Assembly: GCA_017937135.1 (NCBI GenBank)
Contig: JAGBEE010000010.1
Span: 1 to 51,376 of the forward strand
Origin: Clostridia bacterium
GTDB lineage: Bacteria; Bacillota; Clostridia; Oscillospirales; CAG-272
Direction of reading: 5' to 3'
DNA length: 51,376 bases
Positions 1-51,376 of this stretch are shown in pieces. A program made the translations under genes and the position numbers. Numbering within the stretch: position 1 is the stretch's first letter; the number at the start of each line of letters is the position of its first letter. Below the pieces are notes generated by a model, which made no database searches, was not told the origin of the DNA, and worked only from the letters and a program-made list of their open reading frames with translations.

Positions 1-1
1 A

Positions 2-400
2 TTTACAGCGCCTAAGACGAGCAACACACACGTGAGCGCAGAGCAATTTTATGAGCTATGCGAGGGGGCTATGAAGCAATACGAGGTTACAGCAAGAAAT
101 ATGAAGAGAATAGAGGAGCTTGATAAATATCTAATCGAGCACTTCCAAATAACCTTCGGTAACCGTATAATGAAGCAAATCAAGAGCTATATACCGGTAT
201 ATGTAGCGTGTGGAGGCGATGAGCTTGACGCGCTTGACGATATACTCTCAAAGAAGGTATTAAGAAAGCTTGAGATGCAAAATCCAATATATCTAAGGAG
301 TCAGGCGGGAGGACTTTGCGCATATCTTGACGAGCTCTTTGGAAATGACAGAATGAAGCTTTGCAAGGCGTTTATGGCGCGACTGCAAAAAACTATTTAA
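2..400 (+). CDS. C-terminal part of an ATPase-like protein (5' end outside window)
   Basis: The reading frame is open from the first full codon of the window and has no stop before 400, so the gene begins upstream; the internal GTG at 32 is probably not its start. The visible ~130 residues are helical and charged, with a YIPVYVACGGDELDALDDILSKK stretch of the kind seen at the C-terminus of McrB/MoxR-like AAA ATPases, where a lid domain follows the ATPase core. That family assignment is an inference from general resemblance; no Walker motif is in the window. The gene ends 14 bp before the start of the transglutaminase/MBG protein and is probably co-transcribed with it. MoxR-type ATPases often sit beside secreted transglutaminase-like proteins, which fits the neighbour. 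Confidence 0.6.
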   Translation, partial: FTAPKTSNTHVSAEQFYELCEGAMKQYEVTARNMKRIEELDKYLIEHFQITFGNRIMKQIKSYIPVYVACGGDELDALDDILSKKVLRKLEMQNPIYLRSQAGGLCAYLDELFGNDRMKLCKAFMARLQKTI

Positions 401-414
401 GAGAGGAGAGGCAT

Positions 415-3400
415 ATGAAGAAATCGTATTTGTTCGGCTCAATTTTAATTGGAGCTATATGTACTATTGCAGCTATCATAATTCTTATAGCCACAGGTGG
501 CGTAAGTGGTGGCGGTACACCAACAGTTTTTGCCTCTGGCTCTGCTGAAAAGGAATATGACTTAGAGGCACTTACCTCAAACGAGTGGAAGATAGCAAGC
601 GGAGAGCTTCAAGAGGGGCACACAGCTAAGGCTAAGTTTACAGGCAAGCAAATAGATGCAGGCACAAGTCCAAACTACTTTGAAATAACGGTTTTAGATG
701 AGGACGGAGAGGACGTAACAGACAGATATAATATTCAATATGAGTATGGAAAATTAGAGGTAAAGCCACGCACCATACAGGTAATGGCAGAAAGTCTTTC
801 CAAGCAATACGACGGAAAGCCACTAAGTGGCTCTAAGTACAAAATAGTAGAAGGAGAGCTATTAACCGACCACGCTCTTGAAATCAATGTCGTTGGTGAA
901 AGGACAGAGGTTGGAGAGGGTGTAAATACTCCTGTTGTTACAAGAGTTTACAACACAAATGGCAAGGACGTGTCTAAAAACTACAATATCGTTTGCTTAA
1001 AGGGAAGTCTTGTTATAACACCTCACGCAATAACAATTCAGTCGGGTAATGCAAGCAAGGTATATGATAAAGCACCTCTTACCTGTAATGAAAGTCAATT
1101 AGTGGCAGGAAGCCTTTTAGAGGGACATACGCTCAACGTTATTATGAGTGGCACAATTACAAACGCAGGCAAGGTGCCAAACACCTTTGGTGTTGAAATC
1201 AAGGACGAAAAGGGCGTTAATGTAACTCAAAATTATCAAATAACAGCAATTTATGGTGAATTAAGAATAGACCCACTTAAAATAACCATTCGTACAGATA
1301 GCGCAAGAAAGGTGTATGACGGAACACCACTTACATGTCACACCTACAAAATAGCGTCAATAAATCAAATTCTTGACGGACATGAAATAATTGTACTAAT
1401 TAGTGGAGAGCAAACCGAAATCGGCGAGAGCGAAAACACCGTTGGACAAATTAAGGTTATAGAGCCCTTGGTGTCAGGTGAAGGCTCAGGAGGCGAGGGC
1501 TCAGGTGGTGGAGCTGAATTAGTAAGCGATGACGGCTCCCTTGGAGATGGAAGTGGCTATGATGAAAATAATGGCGAGGGCGCATTAGGTGGCGAAAAGG
1601 GCGAGAATGAAAAAGAGGAAGAGGAGTCCGAGATATTGGGAGTTGACGTTACCTCTAACTATGAGTTCTTAGTTCAGCCCGGCGCACTTGTTGTAACGGA
1701 TGAGAACGGAAACACAGGAAATAAAATAGAAATAGGAACTAACAATACAGGTGACCCCTCAACAGGTGGAGATGAATCAGGCGATAGCACCACAGACGGC
1801 GACCAAACAGGTGGTGAGAGCCAAGAGCCAAGCCAACCAACAAGTGGAACATTAACACCGGGTGGTGGCTTCGAGGAGGATACCTCCGGCGAGGGCGAAG
1901 GCTCCGGCGAGGGCGAAGGCTCCGGCGAGGGTGAAGGCTCCGGTGAGGGCGAAGGCTCCGGCGAGGGCGAAGGCTCTGGTGAGGGTGAAGGCTCCGGTGA
2001 GGGAGAAGGCTCTGGTGAGGGAGAAGGCTCAGGCTCTGGTGGCAACTCTGACACAAGCAGCGACCTTGGGCTTGGCAGTTCAGGAGATATAGGCTTAGGA
2101 CAGGGTGGCACAAGCGAAATGATTGAGCAATTAAAGAAAATCGTTATTGCTCGCTTAAAGACCGATATCAGTACAAAAATATATCTTCGTGCGTGGAGCT
2201 TTTACGACTACAACGGAAATGGCTGGTCGAACAATGCTCCCGAATATAATGAGCTTGTAAATGGCACGCACAGTATGATGTATCTCTCAGGCTTGGCGCT
2301 TCAAAATTCAATTTATCAAAGCGCGCAAATGAGAATACAGTCGCTAACACGCGATTATTTATTACCCTATTATCTTGACACAGAGCAATACAATTATCAA
2401 ATACAGCAAAGTGATGTAAAATTCACAGGAAAAACAAGCGAGGAATATGGTGTATATTTCTACGCATTTGATTATTTGACACAAAACGAGTCCTTAGGCA
2501 AGCTTCCAAACGAATATCTTTTAGCAGAAAAGGCGTATAGAAGCTTTGTGTACAATAACTACTTAAACGTTCCAAGCGCAACTAAGGATGAATTAAACAA
2601 AATAATAAACGAGCAGGGCTTTAGCATAACAGACAAGGACGTTATACTAAAGGTTGCAGGCTATATTCAAAATAGCGCAACATACAATCTTGACTACAAT
2701 AGAGACCTTGATAATGAGGGTGACATAGTAGTAGCATTCTTGACGGAATATAAAGAGGGAATTTGTCAGCATTATGCAAGCGCTGCAACGCTTCTTTACC
2801 GTGCGCTCGGTATTCCTGCGCGCTACACGGTTGGATATGTAGGACAAACCGTAGAGGGCGACTGGGCAGAAATAACTGCTGATAAGGCGCACGCGTGGGT
2901 TGAGGTCTATATCGATTCTGTTGGCTGGGTACAAATTGAGGTAACAGGTGGTGGACCTGGTCAAGGAGAGGATATTACTGCCGGAGGTGGAGATGGTGAA
3001 GGCGAAACCGGTGGCGGTGGCGACGAGGGCGAAACTGGTGGCGAAGGCGACGAGGGTGAAACCGGTGGCGAAGGCGACGGTGAAGGTGGAGGCAACGGAG
3101 AGGGCACAGGCCCATCAAAGCCAAAATTCACCATTTACCCCCAATTTGTCGCTGTACAAAACCCAGGCGTTACAGTTTACGCAAAGGACCACACCACACT
3201 AACCGGTGATGATAACTTTAAAATGTATATATCGAGTGGCTACACCTACAAGGTAGAATTTGCAGGTGAGAGAACAGGCTATGGCAAGACACCTATAACA
3301 ATTGAAAAATTCATTTGGTATAGTCCTGACGGAGAGGATGTAACACAGGAGTTTAATATTTCAATACAAGCAAGTCAGCTTCACGTTTACGAAAAGGAAA

Positions 3401-3903
3401 TAGTAGTAAGCACAGGAAGCAAGGAAAAGGAGTACGACGGAGAAATTCTTCTCCCTGACACAAGCGATTATTCCTATGATGAGCTTTTGAGCGCCGACCA
3501 CGAAATTAAATTAGACTTCAAGGCATCACGCAAGGATGCAGGCGTGGTTAGTAACTACTTTACCGTTACAATTACCGATAAGGACGGAAACGACATTACT
3601 GATATGTACAAAATAGTATCAAAGCCAGGTACATTAAGGGTAAGCAGTAAGGCAATTAAGATAACGGCAGGAAGCGCCACTAAGAATTATGACGGAATAG
3701 AGCTAACCTGTAGCGATTACAAGCTTGAGGGCGAGCTGGTTGAGGGTCACGAAATATACGTAAAGACCTTTGGCTCACAAACAGAAATAGGAAGAAGTGA
3801 AAACACCATATCAGAGGTAGTTATTCTTGATGCCGAGGGCAATGAGGTAACTAAAAACTATTCAATAACCTATGGATATGGTAGGCTTGTGGTTCTTCCG
3901 TGA
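415..3903 (+). CDS. Membrane-anchored MBG/YDG-repeat surface protein with embedded transglutaminase-like domain
   Basis: 1162 aa from the ATG at 415, chosen because GAGAGGAG lies at 401-408; a longer frame from a TTG at 361 would overlap the upstream gene. The N-terminus is one hydrophobic anchor (residues ~5-30), so the rest should be outside the cell. Domains in order: four MBG/YDG-type repeats (each opening with K-x-YDG-x-PL-like and closing with NY-I-x-YEYG-x-L), a Gly/Glu/Asp linker, eight exact SGEGEG units, a transglutaminase-like core (~565-845), a second Gly/Glu linker and three more repeats. The core has the family Cys (C784, GICQHYA) and His (H826, AHAWVEV), but where the family usually has Asp (W-x-x-x-D-P-T) it has Glu (E842, WVQIEVT). 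No LPXTG sorting signal. Transglutaminase-like domains cross-link or cleave proteins; whether this one is active is unknown. Confidence 0.85.
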   Translation: MKKSYLFGSILIGAICTIAAIIILIATGGVSGGGTPTVFASGSAEKEYDLEALTSNEWKIASGELQEGHTAKAKFTGKQIDAGTSPNYFEITVLDEDGEDVTDRYNIQYEYGKLEVKPRTIQVMAESLSKQYDGKPLSGSKYKIVEGELLTDHALEINVVGERTEVGEGVNTPVVTRVYNTNGKDVSKNYNIVCLKGSLVITPHAITIQSGNASKVYDKAPLTCNESQLVAGSLLEGHTLNVIMSGTITNAGKVPNTFGVEIKDEKGVNVTQNYQITAIYGELRIDPLKITIRTDSARKVYDGTPLTCHTYKIASINQILDGHEIIVLISGEQTEIGESENTVGQIKVIEPLVSGEGSGGEGSGGGAELVSDDGSLGDGSGYDENNGEGALGGEKGENEKEEEESEILGVDVTSNYEFLVQPGALVVTDENGNTGNKIEIGTNNTGDPSTGGDESGDSTTDGDQTGGESQEPSQPTSGTLTPGGGFEEDTSGEGEGSGEGEGSGEGEGSGEGEGSGEGEGSGEGEGSGEGEGSGEGEGSGSGGNSDTSSDLGLGSSGDIGLGQGGTSEMIEQLKKIVIARLKTDISTKIYLRAWSFYDYNGNGWSNNAPEYNELVNGTHSMMYLSGLALQNSIYQSAQMRIQSLTRDYLLPYYLDTEQYNYQIQQSDVKFTGKTSEEYGVYFYAFDYLTQNESLGKLPNEYLLAEKAYRSFVYNNYLNVPSATKDELNKIINEQGFSITDKDVILKVAGYIQNSATYNLDYNRDLDNEGDIVVAFLTEYKEGICQHYASAATLLYRALGIPARYTVGYVGQTVEGDWAEITADKAHAWVEVYIDSVGWVQIEVTGGGPGQGEDITAGGGDGEGETGGGGDEGETGGEGDEGETGGEGDGEGGGNGEGTGPSKPKFTIYPQFVAVQNPGVTVYAKDHTTLTGDDNFKMYISSGYTYKVEFAGERTGYGKTPITIEKFIWYSPDGEDVTQEFNISIQASQLHVYEKEIVVSTGSKEKEYDGEILLPDTSDYSYDELLSADHEIKLDFKASRKDAGVVSNYFTVTITDKDGNDITDMYKIVSKPGTLRVSSKAIKITAGSATKNYDGIELTCSDYKLEGELVEGHEIYVKTFGSQTEIGRSENTISEVVILDAEGNEVTKNYSITYGYGRLVVLP
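1885..2028 (+). repeat. Eight tandem 18-bp units coding SGEGEG
   Basis: Eight consecutive in-frame 18-bp units, each reading TCC/TCT GGC/GGT GAG GGC/GGT/GGA GAA GGC with only synonymous changes, encode a flexible acidic linker between the N-terminal MBG repeats and the transglutaminase-like domain. Near-perfect tandem units of a multiple of three bases can expand or contract without breaking the frame. Confidence 0.95.
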
Positions 3904-3953
3904 AATCACACATTTTATTCAAGGATTAAAAACTATCTAAAGGCAGGGAATAT

Positions 3954-6900
3954 ATGCTATATAAGGAATATGAAAATAGAATAGGGAAGGTAATAGGGTT
4001 CTTAAAGAAGCTATGGGATTTTAGAATTTTAATAATCTCTGTGCTTAGTGGAATTTTACTACTTACAACGGCATTCCTTGCCACAAAGGGTATTTTGTAT
4101 GGGGAGTCGGGACTGCCGGAAAAAATTGAATACGGACAGGAATATGATTTTTCTGCAAGCGCACTCTTTTCAGATGTCAGATATGAGTACTCCAAAAAGG
4201 GCACGAATGAATGGAGCGAGAAAAAGCCAACACAGGTAGGAGAGTATCTTGTAAGGGCAGTTTCAAACGGTTCATTTGGAGAAAAAGAGGGAGAGGAGTT
4301 TTCATTCCTCATAGTGCCTAAGAAAATAACGGTAACAATTAAGGATGAGGCTGTACGCTATGGCGATATGCCAAGCGTACAGGCAGCCTTAGCGTATAGT
4401 GACACAGTAGAGTGTGACTCCTTTACATACAAGGATATAACACAGCAAAAAACAACTGCAAGTCCAATTAAGGAAAAAATAAGAATTTTAAGTAAAGACG
4501 GTAAGGACGTAACAGCATCATACGAAATATCGACACAGGGTAAGGAAATTACCTTTACAAAAAGACCGATTTCCTTATTAGTTGAAAACGCCGAGATGGA
4601 GTATGACGGAACGAGGCTGACCTCTCAGGCTTACGAAATAAGCGGTGGCACTCTTGCTAAGGGAGACAAGCTTATTGCAACCTTTGAGCTTTATCAAATA
4701 GAGGTAGGAGCGTGTCAAAACACTCCAACACTTAGAATAGTAAACGCAAAGGGCAAGGAGGTTACCTCCCATTACGATATTTCAAAGACAATAGGTAGCC
4801 TTACAGTCAAAAAGCGCACTATAATCGTATATACAGGCGCACAGGCGTTTATGTACGATGGTAATGAGCACAAAAGCGAGTACTTTAAGCTTGACGAGAA
4901 AACTCCACTCCTTGAGGGTGACACAATTGAATATGTATCCTCTCCTGCGATTACAAACGCAGGGCAGAGCTACAACTCAATTGAGTTTTCGATAAAAAAC
5001 AAGGACGGAGTGTGTGTAAATGACAATTATAATATCATTTACACCGAGGATAGCTTGCTTACAGTTAACAAAAGACCGATAATAATAACCACGGACTCTG
5101 GCGTTTTTGACTATGACGGATATCTACATAGCCAAGAAAGCCACAGCGTAACAGGTGGAGAGGGCTTAGCCCTTGGTCACAACACCGCAGTTATTAAGAG
5201 CACCAAGGTTAAAAACCATGTTATTAACGAGGAAAACATTCTTTTAATAGGCGTTTTTGCAGGTAGCGAGGACGTTACAAGTAACTATGAAATTTCTTAC
5301 GAAAATGGCTCATTAACCGTTAACAAAAGACCCTTAATAGTAGTTAGTGGCTCGTCAACTAAGACATATGACGCGACTCCCCTTATCTGTCACGAGCATA
5401 CATATAAAAATTCATCCTTGGCAGATAATCACACTGTAATAGCAAAATATACAGGCGCAGTTACAGAATACGGACAAAGCGTTGAAAATACAATGCTGAT
5501 AGTAGTTTGGGACGAAAACGAAATGGATGTTAGCGAAAACTACGAAATATCCTACGAAAACGGAAGCCTTTCTATAAAGCAAAGAGAAATTACAGTTCTT
5601 ACCTCTTCATTTTCACGTCCCTATGATGCAACACCTCTTATATTTGAGGATGTAAGCGTTACATCACAGGACAAAATAGTTGAGGGACAAGAGATAAAAT
5701 ATATTAAAAATTCTTCAATAACAAGGGTAGGAAATACAGCTAATATTCTTGAAATTGAAATTTGGGCAGGCGAGGAGCAAAAAACCCAAAACTATAAAAT
5801 CTCATACGAATATGGCACACTTGAGGTGACCAAGCGAGAAATTACAATTAAGGCAAATGACGATACAAAGACCTATGACGATACGCCACTTACGAATAAT
5901 GGTTATACAATAACCGTTGGCTCACTTGCACAGGGTGATACAGCAAGCGTTTTAATAAATGGCTCGCGTACAGAGGCAGGCATTGGCTTAAACTTAGTTG
6001 ATAGCTATGAGATAAATAATAGCGAGCTTGGCGGTGTTACAGACTGCTATAATGTAACCACCCAAGCAGGCGAGCTTTTGGTAAATCAAAGAGTAGTCGT
6101 TGTATATTCAAGGAGCGATGAAAAGATTTACGATGCAACCCCGCTTTACTTGCACGAAATCGAAATTAGCGACACAGAGGGCGACGGACTTGTTGAGGGA
6201 CACAAGGCAAGCGTTACCTTTACAGGTGAGGTGACAAACGCCATAAGCGTGGAAAACACCTTTGAAATGACAATTTTAAAGGGCACAGAGGACGTAACGA
6301 AAAACTACTCAGTAGATAAAAGATACGGAACGCTCACAGTACATAAGCGCCCTGTGCTATTCACATCGGGAAATGGCGAAAAGATATACGATGCTTTACC
6401 ACTTTATAACGACACGTGTCAGCATGTAGTTGGCATAATCGAGGGAACGGAATACTACGCCCTTGCAGGCGGACATACCTATAAAAAGAGCTTTGGTGAG
6501 CACACATACATAGATGCCAAGGAATATCAAAACCTCTTTACAGTTAAAATCAGCGATTCAAGTGGTGACGTAACTGACAACTATGAGATTACATACTCAT
6601 ACGGAATTTTAAAGGTAAACAAAAGACCAATTACAGTTGTTTCCGGTGGCAACAGTAAAATTTACGACGGTGTTGCCCTTACAGAATATAGCTACACTAT
6701 TGATTTATCAAACGGTGGCTACGATATTGTTTTTGGCGAAAAATTAGTAATTACGTACACAGGACAGCGCACAAATTACGGAGAGAGTGAAAACACCTTT
6801 GAGGCTGATATTATCGGTAGGGACTTAGTCACCTCGGTTAAGGATAACTATATAATAAACAAGGTTTATGGCACTCTTAAGGTTAATAAGCGCCCAATAA

Positions 6901-9584
6901 TAATTACATCAGCAACTGACACTAAGGTTTATGATGGTACTCCGCTTGTAAACACCACACTTTTCCCGGAGGCAATAGGTGTTGACAGAGGAATACTTGA
7001 CAAGCACAGAATAGAGGGCGTGGCAACAGGCTCGCAAACAATAGTTGGCGCAAGCCAAAATACAATAGGCGATATAAAAATCATATATGAGGAGCGCACA
7101 CACGATGGAGAGAGCGAGAATATAAGCGTTTGGGACGTTACCGAAAACTATGAAATTACCCTTGTATTGGGAACGCTTACTGTAACACCTCGCCACGTTA
7201 TAGTAACAGCAGGCAGCAGCGAAAAGCCATACGATGGCACACCTCTTACAAACGAGGGCTACGATGAAAATATAGGTGGCGATGGCTTGGCTAAGGGACA
7301 ATACATTACCGTTACGACAAGTGGCTTACAAACAGAGATTGGCTCAAGTGAAAACATAATTGTAGAAATTCAGTTCTTCGACGCTGACGGAAATGATGTT
7401 GGCGCAAACTACACCTATGAGCTTAAAAAGGGCACGCTTACCGTAATCAAGCGACATATCACCGTAGCTGCGGGAAGTGACGAAAAGGTTTACGACGGAA
7501 AAGAGCTTACCTGTGATACCTACGAGGTTGGCAGCTTAGGACTTTTAGACGGTCACACACTAAGCGCTGTAATTTCTGGCTCTATTACAAATAAGGGCGA
7601 GGGAGAAAACAAGGTAATTTCAGTACAGATAGTAGATGGTGAGGGAAATAGCGTATATGACTACTACGACCCCGAGCTTATTGATGGCTTACTAAAAATT
7701 ACACCACGTCCAATATATGCCTTTTCAGGCTCGGCAAGCAAGCATTACGACAAAACACCTCTTTACAAGCACGAGTGCTGGGTGAGTGAGGACAAAAATG
7801 CATGCTTAGTTGATGGTCACAAAATCGAGGGAACTAACTTTGCCTCCTTAACTATTGTTGGAGTTATTGATAACGAATTTGACCTTATTATAAAGGATGA
7901 GGGTAATGTTGACGTTACCGAAAACTACGAAATTTACTACGAATTTGGTACGCTTGAGGTAACAGCGGTAGTTCTAAAGCTTGAAACCTTGGGTCGCACA
8001 AAGCCTTATGATGGCACACCACTTACAAATGCTGGCTACATTTTAGACGATACAAACAAGGTTAATACCCACATAATTAAAGTAACCACCAAGGGCTCAC
8101 AAACAATAGTTGGCAATAGCACAAATACCTATGAAATAACGATAGTTGACCAAAACGGAGTTGATGTATCAAGCAATTACTACATTGAGGAAAAGCTTGG
8201 CACGCTTGAGGTAACTAAGTGTCAAATCACAATAGAAACCTCTGGCGCTACAAAAATGTACGATGGCACACCGCTTACTAACCCCGAGTGGAAATCGGAT
8301 AGCTGGTACTCCTCCTTGGCATACCAAAATAACCACGAGCTTTTTGTAAAAGCAACAGGAACAATTACAAGAGTAGGCAAAGCGCCAAACACCTTTGAGG
8401 CTACTATAAGGAACGCACTTGGCGAGGACGTAACACCCTACTTTGAAATTGAAAAAATCGAGGGTGAGCTTGAAATTACTCTTGCTCCGTTAGTGTTTAA
8501 GTCGTATAGCGATTCAAAGCCATACGACGGAGTTCCTCTTGTCTATGAAATGGCGCTTTTGGAAAAGGGCTGTCTAATCGAGGGGCACGAGGCAGAATAC
8601 ACCTTTACAGGCTCAATTTTGAATTTTGGCGAGAGTGAAAACACCTTTAGTGTAAAAATAGTTGACGAAAACGGTGAGGATGTTAGCGAAATTTACGACA
8701 TAAGCTGTGAATATGGTACGCTTAAAATCACAGCAAGAAAAATTACAATAACAGCATCCTCGGCAATTAAGGAATACGACGGAAAGCCACTTCTTGCACC
8801 ACTTGAAATCAAAGAGCCGAATGAGGATTTAATAGAGCTTAACTCACAATTTGAGACCCCAAGATTTACCTGGGAGGTAAAGGAGGCATTTGGTAGCCAA
8901 ACCGAGATAGGAAAGAGCCCAAGTAGCATAAAGGACGGAGGCTTTATCGTATATCTTGATGGCAAAAGTGTGCCAATGGAGAACTTTGAAATTGAATATT
9001 TGGAGGGAACTCTTACAGTTGCAGAAACAGTATTAAGAGTTTACATTTTCCAAATTAAGAAGTTCTATAACGGCTTGCCTCTTGCCTATGAGGCTGGCGA
9101 CTGGGTTCATATCGGTGGAGAGATACCATCTGATTGCGAGCTTATTATTGAGCTTGAGGGAGTGTCGTTGACTGAGGCTGGAATTTTGGACCTTGAGGAG
9201 CTTAGAAATCAGCTTCTTAGTGAGGGAAAAATCAGAGTAATGAGAGGCTCAGAAAATGTGACAAGCTCCTATGAGATAGTATTCGAGGGCGTTGGCTTAG
9301 AGGTTGAACAGCGACAAATCGAAATCACACCCGACTTTGTTCAAAAGATTTACGACGGAAATTCGCTTGAACCCGAGGAATACACAATAACAAAGGGCTC
9401 ACTTGTTCCTGGACATAGAATAGAAAAAATATCTATTGATGGTAGCCGTACAAAAGTCGGCACGTCAACAAGCACAGTAGTTGTAGAGTCAGTAAAAATA
9501 GTCGATGGCGATGGCAACGATGTGACAAGCAACTACCTAATCACAAGTGGACAGGGCACAATAGAAATTCTTCCCGAGGAATAA
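3954..9584 (+). CDS. Giant membrane-anchored MBG/YDG-repeat surface protein
   Basis: 1876 aa, starting at ATG 3954 about 50 bp after the preceding stop. The N-terminus has a basic cytoplasmic segment followed by one hydrophobic span (~residues 24-46), so it is predicted to be anchored by its N-terminus with the remainder outside. Nearly everything else is about 20 repeats of 70-90 residues of the MBG/YDG type: a beta strand after KRPI or KREI, then K-x-YDGTPL, GH-x-x-x-x-x-G-S, G-x-S-x-NT, V-x-x-NY-I and YG-TL-x-V. The first two repeats are divergent. There is no catalytic domain, sorting signal or C-terminal anchor. It probably forms a long stalk or adhesin that works with the preceding transglutaminase-like protein, whose repeats it shares; ligand unknown. 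Confidence 0.85.
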   Translation: MLYKEYENRIGKVIGFLKKLWDFRILIISVLSGILLLTTAFLATKGILYGESGLPEKIEYGQEYDFSASALFSDVRYEYSKKGTNEWSEKKPTQVGEYLVRAVSNGSFGEKEGEEFSFLIVPKKITVTIKDEAVRYGDMPSVQAALAYSDTVECDSFTYKDITQQKTTASPIKEKIRILSKDGKDVTASYEISTQGKEITFTKRPISLLVENAEMEYDGTRLTSQAYEISGGTLAKGDKLIATFELYQIEVGACQNTPTLRIVNAKGKEVTSHYDISKTIGSLTVKKRTIIVYTGAQAFMYDGNEHKSEYFKLDEKTPLLEGDTIEYVSSPAITNAGQSYNSIEFSIKNKDGVCVNDNYNIIYTEDSLLTVNKRPIIITTDSGVFDYDGYLHSQESHSVTGGEGLALGHNTAVIKSTKVKNHVINEENILLIGVFAGSEDVTSNYEISYENGSLTVNKRPLIVVSGSSTKTYDATPLICHEHTYKNSSLADNHTVIAKYTGAVTEYGQSVENTMLIVVWDENEMDVSENYEISYENGSLSIKQREITVLTSSFSRPYDATPLIFEDVSVTSQDKIVEGQEIKYIKNSSITRVGNTANILEIEIWAGEEQKTQNYKISYEYGTLEVTKREITIKANDDTKTYDDTPLTNNGYTITVGSLAQGDTASVLINGSRTEAGIGLNLVDSYEINNSELGGVTDCYNVTTQAGELLVNQRVVVVYSRSDEKIYDATPLYLHEIEISDTEGDGLVEGHKASVTFTGEVTNAISVENTFEMTILKGTEDVTKNYSVDKRYGTLTVHKRPVLFTSGNGEKIYDALPLYNDTCQHVVGIIEGTEYYALAGGHTYKKSFGEHTYIDAKEYQNLFTVKISDSSGDVTDNYEITYSYGILKVNKRPITVVSGGNSKIYDGVALTEYSYTIDLSNGGYDIVFGEKLVITYTGQRTNYGESENTFEADIIGRDLVTSVKDNYIINKVYGTLKVNKRPIIITSATDTKVYDGTPLVNTTLFPEAIGVDRGILDKHRIEGVATGSQTIVGASQNTIGDIKIIYEERTHDGESENISVWDVTENYEITLVLGTLTVTPRHVIVTAGSSEKPYDGTPLTNEGYDENIGGDGLAKGQYITVTTSGLQTEIGSSENIIVEIQFFDADGNDVGANYTYELKKGTLTVIKRHITVAAGSDEKVYDGKELTCDTYEVGSLGLLDGHTLSAVISGSITNKGEGENKVISVQIVDGEGNSVYDYYDPELIDGLLKITPRPIYAFSGSASKHYDKTPLYKHECWVSEDKNACLVDGHKIEGTNFASLTIVGVIDNEFDLIIKDEGNVDVTENYEIYYEFGTLEVTAVVLKLETLGRTKPYDGTPLTNAGYILDDTNKVNTHIIKVTTKGSQTIVGNSTNTYEITIVDQNGVDVSSNYYIEEKLGTLEVTKCQITIETSGATKMYDGTPLTNPEWKSDSWYSSLAYQNNHELFVKATGTITRVGKAPNTFEATIRNALGEDVTPYFEIEKIEGELEITLAPLVFKSYSDSKPYDGVPLVYEMALLEKGCLIEGHEAEYTFTGSILNFGESENTFSVKIVDENGEDVSEIYDISCEYGTLKITARKITITASSAIKEYDGKPLLAPLEIKEPNEDLIELNSQFETPRFTWEVKEAFGSQTEIGKSPSSIKDGGFIVYLDGKSVPMENFEIEYLEGTLTVAETVLRVYIFQIKKFYNGLPLAYEAGDWVHIGGEIPSDCELIIELEGVSLTEAGILDLEELRNQLLSEGKIRVMRGSENVTSSYEIVFEGVGLEVEQRQIEITPDFVQKIYDGNSLEPEEYTITKGSLVPGHRIEKISIDGSRTKVGTSTSTVVVESVKIVDGDGNDVTSNYLITSGQGTIEILPEE

Positions 9585-9589
9585 AATAA

Positions 9590-9624
9590 AAATAGCAAGC
9601 AAAAATTTTGCTTGCTATTTTTTT
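9590..9624 (+). terminator. Rho-independent terminator after the MBG operon
   Basis: A perfect 15-bp stem (AAATAGCAAGCAAAA at 9590-9604 with its complement at 9606-9620) followed by T residues. It sits just after the stop of the giant repeat protein and closes that operon; with an A-rich left side it may also serve the convergent AraC gene. Confidence 0.9.
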
Positions 9625-9711
9625 ATCAAATGTAAATTTAGACTAACCATTTTTATATGTTCAAAGCAAGGGTAAGCTTCATTTGTGCTCTTGGGGTTAG
9701 CTTAAATAATG

Positions 9712-10500
9712 CTATTTTGTTGGCGCTGTGCCGAAGCGCTTTTTGTAAAGCCTATAAAACGAGGAGTAGTCGCTAAAGCCACATTCAAGGCTTGCCACCT
9801 GTGCGTTTTTCCCCTCGCTTATCTTACTTTTAAAGAGCACTAAGCGCTTTGATAAAATATAGTCGTAAACCGAGGTTGACATAAGCGCCTTGAATATTCT
9901 GTTTATCTGCGATGCGCTTAAATGCACGTGTTTTGAAATATCGTCAAGAGAAATCTTGCTTGTCAAATTCTCGTTTATGTATGAAATAATATCGTTTTCC
10001 GTGCTACTTATCTCCTTAGTTGCCCTTTCCTCTGAAAATGCTAAGCAAATAGAGGACAAAAGAGAGGAAATGTTTGCTACAAGCGTGCATTTTTCGTCAA
10101 GCACCGAAAGCTCCTTGAATAGCTTTTCAAAAATCGCAATCGGCGAAATATCAAGCTCCTTTGGTAAATACAGATTTCTTTTGCCAAGCTCTCTTTTAAA
10201 ATACGGAGCGAGCAGCCTTTCATCAAAAAGCTCAGGCTCAAAGCTTAAAATATATCTTTCATATTCCTCGCTCTCGTTTACGATAAGCTTGTGCACCTCA
10301 CCCGAGCGCATAAGCAAAATTGCGCCTGGTCTTAATTTATAAATATTGCCCTCAACCCTGTAGCTAACCTTGCCCTTCACAACGCAAAGAAGCTCCAAGC
10401 TGTCGTGAATGTGGAGCGCAAAGTCCTCATCTCTTGGAGATTTATCCACGCAGTGCGAGGTACTAAAAAGCTCAGAATTGTAGCTTTCTATAACAGCCAT
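9712..10500 (-). CDS. AraC-family transcriptional regulator
   Basis: 262 aa; ATG at 10500 has AGAGGTGAT just upstream. The N-terminal half is a cupin-like sensing domain (HIHDSLELLCVVKGKVSYRVEG, then RPGAILLMRSGEVHKL), the usual sugar-binding fold of this family. The C-terminal ~100 residues hold the two helix-turn-helix motifs, ending in the characteristic ECGFSDYSSFYRLYKKRFGTAP. It is divergent from the uxuA operon with a 131-bp shared promoter region, so it most likely controls that operon in response to a uronate or derived sugar. The inducer cannot be read from the sequence. Confidence 0.92.
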   Translation of the reverse strand: MAVIESYNSELFSTSHCVDKSPRDEDFALHIHDSLELLCVVKGKVSYRVEGNIYKLRPGAILLMRSGEVHKLIVNESEEYERYILSFEPELFDERLLAPYFKRELGKRNLYLPKELDISPIAIFEKLFKELSVLDEKCTLVANISSLLSSICLAFSEERATKEISSTENDIISYINENLTSKISLDDISKHVHLSASQINRIFKALMSTSVYDYILSKRLVLFKSKISEGKNAQVASLECGFSDYSSFYRLYKKRFGTAPTK

Positions 10501-10563
10501 AATATCACCTCTTATATAAATATATCATTAAATGCGTGAAAATACAATATAAAATAGCTATAT

Positions 10564-10598
10564 TTACAATTTTATTGTAAAAATATTTATTGTATAAT
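10564..10598 (+). promoter_or_regulatory. uxuA operon promoter region with inverted repeat
   Basis: A consensus -10 (TATAAT, 10593-10598) lies about 34 bp before the uxuA start. Upstream is an inverted repeat TTACAA-N5-TTGTAA (10564-10580) covering the position where a -35 would be expected; no good -35 hexamer is present, as is common for promoters that need an activator. The inverted repeat is a plausible regulator site. Confidence 0.55.
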
Positions 10599-10631
10599 AA
10601 AAATATAGATATATATTATAGGAGATAAGTT

Positions 10632-11678
10632 ATGAAGCTAACATTCAGATGGTATGGGGACAACGACCCGGTAACTCTTGAAAAAATCAAGCAGATTCCA
10701 AAAATGTCAGGTATAGTGTCGGCTATTTACGATGTAGCGCCAGGCAAGGTATGGTCTAATGAAAGCATATTAGAGCTAAAGAAAAAGGCAAACGACAAGG
10801 GGCTTGAGTTTGAGGTGGTTGAGAGCGTGCCTGTGCCCGAGGAAATAAAATATGGAGGAGAAAACGCCCCCGAGCTAATAGAAAGCTACTGCGAAAACAT
10901 AAGACGTCTGGGCAAGGCAGGAGTTAAGTGCATTTGCTATAACTTTATGCCTGTTTTCGACTGGCTAAGGAGCGAGCTTGAGCACAAAAACGACGATGGC
11001 TCAAATTCCTTGGCATATAACGAAAAAACCGTTCTTGCTATGAACCCACTTGAAAGCGAGCTATCCTTACCGGGCTGGGATGAGAGCTATACCAAGGCTG
11101 AATTAAAGAGCCTTATAAATAAATACAAGGAAATAGGACAAGAGGGTCTTTGGAAAAACCTTGAGGTGTTTTTAAAGAAGGTAATTCCTGTTGCCAAGGA
11201 GGCAGGCGTTAATATGGCTATTCACCCCGATGACCCACCGTGGGGAATATTCGGCTTGCCAAGAGTAATAACTGATGAGAAAAATCTTGATAGATTTTTA
11301 AAAATTGTTGACGAAAAGGAAAATGGCTTGACCTTCTGCACAGGCTCACTTGGTGCAAGAGGGGATAATGATTTGGTAAAAATGGCGCAAAAGTATGCAA
11401 AGCGTATTCATTTTCTACATTTACGCAACATAAAAATCACCTCCGAGCGTGAGTTTTACGAGGTTGGCCACCCAACAGAATGTGGCTCAATAGATATGTT
11501 TGGTATTGCTAAGGCGTTAGTTGAAAATGGCTTTGATGGCTATGTACGTCCAGACCACGGTAGAATGATTTGGGGCGAGAGTGGCAAGTATGGCTATGGC
11601 TTGTATGACAGAGCCCTTGGAGCAACCTACATAGCAGGACTATTTGAGGCAATAGAAAAGTGCCTTGGAAAATGCTAA
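10632..11678 (+). CDS. uxuA: D-mannonate dehydratase
   Basis: 348 aa, normal length for the family; AGGAG at 10620-10624 precedes the ATG. UxuA (EC 4.2.1.8) removes water from D-mannonate to give 2-keto-3-deoxygluconate in the glucuronate catabolic route, in the cytoplasm. The N-terminus MKLTFRWYGDNDPVTLEKI and the ICYNFMPVFDW segment (101-111) are typical. His198 (IHPDDPP), Cys236, His263 and Asp308 (RPDHGR) sit where the metal ligands of characterised mannonate dehydratases occur. First gene of a tightly packed plus-strand operon divergent from the AraC regulator. Confidence 0.95.
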   Translation: MKLTFRWYGDNDPVTLEKIKQIPKMSGIVSAIYDVAPGKVWSNESILELKKKANDKGLEFEVVESVPVPEEIKYGGENAPELIESYCENIRRLGKAGVKCICYNFMPVFDWLRSELEHKNDDGSNSLAYNEKTVLAMNPLESELSLPGWDESYTKAELKSLINKYKEIGQEGLWKNLEVFLKKVIPVAKEAGVNMAIHPDDPPWGIFGLPRVITDEKNLDRFLKIVDEKENGLTFCTGSLGARGDNDLVKMAQKYAKRIHFLHLRNIKITSEREFYEVGHPTECGSIDMFGIAKALVENGFDGYVRPDHGRMIWGESGKYGYGLYDRALGATYIAGLFEAIEKCLGKC

Positions 11679-11698
11679 GGAGTATGTGATAGGTATAA

Positions 11699-12781
11699 AT
11701 GATAAAAAGAGAAATTGAAAAAAGACAAATTCCCGACTTTTTTGTAAATGACGGTAAAAAAATTACAAATAAAGAGGAGTGGGAGGAACACAGAAAAAGG
11801 GTGCTCGATTTATTTTTGGGCGAGGAGTATGGTTATTTACCACCTAAAATAGAGCCATCTATAAGATTAGAGGAGCAGGCAATTAATTTTGCAGGCAAGG
11901 CTAAATGGGAAAGCGTGTTTTTCACCTTCAAAAAGGGCACAAAAAGACGCACGGTAAGAGCTGAGCTTATTTTGCCACGTGGTAAGAAAAGCCCTGTGTT
12001 CTTAGCAATTGATTTTTTAAAGGAGTCACCAAACAAATATTTGCCTGTTGAGGAAATATTAGACAGTGGCTTTGGAATTTTCAAGCTCTGCTACGAAAGC
12101 GTAACACGTGATAATGGTGACTTTGAAAACGGTCTTTGCGCGCTATTTGAGGGTGGCAAGGAGAAATATGGCAAAATTGCCATTTGGTCGTATATGGCAA
12201 GCATTTGTATGGACTATCTTATGACAAGAGAGGACGTCGATAGCAAAAATGTCGCAATTATAGGCCATTCAAGGCTTGGCAAAACAGCGCTTTTAACCTC
12301 GGCTATTGATAATAGATTTGTTTTAACCTGCGTCAACGATAGTGGATGCTGTGGAGCATCGGTTTCTCGTGGCAAGGTTGACGGAAATGAAAAAATCTAT
12401 GACATTGTAAAGACCTTCCCCTATTGGTTTAAGAGGGAGTATGCACTCTATGCAGGCAAGGAAAATACCTTACCCTTCGACCAGCATATGCTTTTATCCC
12501 TTGTTGCGCCAAGAAATGTAATTATCGGTGGGGCAAAGGAGGATGTCTGGGCTGATAACGAGGGACAATTCTTGTCGTGTCACTTAGCCTCCTACGCTTG
12601 GGAGCTGTATGGCAAGAGTGGACTTATTCACGACGGCAAAATGCCCGAGGTCGGTGAGGTGCTAACAGCTGGCGAGCTTGGCTTTTATCTAAGAGAGGGC
12701 ACGCACTTTTTATCAAGAGATGACTGGAAAATATACATATCAAAATTTAGGGAGATATTAGATAATGAGATACGAGAATAA
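11699..12781 (+). CDS. CE15-type glucuronoyl esterase-like alpha/beta hydrolase
   Basis: 360 aa, 20 bp after uxuA. The nucleophile motif GHSRLGK (Ser191) followed by NDSGCCGAS is the signature of carbohydrate esterase family 15, which cleaves the ester between 4-O-methyl-glucuronate and lignin alcohols or related uronate esters. A His at 336 in GTHFLSRDDW fits the catalytic His, and the acidic residues around 281-287 (KEDVWADNEG) could supply the acid. There is no signal peptide, unlike most characterised CE15 enzymes, so it appears to act in the cytoplasm on an imported esterified uronate. Its position between uxuA and a mannonate oxidoreductase supports a uronate substrate. Its 3' end overlaps the next gene by 17 bp. 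Confidence 0.8.
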   Translation: MIKREIEKRQIPDFFVNDGKKITNKEEWEEHRKRVLDLFLGEEYGYLPPKIEPSIRLEEQAINFAGKAKWESVFFTFKKGTKRRTVRAELILPRGKKSPVFLAIDFLKESPNKYLPVEEILDSGFGIFKLCYESVTRDNGDFENGLCALFEGGKEKYGKIAIWSYMASICMDYLMTREDVDSKNVAIIGHSRLGKTALLTSAIDNRFVLTCVNDSGCCGASVSRGKVDGNEKIYDIVKTFPYWFKREYALYAGKENTLPFDQHMLLSLVAPRNVIIGGAKEDVWADNEGQFLSCHLASYAWELYGKSGLIHDGKMPEVGEVLTAGELGFYLREGTHFLSRDDWKIYISKFREILDNEIRE

Positions 12782-13595
12782 AACCGTTGTAATAACGGGC
12801 GCAGGTGGAGTTTTGTGCTCAGCCTTTGCAAGGAGCATTGCAGCTCAGGGTGGCAGGGTTGCCTTAATTGACATAAACGAAAATGCCATTAGTGATGTAG
12901 CAAGCGAGATAAGCTCACAGGGTGGAGTGGCTAAATATTACAAGGCAAGCGTTTTGGATAAAAACGAGCTTATAATAGCGCACGAAAAAATTCTGGCTGA
13001 TTTTGGCAAGTGTGACATACTAATAAACGGCGCAGGTGGAAATAATCCAAGGGCGACAACAAATAATGAATATTACCAACAGGGCGACGAGGAAAGGGAC
13101 GATATAAAGACCTTTTTCAACCTTGACAAAGAGGACTTTGGCTTTGTTTTCGACCTTAATATAATGGGCACACTCATTCCAACACAGGTTTTCTCTTGCG
13201 ATATGGTAAAGGGTGGAGGGTGCATTATCAATATTTCGTCAATGAACGCATTTACACCACTTACAAAAATACCTGCATATAGCTCAGCAAAGGCAGCAGT
13301 TAGCAACTTTACAAAATGGCTAAGCGTACACTTTGCAAATACAGGAATAAGAGTAAATGCAATTGCTCCGGGCTTCTTTGTAACTAAGCAAAACAAGGCA
13401 CTTCTTTTCAACGAGGACGGCACACCGACAAAGAGAACGGAAAAGATTTTAAACGCAACACCAATGAATCGCTTTGGCAAGCCCGAGGAGCTTTTTGGTG
13501 CGCTTGATTTCTTGTGCGATGAAAATATGTCTGCCTTTGTAACAGGCGTTGTTATACCTGTTGACGGTGGATTTTCAGCATATTCGGGGGTATAA
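12765..13595 (+). CDS. SDR-family D-mannonate oxidoreductase (fructuronate reductase)
   Basis: 276 aa classical short-chain dehydrogenase: nucleotide-binding TGAGGVLCSAFA near the N-terminus, NGAGG at 88-92, catalytic Ser158/159, Tyr172 and Lys176 (AYSSAKAA), and the C-terminal VTGVVIPVDGGFSAYSGV. In Bacillus and many Clostridia the enzyme that reduces fructuronate to mannonate is an SDR encoded next to uxuA (YjmF/UxuB type), and the sequence and location here fit that. Sugar specificity is inferred from context; another sugar alcohol dehydrogenase is possible. Start overlaps the esterase end, suggesting translational coupling. Confidence 0.8.
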   Translation: MRYENKTVVITGAGGVLCSAFARSIAAQGGRVALIDINENAISDVASEISSQGGVAKYYKASVLDKNELIIAHEKILADFGKCDILINGAGGNNPRATTNNEYYQQGDEERDDIKTFFNLDKEDFGFVFDLNIMGTLIPTQVFSCDMVKGGGCIINISSMNAFTPLTKIPAYSSAKAAVSNFTKWLSVHFANTGIRVNAIAPGFFVTKQNKALLFNEDGTPTKRTEKILNATPMNRFGKPEELFGALDFLCDENMSAFVTGVVIPVDGGFSAYSGV

Positions 13596-13596
13596 T

Positions 13597-14418
13597 ATGA
13601 GACTTTGTGCTTTTGCCGATGAGGCATCAAATGATTTAGAGGGGCAAATTCAGGCTCTTAAAAGAAACGGTATTGACCTACTTGAAATTCGTGGAGTAGA
13701 TGGACAAAACATAAAGGAAATTTCTTATGATAAAATCAAGGAGATTAAAAAGCGCCTTGATAGCGAGAACATTTCAGTTTGGTCAATTGGCTCACCTGTT
13801 GGAAAATACAAGCTAAGCGACAATTTTGACAAGCAGCTTGATGAGATAAAGAGGCTTAGCGAGTATGCACAAATTCTTGACTGTGAAAGAATAAGAATGT
13901 TCAGCTTTTTCTCAAAGGACAAAAACGAGGTGTTTTCGCGCCTTGAAAAATTCTGCGAGGTAGTTCCTAAAAGCATAATAATGTGTCACGAAAACGAAAA
14001 GGAAATTTTCGGTGACGACATTGACGGGTGCTTACAGATACATAAGCAATTTGACAGAATAAAAATGGTATTCGACCCTGCCAACTTCGTTCAATGTGAT
14101 GTTGACACCAAGGAGGCGTGGGAGAAATTAAACCAATATGTAAGCTATATGCACATAAAGGACGCGCAAGAGGACAAAAGAGTTGTGCGTGCAGGCTATG
14201 GCATTGGAAATATTGAGTACTTAGTTAGCGAGTATAATAAAAATGGTGGTGAGGTTTTAACCTTAGAGCCACACCTGATGGAGTTTTGTGGACTTAAGGA
14301 CTTAGAAAACGGGCAGAGCGTAAGGGGCGTTGCCACATACAAGGATACAAACGAGGCATTTGATGCAGGAGTAATGGCATTAAAGGCGATTTTAGATAAG
14401 CTAAATTTGAGGTATTAA
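13597..14418 (+). CDS. Sugar phosphate isomerase/epimerase-like TIM barrel
   Basis: 273 aa from ATG 13597, chosen over an upstream ATG at 13549 because CGGGGG precedes it at 13585-13590 and the upstream extension would run inside the SDR gene. It is a xylose-isomerase-like TIM barrel (AP-endonuclease family 2 fold): MRLCAFADEASNDLEGQIQALKRNGIDLLEIRGV at the start and metal-binding-type positions in MCHENE, FDPANF and YMHIKDA. These enzymes interconvert keto sugars or act on inositol-type intermediates. Substrate unknown; operon membership suggests a sugar-acid derivative. Confidence 0.8.
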   Translation: MRLCAFADEASNDLEGQIQALKRNGIDLLEIRGVDGQNIKEISYDKIKEIKKRLDSENISVWSIGSPVGKYKLSDNFDKQLDEIKRLSEYAQILDCERIRMFSFFSKDKNEVFSRLEKFCEVVPKSIIMCHENEKEIFGDDIDGCLQIHKQFDRIKMVFDPANFVQCDVDTKEAWEKLNQYVSYMHIKDAQEDKRVVRAGYGIGNIEYLVSEYNKNGGEVLTLEPHLMEFCGLKDLENGQSVRGVATYKDTNEAFDAGVMALKAILDKLNLRY

Positions 14419-14419
14419 A

Positions 14420-15181
14420 ATGAAAATAGGAGCACAATTTTTTACATTAAGGGATAAATGCACAAATCTTGATGACTTTTCCGAAACACTAAAAAGGGTT
14501 GCAGATATAGGCTACACCGAGGTTCAAATTTCGGGAGTATGCAAGTATGAGCCAGAGTGGCTAAGAGATGAATTGAAGAAAAGTGGTCTTAGCTGTGTAA
14601 TTACACACTTTTGCGCTGATGAAATCAAAAACGACCCGGTAGGCGTCGTTAAAAATCACAACATCTTCGGCTGTAAAAACATAGGTCTTGGCTCAATGCC
14701 CGGTGGAATAGTTACCGAGGAAAGTCTTGGCAAATTTATTAGTGACTATAAGCCTGTTGCAAAAATAATCAAGGAAAACGGTAGCAAGCTGTTTTACCAT
14801 AATCACCATTGGGAGTTTTCAAGACTAAAAACGGGTGAAATGCTAATTGAAAAATTAGTTAAAAGCTTCGATGAGGACGAATTAAATATCACCCTTGATA
14901 CATATTGGGCGCAATATGGTGGCTGTAACGTTTGCGATATTATATCTAAATTAAAGGGCAGATTAGAGTGCGTGCACCTAAAGGATATGGTGATTGTAGG
15001 CGATGAGCAAAGAATGGCACCTGTTGGCTATGGAAATATGAATTTTGAAAGAATAGTAAAGGCACTTGACGACGCAGGAAGCAAGCACTTGCTTGTTGAG
15101 CAGGACAATTCATATGGAGAGGACCCGTTTGAGTGCTTAAGGAAGAGCTATGAATATTTAAAATCCTTAGGACTTAAATAA
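14420..15181 (+). CDS. Sugar phosphate isomerase/epimerase-like TIM barrel (second)
   Basis: 253 aa; starts one base after the previous stop. Same xylose-isomerase-like fold as its neighbour but clearly a different subfamily: MKIGAQFFTLRDKC at the start, then YHNHHWEF, TLDTYWAQYGG and CVHLKDM, which supply the His, Asp and Glu positions that bind the metal in this fold. The N-terminal pattern is typical of small family members found with Gfo/Idh/MocA oxidoreductases, as here. Confidence 0.8.
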   Translation: MKIGAQFFTLRDKCTNLDDFSETLKRVADIGYTEVQISGVCKYEPEWLRDELKKSGLSCVITHFCADEIKNDPVGVVKNHNIFGCKNIGLGSMPGGIVTEESLGKFISDYKPVAKIIKENGSKLFYHNHHWEFSRLKTGEMLIEKLVKSFDEDELNITLDTYWAQYGGCNVCDIISKLKGRLECVHLKDMVIVGDEQRMAPVGYGNMNFERIVKALDDAGSKHLLVEQDNSYGEDPFECLRKSYEYLKSLGLK

Positions 15182-15202
15182 GGCGTTAAAGAGGTAAATA
15201 AA

Positions 15203-16366
15203 ATGGAAAAAATTAAGCTTGGAATTTTAGGTATAGGTAATATCGGCTCAATGCACGCAGGCAATATCTTAGAGGGCAAGTGTCCCGAGATAGAGCTTAG
15301 CTGTGTTTGTGATTTAAGAGACGACAGATTAGAGTGGGTAAGGGAGGAGCACCCCGAGGTTAGCGTATATAAGGATGCCTCCGAAATGATGGATAGTGGA
15401 AAAATAAACGCAGTTTTAATATGCGTGCCACACTACGACCACCCCAAATTTGCAATAATGGCTATGGAAAAGGGACTTCACACCCTTGTTGAAAAGCCGG
15501 CAGGCGTTTACACAAAGCAGGTTTTGGAAATGATGGACGTTGCCGATAAATGCGATGTGAAATTTGCGCTTATGATGAACCAAAGAACAAACTGCATTTA
15601 CAGAAAAATGCGTGAAATTGTAAAGAGTAAGGAGCTTGGACAGATTAAGAGAACAAGCTGGATAGTTACTGACTGGTATCGCTCACAATGCTACTATGAT
15701 AGTGGCGACTGGCGCGCTACGTGGAGTGGCGAGGGTGGTGGAGTTTTACTAAACCAGTGCCCACACAACCTTGATTTATGGCAGTGGATTTGTGGTATGC
15801 CAGCTAAAATTCACGCAAAGCTCCATTTTGGCAAGTGGCACGATATTGAGGTGGAGGACGATGTTACAGCATATGTTGAATACGAAAATGGCGCAACGGG
15901 CACATTTATTACCTCAACAGGCGATGCACCCGGCACAAATCGCTTTGAAATTCTTTTAGAGGGTGGAAAGCTAATTGCCGAGGGTAATAAGCTTACAATG
16001 TGGAAAAACAAGATTAGCGAGCCTGAATTTTCTAAGACAAACACCGTTCCCTTTGCAGCCCCCGAGTATGAAATAACAGAGGTTGAAACCGATGGCAAAA
16101 ATGAACAGCACGTCGGCGTTTTAAACGCCTTTGCCTCCGCTATTTTGCGTGGCACTGCACTAATTGCTGATGGCAGAGAGGGCATAAATGGTCTTACCAT
16201 TTCAAACTGCATGCACCTATCAGCATTTTTAGACAAGGAGATAGTAGTTAAGGACTTTGACCACGAGCTGTTTTATGAGGAGCTTTCTAAGCGTATCAAG
16301 ACATCAAGAAGAAAAACAGGCGTAAAAGAGGTTACTACTAAGGATATGAGGGCGTCATTTAAATGA
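15203..16366 (+). CDS. Gfo/Idh/MocA-family oxidoreductase (first of two paralogues)
   Basis: 387 aa. N-terminal Rossmann fold with GILGIGNIGSMHAGNI, the EKP motif (EKPAGVYT), and the C-terminal substrate domain with GGGVLLNQCPHNLDLWQWICGMP carrying the usual His. Cytoplasmic NAD(P)-dependent oxidation or reduction of a sugar or inositol-like substrate. It shares long identical stretches with the next gene, so the pair arose by tandem duplication. The short overlap with that gene suggests coupled expression. Confidence 0.88.
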   Translation: MEKIKLGILGIGNIGSMHAGNILEGKCPEIELSCVCDLRDDRLEWVREEHPEVSVYKDASEMMDSGKINAVLICVPHYDHPKFAIMAMEKGLHTLVEKPAGVYTKQVLEMMDVADKCDVKFALMMNQRTNCIYRKMREIVKSKELGQIKRTSWIVTDWYRSQCYYDSGDWRATWSGEGGGVLLNQCPHNLDLWQWICGMPAKIHAKLHFGKWHDIEVEDDVTAYVEYENGATGTFITSTGDAPGTNRFEILLEGGKLIAEGNKLTMWKNKISEPEFSKTNTVPFAAPEYEITEVETDGKNEQHVGVLNAFASAILRGTALIADGREGINGLTISNCMHLSAFLDKEIVVKDFDHELFYEELSKRIKTSRRKTGVKEVTTKDMRASFK

Positions 16367-17490
16367 GACGTGTAAAAATAGGAATAGTCGGCGTTGGAAA
16401 TATAGGTAGCGCACACGCAAGCACCATTTATAGTGGCTTAGCAAGCACCCTTGAGCTTTGCGCCCTTTGCGACAATGACGAAAAAAGAGCAAGCGAGCTA
16501 AAAGAGGAATATAGGGACATAGAGGTATATAGCTCCTATGAGGAAATGATAGATAGTGGCAAAATTGAGGCTGTAATTATTTCAACTCCCCACTATTTAC
16601 ACCCCGTAATTGCTACCTATAGTCTAAATAAGGGCATTTGCGTGCTTAGTGAAAAGCCACTTGGTGTTTATACTCTTTCTTTAAAGGAGCCCTTTGAGGC
16701 ACAAAAGAAAACTAATGCTCTATACGCAGCTATGCTCAACCAAAGGACAGACAAGCTGTTTATAGAGGCTAAAAAAATAATAGATAGTGGCAAAATCGGC
16801 ACTCTTATAAGAAATAGCTGGATTATTACAAATTGGTATAGGACCGATGAATATTATCAAAGTGGAGGCTGGCGCGCTACCTGGCAGGGCGAGGGTGGTG
16901 GAGTTTTAATGAACCAAGCACCACATAACCTTGATTTATGGCAATATCTTTGTGGTATGCCTAAAAGAATATATGCAGTATGTAACGAGGGTAAGCTGCA
17001 CGATATAGAGGTTGAGGATGAGGCTACTATATACGCAGAGTATGAAAATGGTATGAGTGGCACATTTATAGCTTCAACAGGCGAAAAATATGGAACAAAT
17101 CGCTTTGAAATAGTCGGCGCTAAGGGCAAAATCGTGCTTGAAAAGGGAAAGCTCCTTTGCCAATACGAAAAAAATGGCGAGGAATACAAAATAGAATATT
17201 CAGACGAGGAATACAACGGACACTTGAATATTTTAAACAACTTTGGAGAGGCGATTTTGTATGGCAAGAAGCTAATTGCGCCTGCTACCGAGGCTGTTAA
17301 TCAGCTCATTTTGTGCAATAGCGCGTACCTTTCCTCTTGGAAGGGTGAGTGGGTACAGCTCCCATTTGATGAGGGCGAATTTTTAGAGCTTTTAAGTAAA
17401 AGGGTGAAAAATAGCAAGGCTAAGGGAACGCAAGTGGGAACGAACCTTTTTGAAAATTCTTACAAAAAGAAATGGAGCACTAACTGGTAA
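16363..17490 (+). CDS. Gfo/Idh/MocA-family oxidoreductase (second paralogue)
   Basis: 375 aa, overlapping the preceding gene by 4 bp (ATGA). Same architecture: GIVGVGNIGSAHAS, SEKPLGVYT, then GGGVLMNQAPHNLDLWQYLCGMP. It is a diverged duplicate of the gene before it, and both copies keep the cofactor and substrate-site motifs, so they probably perform related but different oxidoreductions, possibly a paired oxidation and re-reduction around an isomerase or lyase step. That pairing is inference. Confidence 0.88.
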   Translation: MRRVKIGIVGVGNIGSAHASTIYSGLASTLELCALCDNDEKRASELKEEYRDIEVYSSYEEMIDSGKIEAVIISTPHYLHPVIATYSLNKGICVLSEKPLGVYTLSLKEPFEAQKKTNALYAAMLNQRTDKLFIEAKKIIDSGKIGTLIRNSWIITNWYRTDEYYQSGGWRATWQGEGGGVLMNQAPHNLDLWQYLCGMPKRIYAVCNEGKLHDIEVEDEATIYAEYENGMSGTFIASTGEKYGTNRFEIVGAKGKIVLEKGKLLCQYEKNGEEYKIEYSDEEYNGHLNILNNFGEAILYGKKLIAPATEAVNQLILCNSAYLSSWKGEWVQLPFDEGEFLELLSKRVKNSKAKGTQVGTNLFENSYKKKWSTNW

Positions 17491-18464
17491 TGATACTATC
17501 AAATAAAACTGTGAAAAAATTTATAAAGGGAGCACTTTATTTTACTGAGGAAAAGGGATATTTAACCCCTTTCAGATACACTAAGGCGCAGCTTGACCAC
17601 ATGGCTGAAAAGAGCTACGATTACGGCTGGCGCGCAAGAGCTAAGTTTTCTGGCGGAATAAGAATGGAGCTTATTACAGATTCACAAAATATTTCCTTTG
17701 ATTATAAGGCATCCGATATTCACGAAAGAAGCAACACAATAGACCTATTTGTTGACGGTGTTTTAAGCTCGGTTTACAAAATCGAGGATAAATTAAAGGG
17801 TACGGTTCATTTTTCTGTGCCCGAGGGGAAGAAGAAAATCACGATTTATTTCCCCAACGAAAGCAAGCTTGATATAAAGAAATTTAGTATTGACGGCAAA
17901 TATAAGGCGATAAAGGAAAAGAGCGAAAGCGTGCTTATTATAGGCGACTCTATTACGCAGGGCGCAGGACCTGAAATTTCAAGCGCGTCATATTTACACA
18001 GCCTTACAAGAAAGACAGGGTACAATATTTTAGGTCAAGGCGTTGGTGGTTATAGATATGAGGCAAGGGACTTAATGAAATTAGATGGCTTCGAGCCTGA
18101 TAAAATTATAGTTTTCTTGGGCACTAACTACTACGATGAGGCGTGCCTACATACCTGTGGCTACGACTACAAAAGGGGAGTAGCGGACTTTTATAAGCGC
18201 CTTAGTGAGCTTTATCCAAGCACAAAAATTTTATCAATAACTCCTCTTTGGAGAAATAATAATGTTGATATGAAAAGACTTAAGTGGTGCATTGACACAA
18301 TAAAAGAGGAGTGCTATAAATATCCCAATATTAGTGTGGTTGATGGCTTTATGCTTGTGCCAAATGTTGATGAGTGCTTTAGTGACAAGGTGCACCCAAA
18401 TGCGTATGGCTCGGAGCTGCTTGCTACTAATCTTTATAAATTTATGAAGAAAATCAAATTTTAA
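17490..18464 (+). CDS. SGNH/GDSL hydrolase with N-terminal beta-sandwich (SsfX3-like)
   Basis: 324 aa; its ATG shares one base with the preceding TAA. The first ~140 residues are beta-rich, as in the N-terminal jelly-roll domain of SsfX3-type and carbohydrate-esterase SGNH enzymes. The hydrolase block has VLIIGDSITQGAG (catalytic Ser, block I), GQGVGGYRYEA (block II), GTNYYD (block III, N) and DKVHPNAYG (Asp and His, block V). No signal peptide, so it acts in the cytoplasm. A deacetylase of an imported acetylated sugar is the likeliest role given the CE15-like esterase in the same operon. Confidence 0.82.
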   Translation: MILSNKTVKKFIKGALYFTEEKGYLTPFRYTKAQLDHMAEKSYDYGWRARAKFSGGIRMELITDSQNISFDYKASDIHERSNTIDLFVDGVLSSVYKIEDKLKGTVHFSVPEGKKKITIYFPNESKLDIKKFSIDGKYKAIKEKSESVLIIGDSITQGAGPEISSASYLHSLTRKTGYNILGQGVGGYRYEARDLMKLDGFEPDKIIVFLGTNYYDEACLHTCGYDYKRGVADFYKRLSELYPSTKILSITPLWRNNNVDMKRLKWCIDTIKEECYKYPNISVVDGFMLVPNVDECFSDKVHPNAYGSELLATNLYKFMKKIKF

Positions 18465-18509
18465 TGGACACAGTGTCGATAATTTAATGCGTTGGGAGAA
18501 ATTACAGAT

Positions 18510-19199
18510 ATGAAAATAATGAGTTTTAACACACAGCATTGTTATAGTTATCTTGGCAAGAGGGTGGATTATGATATAATGGCAAAAGCCATACTTGATT
18601 TAGACGCTGACATAGTTGGACTTAATGAAATGTTTGACCAAGGCTCAATTTTTGGCAAGCAAACAGAAAAGCTAAGCGAGCTAACAGGGCTAAATAATAG
18701 CTTTTTTGCTAAGGCGATTTCACTCCCCAATGAGGGCGCTTATGGAAATGGCATTTTGTCAAGATATAAAATTAAGTCGTGCGAGTCAATAATTATTCCC
18801 GACCCCGACCCACGTATCTATGACGGATATTATGAAACAAGATGCGTTTTAAAGGCAGAGCTTGAAAATGGACTTTTAGTGCTTGTAACTCATTTTGGAC
18901 TAAACCCCGATGAGCAACAAAGCGCAGTACAAACAATTTTAAAGCACATAAGACAAAATAAGTGCATTTTAATGGGCGACTTTAATATTACGCCCGATAA
19001 TGAGCTACTTAAGCCGATAAAGGAAAAAATGGTAGATACAGCTATACTATTTGATAGCGAAAAGAAAAGCTGGCCATCAGATGAGCCACAAATTAAAATC
19101 GACTACATTTTCGTTTCACCCGATATAGAAATTGTATCAGCCGATATTCCCGAGATTACCTCATCTGACCATAGACCATATATCTTAGAAATAAAATAA
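18510..19199 (+). CDS. Endonuclease/exonuclease/phosphatase-fold hydrolase
   Basis: 229 aa from ATG 18510; GGGAGA at 18494-18499 supports this over a TTG at 18492. Family motifs are visible: MKIMSFNTQH at the start, DIVGLNEMFD (metal-binding Glu), VTHFGLN, MGDFNITPDN (Asp and Asn) and SSDHRPYIL (Asp-His) at the end. The family includes DNases, phosphodiesterases and phosphatases; in a sugar operon a phosphodiesterase or phosphatase on a sugar derivative seems more likely than a DNase, but the substrate cannot be read from sequence. Last gene of the operon, followed by a terminator. Confidence 0.8.
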   Translation: MKIMSFNTQHCYSYLGKRVDYDIMAKAILDLDADIVGLNEMFDQGSIFGKQTEKLSELTGLNNSFFAKAISLPNEGAYGNGILSRYKIKSCESIIIPDPDPRIYDGYYETRCVLKAELENGLLVLVTHFGLNPDEQQSAVQTILKHIRQNKCILMGDFNITPDNELLKPIKEKMVDTAILFDSEKKSWPSDEPQIKIDYIFVSPDIEIVSADIPEITSSDHRPYILEIK

Positions 19200-19212
19200 A
19201 ATAATAAAATAA

Positions 19213-19254
19213 CCAAGCCTGTGTCGATAATTTCACATTGGCTTGGCTTTTTTA
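19213..19254 (+). terminator. Terminator of the uronate operon
   Basis: Arms CCAAGCC (from 19213) and GGCTTGG (from 19240) plus inner GTG/CAC pairs, followed by a run of T. It ends the plus-strand operon. Confidence 0.8.
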
Positions 19255-19263
19255 CAAAATAAA

Positions 19264-19292
19264 AGGAACAGACTTATTTAAGGTCTGTTCCT
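19264..19292. terminator. Bidirectional terminator between convergent genes
   Basis: Ten-bp stem AGGAACAGAC (19264-19273) with GTCTGTTCCT (19283-19292), followed by T-rich DNA on the right and preceded by A-rich DNA on the left. It can end both the plus operon and the minus-strand lipoprotein gene. Confidence 0.8.
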
Positions 19293-19336
19293 CTTTTTAT
19301 TGATTAGCTGTAATAAGTATGAAAATGATTTAAAAA

Positions 19337-22300
19337 TTAGTCAACTACAACGTAAACAGGAATTTCAGATACGTCGATGCTTACATAGCCAAGCTCATCA
19401 GCTCTTAAACCGGTAACGACACCGTCGATATCTCCGTATTCAACCTCGATAAGGTCTGCTGTTGAGCCGTTTATCTTTAATTTATAAGCCTCGTGGGTTG
19501 TACCATCAGAGGTCTTGCACCAGAGCGCGTATGCTGTTTTACCGTTTGCCATCTTGTACTCTTGAATCATTACATTTTCATCGTATGTTTCAATGTGAGC
19601 GCTGAAGCGATAATTGCCAAGAGTATTCTTAAGTGTGGAGAGGTAATAGTACGATTCCTTCTTGTACTCAACCAGCTTACCGTTTTCGTCGTACTTAAAG
19701 CCTATAACGCCCGATGTTCCGAATTTACCAACGCTTTCGTCCTCAACGCCTGCGTCCTCGCACATATACATCATAGCCTTATCAACACCGATAGAGGACA
19801 AGAGAAGATATGTACGTGTTAGCCACATAGCCTGCACCTGTTGACCTGTAAAGTCACCATATGCGTGTGCTGAGTTAGTTGTTGCGTAGCTTTGGTTGGT
19901 ATCCCAACCAAACTCGGAGAGCCAAATCTCCTTTTCGGGATAGAACTTGTTTCTGATTTCAACAAGGTTGGAAAGCGTGCCAACAATATCAGCCTCCTCT
20001 GGAGAAATACCTACGTAGAAGTATTTGCCACTTACTATCTCCTTTTGAACGCTCATATATTGGTGAACGTTGAATGCGTCAAGAGGAACTATGCCATCCT
20101 CACGATTAGCCTTCATCCAATAGCAGAATGCTGTAATATACTCGTTGCTCGTTGCAGAGATACCTGCCATTGCGAGCTTCATATATGGGTCTGCGTTCTT
20201 AGCACCTAAGTGGTAGCCATTTGAAAGCTTTGTAGATACAAGCGTGCCACAGTGACCGTCAGCAGCAGCTGAGGAAAGAGCAGCTAATTGATATGCTGAA
20301 TAGTAATTGTCAATACCGTTCCAACCACCGTCAGGCTCGTTACCGAGCTCAAGCCACTTAATGTAGCCAAGACCAACCTTAGCCGAGTCGTTTGTATGGA
20401 GCTTAGCTGTTTCAAGAAGCCACGATGAGTTATTTGAGCCATAGCGCGCTGCAAATGCAAACATATTGTCAGCGTATGTGAAATATGTGTATGGGTTAAA
20501 TTTGTCGTAGAAGTCACCCTTTACAAGAGAGCCCTCAAATCTTTGTGGTAAATTGTCCCCGTCAACCTTATAGGACATAGGATTTCCCTTAAGATCCCAC
20601 TGAATACAAGGAACAACCGTGATTCCTGCTGCTGCATAGTCGCCATATTCCTTGTCGAAATTACCCATCCAGCTATTAGAGAAGAAGGAAGCCTCATTAG
20701 GATAGCTTTCTGCCTTATAGGTCCAGCCAAAGTTATGATATTCTCTTAAAATAGATGTACAGCTTACAGATTCAATAGGAGTGTAACCACCACCTGTAGC
20801 AACAAAGCCACACATACCCATAAGCTCACCAATTGTTGGTAGAGTCTTTATAGATGTAGAAATTTCATCTCCGTCACCACATTGATAGCCATAGGTTAAA
20901 ATCTCAAAAGGAGCCTCGTTATCCTTGAAAATAACCTGAACATATCTTGTATTAGCACCTATATTAACTGTATTCCAGCCACTTGTCGATGTGAAGGAAT
21001 AAACGCCGTCCCACTTTGAGTCCTCTGCCATAAAGTCAACGGGAGTGTCTGACCATCTTACCTTAACAGAGTATCCCGCAGTCCCGTAGTAAAGGTAAAC
21101 AGAGCTTACATAGTGTAGGTATTCAAGGTCGATAATTGGGGATAGGTTAGTGCCATAGGTCATTGAGCTTGAATCAGTAAACACTCTACCAAGCTGTGAG
21201 CTTGGGGTGAGCGTGCCCTTTTCTTTTTGCTCGTCAAAGAGCTTAGCAAGTGAGGCTAAGGCTTCACCGTGATATACATTTGCGTTTTCATAGTCAATGG
21301 CAATTAGCTTGTTTCCACCAGCTCTTACCGTAGCAACATCACCATAGTTAGAGCCTGAATATGGGCGAACTGCTACATAATAGCATTTTTCAAGCCCTAC
21401 ATCAAGAGGGAAGCTAACGCTTACTACGCCATTATTATTTGTTACAGTAGCCTCTACCTTAGTAGCACTGCTGAAATTACTGCTTGTAATCTCGCTCGTG
21501 CTATATCTTACCTCATAGCTAACGGGTGAATAGTAGATATTAAACCTTAATGTAACAATACCATTTTTAATTTCTGCAACTCTTAAATAGTTAATATTTT
21601 CAACAGGAAGAGCTGCCATTTCCTTGTTTTGCTCAAGCGAGCAGTGGATGCATCTATATGTACCCTCACCCTTTGAGGAAATTGTAGGAGCTGTTACATA
21701 CTTAACAAATCTATTGTAAATATGTCCTGTAGCTGGTAAGGGTATTGTTCTTGTTGCGATATTACACATTGAGCAGGTGTAAACCGTCTTACCCTTTGAT
21801 GTGCAGGTGGCATAGGTTTTGCTTGTAAGAACAGAGTAGTCGTGCTCAAGCCTATCGCTTTCAAACTCACCTGTTTTTCCACAATAGCAGGAGTAAATAG
21901 CAATACCTGTTGCTCTACAGGTTGCGGCAACCTTATCCTCAACAAATTCTCTATATTTGTGAGTGTGAGGAATTCTTGTATCACGTGCAGCACCAAACAT
22001 TTCAACCTCGCCAACCTTGAAGGAGGTGTAGCCGGGGTTTTCCTTGATCTGTAAAGGCTGAATTTCAATTGTATAAGCGCGTAAATTTTTGCCAGAGAAT
22101 ACAGTGAGCTTCTGACCCTCTTCTGCGCCATATGCCGCACCATTTGCAACTATTGCTGTTGTGTTTGCGTTGGTTCCTGAGTCGTAGGTTGTTTGTCCAC
22201 TTGCGTTTTTGATTATTACACGACCCTTTGTATAGTTACCAGCGAGGTAAAGATTTAAAGAGGTTAAAATGTATTCCTTGTCAAGAGTTATACGTAGCTG

Positions 22301-22954
22301 GTCTCCAACCTCACCAAACCAGTCACTACCAGGAACGTAAATTTGTGACACTGAACGGTCGCCATCAACTACATTCCATCTGTTGTCATATGCAGGGTTA
22401 TATTTGTTTGCCTGCACATTGAAAACGTTATCCTTAGTGAGCTTTTCAGATGTAAGTGGAGGAAGTGAAACAATTCCCGATTTTCCACAAACATCACATG
22501 TAGCAGAAGCGCTTCCCGCAGATGACAGCGTTGGCTCTGATGCAACGGACGTAAACTCTGTATATGTATGTACTGAGCTTGTAAGAAGGTTAGATGGCTC
22601 CTTCGATACATATCCACATACGGAGCACTTTTCTCCTTCGGTTGAACCTGGCGTTGCACATGTTGGCTCAACTGCCTCGATTTTTACTAATGTGTGTCCC
22701 ACAGCGGGAATACTTAAAAAGTCATATTTTCCACATTTTGAGCAGGTCCTCATTTGTGAGCCGTTAAGCACGCACTGGGGTGGAACCGTCGTTTCCCACT
22801 CGCCATACGTATGCTCGCAGGTAGTCTGGTCGGGCTTGCCACCGCTTTGTGTGCCGCCGCTTCCTGTATCGCTTGGAGTCTCGGACTCGCCACACGAGAT
22901 AAGCCCGAAGCATATCACAAGCGCTAAAATAAGTAAATAGAGTGCTTTTTTCAT
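19337..22954 (-). CDS. Large lipoprotein glycoside hydrolase (clan-A-like) with Cys-rich and discoidin-like modules
   Basis: 1205 aa; AGGAGAAAC precedes the ATG at 22954. A lipoprotein signal ends in LISC (lipidated Cys21), so the enzyme is tethered outside the cell. Order: Ser/Gly linker; Cys-rich modules with C-x2-C pairs (~45-160 and ~330-450, e.g. RTCSKCGKYDF); a discoidin-like sandwich between them (~165-325); a fibronectin-like stretch (~455-560); another discoidin-like module (~575-690); and a C-terminal catalytic region. The catalytic part has WLELGNEPDGGWNG with the likely acid/base Glu873 and KEIWLSEFGWD with the likely nucleophile Glu1014, the spacing seen in clan A barrels (GH5/30/39-like). 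I cannot assign a numbered family. It probably degrades plant or host glycans at the cell surface. Confidence 0.8.
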   Translation of the reverse strand: MKKALYLLILALVICFGLISCGESETPSDTGSGGTQSGGKPDQTTCEHTYGEWETTVPPQCVLNGSQMRTCSKCGKYDFLSIPAVGHTLVKIEAVEPTCATPGSTEGEKCSVCGYVSKEPSNLLTSSVHTYTEFTSVASEPTLSSAGSASATCDVCGKSGIVSLPPLTSEKLTKDNVFNVQANKYNPAYDNRWNVVDGDRSVSQIYVPGSDWFGEVGDQLRITLDKEYILTSLNLYLAGNYTKGRVIIKNASGQTTYDSGTNANTTAIVANGAAYGAEEGQKLTVFSGKNLRAYTIEIQPLQIKENPGYTSFKVGEVEMFGAARDTRIPHTHKYREFVEDKVAATCRATGIAIYSCYCGKTGEFESDRLEHDYSVLTSKTYATCTSKGKTVYTCSMCNIATRTIPLPATGHIYNRFVKYVTAPTISSKGEGTYRCIHCSLEQNKEMAALPVENINYLRVAEIKNGIVTLRFNIYYSPVSYEVRYSTSEITSSNFSSATKVEATVTNNNGVVSVSFPLDVGLEKCYYVAVRPYSGSNYGDVATVRAGGNKLIAIDYENANVYHGEALASLAKLFDEQKEKGTLTPSSQLGRVFTDSSSMTYGTNLSPIIDLEYLHYVSSVYLYYGTAGYSVKVRWSDTPVDFMAEDSKWDGVYSFTSTSGWNTVNIGANTRYVQVIFKDNEAPFEILTYGYQCGDGDEISTSIKTLPTIGELMGMCGFVATGGGYTPIESVSCTSILREYHNFGWTYKAESYPNEASFFSNSWMGNFDKEYGDYAAAGITVVPCIQWDLKGNPMSYKVDGDNLPQRFEGSLVKGDFYDKFNPYTYFTYADNMFAFAARYGSNNSSWLLETAKLHTNDSAKVGLGYIKWLELGNEPDGGWNGIDNYYSAYQLAALSSAAADGHCGTLVSTKLSNGYHLGAKNADPYMKLAMAGISATSNEYITAFCYWMKANREDGIVPLDAFNVHQYMSVQKEIVSGKYFYVGISPEEADIVGTLSNLVEIRNKFYPEKEIWLSEFGWDTNQSYATTNSAHAYGDFTGQQVQAMWLTRTYLLLSSIGVDKAMMYMCEDAGVEDESVGKFGTSGVIGFKYDENGKLVEYKKESYYYLSTLKNTLGNYRFSAHIETYDENVMIQEYKMANGKTAYALWCKTSDGTTHEAYKLKINGSTADLIEVEYGDIDGVVTGLRADELGYVSIDVSEIPVYVVVD

Positions 22955-23024
22955 ATGTTTCTCCTAAATTTGCACAATGACTTTGCAAAAATGCAAGCCA
23001 ATTTTGTTATTTATAACTAATATA

Positions 23025-23053
23025 ATTATAAATCATAATATAAAATTTTTCAA
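23025..23053 (-). promoter_or_regulatory. Promoter of the lipoprotein glycoside hydrolase
   Basis: On the minus strand, TTGAAA (forward 23048-23053) and TATAAT (forward 23025-23030) are separated by 17 bp, upstream of the lipoprotein gene. Confidence 0.75.
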
Positions 23054-23094
23054 CCTCTATTTTAAAAAATATAAATATAATTGATTTTATAGCG

Positions 23095-23337
23095 TTAAAA
23101 ATCGTGCCTGTCTCCACCATTACTGCTTAAGCCCTCGAAAATACAAATGATTTCTTCGATTTTAGCAAAGCATTCAGCATCACTTAGATTATTGTTTTCA
23201 ATAACCTCCTTAATTCTTTTTAGTGCTATGTAGCACGTGGAATTAAGTAATTTGGTCAAATCTATTTTTGAAATAATAGACTCGTTTATGTTTTCGATTT
23301 TTGAGGTGTTACAAATAATTTCTTGCCAAAGCTCCAT
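23095..23337 (-). CDS. Small protein of unknown function
   Basis: 80 aa, with TGAGGAGAAA before the ATG at 23337. Sequence is helical and acidic, with two Cys in the middle and C-terminal half (NSTCYIALKRIKEVIENNN, AECFAKIEEIICIFEGL) and no membrane segment. I do not recognise a family. It is divergent from an XRE regulator, and its own strong promoter is overlapped by an operator-like palindrome, so it is probably controlled by that regulator. Confidence 0.7.
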   Translation of the reverse strand: MELWQEIICNTSKIENINESIISKIDLTKLLNSTCYIALKRIKEVIENNNLSDAECFAKIEEIICIFEGLSSNGGDRHDF

Positions 23338-23371
23338 TTTAATTTCTCCTCAAATTTAGTAAGATAATAGC

Positions 23372-23400
23372 ATAATAACACAAAATATTTCGTATGTCAA
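23372..23400 (-). promoter_or_regulatory. Consensus promoter of the 80-aa protein gene
   Basis: Minus strand TTGACA (forward 23395-23400), 17-bp spacer, TATTAT (forward 23372-23377). The -35 shares its first base with the palindrome at 23400-23413. Confidence 0.85.
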
Positions 23401-23460
23401 CCCGTATTCGGGTAACAATGAACAGATAAGAGGTTATCATTATATTAACCGTAATTGGGT
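23400..23460. promoter_or_regulatory. Twin operator-like palindromes between divergent genes
   Basis: Two related 14-bp sites, ACCCGTATTCGGGT (23400-23413) and AACCGTAATTGGGT (23447-23460), both followed by AA. The first is an exact inverted repeat with a 4-bp centre, the second a degenerate copy. One abuts the -35 of the minus-strand gene, the other lies just before the XRE ribosome site, as expected for a regulator controlling both genes. Confidence 0.65.
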
Positions 23461-23480
23461 AATAAGAGCAAGAGGTGCAT

Positions 23481-23732
23481 ATGGAATATTCGGAGCTTTA
23501 TATAAAAAGGATACGCGAGCTATGCAAAAAAAGAGGCTTTACTATTAACAAGCTTGCAAGCATGAGCAACGTCAAGCAATCAACGCTTGATAATATTGTA
23601 AGAGGAATGACTAAAAATCCAAGGGTAAAAACGCTTCACAAAATTGCGCTTGCGTTTAATATGACTCTTGCCGAGCTTCTTGATTTCTCCGAGCTAAATG
23701 AATATTGCTTTGACGACGAGGATGAGGAGTAA
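23481..23732 (+). CDS. XRE-family transcriptional regulator
   Basis: 83 aa from ATG 23481, with AGAGG at 23471-23475; a GTG two codons earlier would overlap that site. One helix-turn-helix domain (IRELCKKRGFTINKLASMSNVKQSTLDNIVRGMTKNPRVKTLHKIALAFNMTLAELLDF) fills the protein, with an acidic tail DDEDEE and no ligand domain. Probably binds the two palindromes upstream and represses itself and the divergent 80-aa gene. Confidence 0.9.
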   Translation: MEYSELYIKRIRELCKKRGFTINKLASMSNVKQSTLDNIVRGMTKNPRVKTLHKIALAFNMTLAELLDFSELNEYCFDDEDEE

Positions 23733-23748
23733 TTAAAACTAAAAACCA

Positions 23749-23795
23749 AAAAAGAGATAACAAATCGGTTGTTCGCCGAAATGCTATCTCTTTTT
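23749..23795. terminator. Bidirectional terminator between XRE gene and purine permease
   Basis: AAAAAGAGATA (23749-23759) pairs with TATCTCTTTTT (23785-23795) around a loop; A run on one side and T run on the other suit both convergent genes. Confidence 0.8.
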
Positions 23796-23815
23796 CTGTT
23801 TTTATAAGGTTGATT

Positions 23816-25333
23816 TTAGAAAAGCGTTGCTGGAATGAAGAAGTAAATTATAAATAGAACTGATACAACAATAGAGATTATTGAAACCTCCCATTTTGGC
23901 TTTTCTGTCTTCTTAACGCTTGCCTTGATTAAATCTATCAAGTAGGAAACAACAGACATAAGTGTGTAGGAAACAAGACCAACACCGATACCGTTAGTAA
24001 TTGAGTATGAAAGAACCATTACTGCAATAGTAAGGAATGCACTTGTTGCCTTGATAGCGTTTGAGAAGTCAACGGATTTTATGTTGTTCTTCATCATAAG
24101 CACGCCAACATATACAAGAGCTGCTGCAGTTGCCGCAGATGGAATAACTGCAAATAGTGGCATAGCAAACATTGAAAGGAAGAACAAGCAAGCAGTTGTG
24201 AAGGCTGTAAGACCTGTTCTGCCACCTGCAGATACACCTGAGCCGGATTCAACGAAGGTTGTAACCGTTGATGTACCTATCATAGCGCCTGAACATGTAG
24301 CAATAGCGTCAGACATCATAATTCTGCTGTAATTGTGTGGCTTGTTGTTTTCGTCAGAGAGAACTCTGTTACCGCCACAGCAGCCAACTATTGTTCCCAT
24401 TGTATCGAACATGTCTATCATACACATTGTAATTATAATCATAATAACAGTAAAGATAGAAACGCCCTCTGGCTTAAAGCCGTCGGTTGTAAATACGTCG
24501 ATAAATGAGCCGAATACTGAATTTTCACCAGTGAAGAAGTTGCCAAAGTTTTCCCAGAATTTCCAAGAAATACCGTCAGTGCTTCCTGTCAAAATGGAAA
24601 GGTTAGTAACTCCGAATGGAATACCAACTATTGTAGCGCCTAAGATACCGAAGATAATAGCGCCCTTAACCTTTAGCTTGTCAAGAATAGCAATAAGGAA
24701 AAGACCTATAAGCGCAACGCAAGCGCTCTTTGCAGCGAAGATAGGATCAACGCCAAAGCCATCATTTACATATTGCTCACCCCAGTTAGTGAAGTCAACA
24801 AGACCAACCTGTGTATAGTCGTTTGTTATAATGATACCGGCATTTTGGAAGCCTATGTAGGCAATGAAAAGACCGATACCAACAGAGATAGCACATCTTA
24901 CTGCAACAGGCATACCGTCGAATACTAATTCGCGGAAGGTTTTGCCCTTAACCTTGATAAGAGTAAGCGCAAGGAATAAAAGACCTGAGAGTAAAACGTA
25001 GAAAAATGCTTGTCCCGGCGTGAAGCCTGGACCGTACAAGCGACCTGCGATAAGGCCACCGAGCATAGAGTTAAGTCCCATGCCTGATGCCTGTGCGAGT
25101 GGCATCTTAGCCAAGAACGCCATTAAAAGTGTACCGATAACCGCGCCAAGAGCAGTAGCAATAAATGTACTTGACCAGTGTGGGTCAGCTGTACTGCCGA
25201 AGATTTGGTTAGGGTTAACCGTCAAAATGTAAGCCATTGCAAGGAATGTAACAATACCGGCAATAATTTCCGTTTTGACGCTTGTTTGCTTCTCTTTAGG
25301 GTCATAGCCGAGAAGCTTTGCAAATCTGTTCAT
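23816..25333 (-). CDS. NCS2-family purine permease (AzgA/PbuG-like)
   Basis: 505 aa, full length; AGGAGG lies before the ATG at 25333. N-terminus MNRFAKLLGYDPKEKQTSVKTEIIAGIVTFLAMAYILTVNPNQIFG and the SGMGLNSMLGG motif are typical of the adenine/guanine/hypoxanthine proton symporters, with about 12-14 membrane segments. Imports purine bases. Its promoter leader is only about 20 bp, so there is no room for a purine riboswitch, unlike many Firmicute homologues. Confidence 0.92.
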   Translation of the reverse strand: MNRFAKLLGYDPKEKQTSVKTEIIAGIVTFLAMAYILTVNPNQIFGSTADPHWSSTFIATALGAVIGTLLMAFLAKMPLAQASGMGLNSMLGGLIAGRLYGPGFTPGQAFFYVLLSGLLFLALTLIKVKGKTFRELVFDGMPVAVRCAISVGIGLFIAYIGFQNAGIIITNDYTQVGLVDFTNWGEQYVNDGFGVDPIFAAKSACVALIGLFLIAILDKLKVKGAIIFGILGATIVGIPFGVTNLSILTGSTDGISWKFWENFGNFFTGENSVFGSFIDVFTTDGFKPEGVSIFTVIMIIITMCMIDMFDTMGTIVGCCGGNRVLSDENNKPHNYSRIMMSDAIATCSGAMIGTSTVTTFVESGSGVSAGGRTGLTAFTTACLFFLSMFAMPLFAVIPSAATAAALVYVGVLMMKNNIKSVDFSNAIKATSAFLTIAVMVLSYSITNGIGVGLVSYTLMSVVSYLIDLIKASVKKTEKPKWEVSIISIVVSVLFIIYFFIPATLF

Positions 25334-25361
25334 AAAGAAACCTCCTTCATTTATTAATTAT

Positions 25362-25390
25362 AGTATAACACAAAAGTTTACATATTTCAA
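25362..25390 (-). promoter_or_regulatory. Promoter of the purine permease
   Basis: Minus strand TTGAAA (forward 25385-25390), 17-bp spacer, TATACT (forward 25362-25367). The transcript would begin roughly 20 bp before the start codon. Confidence 0.75.
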
Positions 25391-25433
25391 CGAAATTTGT
25401 CATAATTATTTCACATTAAAAAATAAAACTGTA

Positions 25434-25462
25434 TTGAAAATAGTATTGTCCTATGATACAAT
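25434..25462 (+). promoter_or_regulatory. Promoter of the 117-aa unknown gene
   Basis: TTGAAA (25434-25439), 17-bp spacer, TACAAT (25457-25462), 28 bp before the GTG start. Confidence 0.75.
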
Positions 25463-25490
25463 TGAATAAAATAAAGAGGGGGGTGTCCTT

Positions 25491-25844
25491 GTGCTACCGA
25501 AAAAGCCGAATATCAGTACAAATAAAATAAAGGGAATAAGAGTTAGCGTTGAGTATGTATTCAGAGCCAATTTTAATGATACGTATTGGTTAGATGAAAG
25601 CGTAATTGACATAGATAAGATAGATAAGGACAAGCTAAGCTGGTTCGATCCGTTTTACGGAAAAAGCAAAATAAACGACACGTGTGTGGCAATTTTAGAA
25701 ATTACTGATGAAAAAATCGCTATTTTGCAAAACAAAAACGGAGAAATTACCAAATTAGAGGCAAAAAGCTATATTGGCATTACCCTTTGCGAGAGCTTTG
25801 ACTCCTCAAGGCTAATTAGTGCTCGTATTGGGTGCGTGGTTTAA
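25491..25844 (+). CDS. Protein of unknown function
   Basis: 117 aa from a GTG start supported by GAGGGGGG at 25476-25483 and by a good promoter upstream. No signal peptide or membrane segment; beta-rich with a C-terminal half like a small barrel (CVAILEITDEKIAILQNKNGEITKLEAKSYIGITLCESF). I do not recognise a family. It precedes the GH106-like gene by 35 bp and may be co-transcribed with it. Confidence 0.65.
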   Translation: MLPKKPNISTNKIKGIRVSVEYVFRANFNDTYWLDESVIDIDKIDKDKLSWFDPFYGKSKINDTCVAILEITDEKIAILQNKNGEITKLEAKSYIGITLCESFDSSRLISARIGCVV

Positions 25845-25879
25845 AACATACAGAATTTCAAGGAGCGAAATAAGAAAAT

Positions 25880-28684
25880 ATGGATAAGGTAGAGAAAAAA
25901 TATAAATGTCTTCCGTTTTGGTCGTGGAATGATGAGCTTGACAAGGAAAAGCTTGTAAGGCAGCTCGAGTGGATGAACGAAAACGGAGTAGGTGGCTTTT
26001 TTATGCACGCAAGAGGTGGACTTAAAACCCCATATCTTGGCGAAAAATGGCACGAATGTATCGAGGCGTGCACAAAAAGAGCACAAGAGCTTGGCATGGA
26101 AGCCTACGCATACGATGAAAATGGCTGGCCAAGTGGCTTTGTCGGTGGCAAGCTTCTTGAAAATATAGAAAATAGAGATAAATACCTAACTTACAAAATT
26201 GGTAGCTATGATGAAAATGCGTTAGTCTCATACGACATAAGTGGCGATTCATTAAAAAGAGTCAGCGCTCCTTGCGGTAGCTGTCTTAATGTGTACGAGC
26301 ACTATTCTGCATCAACTGCTGATATTTTAAACCCTGAGGTTGTTGACAAATTTATCGCACTTACTCACGAGGAGTACAGAAAAAGAGATAAGCATGGACT
26401 AAAGGGCTTTTTTACCGATGAGCCACAATATTATCGCTGGGACACCCCATACACAATGGTTTTACCCGAATATTTTAAAAAGACCTATGGCGAGGATATA
26501 CTTGACTCGCTTGGACTTTTGTTTATAGAAAAAGAGGGATATCGCGCCTTCCGTTATAAATTTTGGAAAGCTATGCAGACATTAATGCTAAATAGCTTTG
26601 GCAAGAAAATTTATGACTGGTGCGACAAAAATGGATATAAGCTGACAGGGCACTACATTGAGGAGGGCTGTCTTGACGGACAAATGCTGTGCTGTGCTGG
26701 AATAATGCCATTTTATGAATATGAGCATATTCCTGGCATTGACTATCTTGGCAATTGGATTTCAAACGGTCTTGCTGAAAGACAGGTGGTGAGCGTTAGC
26801 GCACAGCTTGGCAAAAAGCAGATACTTACCGAAACCTTTGCAGGCTGTGGCTGGAATATAGCTCCCAAGCGCCTTAAAAAAATCGCAGAGTGTCAATACG
26901 TTCACGGTGTAAACCTAATGTGTCAGCATCTTTTGCCATTTGAGGAGCACGGACAAAGAAAGCGTGACTACCCAGTTCACTTTTCAAGTGTAAATCCTTG
27001 GATTAAAAAGGGATTTTTGAAATTTAACGACTATTTTTCATATCTTGGCAAAATGCTTGCAAATAGCAAGGAATACGTAAATGTTGGAGTTTTCCACCCT
27101 ATAAGAAGCGCATATTTTGACTACAAGCGCTTTGATGATAGTAACCGCTTTGGAATTGGCGCGCTTGAGGCATCACTTGAGGGCTTAGTTGATAAGCTTA
27201 GCAAAAGCGCCATAGCATATCACTTCCTTGATGAAACGATTATGTCAAGGCATGCAAGGGTTGAAAATGGCACACTTATCGTGGGAAATTGCAAATATAA
27301 CTATATAATTTTTCCGAAAATCTTTACAATGGACAAATCAAGCGAAAGGCTTATTTGTGAATACATAAAAACAGGCGGAAGGGTGCTTTTTACTGATAAC
27401 AAGCCCGAATATCTTGAGGGCGAGAGATATGACTATTCATACCTAAAGGAAAACACCACCTGGCAAGAAATAATTGATGCACAGCCTATAAAAATCAAGG
27501 ACAGTGAGGGCGTGCGCCTAACATACAGACAAGGCGAGGATGGCAAGGACTTTATCTACGCTGTAAACCTTGGCGAAAAAACAAGGGTGAATATAGAGCT
27601 AAATGGCGCAAAATCGTTTGATTTGTATGATATAGTAAATAAAAAAAGCGAAAATGTGCCACCCTGTGTCGAATTTGAGGATGGACAGTCGTATATTTTG
27701 TATCCATCAAATAAAGAGGCAACAAAAAAAGAGCCCTTAAATGCTTTATATGTTGATGGCGAATTTGAATGTCAAGAGGTGGATAACTACCTAACCATAG
27801 ATACCCTTTGCTATTCAAGGGACGGGGTAGAATATTCGCAAAAGCGCCACCATATGTGTGTGCTTGATGAGCTGTTAAGAGATAGACACGAGGGCAAATT
27901 GTATCTTAAATACGAATTTGAGATAAGGGAGCTACCTAATAAGTGCGACCTGTTTTTAGAAAACGAAAGGGTTATTAGCCTTTTAGTAAACGGAAAAGAG
28001 CTGACCCAGTGTCTAAAAAACGATTTTGAGGTTGCAAAGGGACGCTACGATATTAAAAATGCTCTTAAAAAAGGTGTAAACGAGGCAATAGTTGTGCTTG
28101 ATTATTATCAGGGCGAGAACGTTTACTATGCACTCTTTGGCGAAAATGTTACAGAGGGACTTAAAAATTGCCTTGCCTACGACACGGAAATTGAGCCAAT
28201 TTATTTAAGGGGTGACTTTGGAGTATTTGGCAATTTTGAGAATACAGAAAACGAAAATATCCTCCTTGGTAGCGATTTCTATATTGACAAGCAAAATAAA
28301 GCGGTAACAAATCTAATAAAGGATGGCTTCCCATTCTTAAGTGGCGACATTAAGCTAAGCAAAAATATCTATTTGGATGATACAAATTTAAAGCTTGTTA
28401 TAAATAAGCCATTTCTCATAATAGATGTTGAAATAAATGACACATATGTCGGCACAATGATGCTTGAAAGCTCCCTTGATATATCAAATTATCTTAAAAA
28501 GGGAGAAAATAAAATAAGCCTTACTATAACTCTTGGCAACAGGAACCTGCTTGGCCCATTCCACTCTATAGAGGGAGAGCCTGATTTTGTCGGCCCCGAA
28601 ACCTTTGAAAGATTTGGAACGTGGAAAAACGGCAAAAGCAAGTACTATCAAGAAAAATATTCATTTGTAAAAAATATAATTTAA
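25880..28684 (+). CDS. GH106-like glycoside hydrolase (alpha-L-rhamnosidase type)
   Basis: 934 aa. The N-terminal barrel opens with LPFWSWNDELDKEKLVRQLEWMNENGVGGFFMHARGG and YAYDENGWPSG, the hallmark of family 106 and its relatives; further along are GFFTDEPQYYRWD and GHYIEEG, whose Glu residues are candidate catalytic or metal-binding groups. The C-terminal third is beta-sandwich-like, as in family 106. There is no signal peptide, so it acts on imported oligosaccharides. Known family members remove L-rhamnose; specificity of this divergent member is inference. AGGAG is present but 15 bp from the ATG, a long spacing. Confidence 0.8.
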   Translation: MDKVEKKYKCLPFWSWNDELDKEKLVRQLEWMNENGVGGFFMHARGGLKTPYLGEKWHECIEACTKRAQELGMEAYAYDENGWPSGFVGGKLLENIENRDKYLTYKIGSYDENALVSYDISGDSLKRVSAPCGSCLNVYEHYSASTADILNPEVVDKFIALTHEEYRKRDKHGLKGFFTDEPQYYRWDTPYTMVLPEYFKKTYGEDILDSLGLLFIEKEGYRAFRYKFWKAMQTLMLNSFGKKIYDWCDKNGYKLTGHYIEEGCLDGQMLCCAGIMPFYEYEHIPGIDYLGNWISNGLAERQVVSVSAQLGKKQILTETFAGCGWNIAPKRLKKIAECQYVHGVNLMCQHLLPFEEHGQRKRDYPVHFSSVNPWIKKGFLKFNDYFSYLGKMLANSKEYVNVGVFHPIRSAYFDYKRFDDSNRFGIGALEASLEGLVDKLSKSAIAYHFLDETIMSRHARVENGTLIVGNCKYNYIIFPKIFTMDKSSERLICEYIKTGGRVLFTDNKPEYLEGERYDYSYLKENTTWQEIIDAQPIKIKDSEGVRLTYRQGEDGKDFIYAVNLGEKTRVNIELNGAKSFDLYDIVNKKSENVPPCVEFEDGQSYILYPSNKEATKKEPLNALYVDGEFECQEVDNYLTIDTLCYSRDGVEYSQKRHHMCVLDELLRDRHEGKLYLKYEFEIRELPNKCDLFLENERVISLLVNGKELTQCLKNDFEVAKGRYDIKNALKKGVNEAIVVLDYYQGENVYYALFGENVTEGLKNCLAYDTEIEPIYLRGDFGVFGNFENTENENILLGSDFYIDKQNKAVTNLIKDGFPFLSGDIKLSKNIYLDDTNLKLVINKPFLIIDVEINDTYVGTMMLESSLDISNYLKKGENKISLTITLGNRNLLGPFHSIEGEPDFVGPETFERFGTWKNGKSKYYQEKYSFVKNII

Positions 28685-28690
28685 AAGAAC

Positions 28691-28811
28691 TTGACAAATC
28701 TAAAGCTCTTTGATAAAATAATATATACAGAGAATGGTTACTCTATATGTATCATTTGATTGGTTAATTATGAAAGACTATGCACTTCAATTGAAGTGCA
28801 TAGTCTTTTTT
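28691..28811 (+). ncRNA. Orphan transcription unit: strong promoter and perfect-palindrome terminator
   Basis: TTGACA (28691-28696), 17-bp spacer and TAAAAT (28714-28719) form a strong promoter with no gene behind it. About 50 bp after the expected start is a perfect 36-bp palindrome (28773-28808; half-site AAAGACTATGCACTTCAA) running into a T tract, a good terminator. The predicted product is a roughly 80-nt RNA with one small 5' hairpin (AGAG...CTCT) and the terminator hairpin. It could be a small RNA or the debris of a lost gene. Confidence 0.45.
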
Positions 28812-28837
28812 AACTTTATCACTTGCTTGGATGTCAT
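28787..28837 (-). pseudogene. Possible hicA toxin start remnant
   Basis: On the minus strand GAGGTG (forward 28844-28849) precedes an ATG at 28837, giving MTSKQVIKLKKTMHFN and a stop. MTSKQVIKL is like the N-terminus of HicA mRNA interferases (often followed by LKKDGW and a GSHH motif). After about ten codons the frame enters the palindrome at 28773-28808 and stops, and no hicB follows, so it would be a decayed 5' end left by a deletion. Only a few residues support this. Confidence 0.35.
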
Positions 28838-29018
28838 TTTGTTCACCTCGTTTTTCTTTTATCTGCATTACAAAATCAAGGCTTAGACAAGGTTGTTTTT
28901 AAACTTTATTAAATTTATGGAAAAACGCTTTAAATTACCAAGAGGTCGCACCTAAAGCCTTTTTTTGCTAGGAATTATATTTAAAATTAAGCACCAAAAA
29001 AGAAAAAGAAAAAAACTA
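28809..29018. other. AT-rich intergenic DNA without a recognisable gene
   Basis: Apart from the hicA-like start (down to 28849) I see only AT-rich sequence with a small AGGT-CGC-ACCT hairpin near 28945-28955 followed by a T run a few bases later, possibly a weak terminator. No reading frame with a ribosome site. Confidence 0.5.
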
Positions 29019-29047
29019 TTGACAAAGCAAATAAAATTGTGTATAAT
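29019..29047 (+). promoter_or_regulatory. Promoter of tRNA-Ser
   Basis: Exact consensus TTGACA (29019-29024), 17-bp spacer, TATAAT (29042-29047), 57 bp before the tRNA. Confidence 0.9.
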
Positions 29048-29103
29048 TGAATGGCAAACAAAGAAAAATATGCTTTGCAACACAAAAAAATATCATTTTA
29101 TTC

Positions 29104-29195
29104 GGAGAAGTACTCAAGAGGCCGAAGAGGCGCCCCTGCTAAGGGTGTAGGTCGGGTATACCGGCGCGAGAGTTCAAATCTCTCCTTCTCCGCCA
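29104..29195 (+). tRNA. tRNA-Ser (anticodon GCU)
   Basis: Acceptor GGAGAAG (29104-29110) pairs with CTTCTCC (29185-29191); discriminator G192, then encoded CCA. Anticodon stem CGCCC/GGGUG encloses loop CUGCUAA, anticodon GCU, reading AGC/AGU Ser codons. A long variable arm (AGGUCGGGUAUACCGGC) is typical for tRNA-Ser; the T arm is GAGAG-UUCAAAU-CUCUC. Its last 25 bases plus one more are the left copy of the att core of the element that follows, so the 3' end is restored by the inserted DNA. Confidence 0.95.
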
Positions 29196-29196
29196 A
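29171..29196 (+). repeat. attL core (26-bp direct repeat)
   Basis: Begins AGTTCAAATCTCTCC and ends CTCCGCCAA, identical to 45064-45089. It covers the T loop, 3' acceptor strand and CCA of tRNA-Ser, a standard target of tyrosine integrases. Confidence 0.95.
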
Positions 29197-29203
29197 ACAA
29201 CAA

Positions 29204-29256
29204 GCCCTTAAAAATGCTGACAAATCCAGTATTTATAAGGGCTTTTGTGTTTTTTA
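29204..29256 (+). terminator. Element-borne terminator after tRNA-Ser
   Basis: AAGCCCTTA pairs with TAAGGGCTT around a partly paired loop, followed by TTGTGTTTTTT. It lies inside the element and replaces the tRNA's probable own terminator, now beyond the right end at 45092-45126. Confidence 0.8.
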
Positions 29257-29305
29257 AAAAAAGCATAATTATACCAAAAAGTACGATTAAATACTAAAAC
29301 AAATA

Positions 29306-29332
29306 AGTCAAAAATTAGTCAATTCGCAAATC
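29306..29332. promoter_or_regulatory. Possible integrase arm-type sites at the left end
   Basis: AAGTCAAAAATTAGTCAA followed by TTCGCAAAT resembles TTAGTCAAAAATTGCAAAT at the right end (45018-45036). Short repeated sites near both ends fit integrase arm or excisionase binding. Confidence 0.35.
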
Positions 29333-29417
29333 CCCCTGGAAGCGGCACCGTTGTTGCCGAGTGCCTACCTAACTAACTTTTTTTAAAAGTCAGTCATGAA
29401 CCCCGGCACTTTTTTCC
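29331..29417. other. Hairpin-rich non-coding segment inside the left end
   Basis: Contains CGGCA-N7-TGCCG (near 29343-29359) and an outer AGTGCC...GGCACT stem (29360-29410) around a second hairpin, then TTTTTT on the plus strand. ATGACTGACTTT on its minus strand (forward 29387-29398) recurs exactly at 41072-41083. No gene or clear promoter. A structured RNA or replication/packaging signal is possible. Confidence 0.45.
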
Positions 29418-29498
29418 TGTCACGAAGCATACGGGAATTTGCTATAAAAAAACTCACCTTATCAAAGAGCTTACCCATTTTAATAGGTGCGTACCGAA

Positions 29499-29541
29499 AA
29501 TCCCCCCTGTGTTCCGGCGAGCCTGCTTCACAGGGGGGTTA
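29499..29541 (-). terminator. Strong GC-rich hairpin after the ATPase gene
   Basis: AATCCCCCCTGTG and CACAGGGGGGTT form a 12-13-bp stem with a 17-nt loop directly downstream of the late operon. On the minus strand a short ATTTT follows, so it may end the late transcript. The position and strength also suit the packaging hairpin that filamentous phages carry next to the end of their morphogenesis genes. Its CCCTGTG/CACAGGG core is shared with a hairpin upstream of rep. Confidence 0.65.
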
Positions 29542-29555
29542 ATATCGTTTAAATA

Positions 29556-31697
29556 TTAGCGTCGTTTGTGTCGCTTAATGCGCTCGAGCTGTTCGTCGGC
29601 GAAATAGCTTTTCATTTTCGAAAACTCATAAGTCATAGGTTTTTTTCCCTCAAAAACAGGCATATCAATCAACCCATGCTCTGCACTTTTAGATATTTCG
29701 TCGGACATTAAGCTATAACAATCTGATGCGTATCTATTATTATGAATAATTGCATAAATTAAAAAATAATCATGAAAATCAACTTCTCCAGTTTTCGAGC
29801 AAGCTTTAGTTCGCGCGAACTTTATTTTTTCATAGCCAAAAAGTGCAACCGTGCGTTGAAAATATCGTTCGATTGGCGCAATGATTTTTGTAACAAGATA
29901 GTACGGCAAAGTATTTCGTTTTCCATAATGAAACATCATTTTATCAAAATTCTTGTACCAATCTATTATTCTTTCTAAAGCTCCACGTTCCAAAAACAAA
30001 GGCAGCGCTATTTTCATTTTACTATTGTCGTATATATTTAGCACATCATAAAGTGAGCTTTCGCCGGCTTTAAAATTTTCAACACGCTGCATATCGGCGC
30101 CATTCCAAACGTAACATTTGAAACGAACTGAAGCTTCATGACGCTCCATCATTAAATACTTTCCAAATCCATCATTCAATGAATTAGCTTGCTCAGAATT
30201 AATATCAAAAACCTTGTTTGTATTTTGATTACCTCTATCCTTATCTAATTCAGTTTTTATGCGAACACCATAATCAACTGCGCCAATGTTTTTATTTTCA
30301 GGATCCATGGGTTTCGAATAACGCATTGTATCATAGTCATCAATGTGGCAGTACCGTGTATACTCTTCAAAAAGCTCCGGTTTTCTATCAAGCATATTAT
30401 TGTCCCATAATGGCATATAACCCGGTATTTTTTTTAAATCAGTTCGAATGCTAAAATTAGCTAAAATGCAAGAGGTGTCATTGGAATACATATAATACAA
30501 CTGTACGTAATCATTTAGCTCTTCCCAAATGCTCACATAGCGATAACTATCATCATATGTTAACCTTCCAGTATAACCCCAAATGTTTTCAGGCACTCTA
30601 TTATATATGTGCTCAGTCATACGCATAAAAACAAAGTTGCGCGCTGTGTGCATTGAAAATATATAATGCTCCTCAATTTGTTTATCAATCTCAGCTTGAA
30701 AACGCTCGAACGGAAAATCAGGAAAATGTACGTGGATTTCGTGCATGGAATCCCATTCATCTGTGTGGAACTGATCCTCTTTCATTATAGACATCTGAAC
30801 AAGCGTTTTTGTTTTGCTCGAGCCTGTAGGTCCGTCTAAAAGAACATTGTAAGCTAAAGATTTTGAAAAGCCCATATCATACAAATACATGTGATCAAGT
30901 CTATCTTTTCCTACAGATTTGCGCCAAATATAAAAAATTACAACGCCGATGCAAAGCCAAAAGACCACAGGCGCACTCGTAAACATAATTATAAAATCAA
31001 GAATCAAAGTCGCTACCGTTTGCAATATTGAGCTAACACCCGGAGCGACAGAAAACCATGCAAACCAAGCTACAAGCTCAAAAAGCAACGTTAACAAGTT
31101 TAGATTAAAGCACCATATCAATATAAAAACAAAAAAATACCATGAGTTTCTGAATCTTGTTAAGAAGCTTATTAATTTGGAAAAAACATAAGATAACGGC
31201 GCGCTGATTTTCTCTTCAAAAAAAATGAGTGCTTTAGTTTTCTCATACCCATTTTCAGCATAATCATAGAGCTTTATTCCTATTATTAGACTAAAAACGT
31301 TATAAAACATATAAACTAGCATGAGCACAATGAAAGTAACAAGTACTTTATACATTACCGTCAATAAATACAACTGAAAATTGCTCCCAATAAAAAGCGC
31401 ATGCCAAGTATTTTTCAATTTAAAAATAATATCTCCAGTATCAAAAGGTAATATATTCATCATATCCAAATACTTTGTAGAAGAAAAAACACCATATGTA
31501 GTACCCCACTCAGCTTGTCCCTGCATTGCAACTTTAAACCAATGAACAAATGATTTTTTTAAGTGCACAGCCGAATTGGCGAATCGAAATACAGTTAAAT
31601 CATATTTCAAAAAAGTAAAAAGCAAAGATACAAATATAGTTATCAATGCAGCCATGTGAAATTTATATTTAAGAATTTTAGAAATCACACTCTTCAT
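29556..31697 (-). CDS. Polytopic P-loop ATPase, putative inovirus morphogenesis protein (pI/Zot-like)
   Basis: 713 aa; GGAGAG lies before the ATG at 31697. Residues 1-~275 contain about five or six membrane segments; the ATPase follows with Walker A GPTGSSKT (289-296, Lys295) and then a mixed alpha/beta domain with ILANFSIRTDLKKIPGY and WEELNDYVQLYY, a possible Walker B region. In filamentous phages the pI/Zot ATPase drives virion extrusion through the membrane and is the one conserved marker gene. Here the membrane segments precede the ATPase, the reverse of Ff pI, and are more numerous, more like TcpA/VirD4 coupling proteins. Position as the last late gene favours pI. Family placement is inference. 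Confidence 0.55.
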   Translation of the reverse strand: MKSVISKILKYKFHMAALITIFVSLLFTFLKYDLTVFRFANSAVHLKKSFVHWFKVAMQGQAEWGTTYGVFSSTKYLDMMNILPFDTGDIIFKLKNTWHALFIGSNFQLYLLTVMYKVLVTFIVLMLVYMFYNVFSLIIGIKLYDYAENGYEKTKALIFFEEKISAPLSYVFSKLISFLTRFRNSWYFFVFILIWCFNLNLLTLLFELVAWFAWFSVAPGVSSILQTVATLILDFIIMFTSAPVVFWLCIGVVIFYIWRKSVGKDRLDHMYLYDMGFSKSLAYNVLLDGPTGSSKTKTLVQMSIMKEDQFHTDEWDSMHEIHVHFPDFPFERFQAEIDKQIEEHYIFSMHTARNFVFMRMTEHIYNRVPENIWGYTGRLTYDDSYRYVSIWEELNDYVQLYYMYSNDTSCILANFSIRTDLKKIPGYMPLWDNNMLDRKPELFEEYTRYCHIDDYDTMRYSKPMDPENKNIGAVDYGVRIKTELDKDRGNQNTNKVFDINSEQANSLNDGFGKYLMMERHEASVRFKCYVWNGADMQRVENFKAGESSLYDVLNIYDNSKMKIALPLFLERGALERIIDWYKNFDKMMFHYGKRNTLPYYLVTKIIAPIERYFQRTVALFGYEKIKFARTKACSKTGEVDFHDYFLIYAIIHNNRYASDCYSLMSDEISKSAEHGLIDMPVFEGKKPMTYEFSKMKSYFADEQLERIKRHKRR

Positions 31698-31712
31698 TCA
31701 GCTCTCCACTCA

Positions 31713-31817
31713 TCACAATCGCCAAAACGTGAATAATATATATCCTAAGATAAATATTATTCCTATTGACAATCCGATCTTTAATATTTTAAATATAAGT
31801 TTTTTCAATATCTTCAT
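31713..31817 (-). CDS. 34-aa single-span membrane protein
   Basis: A short frame: ATG at 31817 with AGAGGT at forward 31823-31828, stop at 31713-31715, 15 bp before the ATPase start. It encodes MKILKKLIFKILK, then a hydrophobic stretch IGLSIGIIFILGYILF and a short TFWRL tail. The size, basic end and single span resemble minor coat proteins pVII/pIX or the pVI-like small proteins of inoviruses. Good ribosome site and tight spacing make it likely to be real. Confidence 0.6.
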   Translation of the reverse strand: MKILKKLIFKILKIGLSIGIIFILGYILFTFWRL

Positions 31818-31844
31818 TTTTTACCTCTTTTTCAATTTTAGCCA

Positions 31845-31967
31845 TTGACTTTTTTTGTATCTATTGTGTATAATAATATTAAGAAAAGGATTTAGTGACC
31901 GCCTTCGCGAGGAACGTTGAACGATGTACGAATTAAGTTTCGGGTGTTCGTCCTTTTCTTTTTTTGT
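31845..31967 (+). ncRNA. Putative structured small RNA 1 of the element
   Basis: TTGACT (31845-31850), 18-bp spacer and TATAAT (31869-31874) form a promoter reading against the late operon. The expected start coincides with AAGAAAAGGA (31881-31890), which pairs perfectly with TCCTTTTCTT (31951-31960), followed by a T run. The ~60 nt between contain small hairpins (CCTTCGCGAGG, CGTTGAACG). Thus an ~85-nt RNA closed by its own terminator stem. It could regulate late genes, or the promoter and hairpin could serve as an RNA-primed complementary-strand origin. Confidence 0.5.
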
Positions 31968-32066
31968 GCTATTTTTTTATAATTTTCTTTACAGATTCTT
32001 TGTCATTATCTGAGAATTTCCAGCCTCGTAGCTTCTTACCAAAAGATGACTTGTTATATTTTTAAG

Positions 32067-32099
32067 GTGCTGCAGATTACTCCGAAGCACCTGTTTTTT
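32067..32099 (+). terminator. Hairpin with T tract after the 508-aa protein gene
   Basis: AGGTGCT and AGCACCT pair around a 14-nt loop, followed by GTTTTTTT on the plus strand. The T tract is on the plus side, so it would stop plus-strand transcription entering the late operon rather than the minus-strand gene beside it. Confidence 0.55.
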
Positions 32100-33625
32100 T
32101 ACTTGAACTTACGTTTGTTTTTTCTTATTTTAGTATATATTGCTGTGCCAAGCGCACTTATTCCAAGCAGCGCAATTATTGCCATGATAATGCCTACTAC
32201 ACTTGGAGCATCTGATGAACTGTCCTTTGCGTAATCGTAGCCATCCATATAGCCATCTTGATAAGTTTCCGTTAATTTATCAGACCAACCATCCGGAGCT
32301 TGTGCCATGCCTGCGAGCACACCTTTTTTATACGCAACATCTCCGGCCTCTGCATAGCCAGCGTCGTACCCGGCACTCACGCCTGATGCATATTCAGAGC
32401 TTAATGTGTTTGTATATTCTACACTATTTTTGTATTGCTCTATACCATATTGAACGCCTTCACTACGTATTTGATTCATCGCAGTAATGTGCTCCTCAGA
32501 AATCTTATAATTTTCTACTGCTTCAATCTTTGCAGCTTCTATGCTATTTGTATAATCGGCGCTTGCTTTATAATTAGCCATACCATCATAGGCACCGTCC
32601 CTGTAGCCTTCCATATAGTGACATCCCATTGGGTCGCTCAACGAGCCATTAGAATAGTAAATATAAAAATTCTCAGACTCATGTCCTTGTTCATAATTTG
32701 CTCCAGAAGTGACATTTCCTTCACCACTGCCATCTGAACCGGAACTTCCAGAATTACTTACGCTCTCACGTGCAACTATATCATGCACAATATTTGCTAA
32801 ACTTGTTTCGTAAATAGACTTAAGCTCACTGTTGTATGTACCCAAGTATTCCATAAATCCTTGCTCTGATATAGCTGTTTCAGTGCTCGAGCATTCCTCT
32901 AAGTATGCATTCCATGCACTTGACATTTGACTACCAAGATTTTTGTCACCATTTTCAAGACCATAAACGTATGCTGATGCAAACGTGCTAACTATATTAT
33001 CAAAATATCCTATATTTTGAATTGCATTATGTAAATCCGAATTATTTGTTTGCAAATATTCCATATATTCATTTTTAACTTCTGCAGTATCTCCTGAACC
33101 TACATATGTCGAAATAAACGATTCCCAAGTGTTGTTCAAATCATAGCCTATATCACTATTTAATTCTTCAATAGAAAGGGCGTTACAAGTACACCAGCCT
33201 GTATAATATCCATCTGTTTCATAAACTTTAATTACGTGATTATCATCACATTGTGGATATAAAATAGCCGTATTATATGAATTTTCGGCAAGATATAAAA
33301 GATTCTCTATCTGCATTTCTAAATTATAATTATTATTATAAACATTTTTCAATTCTTCGGACATTAATTCAAATACTTTACTTTTTTCAAATACAATAGG
33401 ATTGGAATTTACATATGATGCAACTAAACCATTAATGTCATTAATATAATTTTCTTTTATATAAGTATGTGATGTATTGCACACTGTGCAAGTATATACA
33501 TCATAATAAGTCCCTACTTCTACAGTAAACGTACAGCTCTCGCACGTTTCTGCTGAAACAGCAAGCGCCAGGCTGAACGCAAGCACTAAGCACATTGCTA
33601 CAGTTATTAATATTTTCTTTTTCAT
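32099..33625 (-). CDS. Secreted, C-terminally anchored protein (candidate virion tip/adsorption protein)
   Basis: 508 aa; ATG at 33625 overlaps the preceding stop (TAATG) with AAAGGA upstream. Signal peptide residues 1-~26 (cleaved near VSA-ETC), a short Cys-rich module with C-x2-C pairs (CESC, CTVC), a long acidic helical region, a GSSGSDGSGEG linker, a region with repeated GY-x-x-G/A motifs (YRDGAYDG, GYDAGYAEAG, GYMDGYDYAK), then one membrane span (~473-495) and a basic tail KIRKNKRKFK. This signal-plus-C-terminal-anchor design is that of filamentous phage pIII. No homology is asserted; function from topology and position. Confidence 0.6.
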   Translation of the reverse strand: MKKKILITVAMCLVLAFSLALAVSAETCESCTFTVEVGTYYDVYTCTVCNTSHTYIKENYINDINGLVASYVNSNPIVFEKSKVFELMSEELKNVYNNNYNLEMQIENLLYLAENSYNTAILYPQCDDNHVIKVYETDGYYTGWCTCNALSIEELNSDIGYDLNNTWESFISTYVGSGDTAEVKNEYMEYLQTNNSDLHNAIQNIGYFDNIVSTFASAYVYGLENGDKNLGSQMSSAWNAYLEECSSTETAISEQGFMEYLGTYNSELKSIYETSLANIVHDIVARESVSNSGSSGSDGSGEGNVTSGANYEQGHESENFYIYYSNGSLSDPMGCHYMEGYRDGAYDGMANYKASADYTNSIEAAKIEAVENYKISEEHITAMNQIRSEGVQYGIEQYKNSVEYTNTLSSEYASGVSAGYDAGYAEAGDVAYKKGVLAGMAQAPDGWSDKLTETYQDGYMDGYDYAKDSSSDAPSVVGIIMAIIALLGISALGTAIYTKIRKNKRKFK

Positions 33626-35445
33626 TACTTCTTTTCCTTTCGCTTCTTAAAGACATTTACGATTTTTAAAACTATATTTATAATTATCAATATAACGATT
33701 ATACAGAATATTATCATTAAAATTGTGTATATTTCTTGCAAAAATTCATTAACAGGGTCCGGAGGAATATACGGTGCCGTTACTCCAGTAATCGTATTCA
33801 CAGGTGAATGAACAACAGCAAATATAGTAAGATTGTATCCATCATATAAATGCACCTCGAGAATATCAAACTGAGTTACGGCCGTCATCTCAACTACAAA
33901 ACTACCTTCACCGTCAGTACCCACCTTATCTGGCCCAACACACTCGTCAAGTATATCATTCACTCCCGTTACGTGGTACACATTTTCATAAGTCTTATAA
34001 TCTGTAGCAGAATAGCGAAAAAGAAACATTGTTGAATCACCTTTATAATCGGCTTTTATATTTTCCACGTCCTCAAGCGCTACATAGTATTTTTTGGAAA
34101 ATTCTTCATTAGATAAATTGTATATGTCTATAGAATCAATTGTCTGAAGGTTCGAAAATGTTACTTCACCGTCTTGCTCAAAATCTTCACGAAAACAATT
34201 AAAAGTATAATCCCAAAGCGATGGAATCAAATATTCATATTTATTCAACGCATTTATTGTACTTGCCTGAAATAGCTCTGGATTGTCAAGATTGTAATGA
34301 GTATCATCAATACTTTCAAATAAATTTTCGTTCCAATTAAGACCATCTAAATATTCATTCATTTCGCGTGAAGAAATAACCATTTCAAGAGATTCAATAG
34401 GTTCTTTTTCTAAAAATACACCGGCTAAAATATGATGAACTATGCCATCATGATTGTCTTCATCAAAATAATCATGTCCTTTCGGTGCAAATGCGTCAGC
34501 ATATTCACGTGCAGCTTGATAGTGTGAATACAAATTAAAATACAAAAACCAATCTCTATATTCAGCATTGTATACTGTATTAACCTGCGGAATAAATTTA
34601 TCATAAACATCCTTTGATGTGGTTATAAGCATAGGAGCGAGCTTACACTCTCTCCAAACCGCACTTAAAGCTGTTAAATCACCGTATTTATTTATCATAT
34701 CGTTTGATATATTAAACCAACAGCTTCTAAGGTCTTTATATAAACCATATTCATCCGTTTGGATGCGATAATATGTATGCTTGTCCTTAGTATTTAATTG
34801 CAAAACTGTATTCGGGTACTCAACTCTTGAAGCAAGATACCCATTTTCTTCATAAAAAAAGTGCTTTTGGTCCACTGCGAAATCCGTAGCTTCTGACGCA
34901 CCATCAATTACTAACTCTATTCCACTAAAGTAATAATAACGCTCTTCCACCTTAGAGCCAACAGAAATGCCACTTGTTGGAATTTCAACTCTATATTTAA
35001 GTATTAAGCCGTTAGTGCTCTCGCCTGTTTCATTCGTTGAACCATATGTATCTACCAAAGATATGTGTGGCTTTTTAGTTTGAATGCCTTCAGATAAATA
35101 CAAATTCGTTGAAAACTGAATAAGGTTGTTTTCAGAAGAAAAGGTTATATTTTCCATACGTGGATTATATACGTATATGTATAATGCATAACCGTCAAAA
35201 TCGCCTTTTTCAAAATATTGCTCATAGCCCTGCTCGGTTACCGCAATAATTATTGGTGCTTCAAGCTTCGTTGTTGCCTTGTAATCGGCAAGCTTATAAT
35301 GATTAAGAAAAACATACTCGAAATCGTAAGCAATATCCGTTTCGCTTAAATTTTCAACATCAAGCTTTATATTAGTTGCAAAAACAGGAACGGTCATTGC
35401 AAATAACATAATCACTACTATTATGCTGCTTAATAATTTTTTCAT
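33625..35445 (-). CDS. Secreted, C-terminally anchored protein (second candidate adsorption protein)
   Basis: 606 aa from ATG 35445, chosen because AAAGGAG lies 4 bp upstream; a frame from 35487 would start without one. Signal peptide MKKLLSSIIVVIMLFAMTVPVFA, then a ~540-residue extracellular region rich in aromatic and acidic residues, then a hydrophobic C-terminal span (IIFCIIVILIIINIVLKIV) with basic tail FKKRKEKK. Same topology as the following 508-aa protein and coupled to it. Not recognised by family; its place fits a structural or receptor-binding protein. Confidence 0.6.
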   Translation of the reverse strand: MKKLLSSIIVVIMLFAMTVPVFATNIKLDVENLSETDIAYDFEYVFLNHYKLADYKATTKLEAPIIIAVTEQGYEQYFEKGDFDGYALYIYVYNPRMENITFSSENNLIQFSTNLYLSEGIQTKKPHISLVDTYGSTNETGESTNGLILKYRVEIPTSGISVGSKVEERYYYFSGIELVIDGASEATDFAVDQKHFFYEENGYLASRVEYPNTVLQLNTKDKHTYYRIQTDEYGLYKDLRSCWFNISNDMINKYGDLTALSAVWRECKLAPMLITTSKDVYDKFIPQVNTVYNAEYRDWFLYFNLYSHYQAAREYADAFAPKGHDYFDEDNHDGIVHHILAGVFLEKEPIESLEMVISSREMNEYLDGLNWNENLFESIDDTHYNLDNPELFQASTINALNKYEYLIPSLWDYTFNCFREDFEQDGEVTFSNLQTIDSIDIYNLSNEEFSKKYYVALEDVENIKADYKGDSTMFLFRYSATDYKTYENVYHVTGVNDILDECVGPDKVGTDGEGSFVVEMTAVTQFDILEVHLYDGYNLTIFAVVHSPVNTITGVTAPYIPPDPVNEFLQEIYTILMIIFCIIVILIIINIVLKIVNVFKKRKEKK

Positions 35446-35492
35446 AATTCTCCTTTCCAAAAGATAAGGGGGAATTACTTCCCCCATACCTC

Positions 35493-36029
35493 TTATTTGT
35501 TGATAACGAAGAAGTCTCCAGCTTCCTCGCCTTCAATAAGTACTGGAGAAAATGTTACATTACACTCAGTCTTAGCACCAATGTTAATGTACACAGTTGC
35601 AGTTGCTTCCTCTTCAACCGTAAAAGTTGAGTCCGTGCCGAAGTCAGCGTAATAAGTGTTTTCACCAATTACAATTGCCATATTGTAACCGTTTTTTGAA
35701 GTACCTTTCACACCTGATGAGAAAGTGTAAGTGCCCTTTGCAAGAGTAAGCTCTTGAACCTTAATTTGTTGTGATTCCTCTGTTTCATTTTCACCAGAAA
35801 TCTTAATTTGACCATTCTCAGTTACATCAATGGTATAACCCAGGCCGGTATTAAGGTCCTCAACGTCGTATGAATCAACCTTAATAAGGTTGTCCTCGTT
35901 CACGGAGCGAAGCTCCATGTCGTTTACGTTCCATGTACCGTTTGTTAAAAAACCAAATAACGTGCACAACGCAAAAGTTAATAGCACGCAAACAATAATA
36001 ATTATAATTTTGTCCTTTGTTTTAGACAT
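35493..36029 (-). CDS. Membrane-anchored small extracellular protein
   Basis: 178 aa; AAAAGGAG precedes the ATG at 36029. One N-terminal hydrophobic segment (IIIIIVCVLLTFALCTLFGFL) is followed by a ~140-residue beta-rich acidic domain (YTIDVTENGQIKISGENE, LAKGTYTFSSGV, ATVYINIGAKTECNVTF) predicted to be outside. The pattern is like small jelly-roll domains. It sits where coat protein genes lie in filamentous phages, but is larger than any known major coat protein. Function unknown. Confidence 0.6.
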   Translation of the reverse strand: MSKTKDKIIIIIVCVLLTFALCTLFGFLTNGTWNVNDMELRSVNEDNLIKVDSYDVEDLNTGLGYTIDVTENGQIKISGENETEESQQIKVQELTLAKGTYTFSSGVKGTSKNGYNMAIVIGENTYYADFGTDSTFTVEEEATATVYINIGAKTECNVTFSPVLIEGEEAGDFFVINK

Positions 36030-36046
36030 AATTTTACTCCTTTTAA

Positions 36047-36310
36047 TTAATTTTTTGCCTTGCTCGAATACTCCCGGCTACGTCTCTCATTACGTATGCC
36101 TTTGCCATACCCAAGCACAGCTGCGGTTCTGCTGCCAAAACGGTTCGGTATAAGCTGACTGTCCTTCCAGCCCTGCTTGTATCCGACTTCGTATGCTTTT
36201 TGCCAATCAGACTTGGTATCTTTATAAAAGCTCTTGGTTTTTCCCCAAGCCTGCTTCGCTTTTTCCTTGACAGTACCATAACCTTTTTTTACTGATTCTT
36301 TAAAAGCCAT
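36047..36310 (-). CDS. Small basic protein with GYxxGxxD motif
   Basis: 87 aa; AAAAGGAG precedes the ATG at 36310. Very basic, helical (VKEKAKQAWGKTKSFYKDTKSDWQKAYEVGYKQGWKDS) with no membrane segment. The QKAY-x-x-GY-x-x-G-x-KDS motif recurs in the frameshifted gene at 42039-42298, and GY-x-x-G repeats occur in the 508-aa secreted protein. It could bind DNA or be a minor structural protein. Confidence 0.6.
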   Translation of the reverse strand: MAFKESVKKGYGTVKEKAKQAWGKTKSFYKDTKSDWQKAYEVGYKQGWKDSQLIPNRFGSRTAAVLGYGKGIRNERRSREYSSKAKN

Positions 36311-36376
36311 AATGACTCCTTTTATTTATTTTTTATCAGAACCCGACTTTTCCAAAAACCTCACCGGCATTTTTTT

Positions 36377-36688
36377 CTACGTCAAGTCAAACAACGGATC
36401 ATCCGCCGGCGGCTCCTCGCAGGAAACTCCATGAGTTGTAGCTTCATCGACCTTATCTCCAAGGATTTCAAAAGCAGTTACCTTTTTTGAATTGGTTAAA
36501 TCAAAGTAAACATCAGCTCTTATACCGGGAACTATTTTATTTGAGGGACATACTTTATTATCGACCGTAATCCAGCCCAAAAGCGATTTTTCTTTGTTCT
36601 GAACCTTAACGGACGTAAAATGATATTCTTGTTGATTTTTAGGAGAAACGTCGTGTCTGACGTTTGCTTGAATTACTGTTACTACCAT
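36377..36688 (-). CDS. Single-stranded DNA-binding-like protein
   Basis: 103 aa; AAAGGA lies upstream of the ATG at 36688. A small beta-rich domain (VVTVIQANVRHDV, EYHFTSVKVQNKEKSLLGWITV, VPGIRADVYFDLTNSKKVTAFEIL) suits an OB-type fold, and the acidic, aromatic tail ends DDPLFDLT, like the C-terminal tip of SSB proteins. It follows the rep gene by 5 bp, which is the place of gene V in filamentous phages. Assignment by size, tail and position, not by a recognised family signature. Confidence 0.5.
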   Translation of the reverse strand: MVVTVIQANVRHDVSPKNQQEYHFTSVKVQNKEKSLLGWITVDNKVCPSNKIVPGIRADVYFDLTNSKKVTAFEILGDKVDEATTHGVSCEEPPADDPLFDLT

Positions 36689-36692
36689 CTTT

Positions 36693-38192
36693 TTATTCCT
36701 TTCCGTTTTTTTCTTTTTGATTTATTATTCCTTTAAGCTGTCTGGATGCGCGGCTCTGAATAACGGAGTATTGAAAATTATGCATATATGGAAGCTTGCC
36801 TTCCTTGAGTGCAACGTCAACCTCGTGTACATCGTTATCGTTAAGCTCAGAGAGCATATCACAAATATCCTCTTGATAACTACGCTCATCCAGATTATCA
36901 TTTTTTATCGCACAATATTGCGCGATACCTGCAAGAATGCGCTTCTTGCATCTTTTTAAATCCGAATTTCGCTCGAATTCTCTATACATTTTAAGAATTG
37001 CCGGGTCGGTATATTTGATCTTACAAGAGTGAATCCTTTTCCACCAATCCGTCATACTTTCCTTCCTTGTACCTTTATTATCGACAAAGCATACTGTTTT
37101 TTCAGTTAAATAATTTAAAAACTCTTTTTTCAAATAAAGAATTTTATATAAGCGCCGAAGTTCCGGCTCTCCTCGAAACTTAAATATGTTTTCGTCAATG
37201 CTTTTTTCACAGGAAGCATAAAATTTGCGCTTCGTTTGAAACTCTACATTGTTTATTACGGTTACTGGAGGCAAAAGGCCCTTGATCTTTTTTTCTATTT
37301 GAGGCGCATTATCCGAATTTTTGTAACATTGACGTATAAGCTCCTTAAGCATGTCCTTCGTTTCTTCGCTTTTTCCATACTGAATGTACCATTCGCACCT
37401 GCCGATTAATACACCGGTCACGTAAGATTTTAATTCAAAAGCGCGCCTGTATACATACCTGTCGTATTTCGAAATGAGCTTTTTTTCATACCAACGCTCT
37501 ATAAAGAACGATTTATAATTTTGCTCGATAACCTCACGTGACTTATTATAAATACGCAAAAATATACTGTTTGATTTTCTGTTACCGAGCTGCAGCGTAT
37601 TTATATCGACATCATCAGATATTACTCCAATAATATGAAACAGCTTAAGTTTAGAAGTTAAATGCTCCCTTAAATATTCCGTTGATAAATAGTCCGTGCT
37701 TCTTTGGATCAAGTTCGTGTGAAACGCATAGTCAATTCTGTTCTCCAAGGTGGAGTATACTTGTAAACCAAAAGTATCAGCTATTAGCTTTACATACTCG
37801 TACGATTTTTCTATAGCCTTAAACTCACCATCATAAATTAACATTCTTGTACGAAGCTGAACACATATTCTCGGAGTATCCTCGTTCATTATGTTATCGC
37901 AAATGAATACATCGAAGCATTCTCTCAACTGCAGGTGATATTGATAAATTGAAAATCCTGTCGGATGCACCTCGAGGCCACAAAATTCTATTACCTCTGA
38001 GAGATTATCTCTCTTGCGCTTTTTCAGTTCCTCAAGAGCCCGAACAAGACAAACAATCCCAGGATCCTCATTATCGCACTTATCATCCTTAATGTTTACA
38101 GAATAATAAAATGAGTCAACATGATGCTCGACACTTTTATTATTCAAATCAAACCATTCAAGCTGTTCTTCAGGCGAAAATTCATTAAACAC
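36693..38192 (-). CDS. Rep_trans-like replication initiation protein
   Basis: 499 aa from a GTG at 38192 (weak GAGAGAAG upstream; no nearby in-frame ATG). The centre, LQLGNRKSNSIFLRIYNKSREVIEQN followed by VYRRAFELKSYV, matches the G-x-x-x-S-x-x-x-x-RIY-K-x-x-E and R-x-E pattern of the Rep_trans/replication initiation factor family, used by filamentous phage initiators, rolling-circle plasmids and the MobT relaxases of Tn916-type elements. It would nick one strand to start rolling-circle replication. First gene of the late/replication operon. Confidence 0.7.
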   Translation of the reverse strand: MFNEFSPEEQLEWFDLNNKSVEHHVDSFYYSVNIKDDKCDNEDPGIVCLVRALEELKKRKRDNLSEVIEFCGLEVHPTGFSIYQYHLQLRECFDVFICDNIMNEDTPRICVQLRTRMLIYDGEFKAIEKSYEYVKLIADTFGLQVYSTLENRIDYAFHTNLIQRSTDYLSTEYLREHLTSKLKLFHIIGVISDDVDINTLQLGNRKSNSIFLRIYNKSREVIEQNYKSFFIERWYEKKLISKYDRYVYRRAFELKSYVTGVLIGRCEWYIQYGKSEETKDMLKELIRQCYKNSDNAPQIEKKIKGLLPPVTVINNVEFQTKRKFYASCEKSIDENIFKFRGEPELRRLYKILYLKKEFLNYLTEKTVCFVDNKGTRKESMTDWWKRIHSCKIKYTDPAILKMYREFERNSDLKRCKKRILAGIAQYCAIKNDNLDERSYQEDICDMLSELNDNDVHEVDVALKEGKLPYMHNFQYSVIQSRASRQLKGIINQKEKNGKE

Positions 38193-38223
38193 TTCGCTTC
38201 TCTCTACACTATGTAAAAAACGT

Positions 38224-38253
38224 ATTATATCACACCCTTCATTTTGTAGCCAA
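38224..38253 (-). promoter_or_regulatory. Promoter of the rep operon
   Basis: Minus strand TTGGCT (forward 38248-38253), 18-bp spacer and TATAAT (forward 38224-38229) with TGA before it, an extended -10. The -35 lies in one arm of the hairpin at 38246-38268. Confidence 0.65.
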
Positions 38254-38275
38254 ATTGATTTTGGCTACTTTTTTT
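38246..38275 (+). terminator. Hairpin with T7 tract opposing the rep promoter
   Basis: GTAGCCAAA (38246-38254) and TTTGGCTAC (38260-38268) form a 9-bp stem followed by seven T on the plus strand. It would stop plus-strand transcription into rep and overlaps the rep -35. Confidence 0.65.
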
Positions 38276-38428
38276 GATTTACCTTGAAGCCATATACTAA
38301 TTGACTCCAAGCCAAATTTAAAACGCTTTATGTAGGGGGCGTACTACAAACTCGCCCCCCAAGCCCTGTGTTTTTAGCTTTTCAACTCTTTTCCACAGGG
38401 CTTATAAAAACCTTTTGATAGCATTTTT
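38276..38428. other. Intergenic hairpin region, candidate replication origin
   Basis: Between rep and the small-gene block lie two strong hairpins: GGGGGCG (38335-38341) with CGCCCCC (38353-38359), and directly after it AAGCCCTGTG (38361-38370) with CACAGGGCTT (38394-38403). The second shares the CCCTGTG/CACAGGG arms of the hairpin at the other end of the late operon (29499-29541). Rolling-circle initiators act on hairpins near their own gene, so this is the best origin candidate. Confidence 0.5.
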
Positions 38429-38629
38429 CTAAGGCGGACGCAAGTCCTCCTCAGAAGTATCGTGCACGTACTGAAAAACAAAATAATCAGGCTTGCAGCA
38501 TACAAGCTTTATATTTGAATTAGACGGATTCTCTGCAAGCTCTAAGACCGTATCATTAACAAACGTTTGCAAGGAGCAACCTATGTTAAGCTCACGGCCG
38601 TCCACAATTTTATATTGCAAAATTTGCAT
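38429..38629 (-). CDS. Small element protein of unknown function
   Basis: 66 aa; AAAGGAT precedes the ATG at 38629. No membrane segment; beta-rich with acidic C-terminus EEDLRPP. No family recognised. Last gene of the minus-strand small-gene block. Confidence 0.55.
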   Translation of the reverse strand: MQILQYKIVDGRELNIGCSLQTFVNDTVLELAENPSNSNIKLVCCKPDYFVFQYVHDTSEEDLRPP

Positions 38630-38640
38630 ATTTTATCCTT

Positions 38641-38877
38641 TCAAAAGTGCCTAACGTGCACTTTTAAATGTAATATGTTATTTGTATCAATGAAAATAGT
38701 ACGAACCTTAGCTTCGCACACGCTCGGCCAGGCGAACCATTTTTCGATTTTTGACGGAATTCCTTCATAACAAAGGGATTCCTTAGTAGGGCTATTTATA
38801 ACATCCACAACAACATTACGACGAGCATCCAGGCAAGGAAGCACTTCGTTTAATATCATTTCTTTAATAATTCCCAT
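38641..38877 (-). CDS. Small element protein of unknown function
   Basis: 78 aa, 11 bp before the next gene downstream. Soluble, mixed alpha/beta (MGIIKEMILNEVLPCLDARRNVVVDVI...). No family recognised; real by spacing and unbroken operon context. Confidence 0.55.
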   Translation of the reverse strand: MGIIKEMILNEVLPCLDARRNVVVDVINSPTKESLCYEGIPSKIEKWFAWPSVCEAKVRTIFIDTNNILHLKVHVRHF

Positions 38878-38882
38878 AAATA

Positions 38883-39260
38883 CTACTCCACCACATCAAT
38901 TCCATATAATCTACAAAAATCTAAAAACTCTTCAAAATTATGGACAGTCTTATCAGCTGTTTTGTCATAAAAATCCTTAAGCTCCAGCCTGGAAAAGACA
39001 TTCCTGCAGCCCATAAAAAGTGAAACATATCTTTTTGCAAAATTTATTTCTTTTTCCTGGATAGCATATGCAGCTCGTAGCTTTTCGATAGCACGACAAT
39101 ACATACCGGTGCGCTCCACTCTTGCACACTCAACCTTATCAACCATCCTTTTATTAGAAGCGATATAACAAAGCCTACAGATAAACTTAAGCTCCGGAGG
39201 ATATAAATCCCCCTTTGGAGCATTTAAATCCTCGTCCTGTAATTTCATATTATCTTCCAT
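38883..39260 (-). CDS. Small element protein of unknown function
   Basis: 125 aa from ATG 39260: the upstream TAA and the ribosome site AGAGAGG lie 2-9 bp before it, so the longer frame from 39287 is less likely. Contains C-RLC and a lysine/arginine-rich helical middle (CRAIEKLRAAYAIQEKEINFAKRYVSLFMGC) and an acidic end. No family recognised. Confidence 0.6.
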   Translation of the reverse strand: MEDNMKLQDEDLNAPKGDLYPPELKFICRLCYIASNKRMVDKVECARVERTGMYCRAIEKLRAAYAIQEKEINFAKRYVSLFMGCRNVFSRLELKDFYDKTADKTVHNFEEFLDFCRLYGIDVVE

Positions 39261-39262
39261 AA

Positions 39263-39490
39263 TTACCTCTCTGACGATGACAACCAACGTGCAAACGATG
39301 GAATCGATATTGAATATTGACCACCAAGACGAACTGCAGGCAATGGATTTCTCTTACGAGATATTGAAGAACGAACGCGACGTTCGTCGCAACCAAGAAC
39401 ATTAGCAACGTCTTTTACGTTAATTGCTGCTTTTCCTGGGAAAAGCTCAAGGAGCCTTTCAAGATTTATACGATAATCAGGTTTTTCCAT
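39263..39490 (-). CDS. Excisionase-like winged-helix DNA-binding protein
   Basis: 75 aa. INVKDVANVLGCDERRVRSSISRKRNPLPAVRLGGQYSISIPSFARWLSS is the helix-turn-helix plus wing of MerR/Xis-type small proteins. Such proteins direct excision or act as early regulators in integrated elements. Overlaps the end of the upstream gene by 14 bp and is 2 bp from the next. Confidence 0.75.
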   Translation of the reverse strand: MEKPDYRINLERLLELFPGKAAINVKDVANVLGCDERRVRSSISRKRNPLPAVRLGGQYSISIPSFARWLSSSER

Positions 39491-39794
39491 GCTGCACTCC
39501 TATTTTCGATTTAAACATCTTTATAATATTTTCTTTTTTTACATAAGGTAAACCAATAATATATGAACCGTGCCCTCCGGTAACAAGAACGTCACCATAA
39601 ACTCCTGGAATTTGCTTGTTTTCAGGAAGCTCATTCCTGGTGTCTCTACGTACAAACGTTAAGCAATCGGTAAATAATTTAATTGTGTCAACGGGCCCAC
39701 CAAGACAATCTCGTATAGACTCTACCGTGCTATCAAGCCAAACGCTAAGAATACGCCCATCAGCACACAACTGTACTGCATTAATCCTTCTCAT
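39477..39794 (-). CDS. Small element protein (possibly DUF3846-like)
   Basis: 105 aa from ATG 39794, which overlaps the end of the upstream gene and has TTGGAGG 13 bp before it; a frame from 39875 would overlap that gene heavily. The pattern IRDCLGGPVDTIKLF...ELPENKQIPGVYGDVLVTG loosely recalls DUF3846 proteins of mobile elements; I hold that lightly. Confidence 0.55.
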   Translation of the reverse strand: MRRINAVQLCADGRILSVWLDSTVESIRDCLGGPVDTIKLFTDCLTFVRRDTRNELPENKQIPGVYGDVLVTGGHGSYIIGLPYVKKENIIKMFKSKIGVQHGKT

Positions 39795-40101
39795 CGCAAA
39801 TAAGCGCCTCCAAACGAACTCGAGTATAATCATCACCCTCGTCATAAAATGAATTAACAACACGATACAAACCACTGGTCATTGGTGTCTCAAGCCAAAT
39901 AACTTCTCCATTCTCAAATTTTCCACTTAATAACAAGTCGCCACCAAAAATAGAGTCCGAATAATCTTGTTTTAAAAAATATGTACGAGCATAATACAAA
40001 TTCTTGCCTGAACGACGGTTCAAGTAAAAATCAATAACACTAACTATCAAGCAAATCGAAAATAGTATTAATGAAACAATTGACAAAATCATAGTCGTCA
40101 T
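39781..40101 (-). CDS. Small membrane protein of the element
   Basis: 106 aa with one N-terminal hydrophobic segment (MILSIVSLILFSICLIVSVIDFYL) followed by a soluble domain of ~75 residues. No family recognised; one of a run of short overlapping minus-strand genes. Confidence 0.55.
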   Translation of the reverse strand: MTTMILSIVSLILFSICLIVSVIDFYLNRRSGKNLYYARTYFLKQDYSDSIFGGDLLLSGKFENGEVIWLETPMTSGLYRVVNSFYDEGDDYTRVRLEALICDEKD

Positions 40102-40103
40102 AT

Positions 40104-40382
40104 TTATTCCTCCTTCAATTCAATGTCCGTCACAGCTAAAGTTCCAATCGAATCATAATCAAACGGTAACTCTTCTACGTCACTACGCAATATTACTGCA
40201 GATGCAAACCCCTGAAGCAACACAATATTTTGAATAATATTATCTATCTGCGCGGGAACAAAACCATTTTTTAAATCATTTTTTATTGATTTGGGGCAAT
40301 CTAAGCTTAAAAAGCAGATTGCATCATCCTCAAGGTCAACTGCTTTGTACCATATTGTACATGTATATAATTCTTTTTCCAT
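40104..40382 (-). CDS. Small element protein of unknown function
   Basis: 92 aa, acidic, soluble; two bases from the following gene. Begins MEKELYTCTIWYKAVDLEDDAICFLSL. No family recognised. Confidence 0.55.
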   Translation of the reverse strand: MEKELYTCTIWYKAVDLEDDAICFLSLDCPKSIKNDLKNGFVPAQIDNIIQNIVLLQGFASAVILRSDVEELPFDYDSIGTLAVTDIELKEE

Positions 40383-40403
40383 TTTTTATTTTTCCTTTAT
40401 TTT

Positions 40404-40601
40404 TTATTTATAATAATCAATTGGTACATTCGGATGCAGATTCTTAATCACCTCTTGGCGCTTAAGAAGCTCTGCATCCGTCGTTTGAAGGAGACTAAGC
40501 TTTTTATTTAAGTGGTCATAAAAACCAACCTTTGTAAGATAACGCATGTATATTGTTACCTTCTCAATTTTCCTTCCGTCTTGTGTTTTCTCTCCCGGCA
40601 T
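40404..40601 (-). CDS. Small element protein of unknown function
   Basis: 65 aa, basic, helical (LTKVGFYDHLNKKLSLLQTTDAELLKRQEVIKNLHPNV). It starts 3 bp after the gene upstream. No family recognised. Confidence 0.5.
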   Translation of the reverse strand: MPGEKTQDGRKIEKVTIYMRYLTKVGFYDHLNKKLSLLQTTDAELLKRQEVIKNLHPNVPIDYYK

Positions 40602-40604
40602 ATC

Positions 40605-40799
40605 CTAAACCTCTTCAAATGAAAAGTATTTCAAATTTGGAACAGTGTGCTTATGCCTGGCTAAACAATTTCTTCCAATACGGTCAATTGAGTAGTCAGA
40701 CGTCAACGGATTATATATAAGTACACTCGTTCCATCAGGAAGTGCACTTGCTTCCTGCTTGGTGAGCTCCCACAGGGAGATTTCTACTCTTTTAGGCAT
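40605..40799 (-). CDS. Small element protein of unknown function
   Basis: 64 aa from the ATG at 40799, with GGTGAG five bases upstream; a GTG at 40805 is a less likely start. Begins MPKRVEISLWELTKQEASALPDG. Soluble; no family recognised. Confidence 0.5.
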   Translation of the reverse strand: MPKRVEISLWELTKQEASALPDGTSVLIYNPLTSDYSIDRIGRNCLARHKHTVPNLKYFSFEEV

Positions 40800-41010
40800 T
40801 TTCACTCACCGCCTTTATTCCAATTTCAAAATAACTCTTTTTGTGCACTTCGCTGAAACATTCAGGTATCATGTCCAAATATTTCGATTCACATTTTGCA
40901 TAGCTACCATAATAAATGACTTTATGACTATATAAGTCGTATAAGATAATAGTTGCTAAAGGTAAAGCCTCTTTTTTATCAAGCCGTTGTTTTATTGTTA
41001 GTTTTTTCAT
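40792..41010 (-). CDS. Small element protein of unknown function
   Basis: 72 aa; AAAGGTAAA lies upstream of the ATG at 41010. Contains LATIILYDLYSHKVIYYGSYAKCESKYLDMIP; no membrane helix. Overlaps the next gene by 8 bp. Confidence 0.5.
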   Translation of the reverse strand: MKKLTIKQRLDKKEALPLATIILYDLYSHKVIYYGSYAKCESKYLDMIPECFSEVHKKSYFEIGIKAVSENA

Positions 41011-41032
41011 TTTTATTTTTTACCTTTATATA

Positions 41033-41142
41033 TTGACAATTAATTTTTTTGTGATATAATATCACTAAGTAATGACTGACTTTCCGTAAGTCCCGGCTAA
41101 TGTTTTCTAAAAAAACGTTTGGCACGTCATTACTTTTTATTT
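41033..41142 (+). ncRNA. Putative structured small RNA 2 of the element
   Basis: TTGACA (41033-41038), 16-bp spacer, TATAAT (41055-41060). The transcript would open with AAGTAATGAC (41067-41076), perfectly complementary to GTCATTACTT (41126-41135), followed by a T-rich tract. Inside are a GACTT/AAGTC hairpin and an AATGTTTT/AAAACGTT-like hairpin. Same plan as small RNA 1: strong plus-strand promoter, long closing stem that doubles as terminator, about 70 nt, lying against minus-strand genes. Confidence 0.5.
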
Positions 41143-41483
41143 TTTTGTAAAAATTTATTTTTAGCTCTTCTTCCATATTCTAGAGCTGTAGAATAATTTC
41201 TTTTAGACATTTGACCTTTTCGCGTTCTACGCGAATAATTTTTTATTTTGTCAACTGTTCCCTGCCTTCTCATATAAGAATCAGCTCCTTTACCAAAAGG
41301 ATCAAAATCAAGCTTTTTATTTGTCGAATTATTACCTTTTTTCACTTTTGTAGTAAAGCCTACAGACAAATAATTACCTTCAAATTCTTCCAAAATAACA
41401 TGATTATGTCCACCATTCATATCACGATGCCTTTTAGTTATAATTTGAACAGTTTCATTTTTTGATTTTTTCTTTGAAATCAA
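41130..41483 (-). CDS. Small basic element protein of unknown function
   Basis: 117 aa from TTG at 41483 with AAGGAG 6 bp upstream. Strongly basic, with HNHVILEEFEGNYLSVGFTTKVKKG and a C-terminal half rich in Arg/Lys (YSRRTRKGQMSKRNYSTALEYGRRAKNKF). It may bind nucleic acid; no family recognised. First gene of the small-gene block and divergent from the 109-aa gene. Confidence 0.6.
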   Translation of the reverse strand: MISKKKSKNETVQIITKRHRDMNGGHNHVILEEFEGNYLSVGFTTKVKKGNNSTNKKLDFDPFGKGADSYMRRQGTVDKIKNYSRRTRKGQMSKRNYSTALEYGRRAKNKFLQKNKK

Positions 41484-41493
41484 CCATCACTCC

Positions 41494-41522
41494 TTGACAA
41501 CTTCTATCGATTAACTTATAAT
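41494..41522 (+). promoter_or_regulatory. Consensus promoter of the 109-aa gene
   Basis: Exact TTGACA (41494-41499), 17-bp spacer, TATAAT (41517-41522). Confidence 0.85.
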
Positions 41523-41576
41523 GTAATTGTAATTTCCCTACTTATTGCTATACTTTAAGAAAGGGGGATGCTGAAC

Positions 41577-41906
41577 ATGCTAAATTTAGATTTATGCAAA
41601 TTATATGGTGTTGTAACTGCTTCCGGAAAAGTCACAAAAAAATTTCAAGAAGCAGTTTTAATGCTTGAAAATGGGTATAAATTTTCATATCGAATTCAGG
41701 AGTTTCTTGATCCTGATAAGCTCAGTACATATGAAATTTATCCAAAATCATCAAGATACATTTTAAATGTACTGCATGTAATTGGTTCTAAAGCAATAGC
41801 ACTGCCTGAAGACCAAAAGAAAAATCGAAAAACAAAAGTTTATACTGTCAAGCTCACCAAAAAACAACAGGCGCAATTAGACGAATTAAAAAGTCTATGC
41901 AAATAA
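41577..41906 (+). CDS. Element protein of unknown function
   Basis: 109 aa from ATG 41577, preceded by AAGGGGG at 41561-41567; the ATG at 41568 is too close to that site. Soluble and basic towards the end (KKNRKTKVYTVKLTKKQQAQLDELKSLCK). Own consensus promoter and terminator, so it is expressed separately from the lytic block, perhaps in the integrated state. Function unknown. Confidence 0.65.
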   Translation: MLNLDLCKLYGVVTASGKVTKKFQEAVLMLENGYKFSYRIQEFLDPDKLSTYEIYPKSSRYILNVLHVIGSKAIALPEDQKKNRKTKVYTVKLTKKQQAQLDELKSLCK

Positions 41907-41918
41907 CAGCATCCATGG

Positions 41919-41958
41919 AACACCTTCCAAGCTCAAGTTTGGAAGGTGTTTTCATTTT
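41919..41958 (+). terminator. Terminator of the 109-aa gene
   Basis: AACACCTTCCAA (41919-41930) pairs with TTGGAAGGTGTT (41939-41950), followed by TTCATTTTTT. Confidence 0.9.
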
Positions 41959-42004
41959 TTAATTAATTTATAAGCAGTTATTTGTAGACTTCAGCTGCTT
42001 ATCT

Positions 42005-42040
42005 CCCCCGGGCTTGAGAAAGCTCGGGGGTTTTCTTTTT
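42005..42040. terminator. Second hairpin between convergent genes
   Basis: CCCCCG (42005-42010) with CGGGGG (42025-42030), extended by GCTT/AAGC, then TTTTCTTTTT on the plus strand. It sits just past the stop of the minus-strand frameshifted gene; the T tract suits the plus direction. Confidence 0.6.
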
Positions 42041-42298
42041 ACTTGCGCTTTTTCAAACCATTTTTAAAGTTATAAAGAGAAGCTGAATCTTTTTGAGCAT
42101 CTAAATAACCTGAACGATAAGCTTTCTGTGTATCTGTCAAAAGTATAACATCGTTATCCTTACCAAGCTTAACTTCACCGGCATTAGTAATCTTGCACTT
42201 GTTTTTTAATTCAGTAGCAAATTTCGCTCCCTTCTGTGAAGGATTTAGATAAACTCCTTTTCTACCTTTTTTGTAGTAAACTCTTTACCGCCAAACAT
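42039..42298 (-). pseudogene. Frameshifted or frameshift-decoded small element gene
   Basis: ATG at 42298 with perfect AGGAGG upstream reads MFGGKEFTTKKVEKEFI then stops. A -1 shift at A_AAA_AAG (forward 42267-42272 plus flanks) continues as GRKGVYLNPSQKGAKFATELKNK to ...SGYLDAQKDSASLYNFKNGLKKRK and a stop at 42039, an ~86-aa product. The two frames join sensibly at exactly this heptamer. Either a base was lost from a run of seven A (or miscalled), or the site is a programmed -1 shift. The end shares QKAY-x-x-GY with the 87-aa protein at 36047-36310. Confidence 0.65.
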
Positions 42299-42352
42299 AA
42301 CTATTTCCTCCTTTCTCAATATTTATTTCACTCCGAGCTTTAGCTCAGAGAT

Positions 42353-42541
42353 TTAAACAACAAAATAATTGAGCGGGACATCTAAAGCACGACAAATAGA
42401 AAAATATTCCTCTGCTTTAATTGTTCGATTGCCATTTAACATAGCACTAAAAGTATTAAATGGTATATGACACTTATGAGCTACAGAACCGATTTTATAC
42501 CCGCGATTCAAAATATAATCTTTTATACGTTTTCCTAACAT
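42353..42541 (-). CDS. Cro-like XRE regulator
   Basis: 62 aa from ATG 42541 with TGGAGG five bases upstream; a TTG start four codons earlier is unlikely. The whole protein is one helix-turn-helix domain (LGKRIKDYILNRGYKIGSVAHKCHIPFNTFSAMLNGNRTIKAEEYFSICRALDV). Divergent from the CI-like gene with shared operators, so likely the lytic-side repressor or early activator. Confidence 0.85.
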   Translation of the reverse strand: MLGKRIKDYILNRGYKIGSVAHKCHIPFNTFSAMLNGNRTIKAEEYFSICRALDVPLNYFVV

Positions 42542-42556
42542 ATGTGCCTCCAAAAT

Positions 42557-42642
42557 TACAGAAATACTGTACTTGACTAAATTATAATACAGTTTTTCTG
42601 TAATGTCAAGAGAAAAAATAATTTTATTTCAGTTTTTCTGTA
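42557..42642. promoter_or_regulatory. Three repressor operators between cro-like and cI-like genes
   Basis: TACAGAAATACTGTA (42557-42571), TACAGTTTTTCTGTA (42588-42602) and TTCAGTTTTTCTGTA (42628-42642) share TACAG-N5-CTGTA symmetry. The second lies exactly in the spacer of the minus-strand promoter. Confidence 0.8.
42581..42609 (-). promoter_or_regulatory. Lytic-side promoter of the cro-like gene
   Basis: Minus strand TTGACA (forward 42604-42609), 17-bp spacer, TATAAT (forward 42581-42586): exact consensus, with an operator filling the spacer. Confidence 0.85.
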
Positions 42643-42650
42643 ATTTTCTA

Positions 42651-42679
42651 TTGATTTTCTGAAAATTACATTCTATAAT
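42651..42679 (+). promoter_or_regulatory. Promoter of the cI-like gene
   Basis: TTGATT (42651-42656), 17-bp spacer, TATAAT (42674-42679), 30 bp before the ATG. Confidence 0.8.
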
Positions 42680-42708
42680 GATGTTAGAAAATACGAAAGG
42701 ATGATAGT

Positions 42709-43086
42709 ATGTCAATTAAGGAAGAAATAGCCAAAAACATTCTTTTTTACAGAAAAAAATACGGCTATACACAAAGTCAGTTAGGTAAACTACTTGGCGT
42801 AAGAAACACATCTGTATCAAATTGGGAAACCGGTGACAATTCTATTGATATTGAAACGTTAATCAAACTTTGCAAAATTTTCAATGTTGAGTTAAATGAT
42901 ATGTACGGTCCATTTGGAAAAAAAGAAGAGTTCACAGAAAAAGAACGAAAAATAATTGAAGCTTACAGAGCAAAACCCGGAATGCAACCTGCGGTCGATA
43001 CTTTGCTTTTAACAGAAAACAATACTTTAGCTAATGATATGAAATCAACTATTGAAAAAGTAACTACCCCTACAAAACAAAAATAA
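42709..43086 (+). CDS. CI-like XRE repressor
   Basis: 125 aa; GAAAGGATG lies upstream of the ATG. N-terminal helix-turn-helix (NILFYRKKYGYTQSQLGKLLGVRNTSVSNWETGDNSIDIETLIKLCKIFNVELNDMYG) and a short helical C-terminal part, too short for a LexA-type self-cleaving domain. Probably keeps the element silent by binding the three operators upstream; release would not be through RecA-stimulated self-cleavage. Confidence 0.85.
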   Translation: MSIKEEIAKNILFYRKKYGYTQSQLGKLLGVRNTSVSNWETGDNSIDIETLIKLCKIFNVELNDMYGPFGKKEEFTEKERKIIEAYRAKPGMQPAVDTLLLTENNTLANDMKSTIEKVTTPTKQK

Positions 43087-43153
43087 TCTTCCCATATATT
43101 AGGGAAGATTGTGTTTTTATTTTTATAATTTATGAAACATAAGGAGAATTAAA

Positions 43154-43927
43154 ATGTCACAAGAATTAAAATGTCCTATCTGCGGGGAACCGACTAACGT
43201 CTATATGGGTAATGCAAGAAAAGACAGACTTTGCTATAAACACGGAAGAATGGCTAACAAAGAAGAAATTAAGCTCAACGATAACGGTGAATACGTTGAC
43301 ACTGCCACAGGTGAAATACTTAATCCAAAACAAAAAACAAATTCAAAAATTGAATTTACACAAGAAGATTCACCAATGGTGATTAAATTTGATTCAGGAA
43401 TAAAATGCATAACTTGCGGTTTTGAAACAAACGGAAAGCTTTTCTGTACAAGATGTTACAAAAAATACCATGACAAAGAAATTTTAATTAAAATCAAAAA
43501 CTGTGTCGAAATAGAACCTCTTGATGAATCTTATGAAGGCAACTATGTATGTGACGATGGACACATTGTTAAAAGCATGGCAGAAAGAGATATTGACGAC
43601 TATTTATTTGATAAACAACTTCGTCATGCATACGAACCTGAATTGAGATTAAAAGATAAAAACGGTAAATTTATAATAATTCATCCTGATTTCTGTGTTT
43701 TTGACAAAAATGACAAAGAAAAAATTCTTTATTACATAGAATACTGGGGATATGATGAAAACAATCGTGACTACACAAAAACAAAAAAATTCAAAACTGA
43801 ATTGTATGAACTAAACAAAGTCACACTGATAAATATAAATGCAAAAACAGATTTAAAAAATCTCAAATCATCCCTTAAATTTAAAATTGAAAACTACGAA
43901 GAAGAAAAAAACAACTTTAAAGACTAA
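43154..43927 (+). CDS. Zinc-ribbon protein with PD-(D/E)XK nuclease-like domain
   Basis: 257 aa; AAGGAG precedes the ATG. Two zinc-binding clusters: C7-x2-C10 with C27-x2-H30, and C85-x2-C88 with C98-x2-C101. The C-terminal half has SMAERDIDDYLFDKQLRHAYEP (Glu144), HPDFCVF (Asp179) and YYIEYWG (Glu196), the usual order of acidic residues in PD-(D/E)XK nucleases; the third motif has Trp where Lys is most common, as in several subfamilies. Placed between repressor and integrase, a typical site for lysogenic accessory genes. Could protect the lysogen from other elements or process DNA; not established. Confidence 0.7.
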   Translation: MSQELKCPICGEPTNVYMGNARKDRLCYKHGRMANKEEIKLNDNGEYVDTATGEILNPKQKTNSKIEFTQEDSPMVIKFDSGIKCITCGFETNGKLFCTRCYKKYHDKEILIKIKNCVEIEPLDESYEGNYVCDDGHIVKSMAERDIDDYLFDKQLRHAYEPELRLKDKNGKFIIIHPDFCVFDKNDKEKILYYIEYWGYDENNRDYTKTKKFKTELYELNKVTLININAKTDLKNLKSSLKFKIENYEEEKNNFKD

Positions 43928-43990
43928 AAACCACCCCTTATGGAGTGGTTATCACACAAAATTCATTTTGTCAAGAAAGGAGGCTACAAG

Positions 43991-45016
43991 ATGGGAAAAT
44001 TGAAACGTCGAGCTGATGGACGTTATCAGAAAACGATTGTTGACAAGCGCACCGGCAAAAAAGTATATTTTTATGGAAAAACCGAAAAGGAAATTAACCA
44101 AAAAGTACTTGCTTATTCTGACAAGCAAGAAAATGGCGCTTCATTCTCTGAAGTAGCCTGTAATTGGTGGGACGAAGCCAATGAGAAATTAGCATACCAA
44201 TCAACAAAAACATATAAGCCGGCTTTGAAAAGAGCAATTGAACATTTTTTAAATACTCCTATTAAAAAAATTACAACTAAAGATATTACTGTTTTTTTAA
44301 CCAACCTTGCAAAGCAAGGGTATGCACAACGAACTGTACAAAACCAAAAATTAATTTGCAAGTTGATTTTTGATTTCGCAATTAACGAAAACAATATCGA
44401 TTATAATCCCTGCTCTTATGCTAAGCTTCCCAAAGCTGCACCCACTAAAAAAAGAGCTGCAGCAAGCTCTCATGACGAAGAAATAATTAAAAAATCATAT
44501 GACATTTGGCTATTCCCTTTCATAGCTATTATGACAGGTATGAGAAAAGGCGAAATATTGGCACTACAATGGCAAGACATAAATTTTGACGAAAATTTAA
44601 TTTATATCACCAAATCTGTTTTTCACAAAGGGGATAAACCGTTTATAAAAGAACCGAAAACAACTGCAGGTTTTCGCTCCATTCCTCTGCTCGCACCACT
44701 AAAAAAAGTTTTTAATAATATTAAAAACAGAAAATCGACCGATTACATTATATCAGATGACGGTACAAAACCACTTACGAACAGACGCTTTATTACTTTG
44801 TATAATAACTTTAAAAAGCAAACCAATATTTCTTGCACAGCCCATCAGCTCCGTCACACGTTTGCAACAACCGCTTTCGAATGTGGCGTGCCAATTAAAG
44901 CAATACAAGAAATTTTGGGCCACACGCAAATTTCAACGACGTTGGACATTTACACAGATTTTCGTAAAGAATCTTTAAAACATGCTACAGACCTACTAAA
45001 TGAAAAGATGTCATAA
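43991..45016 (+). CDS. int: Tyrosine recombinase (phage integrase)
   Basis: 341 aa from ATG 43991, with AAAGGAGG upstream; the longer frame from 43940 lacks a ribosome site. N-terminal AP2-like arm-binding region (GRYQKTIVDKRTGKKVYFYGKT), SAM-like core-binding domain, then catalytic domain with Arg185 (TGMRKGE), His285 and Arg288 (HQLRHTF), His311 (LGHTQ) and nucleophile Tyr321 (DIYTDF). All catalytic residues present. It ends 47 bp before the right att core and would act on the 26-bp repeat in tRNA-Ser. Confidence 0.95.
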   Translation: MGKLKRRADGRYQKTIVDKRTGKKVYFYGKTEKEINQKVLAYSDKQENGASFSEVACNWWDEANEKLAYQSTKTYKPALKRAIEHFLNTPIKKITTKDITVFLTNLAKQGYAQRTVQNQKLICKLIFDFAINENNIDYNPCSYAKLPKAAPTKKRAAASSHDEEIIKKSYDIWLFPFIAIMTGMRKGEILALQWQDINFDENLIYITKSVFHKGDKPFIKEPKTTAGFRSIPLLAPLKKVFNNIKNRKSTDYIISDDGTKPLTNRRFITLYNNFKKQTNISCTAHQLRHTFATTAFECGVPIKAIQEILGHTQISTTLDIYTDFRKESLKHATDLLNEKMS

Positions 45017-45063
45017 ATTAGTCAAAAATTGCAAATAAACGCATACGATAAGCTTTCCAAATA

Positions 45064-45089
45064 AGTTCAAATCTCTCCTTCTCCGCCAA
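45064..45089 (+). repeat. attR core (26-bp direct repeat)
   Basis: Identical to 29171-29196, the 3' end of tRNA-Ser. Only this fragment of the tRNA gene is present here, so it marks the right end of the insertion. Confidence 0.95.
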
Positions 45090-45091
45090 GA

Positions 45092-45126
45092 AAAACCTCA
45101 GTCGAACTATTCGACTGAGGTTTTTC
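45092..45126 (+). terminator. Displaced terminator of tRNA-Ser
   Basis: AAAAACCTCAGTCGAA pairs with TTCGACTGAGGTTTTT around three bases. It directly follows the tRNA 3' fragment, so it was very probably the tRNA's own terminator before insertion. Confidence 0.85.
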
Positions 45127-45128
45127 AG

Positions 45129-45224
45129 TTCTATTTGCTTCGCAAGTTCTATTGAGCAAGCTCAGTGATATTACTTCGTAGTGATATTGTCTTCGACAGT
45201 TTAAAGTTACAAGAGCAAATAGAA
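45129..45224. repeat. Small nested-hairpin repeat element
   Basis: Outer inverted repeat TTCTATTTGCT (45129-45139) with AGCAAATAGAA (45214-45224). Within are hairpins capped by TTCG: TTGCTTCGCAA, a TACTTCGTA stem extended by flanking ATAT pairs, and TGTCTTCGACA. No reading frame. It looks like a short palindromic intergenic element of the REP/MITE kind; other copies cannot be checked here. Confidence 0.5.
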
Positions 45225-45262
45225 TATCACTTATTTTAGCTCGATTTTCATCTCACTTGCTA

Positions 45263-45291
45263 TTGACATTTTATGCGCGCGTGTGTAAAAT
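45263..45291 (+). promoter_or_regulatory. Promoter of the MATE gene
   Basis: TTGACA (45263-45268), 17-bp spacer, TAAAAT (45286-45291). Confidence 0.8.
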
Positions 45292-45327
45292 AGTTGTGGT
45301 ATTTAGAATTTTTGAAGGGAGAGCCAT

Positions 45328-46656
45328 ATGAAGATACAGCTTAGCGATTATTTTAATTATAAAAAGCTACTTCGCTTTACGCTACCGTCAATTGTAATGA
45401 TGGTCTTTACGTCAATTTATGGCGTTGTTGACGGACTTTTTGTTTCAAATATAGTTGGCTCAACCTCCTTTGCGGCAGTCAACTTCATAATGCCCGTGCT
45501 TATGATTTTGGGCGCAGTTGGCTTTATGTTTGGTACAGGTGGAAGCGCCTTAGTTGCAAAAACAATGGGGCAGGGTGAGGGCGAAAAGGCGAAAAGGCTA
45601 TTTTCCTTAATAGTTTATACAACTGCAATAAGTGGCGCAATAATTGCTGTAATAGCTTTTATTTTAATGCGACCGATTGCCTCGCTTTTAGGCGCAGAGG
45701 GTAATATGCTTGAGGCTTGCGTAATTTATGGCAGAATAATTACAGTTGCCTTACCATTTTATATGCTACAATTTTTGTTTCAGAGCTTCTTTATAACAGC
45801 TGAAAAGCCAACGCTTGGACTTATAGTTACAGTAATAGCAGGCGTTACTAATATGGTGCTTGATGCGCTATTTATGGCAGGCTTCGGCTGGGGACTTGTT
45901 GGCGCAGCAGTAGCAACCGCGCTAAGTCAGGTGGTAGGTGGAATAATTCCTATATTCTACTTTATTTTTGTAAGGAATGGAGTATTAAGTCTTACAAAAA
46001 CGAAATTTGACGGGCGAGCAATAGGTGCTGCGTGCATAAATGGCTCAAGTGAGCTAATGAGCAATATTGCAATGTCGCTTGTTAGTATGGTTTACAATGT
46101 ACAGCTCCTTAATTATGCAGGCGAAAACGGAATCTCTGCATATGGCGTTTTAATGTATGTAAACTTTGTGTTTATTTCTGTATTTATTGGTTATTCAGTA
46201 GGAGCTTCCCCAGTTATTGGCTACCACTATGGCGCAGATAATTCAGCTGAATTAAAGAGTCTTCTTAAAAAGAGCCTTCTTATAATAGGCTCTGCCTCGG
46301 TGCTTATGTTTATAATTGCCGAGCTTTTAGCAGTGCCTGTGGCTGCGATTTTTGTCGGCTACGATATAGAGCTGTACGAAATGACGGTTACAGCATTTAG
46401 AATATCGTCATTTACATTCATCTTTGCAGGAATAGCAATATTTGGCTCATCATTCTTTACAGCATTAAACAATGGACTTATATCAGCCGTAATCTCATTT
46501 TTAAGAACACTCGTTTTCCAAATCGGCGCAGTACTACTGTTCTCATATCTTTGGGGGCTTGACGGAATATGGCTCTCAATAGTCGCAGCAGAGGTAATGG
46601 CAGTAATTATAACAATAATTTTCCTAATAACAAACAAAAGAAAATACAAATACTAA
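45328..46656 (+). CDS. MATE-family efflux transporter
   Basis: 442 aa, usual length; AAGGGAGAG precedes the ATG. About twelve membrane segments in two halves, with FTLPSIVMMVFTSIYGVVDGLFVSNIVG at the start and GTGGSALVAKTMGQG, typical of the DinF/NorM-like multidrug and toxin extrusion proteins of Clostridia. Cation-coupled export of small molecules; substrate unknown. Confidence 0.92.
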   Translation: MKIQLSDYFNYKKLLRFTLPSIVMMVFTSIYGVVDGLFVSNIVGSTSFAAVNFIMPVLMILGAVGFMFGTGGSALVAKTMGQGEGEKAKRLFSLIVYTTAISGAIIAVIAFILMRPIASLLGAEGNMLEACVIYGRIITVALPFYMLQFLFQSFFITAEKPTLGLIVTVIAGVTNMVLDALFMAGFGWGLVGAAVATALSQVVGGIIPIFYFIFVRNGVLSLTKTKFDGRAIGAACINGSSELMSNIAMSLVSMVYNVQLLNYAGENGISAYGVLMYVNFVFISVFIGYSVGASPVIGYHYGADNSAELKSLLKKSLLIIGSASVLMFIIAELLAVPVAAIFVGYDIELYEMTVTAFRISSFTFIFAGIAIFGSSFFTALNNGLISAVISFLRTLVFQIGAVLLFSYLWGLDGIWLSIVAAEVMAVIITIIFLITNKRKYKY

Positions 46657-46660
46657 AAAC

Positions 46661-46690
46661 AAAAGCACTTGACCACCGTCAAGTGCTTTT
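46661..46690. terminator. Bidirectional terminator
   Basis: AAAAGCACTTGAC (46661-46673) and GTCAAGTGCTTTT (46678-46690) with a 4-nt loop, serving the convergent MATE and AGCS genes. Confidence 0.9.
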
Positions 46691-46693
46691 TTA

Positions 46694-48109
46694 TTATTCC
46701 TTTTTTTCCTCTTTGAAATGCTTAGTGCCCTTTGTGAGCGATAAAATTAGTGGCGTTAGAGCAAATAGAGCGATTATGTTTGGTATAACCATAAGGTTAT
46801 TAAACATATCTGAAAGCTCCCAAACTAAGTCGTTTGACAAAAGTGAGCCTGCAAATACGAATGCAATTGAGATGATTGAATATATAATTGTTGATTTTTT
46901 GCCGAAGAGATAGGTAAAGTTCACCTTGCCAAAGAAGTTCCAGCTGATAATAGTTGAAAACGCAAAGAAGAATAAGCAAATTGCAACAAAAATATTGCCT
47001 ATATCAGCGCCAACAGGGCCAAAGATTTTTGAAAAGGCATCGCTAAAGGCCAACTGCACCATATTTGTTTTATCAACGCCTATTGCGCTTCCACCTGCCA
47101 AGACTCCGTCGCCTGCATAAAGGCTTGAAATAACTATAAGGGCAGTCATTGTAAGCACTACAAAGGTGTCAATAAACACGCCTATCATAGCGACAACGCC
47201 CTGGTCGTGCGGCTTTTTTACATTTGCCATTGCGTGTGCGTGGGGAGCTGAGCCCATTCCCGCCTCGTTAGAGAAGAGTCCTCGCTTAACGCCTTGGCCA
47301 ATTGCCATTTTAAAAGCCGTACCAATTCCACCGCCGATAATTGCGTTTGGCACAAAGGCATATTTAAAGATAAGTCCGAATGCCTCAGGAACGTTTGTGA
47401 TATTTACACATAGCACAACTATGCCACCAAGCAAATAGAATAGAGCCATAATTGGCACTAATTTTTCGGTAACAGATGCAATTCTTTGAATACCACCTAT
47501 AAATATAATTCCTGCGATAAGAGCTACTATAATTCCGACAACCCACATAGGAATATTGAGTGCACTGTTGAAGTTTGAGGAGATAGAGTTCGACTGCACC
47601 ATGCTACCCATAAAGCCAAGGGCAAGAGTTGCGGCAACAGCAAAGAAGCCAGCTAAGAATTTTCCACCCTTTCCTGTAAATATGTGCTTTATATAGTAAA
47701 CAGGGCCACCCGAAACCGTTCCATCCTCGTCGGTTTGTCTTGTTTTTTGAGCTGTAACAGCCTCGGCATAGCTTGTTGCCATACCGAAGAAGGCAATTAT
47801 CCACATCCAAAATATAGCGCCAGGGCCACCAATTAAAATTGCGCCACAAGCACCTACTATATTTCCTGTGCCGACCTGTGCGGCAACAGCTGTTGCAAGC
47901 GCCTGAAAGGAGGAAAGCCCACCCTTTTGCTTGCCACCCTTTAGTGACATTTTGCCAAATACGTTCTTCATCCCCTCGCCAAAGCACCTTATCTGGACAA
48001 AGCGAGTTCTAATTGTAAAGTATATTCCTATTCCTACAAGTAATATAATTAAAATGTAGTCGGAAAGACATGCGTTTATCGTTGATACTATTTTTAAAAG
48101 TGTTTCCAT
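46694..48109 (-). CDS. Sodium:alanine/glycine symporter (AGCS family)
   Basis: 471 aa. FTIRTRFVQIRCFGEGMKNVFGK near the start, the family signature region ALATAVAAQVGTGNIVGACGAILIGGPGAIFWMW and GLFSNEAGMGSAPHAHA identify the AGCS family, with about eleven membrane segments. Imports alanine or glycine with sodium. It lies 16 bp after the HD-domain gene on the same strand and is probably co-transcribed with it. Confidence 0.93.
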   Translation of the reverse strand: METLLKIVSTINACLSDYILIILLVGIGIYFTIRTRFVQIRCFGEGMKNVFGKMSLKGGKQKGGLSSFQALATAVAAQVGTGNIVGACGAILIGGPGAIFWMWIIAFFGMATSYAEAVTAQKTRQTDEDGTVSGGPVYYIKHIFTGKGGKFLAGFFAVAATLALGFMGSMVQSNSISSNFNSALNIPMWVVGIIVALIAGIIFIGGIQRIASVTEKLVPIMALFYLLGGIVVLCVNITNVPEAFGLIFKYAFVPNAIIGGGIGTAFKMAIGQGVKRGLFSNEAGMGSAPHAHAMANVKKPHDQGVVAMIGVFIDTFVVLTMTALIVISSLYAGDGVLAGGSAIGVDKTNMVQLAFSDAFSKIFGPVGADIGNIFVAICLFFFAFSTIISWNFFGKVNFTYLFGKKSTIIYSIISIAFVFAGSLLSNDLVWELSDMFNNLMVIPNIIALFALTPLILSLTKGTKHFKEEKKE

Positions 48110-48125
48110 TTTCCCTCTTGAAGCG

Positions 48126-48785
48126 TTACATAATTGTCTGGTCGTTAATGATTAGCTTAAATTCAAGCTTCAATGCCTTTGCAGCCTTTTTGCACATAAG
48201 CATACGGTTTAAAAAGATTTCAAAATAGTCCATAACAGCGCTAATTTCAGTATCAATTTTTAGCTTTAGCGCAATTTCGGTCTTTTCCTCGTTTATCTCA
48301 ATGTCCGATTCATAAACAGAGTAGTTAACCCTGTCGTGAATATCAAATTTAGTCCTGTCAATATTTCTTACCCTTGTGCGCCTAACGTCGCTTTTGTCAG
48401 CGATTATAAGTGCAGCGGCAACGACGTTTACAGCCTCGCCCTCGCCCTCGTCGTGATTTCCAATAGCTGAAACTATTGTTGCAATATCCTCAGCCTCCAT
48501 ATTTAAGTTATCAAGAATACGAAAAGCCATAACAGCGCCAGACTGCGAGTGCTCGCGCCTGTTTACAATATTGCCAATGTCGTGTAGGTGAGAGGCTATC
48601 TTTACAAGCTCAATATCCTTGTCACAGTAGCCAAGTGTTTTTAAAATATATTCAGCGCGTGAGGCAACAAGTCCAACGTGCGCGAGGCTATGCTCGGTAA
48701 AGCCAAGAGCTAAAAGCGATTCGTCAGCCTTCTTTATATAAGCCTTGATTTTTTCATTATGCTTAATATCGTTATAGGTTATCAT
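48126..48785 (-). CDS. HD-domain phosphohydrolase
   Basis: 219 aa. HSLAHVGLVASRAEYILKTLG then ASHLHDIGNI (HD motif), REHSQSGA and IGNHDEGEGE and ADKSDV give the His/Asp metal set of the HD superfamily. Soluble. Members of this subfamily hydrolyse nucleotides or phosphate esters; substrate not known. Confidence 0.85.
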   Translation of the reverse strand: MITYNDIKHNEKIKAYIKKADESLLALGFTEHSLAHVGLVASRAEYILKTLGYCDKDIELVKIASHLHDIGNIVNRREHSQSGAVMAFRILDNLNMEAEDIATIVSAIGNHDEGEGEAVNVVAAALIIADKSDVRRTRVRNIDRTKFDIHDRVNYSVYESDIEINEEKTEIALKLKIDTEISAVMDYFEIFLNRMLMCKKAAKALKLEFKLIINDQTIM

Positions 48786-48813
48786 AATTTACTCCCATTT
48801 GTAATATATATGT

Positions 48814-48842
48814 ATTTTACCATACATTTTAAGCTCTTGCAA
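48814..48842 (-). promoter_or_regulatory. Promoter of the HD/AGCS operon
   Basis: Minus strand TTGCAA (forward 48837-48842), 17-bp spacer, TAAAAT (forward 48814-48819). Confidence 0.6.
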
Positions 48843-48872
48843 CTTATTTTTTATTGTATGCCAATTGTCATT

Positions 48873-49014
48873 TTGCACAAATTTTAATAAAAAATAATAA
48901 AAAAATAAACAATTTGCACAAAAAATATTGCAACTGTAAATAAATTGTGCTACAATTAAAAATGTAATAATTACCGACACCGTCGGATATGTGCAATAAT
49001 TTAAGCGTTGCACA
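48873..49014. promoter_or_regulatory. Cluster of TTGCACAA motifs around divergent promoters
   Basis: TTGCACAA at 48873-48880 and 48914-48921, TTGTGC at 48945-48950 (inside the spacer before the EF-G-like -10), TGTGCAA at 48990-48996 and TTGCACA at 49008-49014. The last two form a leader hairpin. Repeated half-sites in a shared promoter region suggest a regulator binding site. Confidence 0.45.
48928..48956 (+). promoter_or_regulatory. Promoter of the EF-G-like gene
   Basis: TTGCAA (48928-48933), 17-bp spacer, TACAAT (48951-48956). The ~80-nt leader holds CCGAC-ACC-GTCGG (48974-48986) and TGTGCAA...TTGCACA (48990-49014) hairpins. Confidence 0.65.
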
Positions 49015-49045
49015 TTTAAAATTAACAGAAACGAGGAAAAGTACA

Positions 49046-51094
49046 ATGGCAAAATTCATCACAAACAACATCAGAAACGTGGCAATTATCGGTCATAGTG
49101 GAAGTGGTAAGACTGCAACTATCGAGTCAATGCTCTTTAAGGCTAAGGCAACAGACCGTCTTGGTAGAATATGTGACGGAAATACTGTTTCCGACTACGA
49201 TAGTGAGGAAATAAAGAGAGGAATTTCAATAGGACTTTCCGTTGTTAATCTTGAGTGGAACGGCGTAAAAATCAACCTTCTTGACTGCCCGGGCTTCCTT
49301 GGCTTTGCAGGTGAGGTAGCAAGCGCATTAAGAGTAGCAGATGCAGCGCTTATAAATATTGATGCAAAATCAGGCTTGGAGGTTGGCGCTGAAATTGCGT
49401 GGTACAACTCCAAGGAGGCAGGCTTGCCAAGAGCCTTCTTTATAAATAAATGTGACGACCCCGACGCTGACTTTGATAGAGTATTTAATCAATTAAGAGA
49501 GGAATTTGGAAACGCGCTTTGTCCTGTTTTCATTCCTATTAAAGAGCCAAACGGAACAATGATGGTTGACTTAATGACAATGAAGTGCTTCCGTTATCTA
49601 CCAAATGGTGAAAGACAAGAGGAGGAAATGACTCCATCTCGCTTGGAAATTGCAACCAAGTATGAGGAAATCTTTATGGAGGCAGTTGCTCAAACAAACG
49701 AGGAAATGCTTGAAAAGTTCTTCGGTGGCGAAAGATTTTCCAAGGAGGAATGTGCTCTTGCCCTTCACGAGGGTATGATTACAGGCGCAATTGTTCCTGT
49801 ATGGTGTGGCTCCTCTGAAAATATGAGAGGTATTTATTCCATTCTTACAGCAATGGCTGAGTCCTTCCCAAGACATACTGCTAAAAAGGTTGAAATGGAC
49901 AACGAGGGTAATGATTTAGCAATTGAGCGCGAGGGCGAATGTAAGCTATTCGTATTCAAGACAATAGCCGACCCATTTGTTGGTAGAGTATCGTTCTTCA
50001 AGGTTATGAATGGCGAGCTTAAAAAGGATATGGTTCTTAAAAATACAACCACAGGGTCGAGCGAAAAGTTTGCAAAGATATATACAATATGTGGTAAAAA
50101 GCAAACAGAGGTTGACTCACTCGCTTGTGGCGATATAGGTGTAATTTCTAAGCTGCAAAATACAAATACAAATGATACTCTTTGCGAAAAATCAGACACA
50201 GAGTACAAGAAAATCGAATTCCCTGAGGCAAATATGACAATGGCAATTAAGACCGACGGTAAGGACGAGGATAAGGTTGCCAACGCAATAGCTAAGATTC
50301 TTGACGAGGACAAAACCGTTAAGTATGAAAACTTTGCTGAAACAGGCGAATTGCTCCTTAAGGGTATTGGCGACGTTCACCTTGATACAGTTGTTTGTAA
50401 GCTCAAAAACAGATACGGTGTAAATATTTCTCTTGAAACACCAAAGATAGCATACAGAGAAACCATTAAGAAAACAGTAAGCGTTGAGGGCAAGCATAAG
50501 AAGCAGTCTGGTGGCGCAGGTCAATACGGTCACGTTAAGATTACCTTCTCACATAGCGAAAACGACGGCTTGACATTTACTCAAAGCGTTGTTGGAGGAG
50601 AGGTGCCAAAGGGCTATTATCCGGCAGTTGAAAAGGGTCTTTTAGAGGCTATGAATTCCGGAGTATTGCTTGGCTATCCAATGGTTAATTTGGCAGCTGA
50701 TTTGACAGGTGGCTCATACCACGATGTTGACTCAAATGAAATCTCCTTTAAGCTCGCTGCAAAGCTTGCTTATAAGGAGCTTACAAAGGCATCACCAACA
50801 CTCCTTGAGCCAATTGGCACACTAAAGGTTAGCGTGCCCGAGAGTATAGTTGGTGACATAATGGGCGATTTGAATAAGCGCCGTGGTAGAGTAATGGGTA
50901 TGGAGCCAGATGTACACCGTCCAAAATACACAGTAGTTGAGGCAGAGGTGCCAAAGGCTGAAATGGTTGACTATGTAATTTCACTCCGTGCAATGTCACA
51001 GGGTAGAGGTAACTTTACATTCCACTTCGTAAGATACGAGGAGGTTCCTGCACAAATCGCAGCTAAGGTTGCTCCCTGCGCAGTTGAAAAATAA
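49046..51094 (+). CDS. Elongation factor G-like GTPase (FusA2-type)
   Basis: 682 aa from ATG 49046, with ACGAGGAAAA upstream; the frame from 48989 starts in the leader hairpins. GTPase motifs: GHSGSGKT (16-23), DCPG and NKCD, followed by the EF-G domain order II-V with the domain IV segment GGAGQYGHVKITF and the C-terminal RGRVMGMEPD. The GHSGSGKTA P-loop marks the EF-G-like branch rather than canonical FusA (which has AHIDAGKTT). Such paralogues act on the ribosome in recycling or stress, but the role of this branch is poorly known. Confidence 0.88.
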   Translation: MAKFITNNIRNVAIIGHSGSGKTATIESMLFKAKATDRLGRICDGNTVSDYDSEEIKRGISIGLSVVNLEWNGVKINLLDCPGFLGFAGEVASALRVADAALINIDAKSGLEVGAEIAWYNSKEAGLPRAFFINKCDDPDADFDRVFNQLREEFGNALCPVFIPIKEPNGTMMVDLMTMKCFRYLPNGERQEEEMTPSRLEIATKYEEIFMEAVAQTNEEMLEKFFGGERFSKEECALALHEGMITGAIVPVWCGSSENMRGIYSILTAMAESFPRHTAKKVEMDNEGNDLAIEREGECKLFVFKTIADPFVGRVSFFKVMNGELKKDMVLKNTTTGSSEKFAKIYTICGKKQTEVDSLACGDIGVISKLQNTNTNDTLCEKSDTEYKKIEFPEANMTMAIKTDGKDEDKVANAIAKILDEDKTVKYENFAETGELLLKGIGDVHLDTVVCKLKNRYGVNISLETPKIAYRETIKKTVSVEGKHKKQSGGAGQYGHVKITFSHSENDGLTFTQSVVGGEVPKGYYPAVEKGLLEAMNSGVLLGYPMVNLAADLTGGSYHDVDSNEISFKLAAKLAYKELTKASPTLLEPIGTLKVSVPESIVGDIMGDLNKRRGRVMGMEPDVHRPKYTVVEAEVPKAEMVDYVISLRAMSQGRGNFTFHFVRYEEVPAQIAAKVAPCAVEK

Positions 51095-51103
51095 TAAGTA
51101 AAA

Positions 51104-51138
51104 TGGCGTGGTGCTCATTTGGGCGCCACGCTTCTTTT
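51104..51138 (+). terminator. Terminator of the EF-G-like gene
   Basis: GGCGTGG pairs with CCACGC after a loop, followed by TTCTTTTA. Confidence 0.8.
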
Positions 51139-51171
51139 ATACTTGTAGTACAGGGGTTTGCTCGTTCTTAT

Positions 51172-51320
51172 GCACCTTCGGTGATGCCATACAATGCGCC
51201 AAATTGATTCCATACACGCTACCGCGTGATTACGATGTTAGCCTCCATCTGATGAGGGAGGTGGATTTTGCGAAGCAAAAGACGGAGGGAGAGATAACGC
51301 AAGCAAAGGATTCTTTTCTA
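51172..51320. repeat. Hairpin-rich intergenic repeat-like element
   Basis: No gene with a ribosome site is present. The stretch holds GCACC-TTCG-GGTG-like, CGCTACCGCG, CCTCC...GGAGG (51242-51261) and TTTTGC-GAA-GCAAAA (51266-51280) hairpins and then GACGGAGGGAG. This kind of CCTCC...TTTTGCGAAGCAAAA...GGAGG arrangement resembles dispersed intergenic repeats I associate with gut Clostridia; copy number cannot be checked here. Confidence 0.5.
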
Positions 51321-51376
51321 ATTACAACAGTGTAGTATTTGGAAATATGTAAATTTATAATAGTAACTTTATTTTA

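What the first reader, a model, noticed from the sequence alone, without database searches (positions are those of the whole stretch)
29171..45089. Cryptic inovirus-like prophage in a Gram-positive host, integrated in tRNA-Ser(GCU)
A 15.9-kb element bounded by a 26-bp tRNA repeat encodes a Rep_trans-like initiator, SSB-like protein with acidic tail, secreted C-terminally anchored proteins, a 34-aa single-span protein and a polytopic P-loop ATPase in the order of filamentous phage late genes, plus a CI/Cro switch and integrase. It lacks every tailed-phage and conjugation core gene. Filamentous phages in Clostridia are little described, and this one is large with an extended early block. The phage reading rests on gene order and topology, not on database matches.
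Basis: partly seen in the sequence, partly recalled or inferred. Interest (0 to 1): 0.9.

Follow-up and report, generated by a model that had tools for sequence, protein, structure and literature searches.

The report
Large filamentous-phage-like provirus of Clostridia
A 15.9-kb DNA element sitting in a tRNA gene of an uncultured Clostridia-type bacterium belongs to a family, hardly present in the virus collections searched, that looks like oversized relatives of filamentous phages with a new kind of membrane-embedded motor.

Summary
The element is real: 29171-45089, bounded by an exact 26-bp repeat of the tRNA-Ser(GCU) 3' end. Four relatives have tRNA-derived repeats (13.4-16.5 kb), and a fifth is an exact tandem dimer of a compact 10,854-bp unit. 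The 713-aa protein has no credible library match but defines a family, fetched here in 90 distinct loci, mostly Clostridia MAGs. Its module: a signal-peptide, C-anchored surface protein; N-anchored surface proteins; a new single-span peptide of about 32 aa (78 of 81 eligible loci); a polytopic ATPase; a rolling-circle initiator. Profile comparison puts the ATPase core nearest Zot/pI, ahead of FtsK, VirD4 and HerA-like sets, though weakly outside Walker A. All 46 initiators scanned of the commonest kind are G2P-type; one of three inovirus loci examined has a homologue, directly after Zot. At least three further Rep types replace it. The surface protein's middle is swapped between close relatives, as expected of a receptor-binding protein. 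Best reading: a divergent inovirus-related provirus lineage that extrudes single-stranded DNA. It fails two published pI criteria (Zot model match; one or two membrane spans), so I file it as inovirus-like. Virions are untested.

The parts
29104..29195 (+). tRNA-Ser(GCU), integration target
   Evidence: ARAGORN
29171..29196 (.). attachment repeat at the tRNA end (26 bp exact)
29556..31697 (-). 713-aa polytopic P-loop ATPase with Zot/pI-like core; candidate extrusion motor
   Evidence: family; profile comparison; no credible library match:
31713..31817 (-). 34-aa single-span peptide with basic N-terminus, conserved directly upstream of the ATPase across the family
32099..33625 (-). 508-aa secreted protein with C-terminal hydrophobic anchor
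   Evidence: ORF and hydropathy; no BLAST-cluster partner in the set:
33625..35445 (-). 606-aa signal-peptide, C-terminally anchored surface protein (family c1); candidate adsorption protein (ORF runs to 35487 from an upstream ATG)
   Evidence: exchange in relatives:
35493..36029 (-). 178-aa N-terminally anchored extracellular protein (family c19)
36047..36310 (-). 87-aa basic soluble protein; homologue in L026 (E 1.8e-11)
36377..36688 (-). 103-aa protein with acidic C-terminus directly downstream of Rep; SSB proposed by position only
   Evidence: no match
36693..38192 (-). 499-aa Rep_trans-like initiator (sub-threshold)
   Evidence: homologue in L024/L113:
38361..38403 (.). inverted repeat in the gap upstream of Rep; possible origin (speculative)
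38429..41483 (-). block of small ORFs, including a helix-turn-helix protein at 39263-39490 (possible excisionase; HTH_17 below cut-off)
42353..42553 (-). Cro-type HTH protein
   Evidence: HTH_3, E 6.9e-5
42709..43086 (+). CI-type repressor
   Evidence: HTH_3, E 3.4e-15
43154..43927 (+). 257-aa Zn-ribbon, nuclease-like accessory (family c15, 14 loci)
   Evidence: DUF2726 below cut-off
43940..45016 (+). tyrosine integrase
   Evidence: PF00589, E 1.7e-26
45064..45089 (.). attachment repeat at the integrase end

Best explanation
The element is an intact-looking provirus of a lineage related to filamentous phages. Shown: it is integrated at a tRNA gene and carries an integrase and CI/Cro-type regulators; its motor gene belongs to a conserved family. 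Inferred: after excision a rolling-circle initiator (Rep_trans-like here, G2P-type HUH in most relatives) makes single-stranded DNA, and the Zot-like domain of the membrane-embedded ATPase drives it through the single membrane. The nearly universal peptide of about 32 aa is either a coat subunit whose basic, cytoplasmic N-terminus faces the DNA, or a small subunit of the motor. The N-anchored proteins would be built into the same structure. The large C-anchored protein c1 works like pIII, as an exchangeable adsorption protein.
For: Exact tRNA repeats here and in four relatives, at tRNA-Ser, tRNA-Pro and tRNA-Lys. In L085's contig an exact tandem dimer of a 10,854-bp unit (two copies, all larger genes on one strand: surface proteins, small peptide, ATPase, G2P-type Rep, transposase-like protein) lies between host-type genes, which marks a self-contained circularly permuted unit. 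ATPase: Walker A segment against Zot P 4.7e-8, against FtsK 3.2e-4, VirD4 2.0e-4, HerA-like 3.3e-4; the segment without Walker A scores 25.7 with Zot (0 of 200 column shuffles reach it), while FtsK, VirD4 and HerA-like scores are reached by 35, 33 and 29 of 40. The best six of 66 P-loop proteins are from the Zot set. Initiator: 46 of 46 c2 proteins match PF23343 REP_ORF2-G2P; their profile hits the annotated Rep of bajarodino virus 15 (Inoviridae), E 2.6e-12 in a three-locus set, which lies directly after Zot, as c2 starts within 300 bp of the ATPase end in 53 of 65 cases. Of 46 distinct full-context loci, 37 have G2P-type Rep, 6 Rep_OBD-type, 1 Rep_trans-like, 1 Rep_1 (L093, E 1.1e-13), 1 none recognised. 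Small peptide in 78 of 81 eligible loci. ATPase dN/dS 0.05-0.11 in the five of eight pairs with measurable dS. In L055/L106 the ATPase is 94% identical, N-anchored proteins 94-98%, small peptide 97%, but c1 50%, its middle 26-35% and its C-terminal end 79-90%. c1 lies at least 25 points below the ATPase in 11 of 26 close pairs.
Against: No Pfam Zot match in any of 51 ATPases. About four hydrophobic segments, not one or two. Outside Walker A the Zot similarity is weak: hhalign probability 8%, and one shuffled FtsK alignment (a longer template) also reached 25.7; the hmmsearch hits lie mainly on the P-loop. The Rep profile matched one of three inovirus loci, not L032 or L118. No certain major coat protein. 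Elements are large beside the 6.5-8.5 kb of most Enterocloster inoviruses, though one of 16 kb is reported. Hardly present in virus collections: one IMG/VR contig and one of 50,697 phage records, neither proof of a particle. The window's Rep is of a different, sub-threshold family, and its ATPase has the longest end branch of 82 rows (3.13). Exchange is not confined to c1: in L055/L106 c5 is 59% and c2 82%, and c2 lies at least 25 points below the ATPase in 9 of 30 pairs.
Confidence: 0.65

Rival explanations
1. A single-pump integrative mobilisable or conjugative element: the Rep acts as a relaxase (MobT-like), the ATPase moves DNA directly into a neighbouring cell, and the surface proteins are adhesins.
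For: Rep_trans is also the fold of MobT (recalled). Large anchored surface proteins occur in nearly all members (c1 in 65 of 68 distinct loci with over 4.5 kb upstream). PcfJ- and PcfK-like genes lie near some members (clusters of 16 and 12 loci, one member of each scanned).
Against: The ATPase is closer to Zot than to FtsK or VirD4 sets; no PF02534 coupling protein in the host genome; the commonest initiator is G2P-type; no match of a relative's ATPase (L026) in 72,556 plasmid records.
Confidence: 0.16
2. A virus of another morphology (for example a membrane-vesicle virion with anchored spikes, as in pleolipoviruses; recalled) that uses a Zot-like motor.
For: The surface proteins are anchored and large, and no classical coat protein with a signal peptide is recognised.
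Against: The nearly universal small single-span peptide, and the ATPase-Rep gene order shared with an inovirus.
Confidence: 0.11
3. A domesticated surface-appendage or secretion island that no longer moves.
For: The anchored proteins and pump are the most constant parts.
Against: Precise tRNA repeats and integrases in independent insertions, an exact tandem dimer, several exchanges of initiator, purifying selection on the motor.
Confidence: 0.05
4. Chance grouping of unrelated genes in one MAG contig.
For: MAG origin of most loci.
Against: The same module recurs in dozens of independent contigs.
Confidence: 0.02

Closest known systems
Inoviridae / Tubulavirales: gut inoviruses with a stand-alone Zot (bajarodino and Dulem viruses; Clade-1 of PMC8530359)
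   Same: Zot-like ATPase core; in bajarodino virus 15 a homologous Rep directly downstream; a large probable minor coat gene and, in one Clade-1 genome, a tyrosine recombinase with a partial match at a tRNA locus (passages).
   Different: ATPase 713 aa against 196-287 aa in my Zot set, with about four N-terminal hydrophobic segments and a far longer stretch between Walker A and the Walker-B-like Glu (188 residues, against 58 in L032; counted by eye); 13.4-16.5 kb for the five tRNA-bounded elements, 10.9 kb for the L085 unit, against 5.6-9.4 kb in Clade-1; not detected by the Pfam Zot model.
Enterocloster inoviruses (PMC10061712)
   Same: Clostridial host, flanking direct repeats, one reported at 16 kb (passages).
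   Different: Found with standard pI models; the others are 6.5-8.5 kb.
'Atypical' inovirus morphogenesis proteins with an N-terminal TMD (PMC6813254)
   Same: Membrane part N-terminal to the ATPase core.
   Different: Accepted pI proteins there have one or two TMDs and Zot as nearest Pfam domain (passages); here about four hydrophobic segments and no Pfam Zot match.
Tn916-like ICE / IME with MobT (recalled)
   Same: Tyrosine integrase, possible Rep_trans-type initiator.
   Different: No T4SS family above cut-off in 20 scanned ORFs; ATPase not nearest to VirD4 or FtsK sets.

Membership tests
Inovirus (criteria of PMC6813254, passages) | pI-like protein whose nearest Pfam domain is Zot | tested here: not met
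   0 of 51 family ATPases match Zot at E up to 1
Inovirus (criteria of PMC6813254) | no better match to another type of ATPase | tested here: met
   hhalign and hmmsearch against Zot, FtsK, VirD4 and HerA-like sets only; HHpred itself not available
Inovirus (criteria of PMC6813254) | one or two TMDs in pI | tested here: not met
   about four hydrophobic segments in the family-mean profile (Kyte-Doolittle only)
Inovirus (criteria of PMC6813254) | replication initiation protein in at least half of the genomes | tested here: met
   45 of 46 distinct full-context loci; by Pfam, 46 of 46 scanned c2 proteins, one of the Rep_OBD type and L093; the rest by cluster or profile; the window's own is sub-threshold
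Inovirus (features in PMC6813254) | short (30-90 aa) structural protein with one TMD | tested here: inconclusive
   Peptide present in 78 of 81 eligible loci; structural role untested
Inovirus | filamentous virion with circular ssDNA, secreted without lysis | not testable with these tools
   needs culture
Conjugative or mobilisable element | VirD4/FtsK-type coupling protein or T4SS | tested here: not met
   20 of 27 element ORFs scanned. TcpA and VirB4 sets not built
Conjugative or mobilisable element | oriT cleaved by the relaxase | not tested
   no reference oriT compared
Tailed phage or satellite | terminase, portal or capsid gene | tested here: not met
   none above cut-off in 20 of 27 ORFs against Pfam; no such match in 10 against PHROGs

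The most novel reading that the evidence does not exclude
A deep, undescribed lineage (family rank or above) of large inovirus-related proviruses of Clostridia, with members in Mycoplasmatota bins. The extrusion motor has merged with a multi-span membrane domain, works with a nearly universal peptide of about 32 aa that may be a coat protein of reversed polarity (basic N-terminus inside), takes at least four kinds of rolling-circle initiator and two or more integration enzymes, and exchanges a modular receptor-binding protein.
Probability: 0.5. Interest if true: 0.85.

Novelty: new variant of a known kind. Interest (0 to 1): 0.72.

Why it matters
If right, a whole group of viruses of common Clostridia has escaped notice, probably because its marker protein is not matched by the Zot model. 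A motor for a single-membrane host would make the question of how filamentous phages leave Gram-positive cells testable, and two named strains, Pumilibacter intestinalis CLA-AA-M10 and P. muris CLA-AA-M08, carry members.

Tried and rejected
The ATPase profile against PDB sequences gave only a doubtful match to an ATP-synthase subunit outside the P-loop (E 0.012); c1 and c2 profiles gave none and the window Rep none credible. The first whole-length hhalign aligned little beyond Walker A. The sets held mis-picked reading frames (many FtsK rows; L169, L172, L173 in ZOT2); one search replaced them and is the one I rely on. Its Zot set holds 11 gut inovirus-type proteins and 6 genome hits to PF05707, some of them weak (L173, L176); 'HerA-like' is my own label for four weak PF05707 hits. 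Empty-site search in three same-genus genomes: the right-flank gene was found without the tRNA nearby, so no empty site is shown. Terminal repeats marking circular contigs: none in the 82 or fewer loci tried. Rfam: none. Terminal inverted repeats of the L085 unit: best 11 of 12 bases, not convincing.

Limits of the counts. Loci were fetched by the ATPase, so its presence in 92 of 94 (L097 and L104 hold fragments) is by selection. L040 and L028, and L113 and L024, are the same contigs; counts drop L040 and L113, those do not. The tree omits L040, L064, L113, L117 and rows under 650 aa, is a quick tree, and has several long branches. Pairs are not independent (several share a locus; L026 is paired with both L028 and L040). 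The small-peptide model was built from 72 motif-chosen seeds near the ATPase, so its recall is partly circular; the control is that only 3 hits at E below 0.05 among 15,147 small ORFs of the same loci lay outside the search interval, and those are the peptide beside the first piece of a split ATPase (L111), the second copy of a tandem unit (L085) and one 0.7 kb upstream (L078). Family tallies outside the host family (own genome only of 299 in the phylum, own plus one of 295 in the order) are lower bounds because few candidates were scored per genome. The IMG/VR scans are insensitive for single proteins: a true Zot query also found nothing there, so near-absence from IMG/VR is weak evidence; the phage search by tblastn is better. 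The tandem dimer could be a true dimer or a loop that the assembler walked twice; either needs an end-to-start junction in the reads, which I have not seen. Whether the faecal scaffold MT835493 came from purified particles could not be established: PMC8361208 (passages) describes a fitting VLP study, but a search for the accession found no paper.

The FtsK shuffle that reaches the Zot score, the single inovirus match of three and the wider exchange in L055/L106 lower it; the tandem unit and the Rep_1 initiator of L093, found while checking, raise it.
Full report
The element. tRNA-Ser(GCU) lies at 29104-29195 and its 3' end is repeated exactly over 26 bp at 29171-29196 and 45064-45089, giving 15,919 bp. 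The integrase lies next to the far repeat, the ATPase next to the tRNA. The window is the whole contig C10 of a 1.85-Mb draft genome. G+C is 34.7% in the element and 38.8% over the whole window. Of 20 element ORFs scanned against Pfam (of 27 listed), only the integrase and two HTH regulators scored above cut-off.

The ATPase defines a family. It has no match in Pfam or NCBIfam and one meaningless one in PHROGs at E up to 1. In 196 genomes of the host family it occurs in 13, the window's own included. By record title they are mostly uncultured Clostridia; two are named Pumilibacter strains, three are Anaeroplasmataceae or Acholeplasmatales bins, and one is Candidatus Scatousia. Virus collections: IMG/VR gave none with the window protein and one contig with alignments; the phage collection one record of 50,697; plasmids none of 72,556 with the ATPase of L026. 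Of 51 members, none matches a Zot, FtsK or VirD4 model at E up to 1, and PHROGs give no family shared by more than 2 (25 of 26 families shown).

The conserved module. I worked with 94 fetched loci and recognised the ATPase in 92, 90 after dropping two repeated contigs. Clustering shows, in transcription order: N-anchored proteins (c3, c4, c14, c19), the large signal-peptide and C-anchored protein c1, a single-span peptide, the ATPase, and often a protein of about 345 aa (c2). c1 is in 65 of 68 distinct loci with over 4.5 kb upstream. By profile comparison c4-c14, c4-c19 and c3-c19 match in the N-terminal anchor of about 35 residues, c3-c14 over 149 and c14-c19 over 72 columns, c3-c4 in the ectodomain; c1 against c3 or c4 scores far lower, so the anchor match is more than shared hydrophobicity. 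The peptide (consensus about MKT-KRILAVLLLIVVALVVGYLVYTG-RL) is in 78 of 81 eligible distinct loci, in 77 directly upstream of the ATPase; L020, L108 and L109 lack it by this model. Its lysines and arginines precede the span, so by the positive-inside rule (recalled) the N-terminus is inside. Clusters c5 and c6 (small soluble proteins) are frequent in relatives, but the window's 103-aa and 87-aa proteins are not in them.

Independent integrations. L020 has a 45-bp repeat of tRNA-Pro (13.4 kb), L030 a 53-bp repeat reaching into tRNA-Ser(GCU) (14.7 kb), L110 a 46-bp repeat at tRNA-Lys (13.5 kb), and L025 a repeat of the same tRNA-Ser end as the window (about 16.46 kb). All four hold a c16 integrase (tyrosine type by Pfam on one cluster member), a c2 Rep, c1 and the ATPase; none has the window's Rep_trans-like protein, and gene order relative to the tRNA differs (in L020 and L110 the integrase is at the tRNA). 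A different mode appears in L085's contig: an exact tandem dimer of a 10,854-bp unit (contig 169962-191671, 2.0 copies) with a 15-bp flanking repeat that reaches into the unit's end, between genes that by eye look like host housekeeping genes; the unit holds c5, a 529-aa N-anchored protein, c4, c1, the small peptide, the ATPase, a G2P-type Rep and a transposase-like protein, all on one strand. That transposase-like cluster (c10; rve-type core just below cut-off in two of three scanned, HTH_38 at or above cut-off in two of three; the name IS30-like is recalled) lies downstream of the ATPase on the same strand in 17 of 17 loci, none of which has a member of integrase clusters c16 or c22. I take it to be the integration enzyme of that branch; this is inference. 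A shared long repeat was found in none of 16 other c10 loci and in no other locus from L017 to L117 by an exact 200-base test.

Is the ATPase Zot-like? The family has a P-loop (invariant G289, K295, T296) and, some 190 residues on, a block with E483, K486, N490, D535, Q537 and R538 invariant in both alignments and R519, H520 nearly so. I compared it with 17 Zot-type, 20 FtsK, 17 VirD4-type and 4 HerA-like proteins. The Walker A segment gives P 4.7e-8 for Zot, 3.2e-4 for FtsK, 2.0e-4 for VirD4, 3.3e-4 for HerA-like. The segment that excludes Walker A scores 25.7 with Zot, aligning ITE with IDE, CRH with HRH, Q with Q and RxL with RxL in the consensus; the window's own protein keeps the E, RH and Q but not the R of RxL. 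0 of 200 column shuffles of the Zot set reach that score (maximum 20.1), while FtsK, VirD4 and HerA-like scores (13.3, 12.5, 12.8) are reached by 35, 33 and 29 of 40 shuffles. Against this: the hhalign probability for that segment is only 8%, and one shuffled FtsK alignment reached 25.7. In a plain hmmsearch of 66 proteins the six best are all from the Zot set, best E 7.6e-5, mainly over the P-loop. Taken together the evidence is modest but consistent.

The initiators. All 46 c2 proteins scanned match PF23343 REP_ORF2-G2P, best E 1.3e-13, with invariant HxH and YxxKYxxK. Their profile hits the Rep of bajarodino virus 15, classified in Inoviridae, at E 2.6e-12; it does not hit those of the other two inovirus loci tried (L032, L118). 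In bajarodino virus 15 Zot (1-864) is followed by Rep (942-1847), the order seen here, where c2 begins within 300 bp of the ATPase end in 53 of 65 cases. Eight loci carry a different initiator cluster (c21; Rep_OBD plus RNA_helicase by Pfam in L111, the one member scanned), the window and L024 a Rep_trans-like one, and L093 a Rep_1 (PF01446, E 1.1e-13). No locus has two of the first three types. Among 46 distinct full-context loci, to which the window does not belong, the tally is 37 G2P, 6 c21, 1 Rep_trans-like, 1 Rep_1 and 1 without a recognised Rep (L116). On the ATPase tree c21 needs at least four changes across well-supported branches.

Selection and exchange. Of eight pairs, five gave a usable ATPase dN/dS, 0.05 to 0.11; three were saturated. 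In L055/L106 the ATPase is 94%, c3 94%, c4 98% and the small peptide 97% identical, c2 82%, c5 59%, and c1 50%, with c1's middle at 26-35% between ends at 65-67% and 79-90%. In L074/L075 the surface set is 24-32% identical under an 83% ATPase and 79% c5. In other pairs (L042/L045, L026/L028) c1 is as conserved as the ATPase. Over 36 close pairs, c1 could be compared in 26 and lies at least 25 points below the ATPase in 11; c2 does so in 9 of 30. This is what a receptor-binding protein under host-range turnover does; adhesins of another system could do the same.

Reading. The best explanation is a provirus lineage related to filamentous phages that replicates by rolling circle and extrudes single-stranded DNA through one membrane with an enlarged motor. 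Integration and homology are shown; replication mode, extrusion, coat identity and virion are inferred. Against the published pI criteria (PMC6813254; passages) two features are not met, so I do not file it as an inovirus. Clostridial inoviruses as such are known (PMC10061712, PMC8530359; passages). Searches of the paper library listed nothing that describes such large Clostridia elements or this motor; apart from the passages named, I saw listings only, and subscription papers and preprints are mostly not held.

Noticed in passing
L085 with L201 and L202 (contig 169962-191671): Exact tandem dimer of a 10,854-bp, one-strand unit of the family, with a transposase-like protein in place of a recognised integrase.
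   Followed up: partly
L017 (MT835493) 23310-34986: About 0.6 kb after the Rep of this module in a faecal scaffold lie BrxP-, SspC-, SspA-, PbeA- and PbeC-like genes, a phosphorothioate/BREX-like defence set; whether they belong to the element is unknown.
   Followed up: partly
L111 9959-12108: In Pumilibacter muris the ATPase reads as two ORFs (319 and 397 aa), while P. intestinalis (L081) has it open over 756 aa.
   Followed up: no
window 43154-43927; L021, L023, L089, L093, L110: A Zn-ribbon, nuclease-like protein (c15, 14 loci) accompanies the module; function unknown, DUF2726 below cut-off.
   Followed up: no
clusters c11 and c17 (for example L044, L063): PcfJ- and PcfK-like genes recur near the module in some relatives (16 and 12 loci, one member of each scanned).
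   Followed up: no
L093, L095: The module lies near genes that by eye look like the ribosomal L2-L4-L3 operon.
   Followed up: no
L032 (G021:C24): A small inovirus-like locus in the same host family: 225-aa stand-alone Zot and a 263-aa protein that by eye is a Rep.
   Followed up: partly
window 41568-41906: 112-aa protein with weak similarity to F-112 (E 3.6e-4, below cut-off).
   Followed up: no
G028 and G085: Two genomes of the host family carry two matches to the ATPase each.
   Followed up: no
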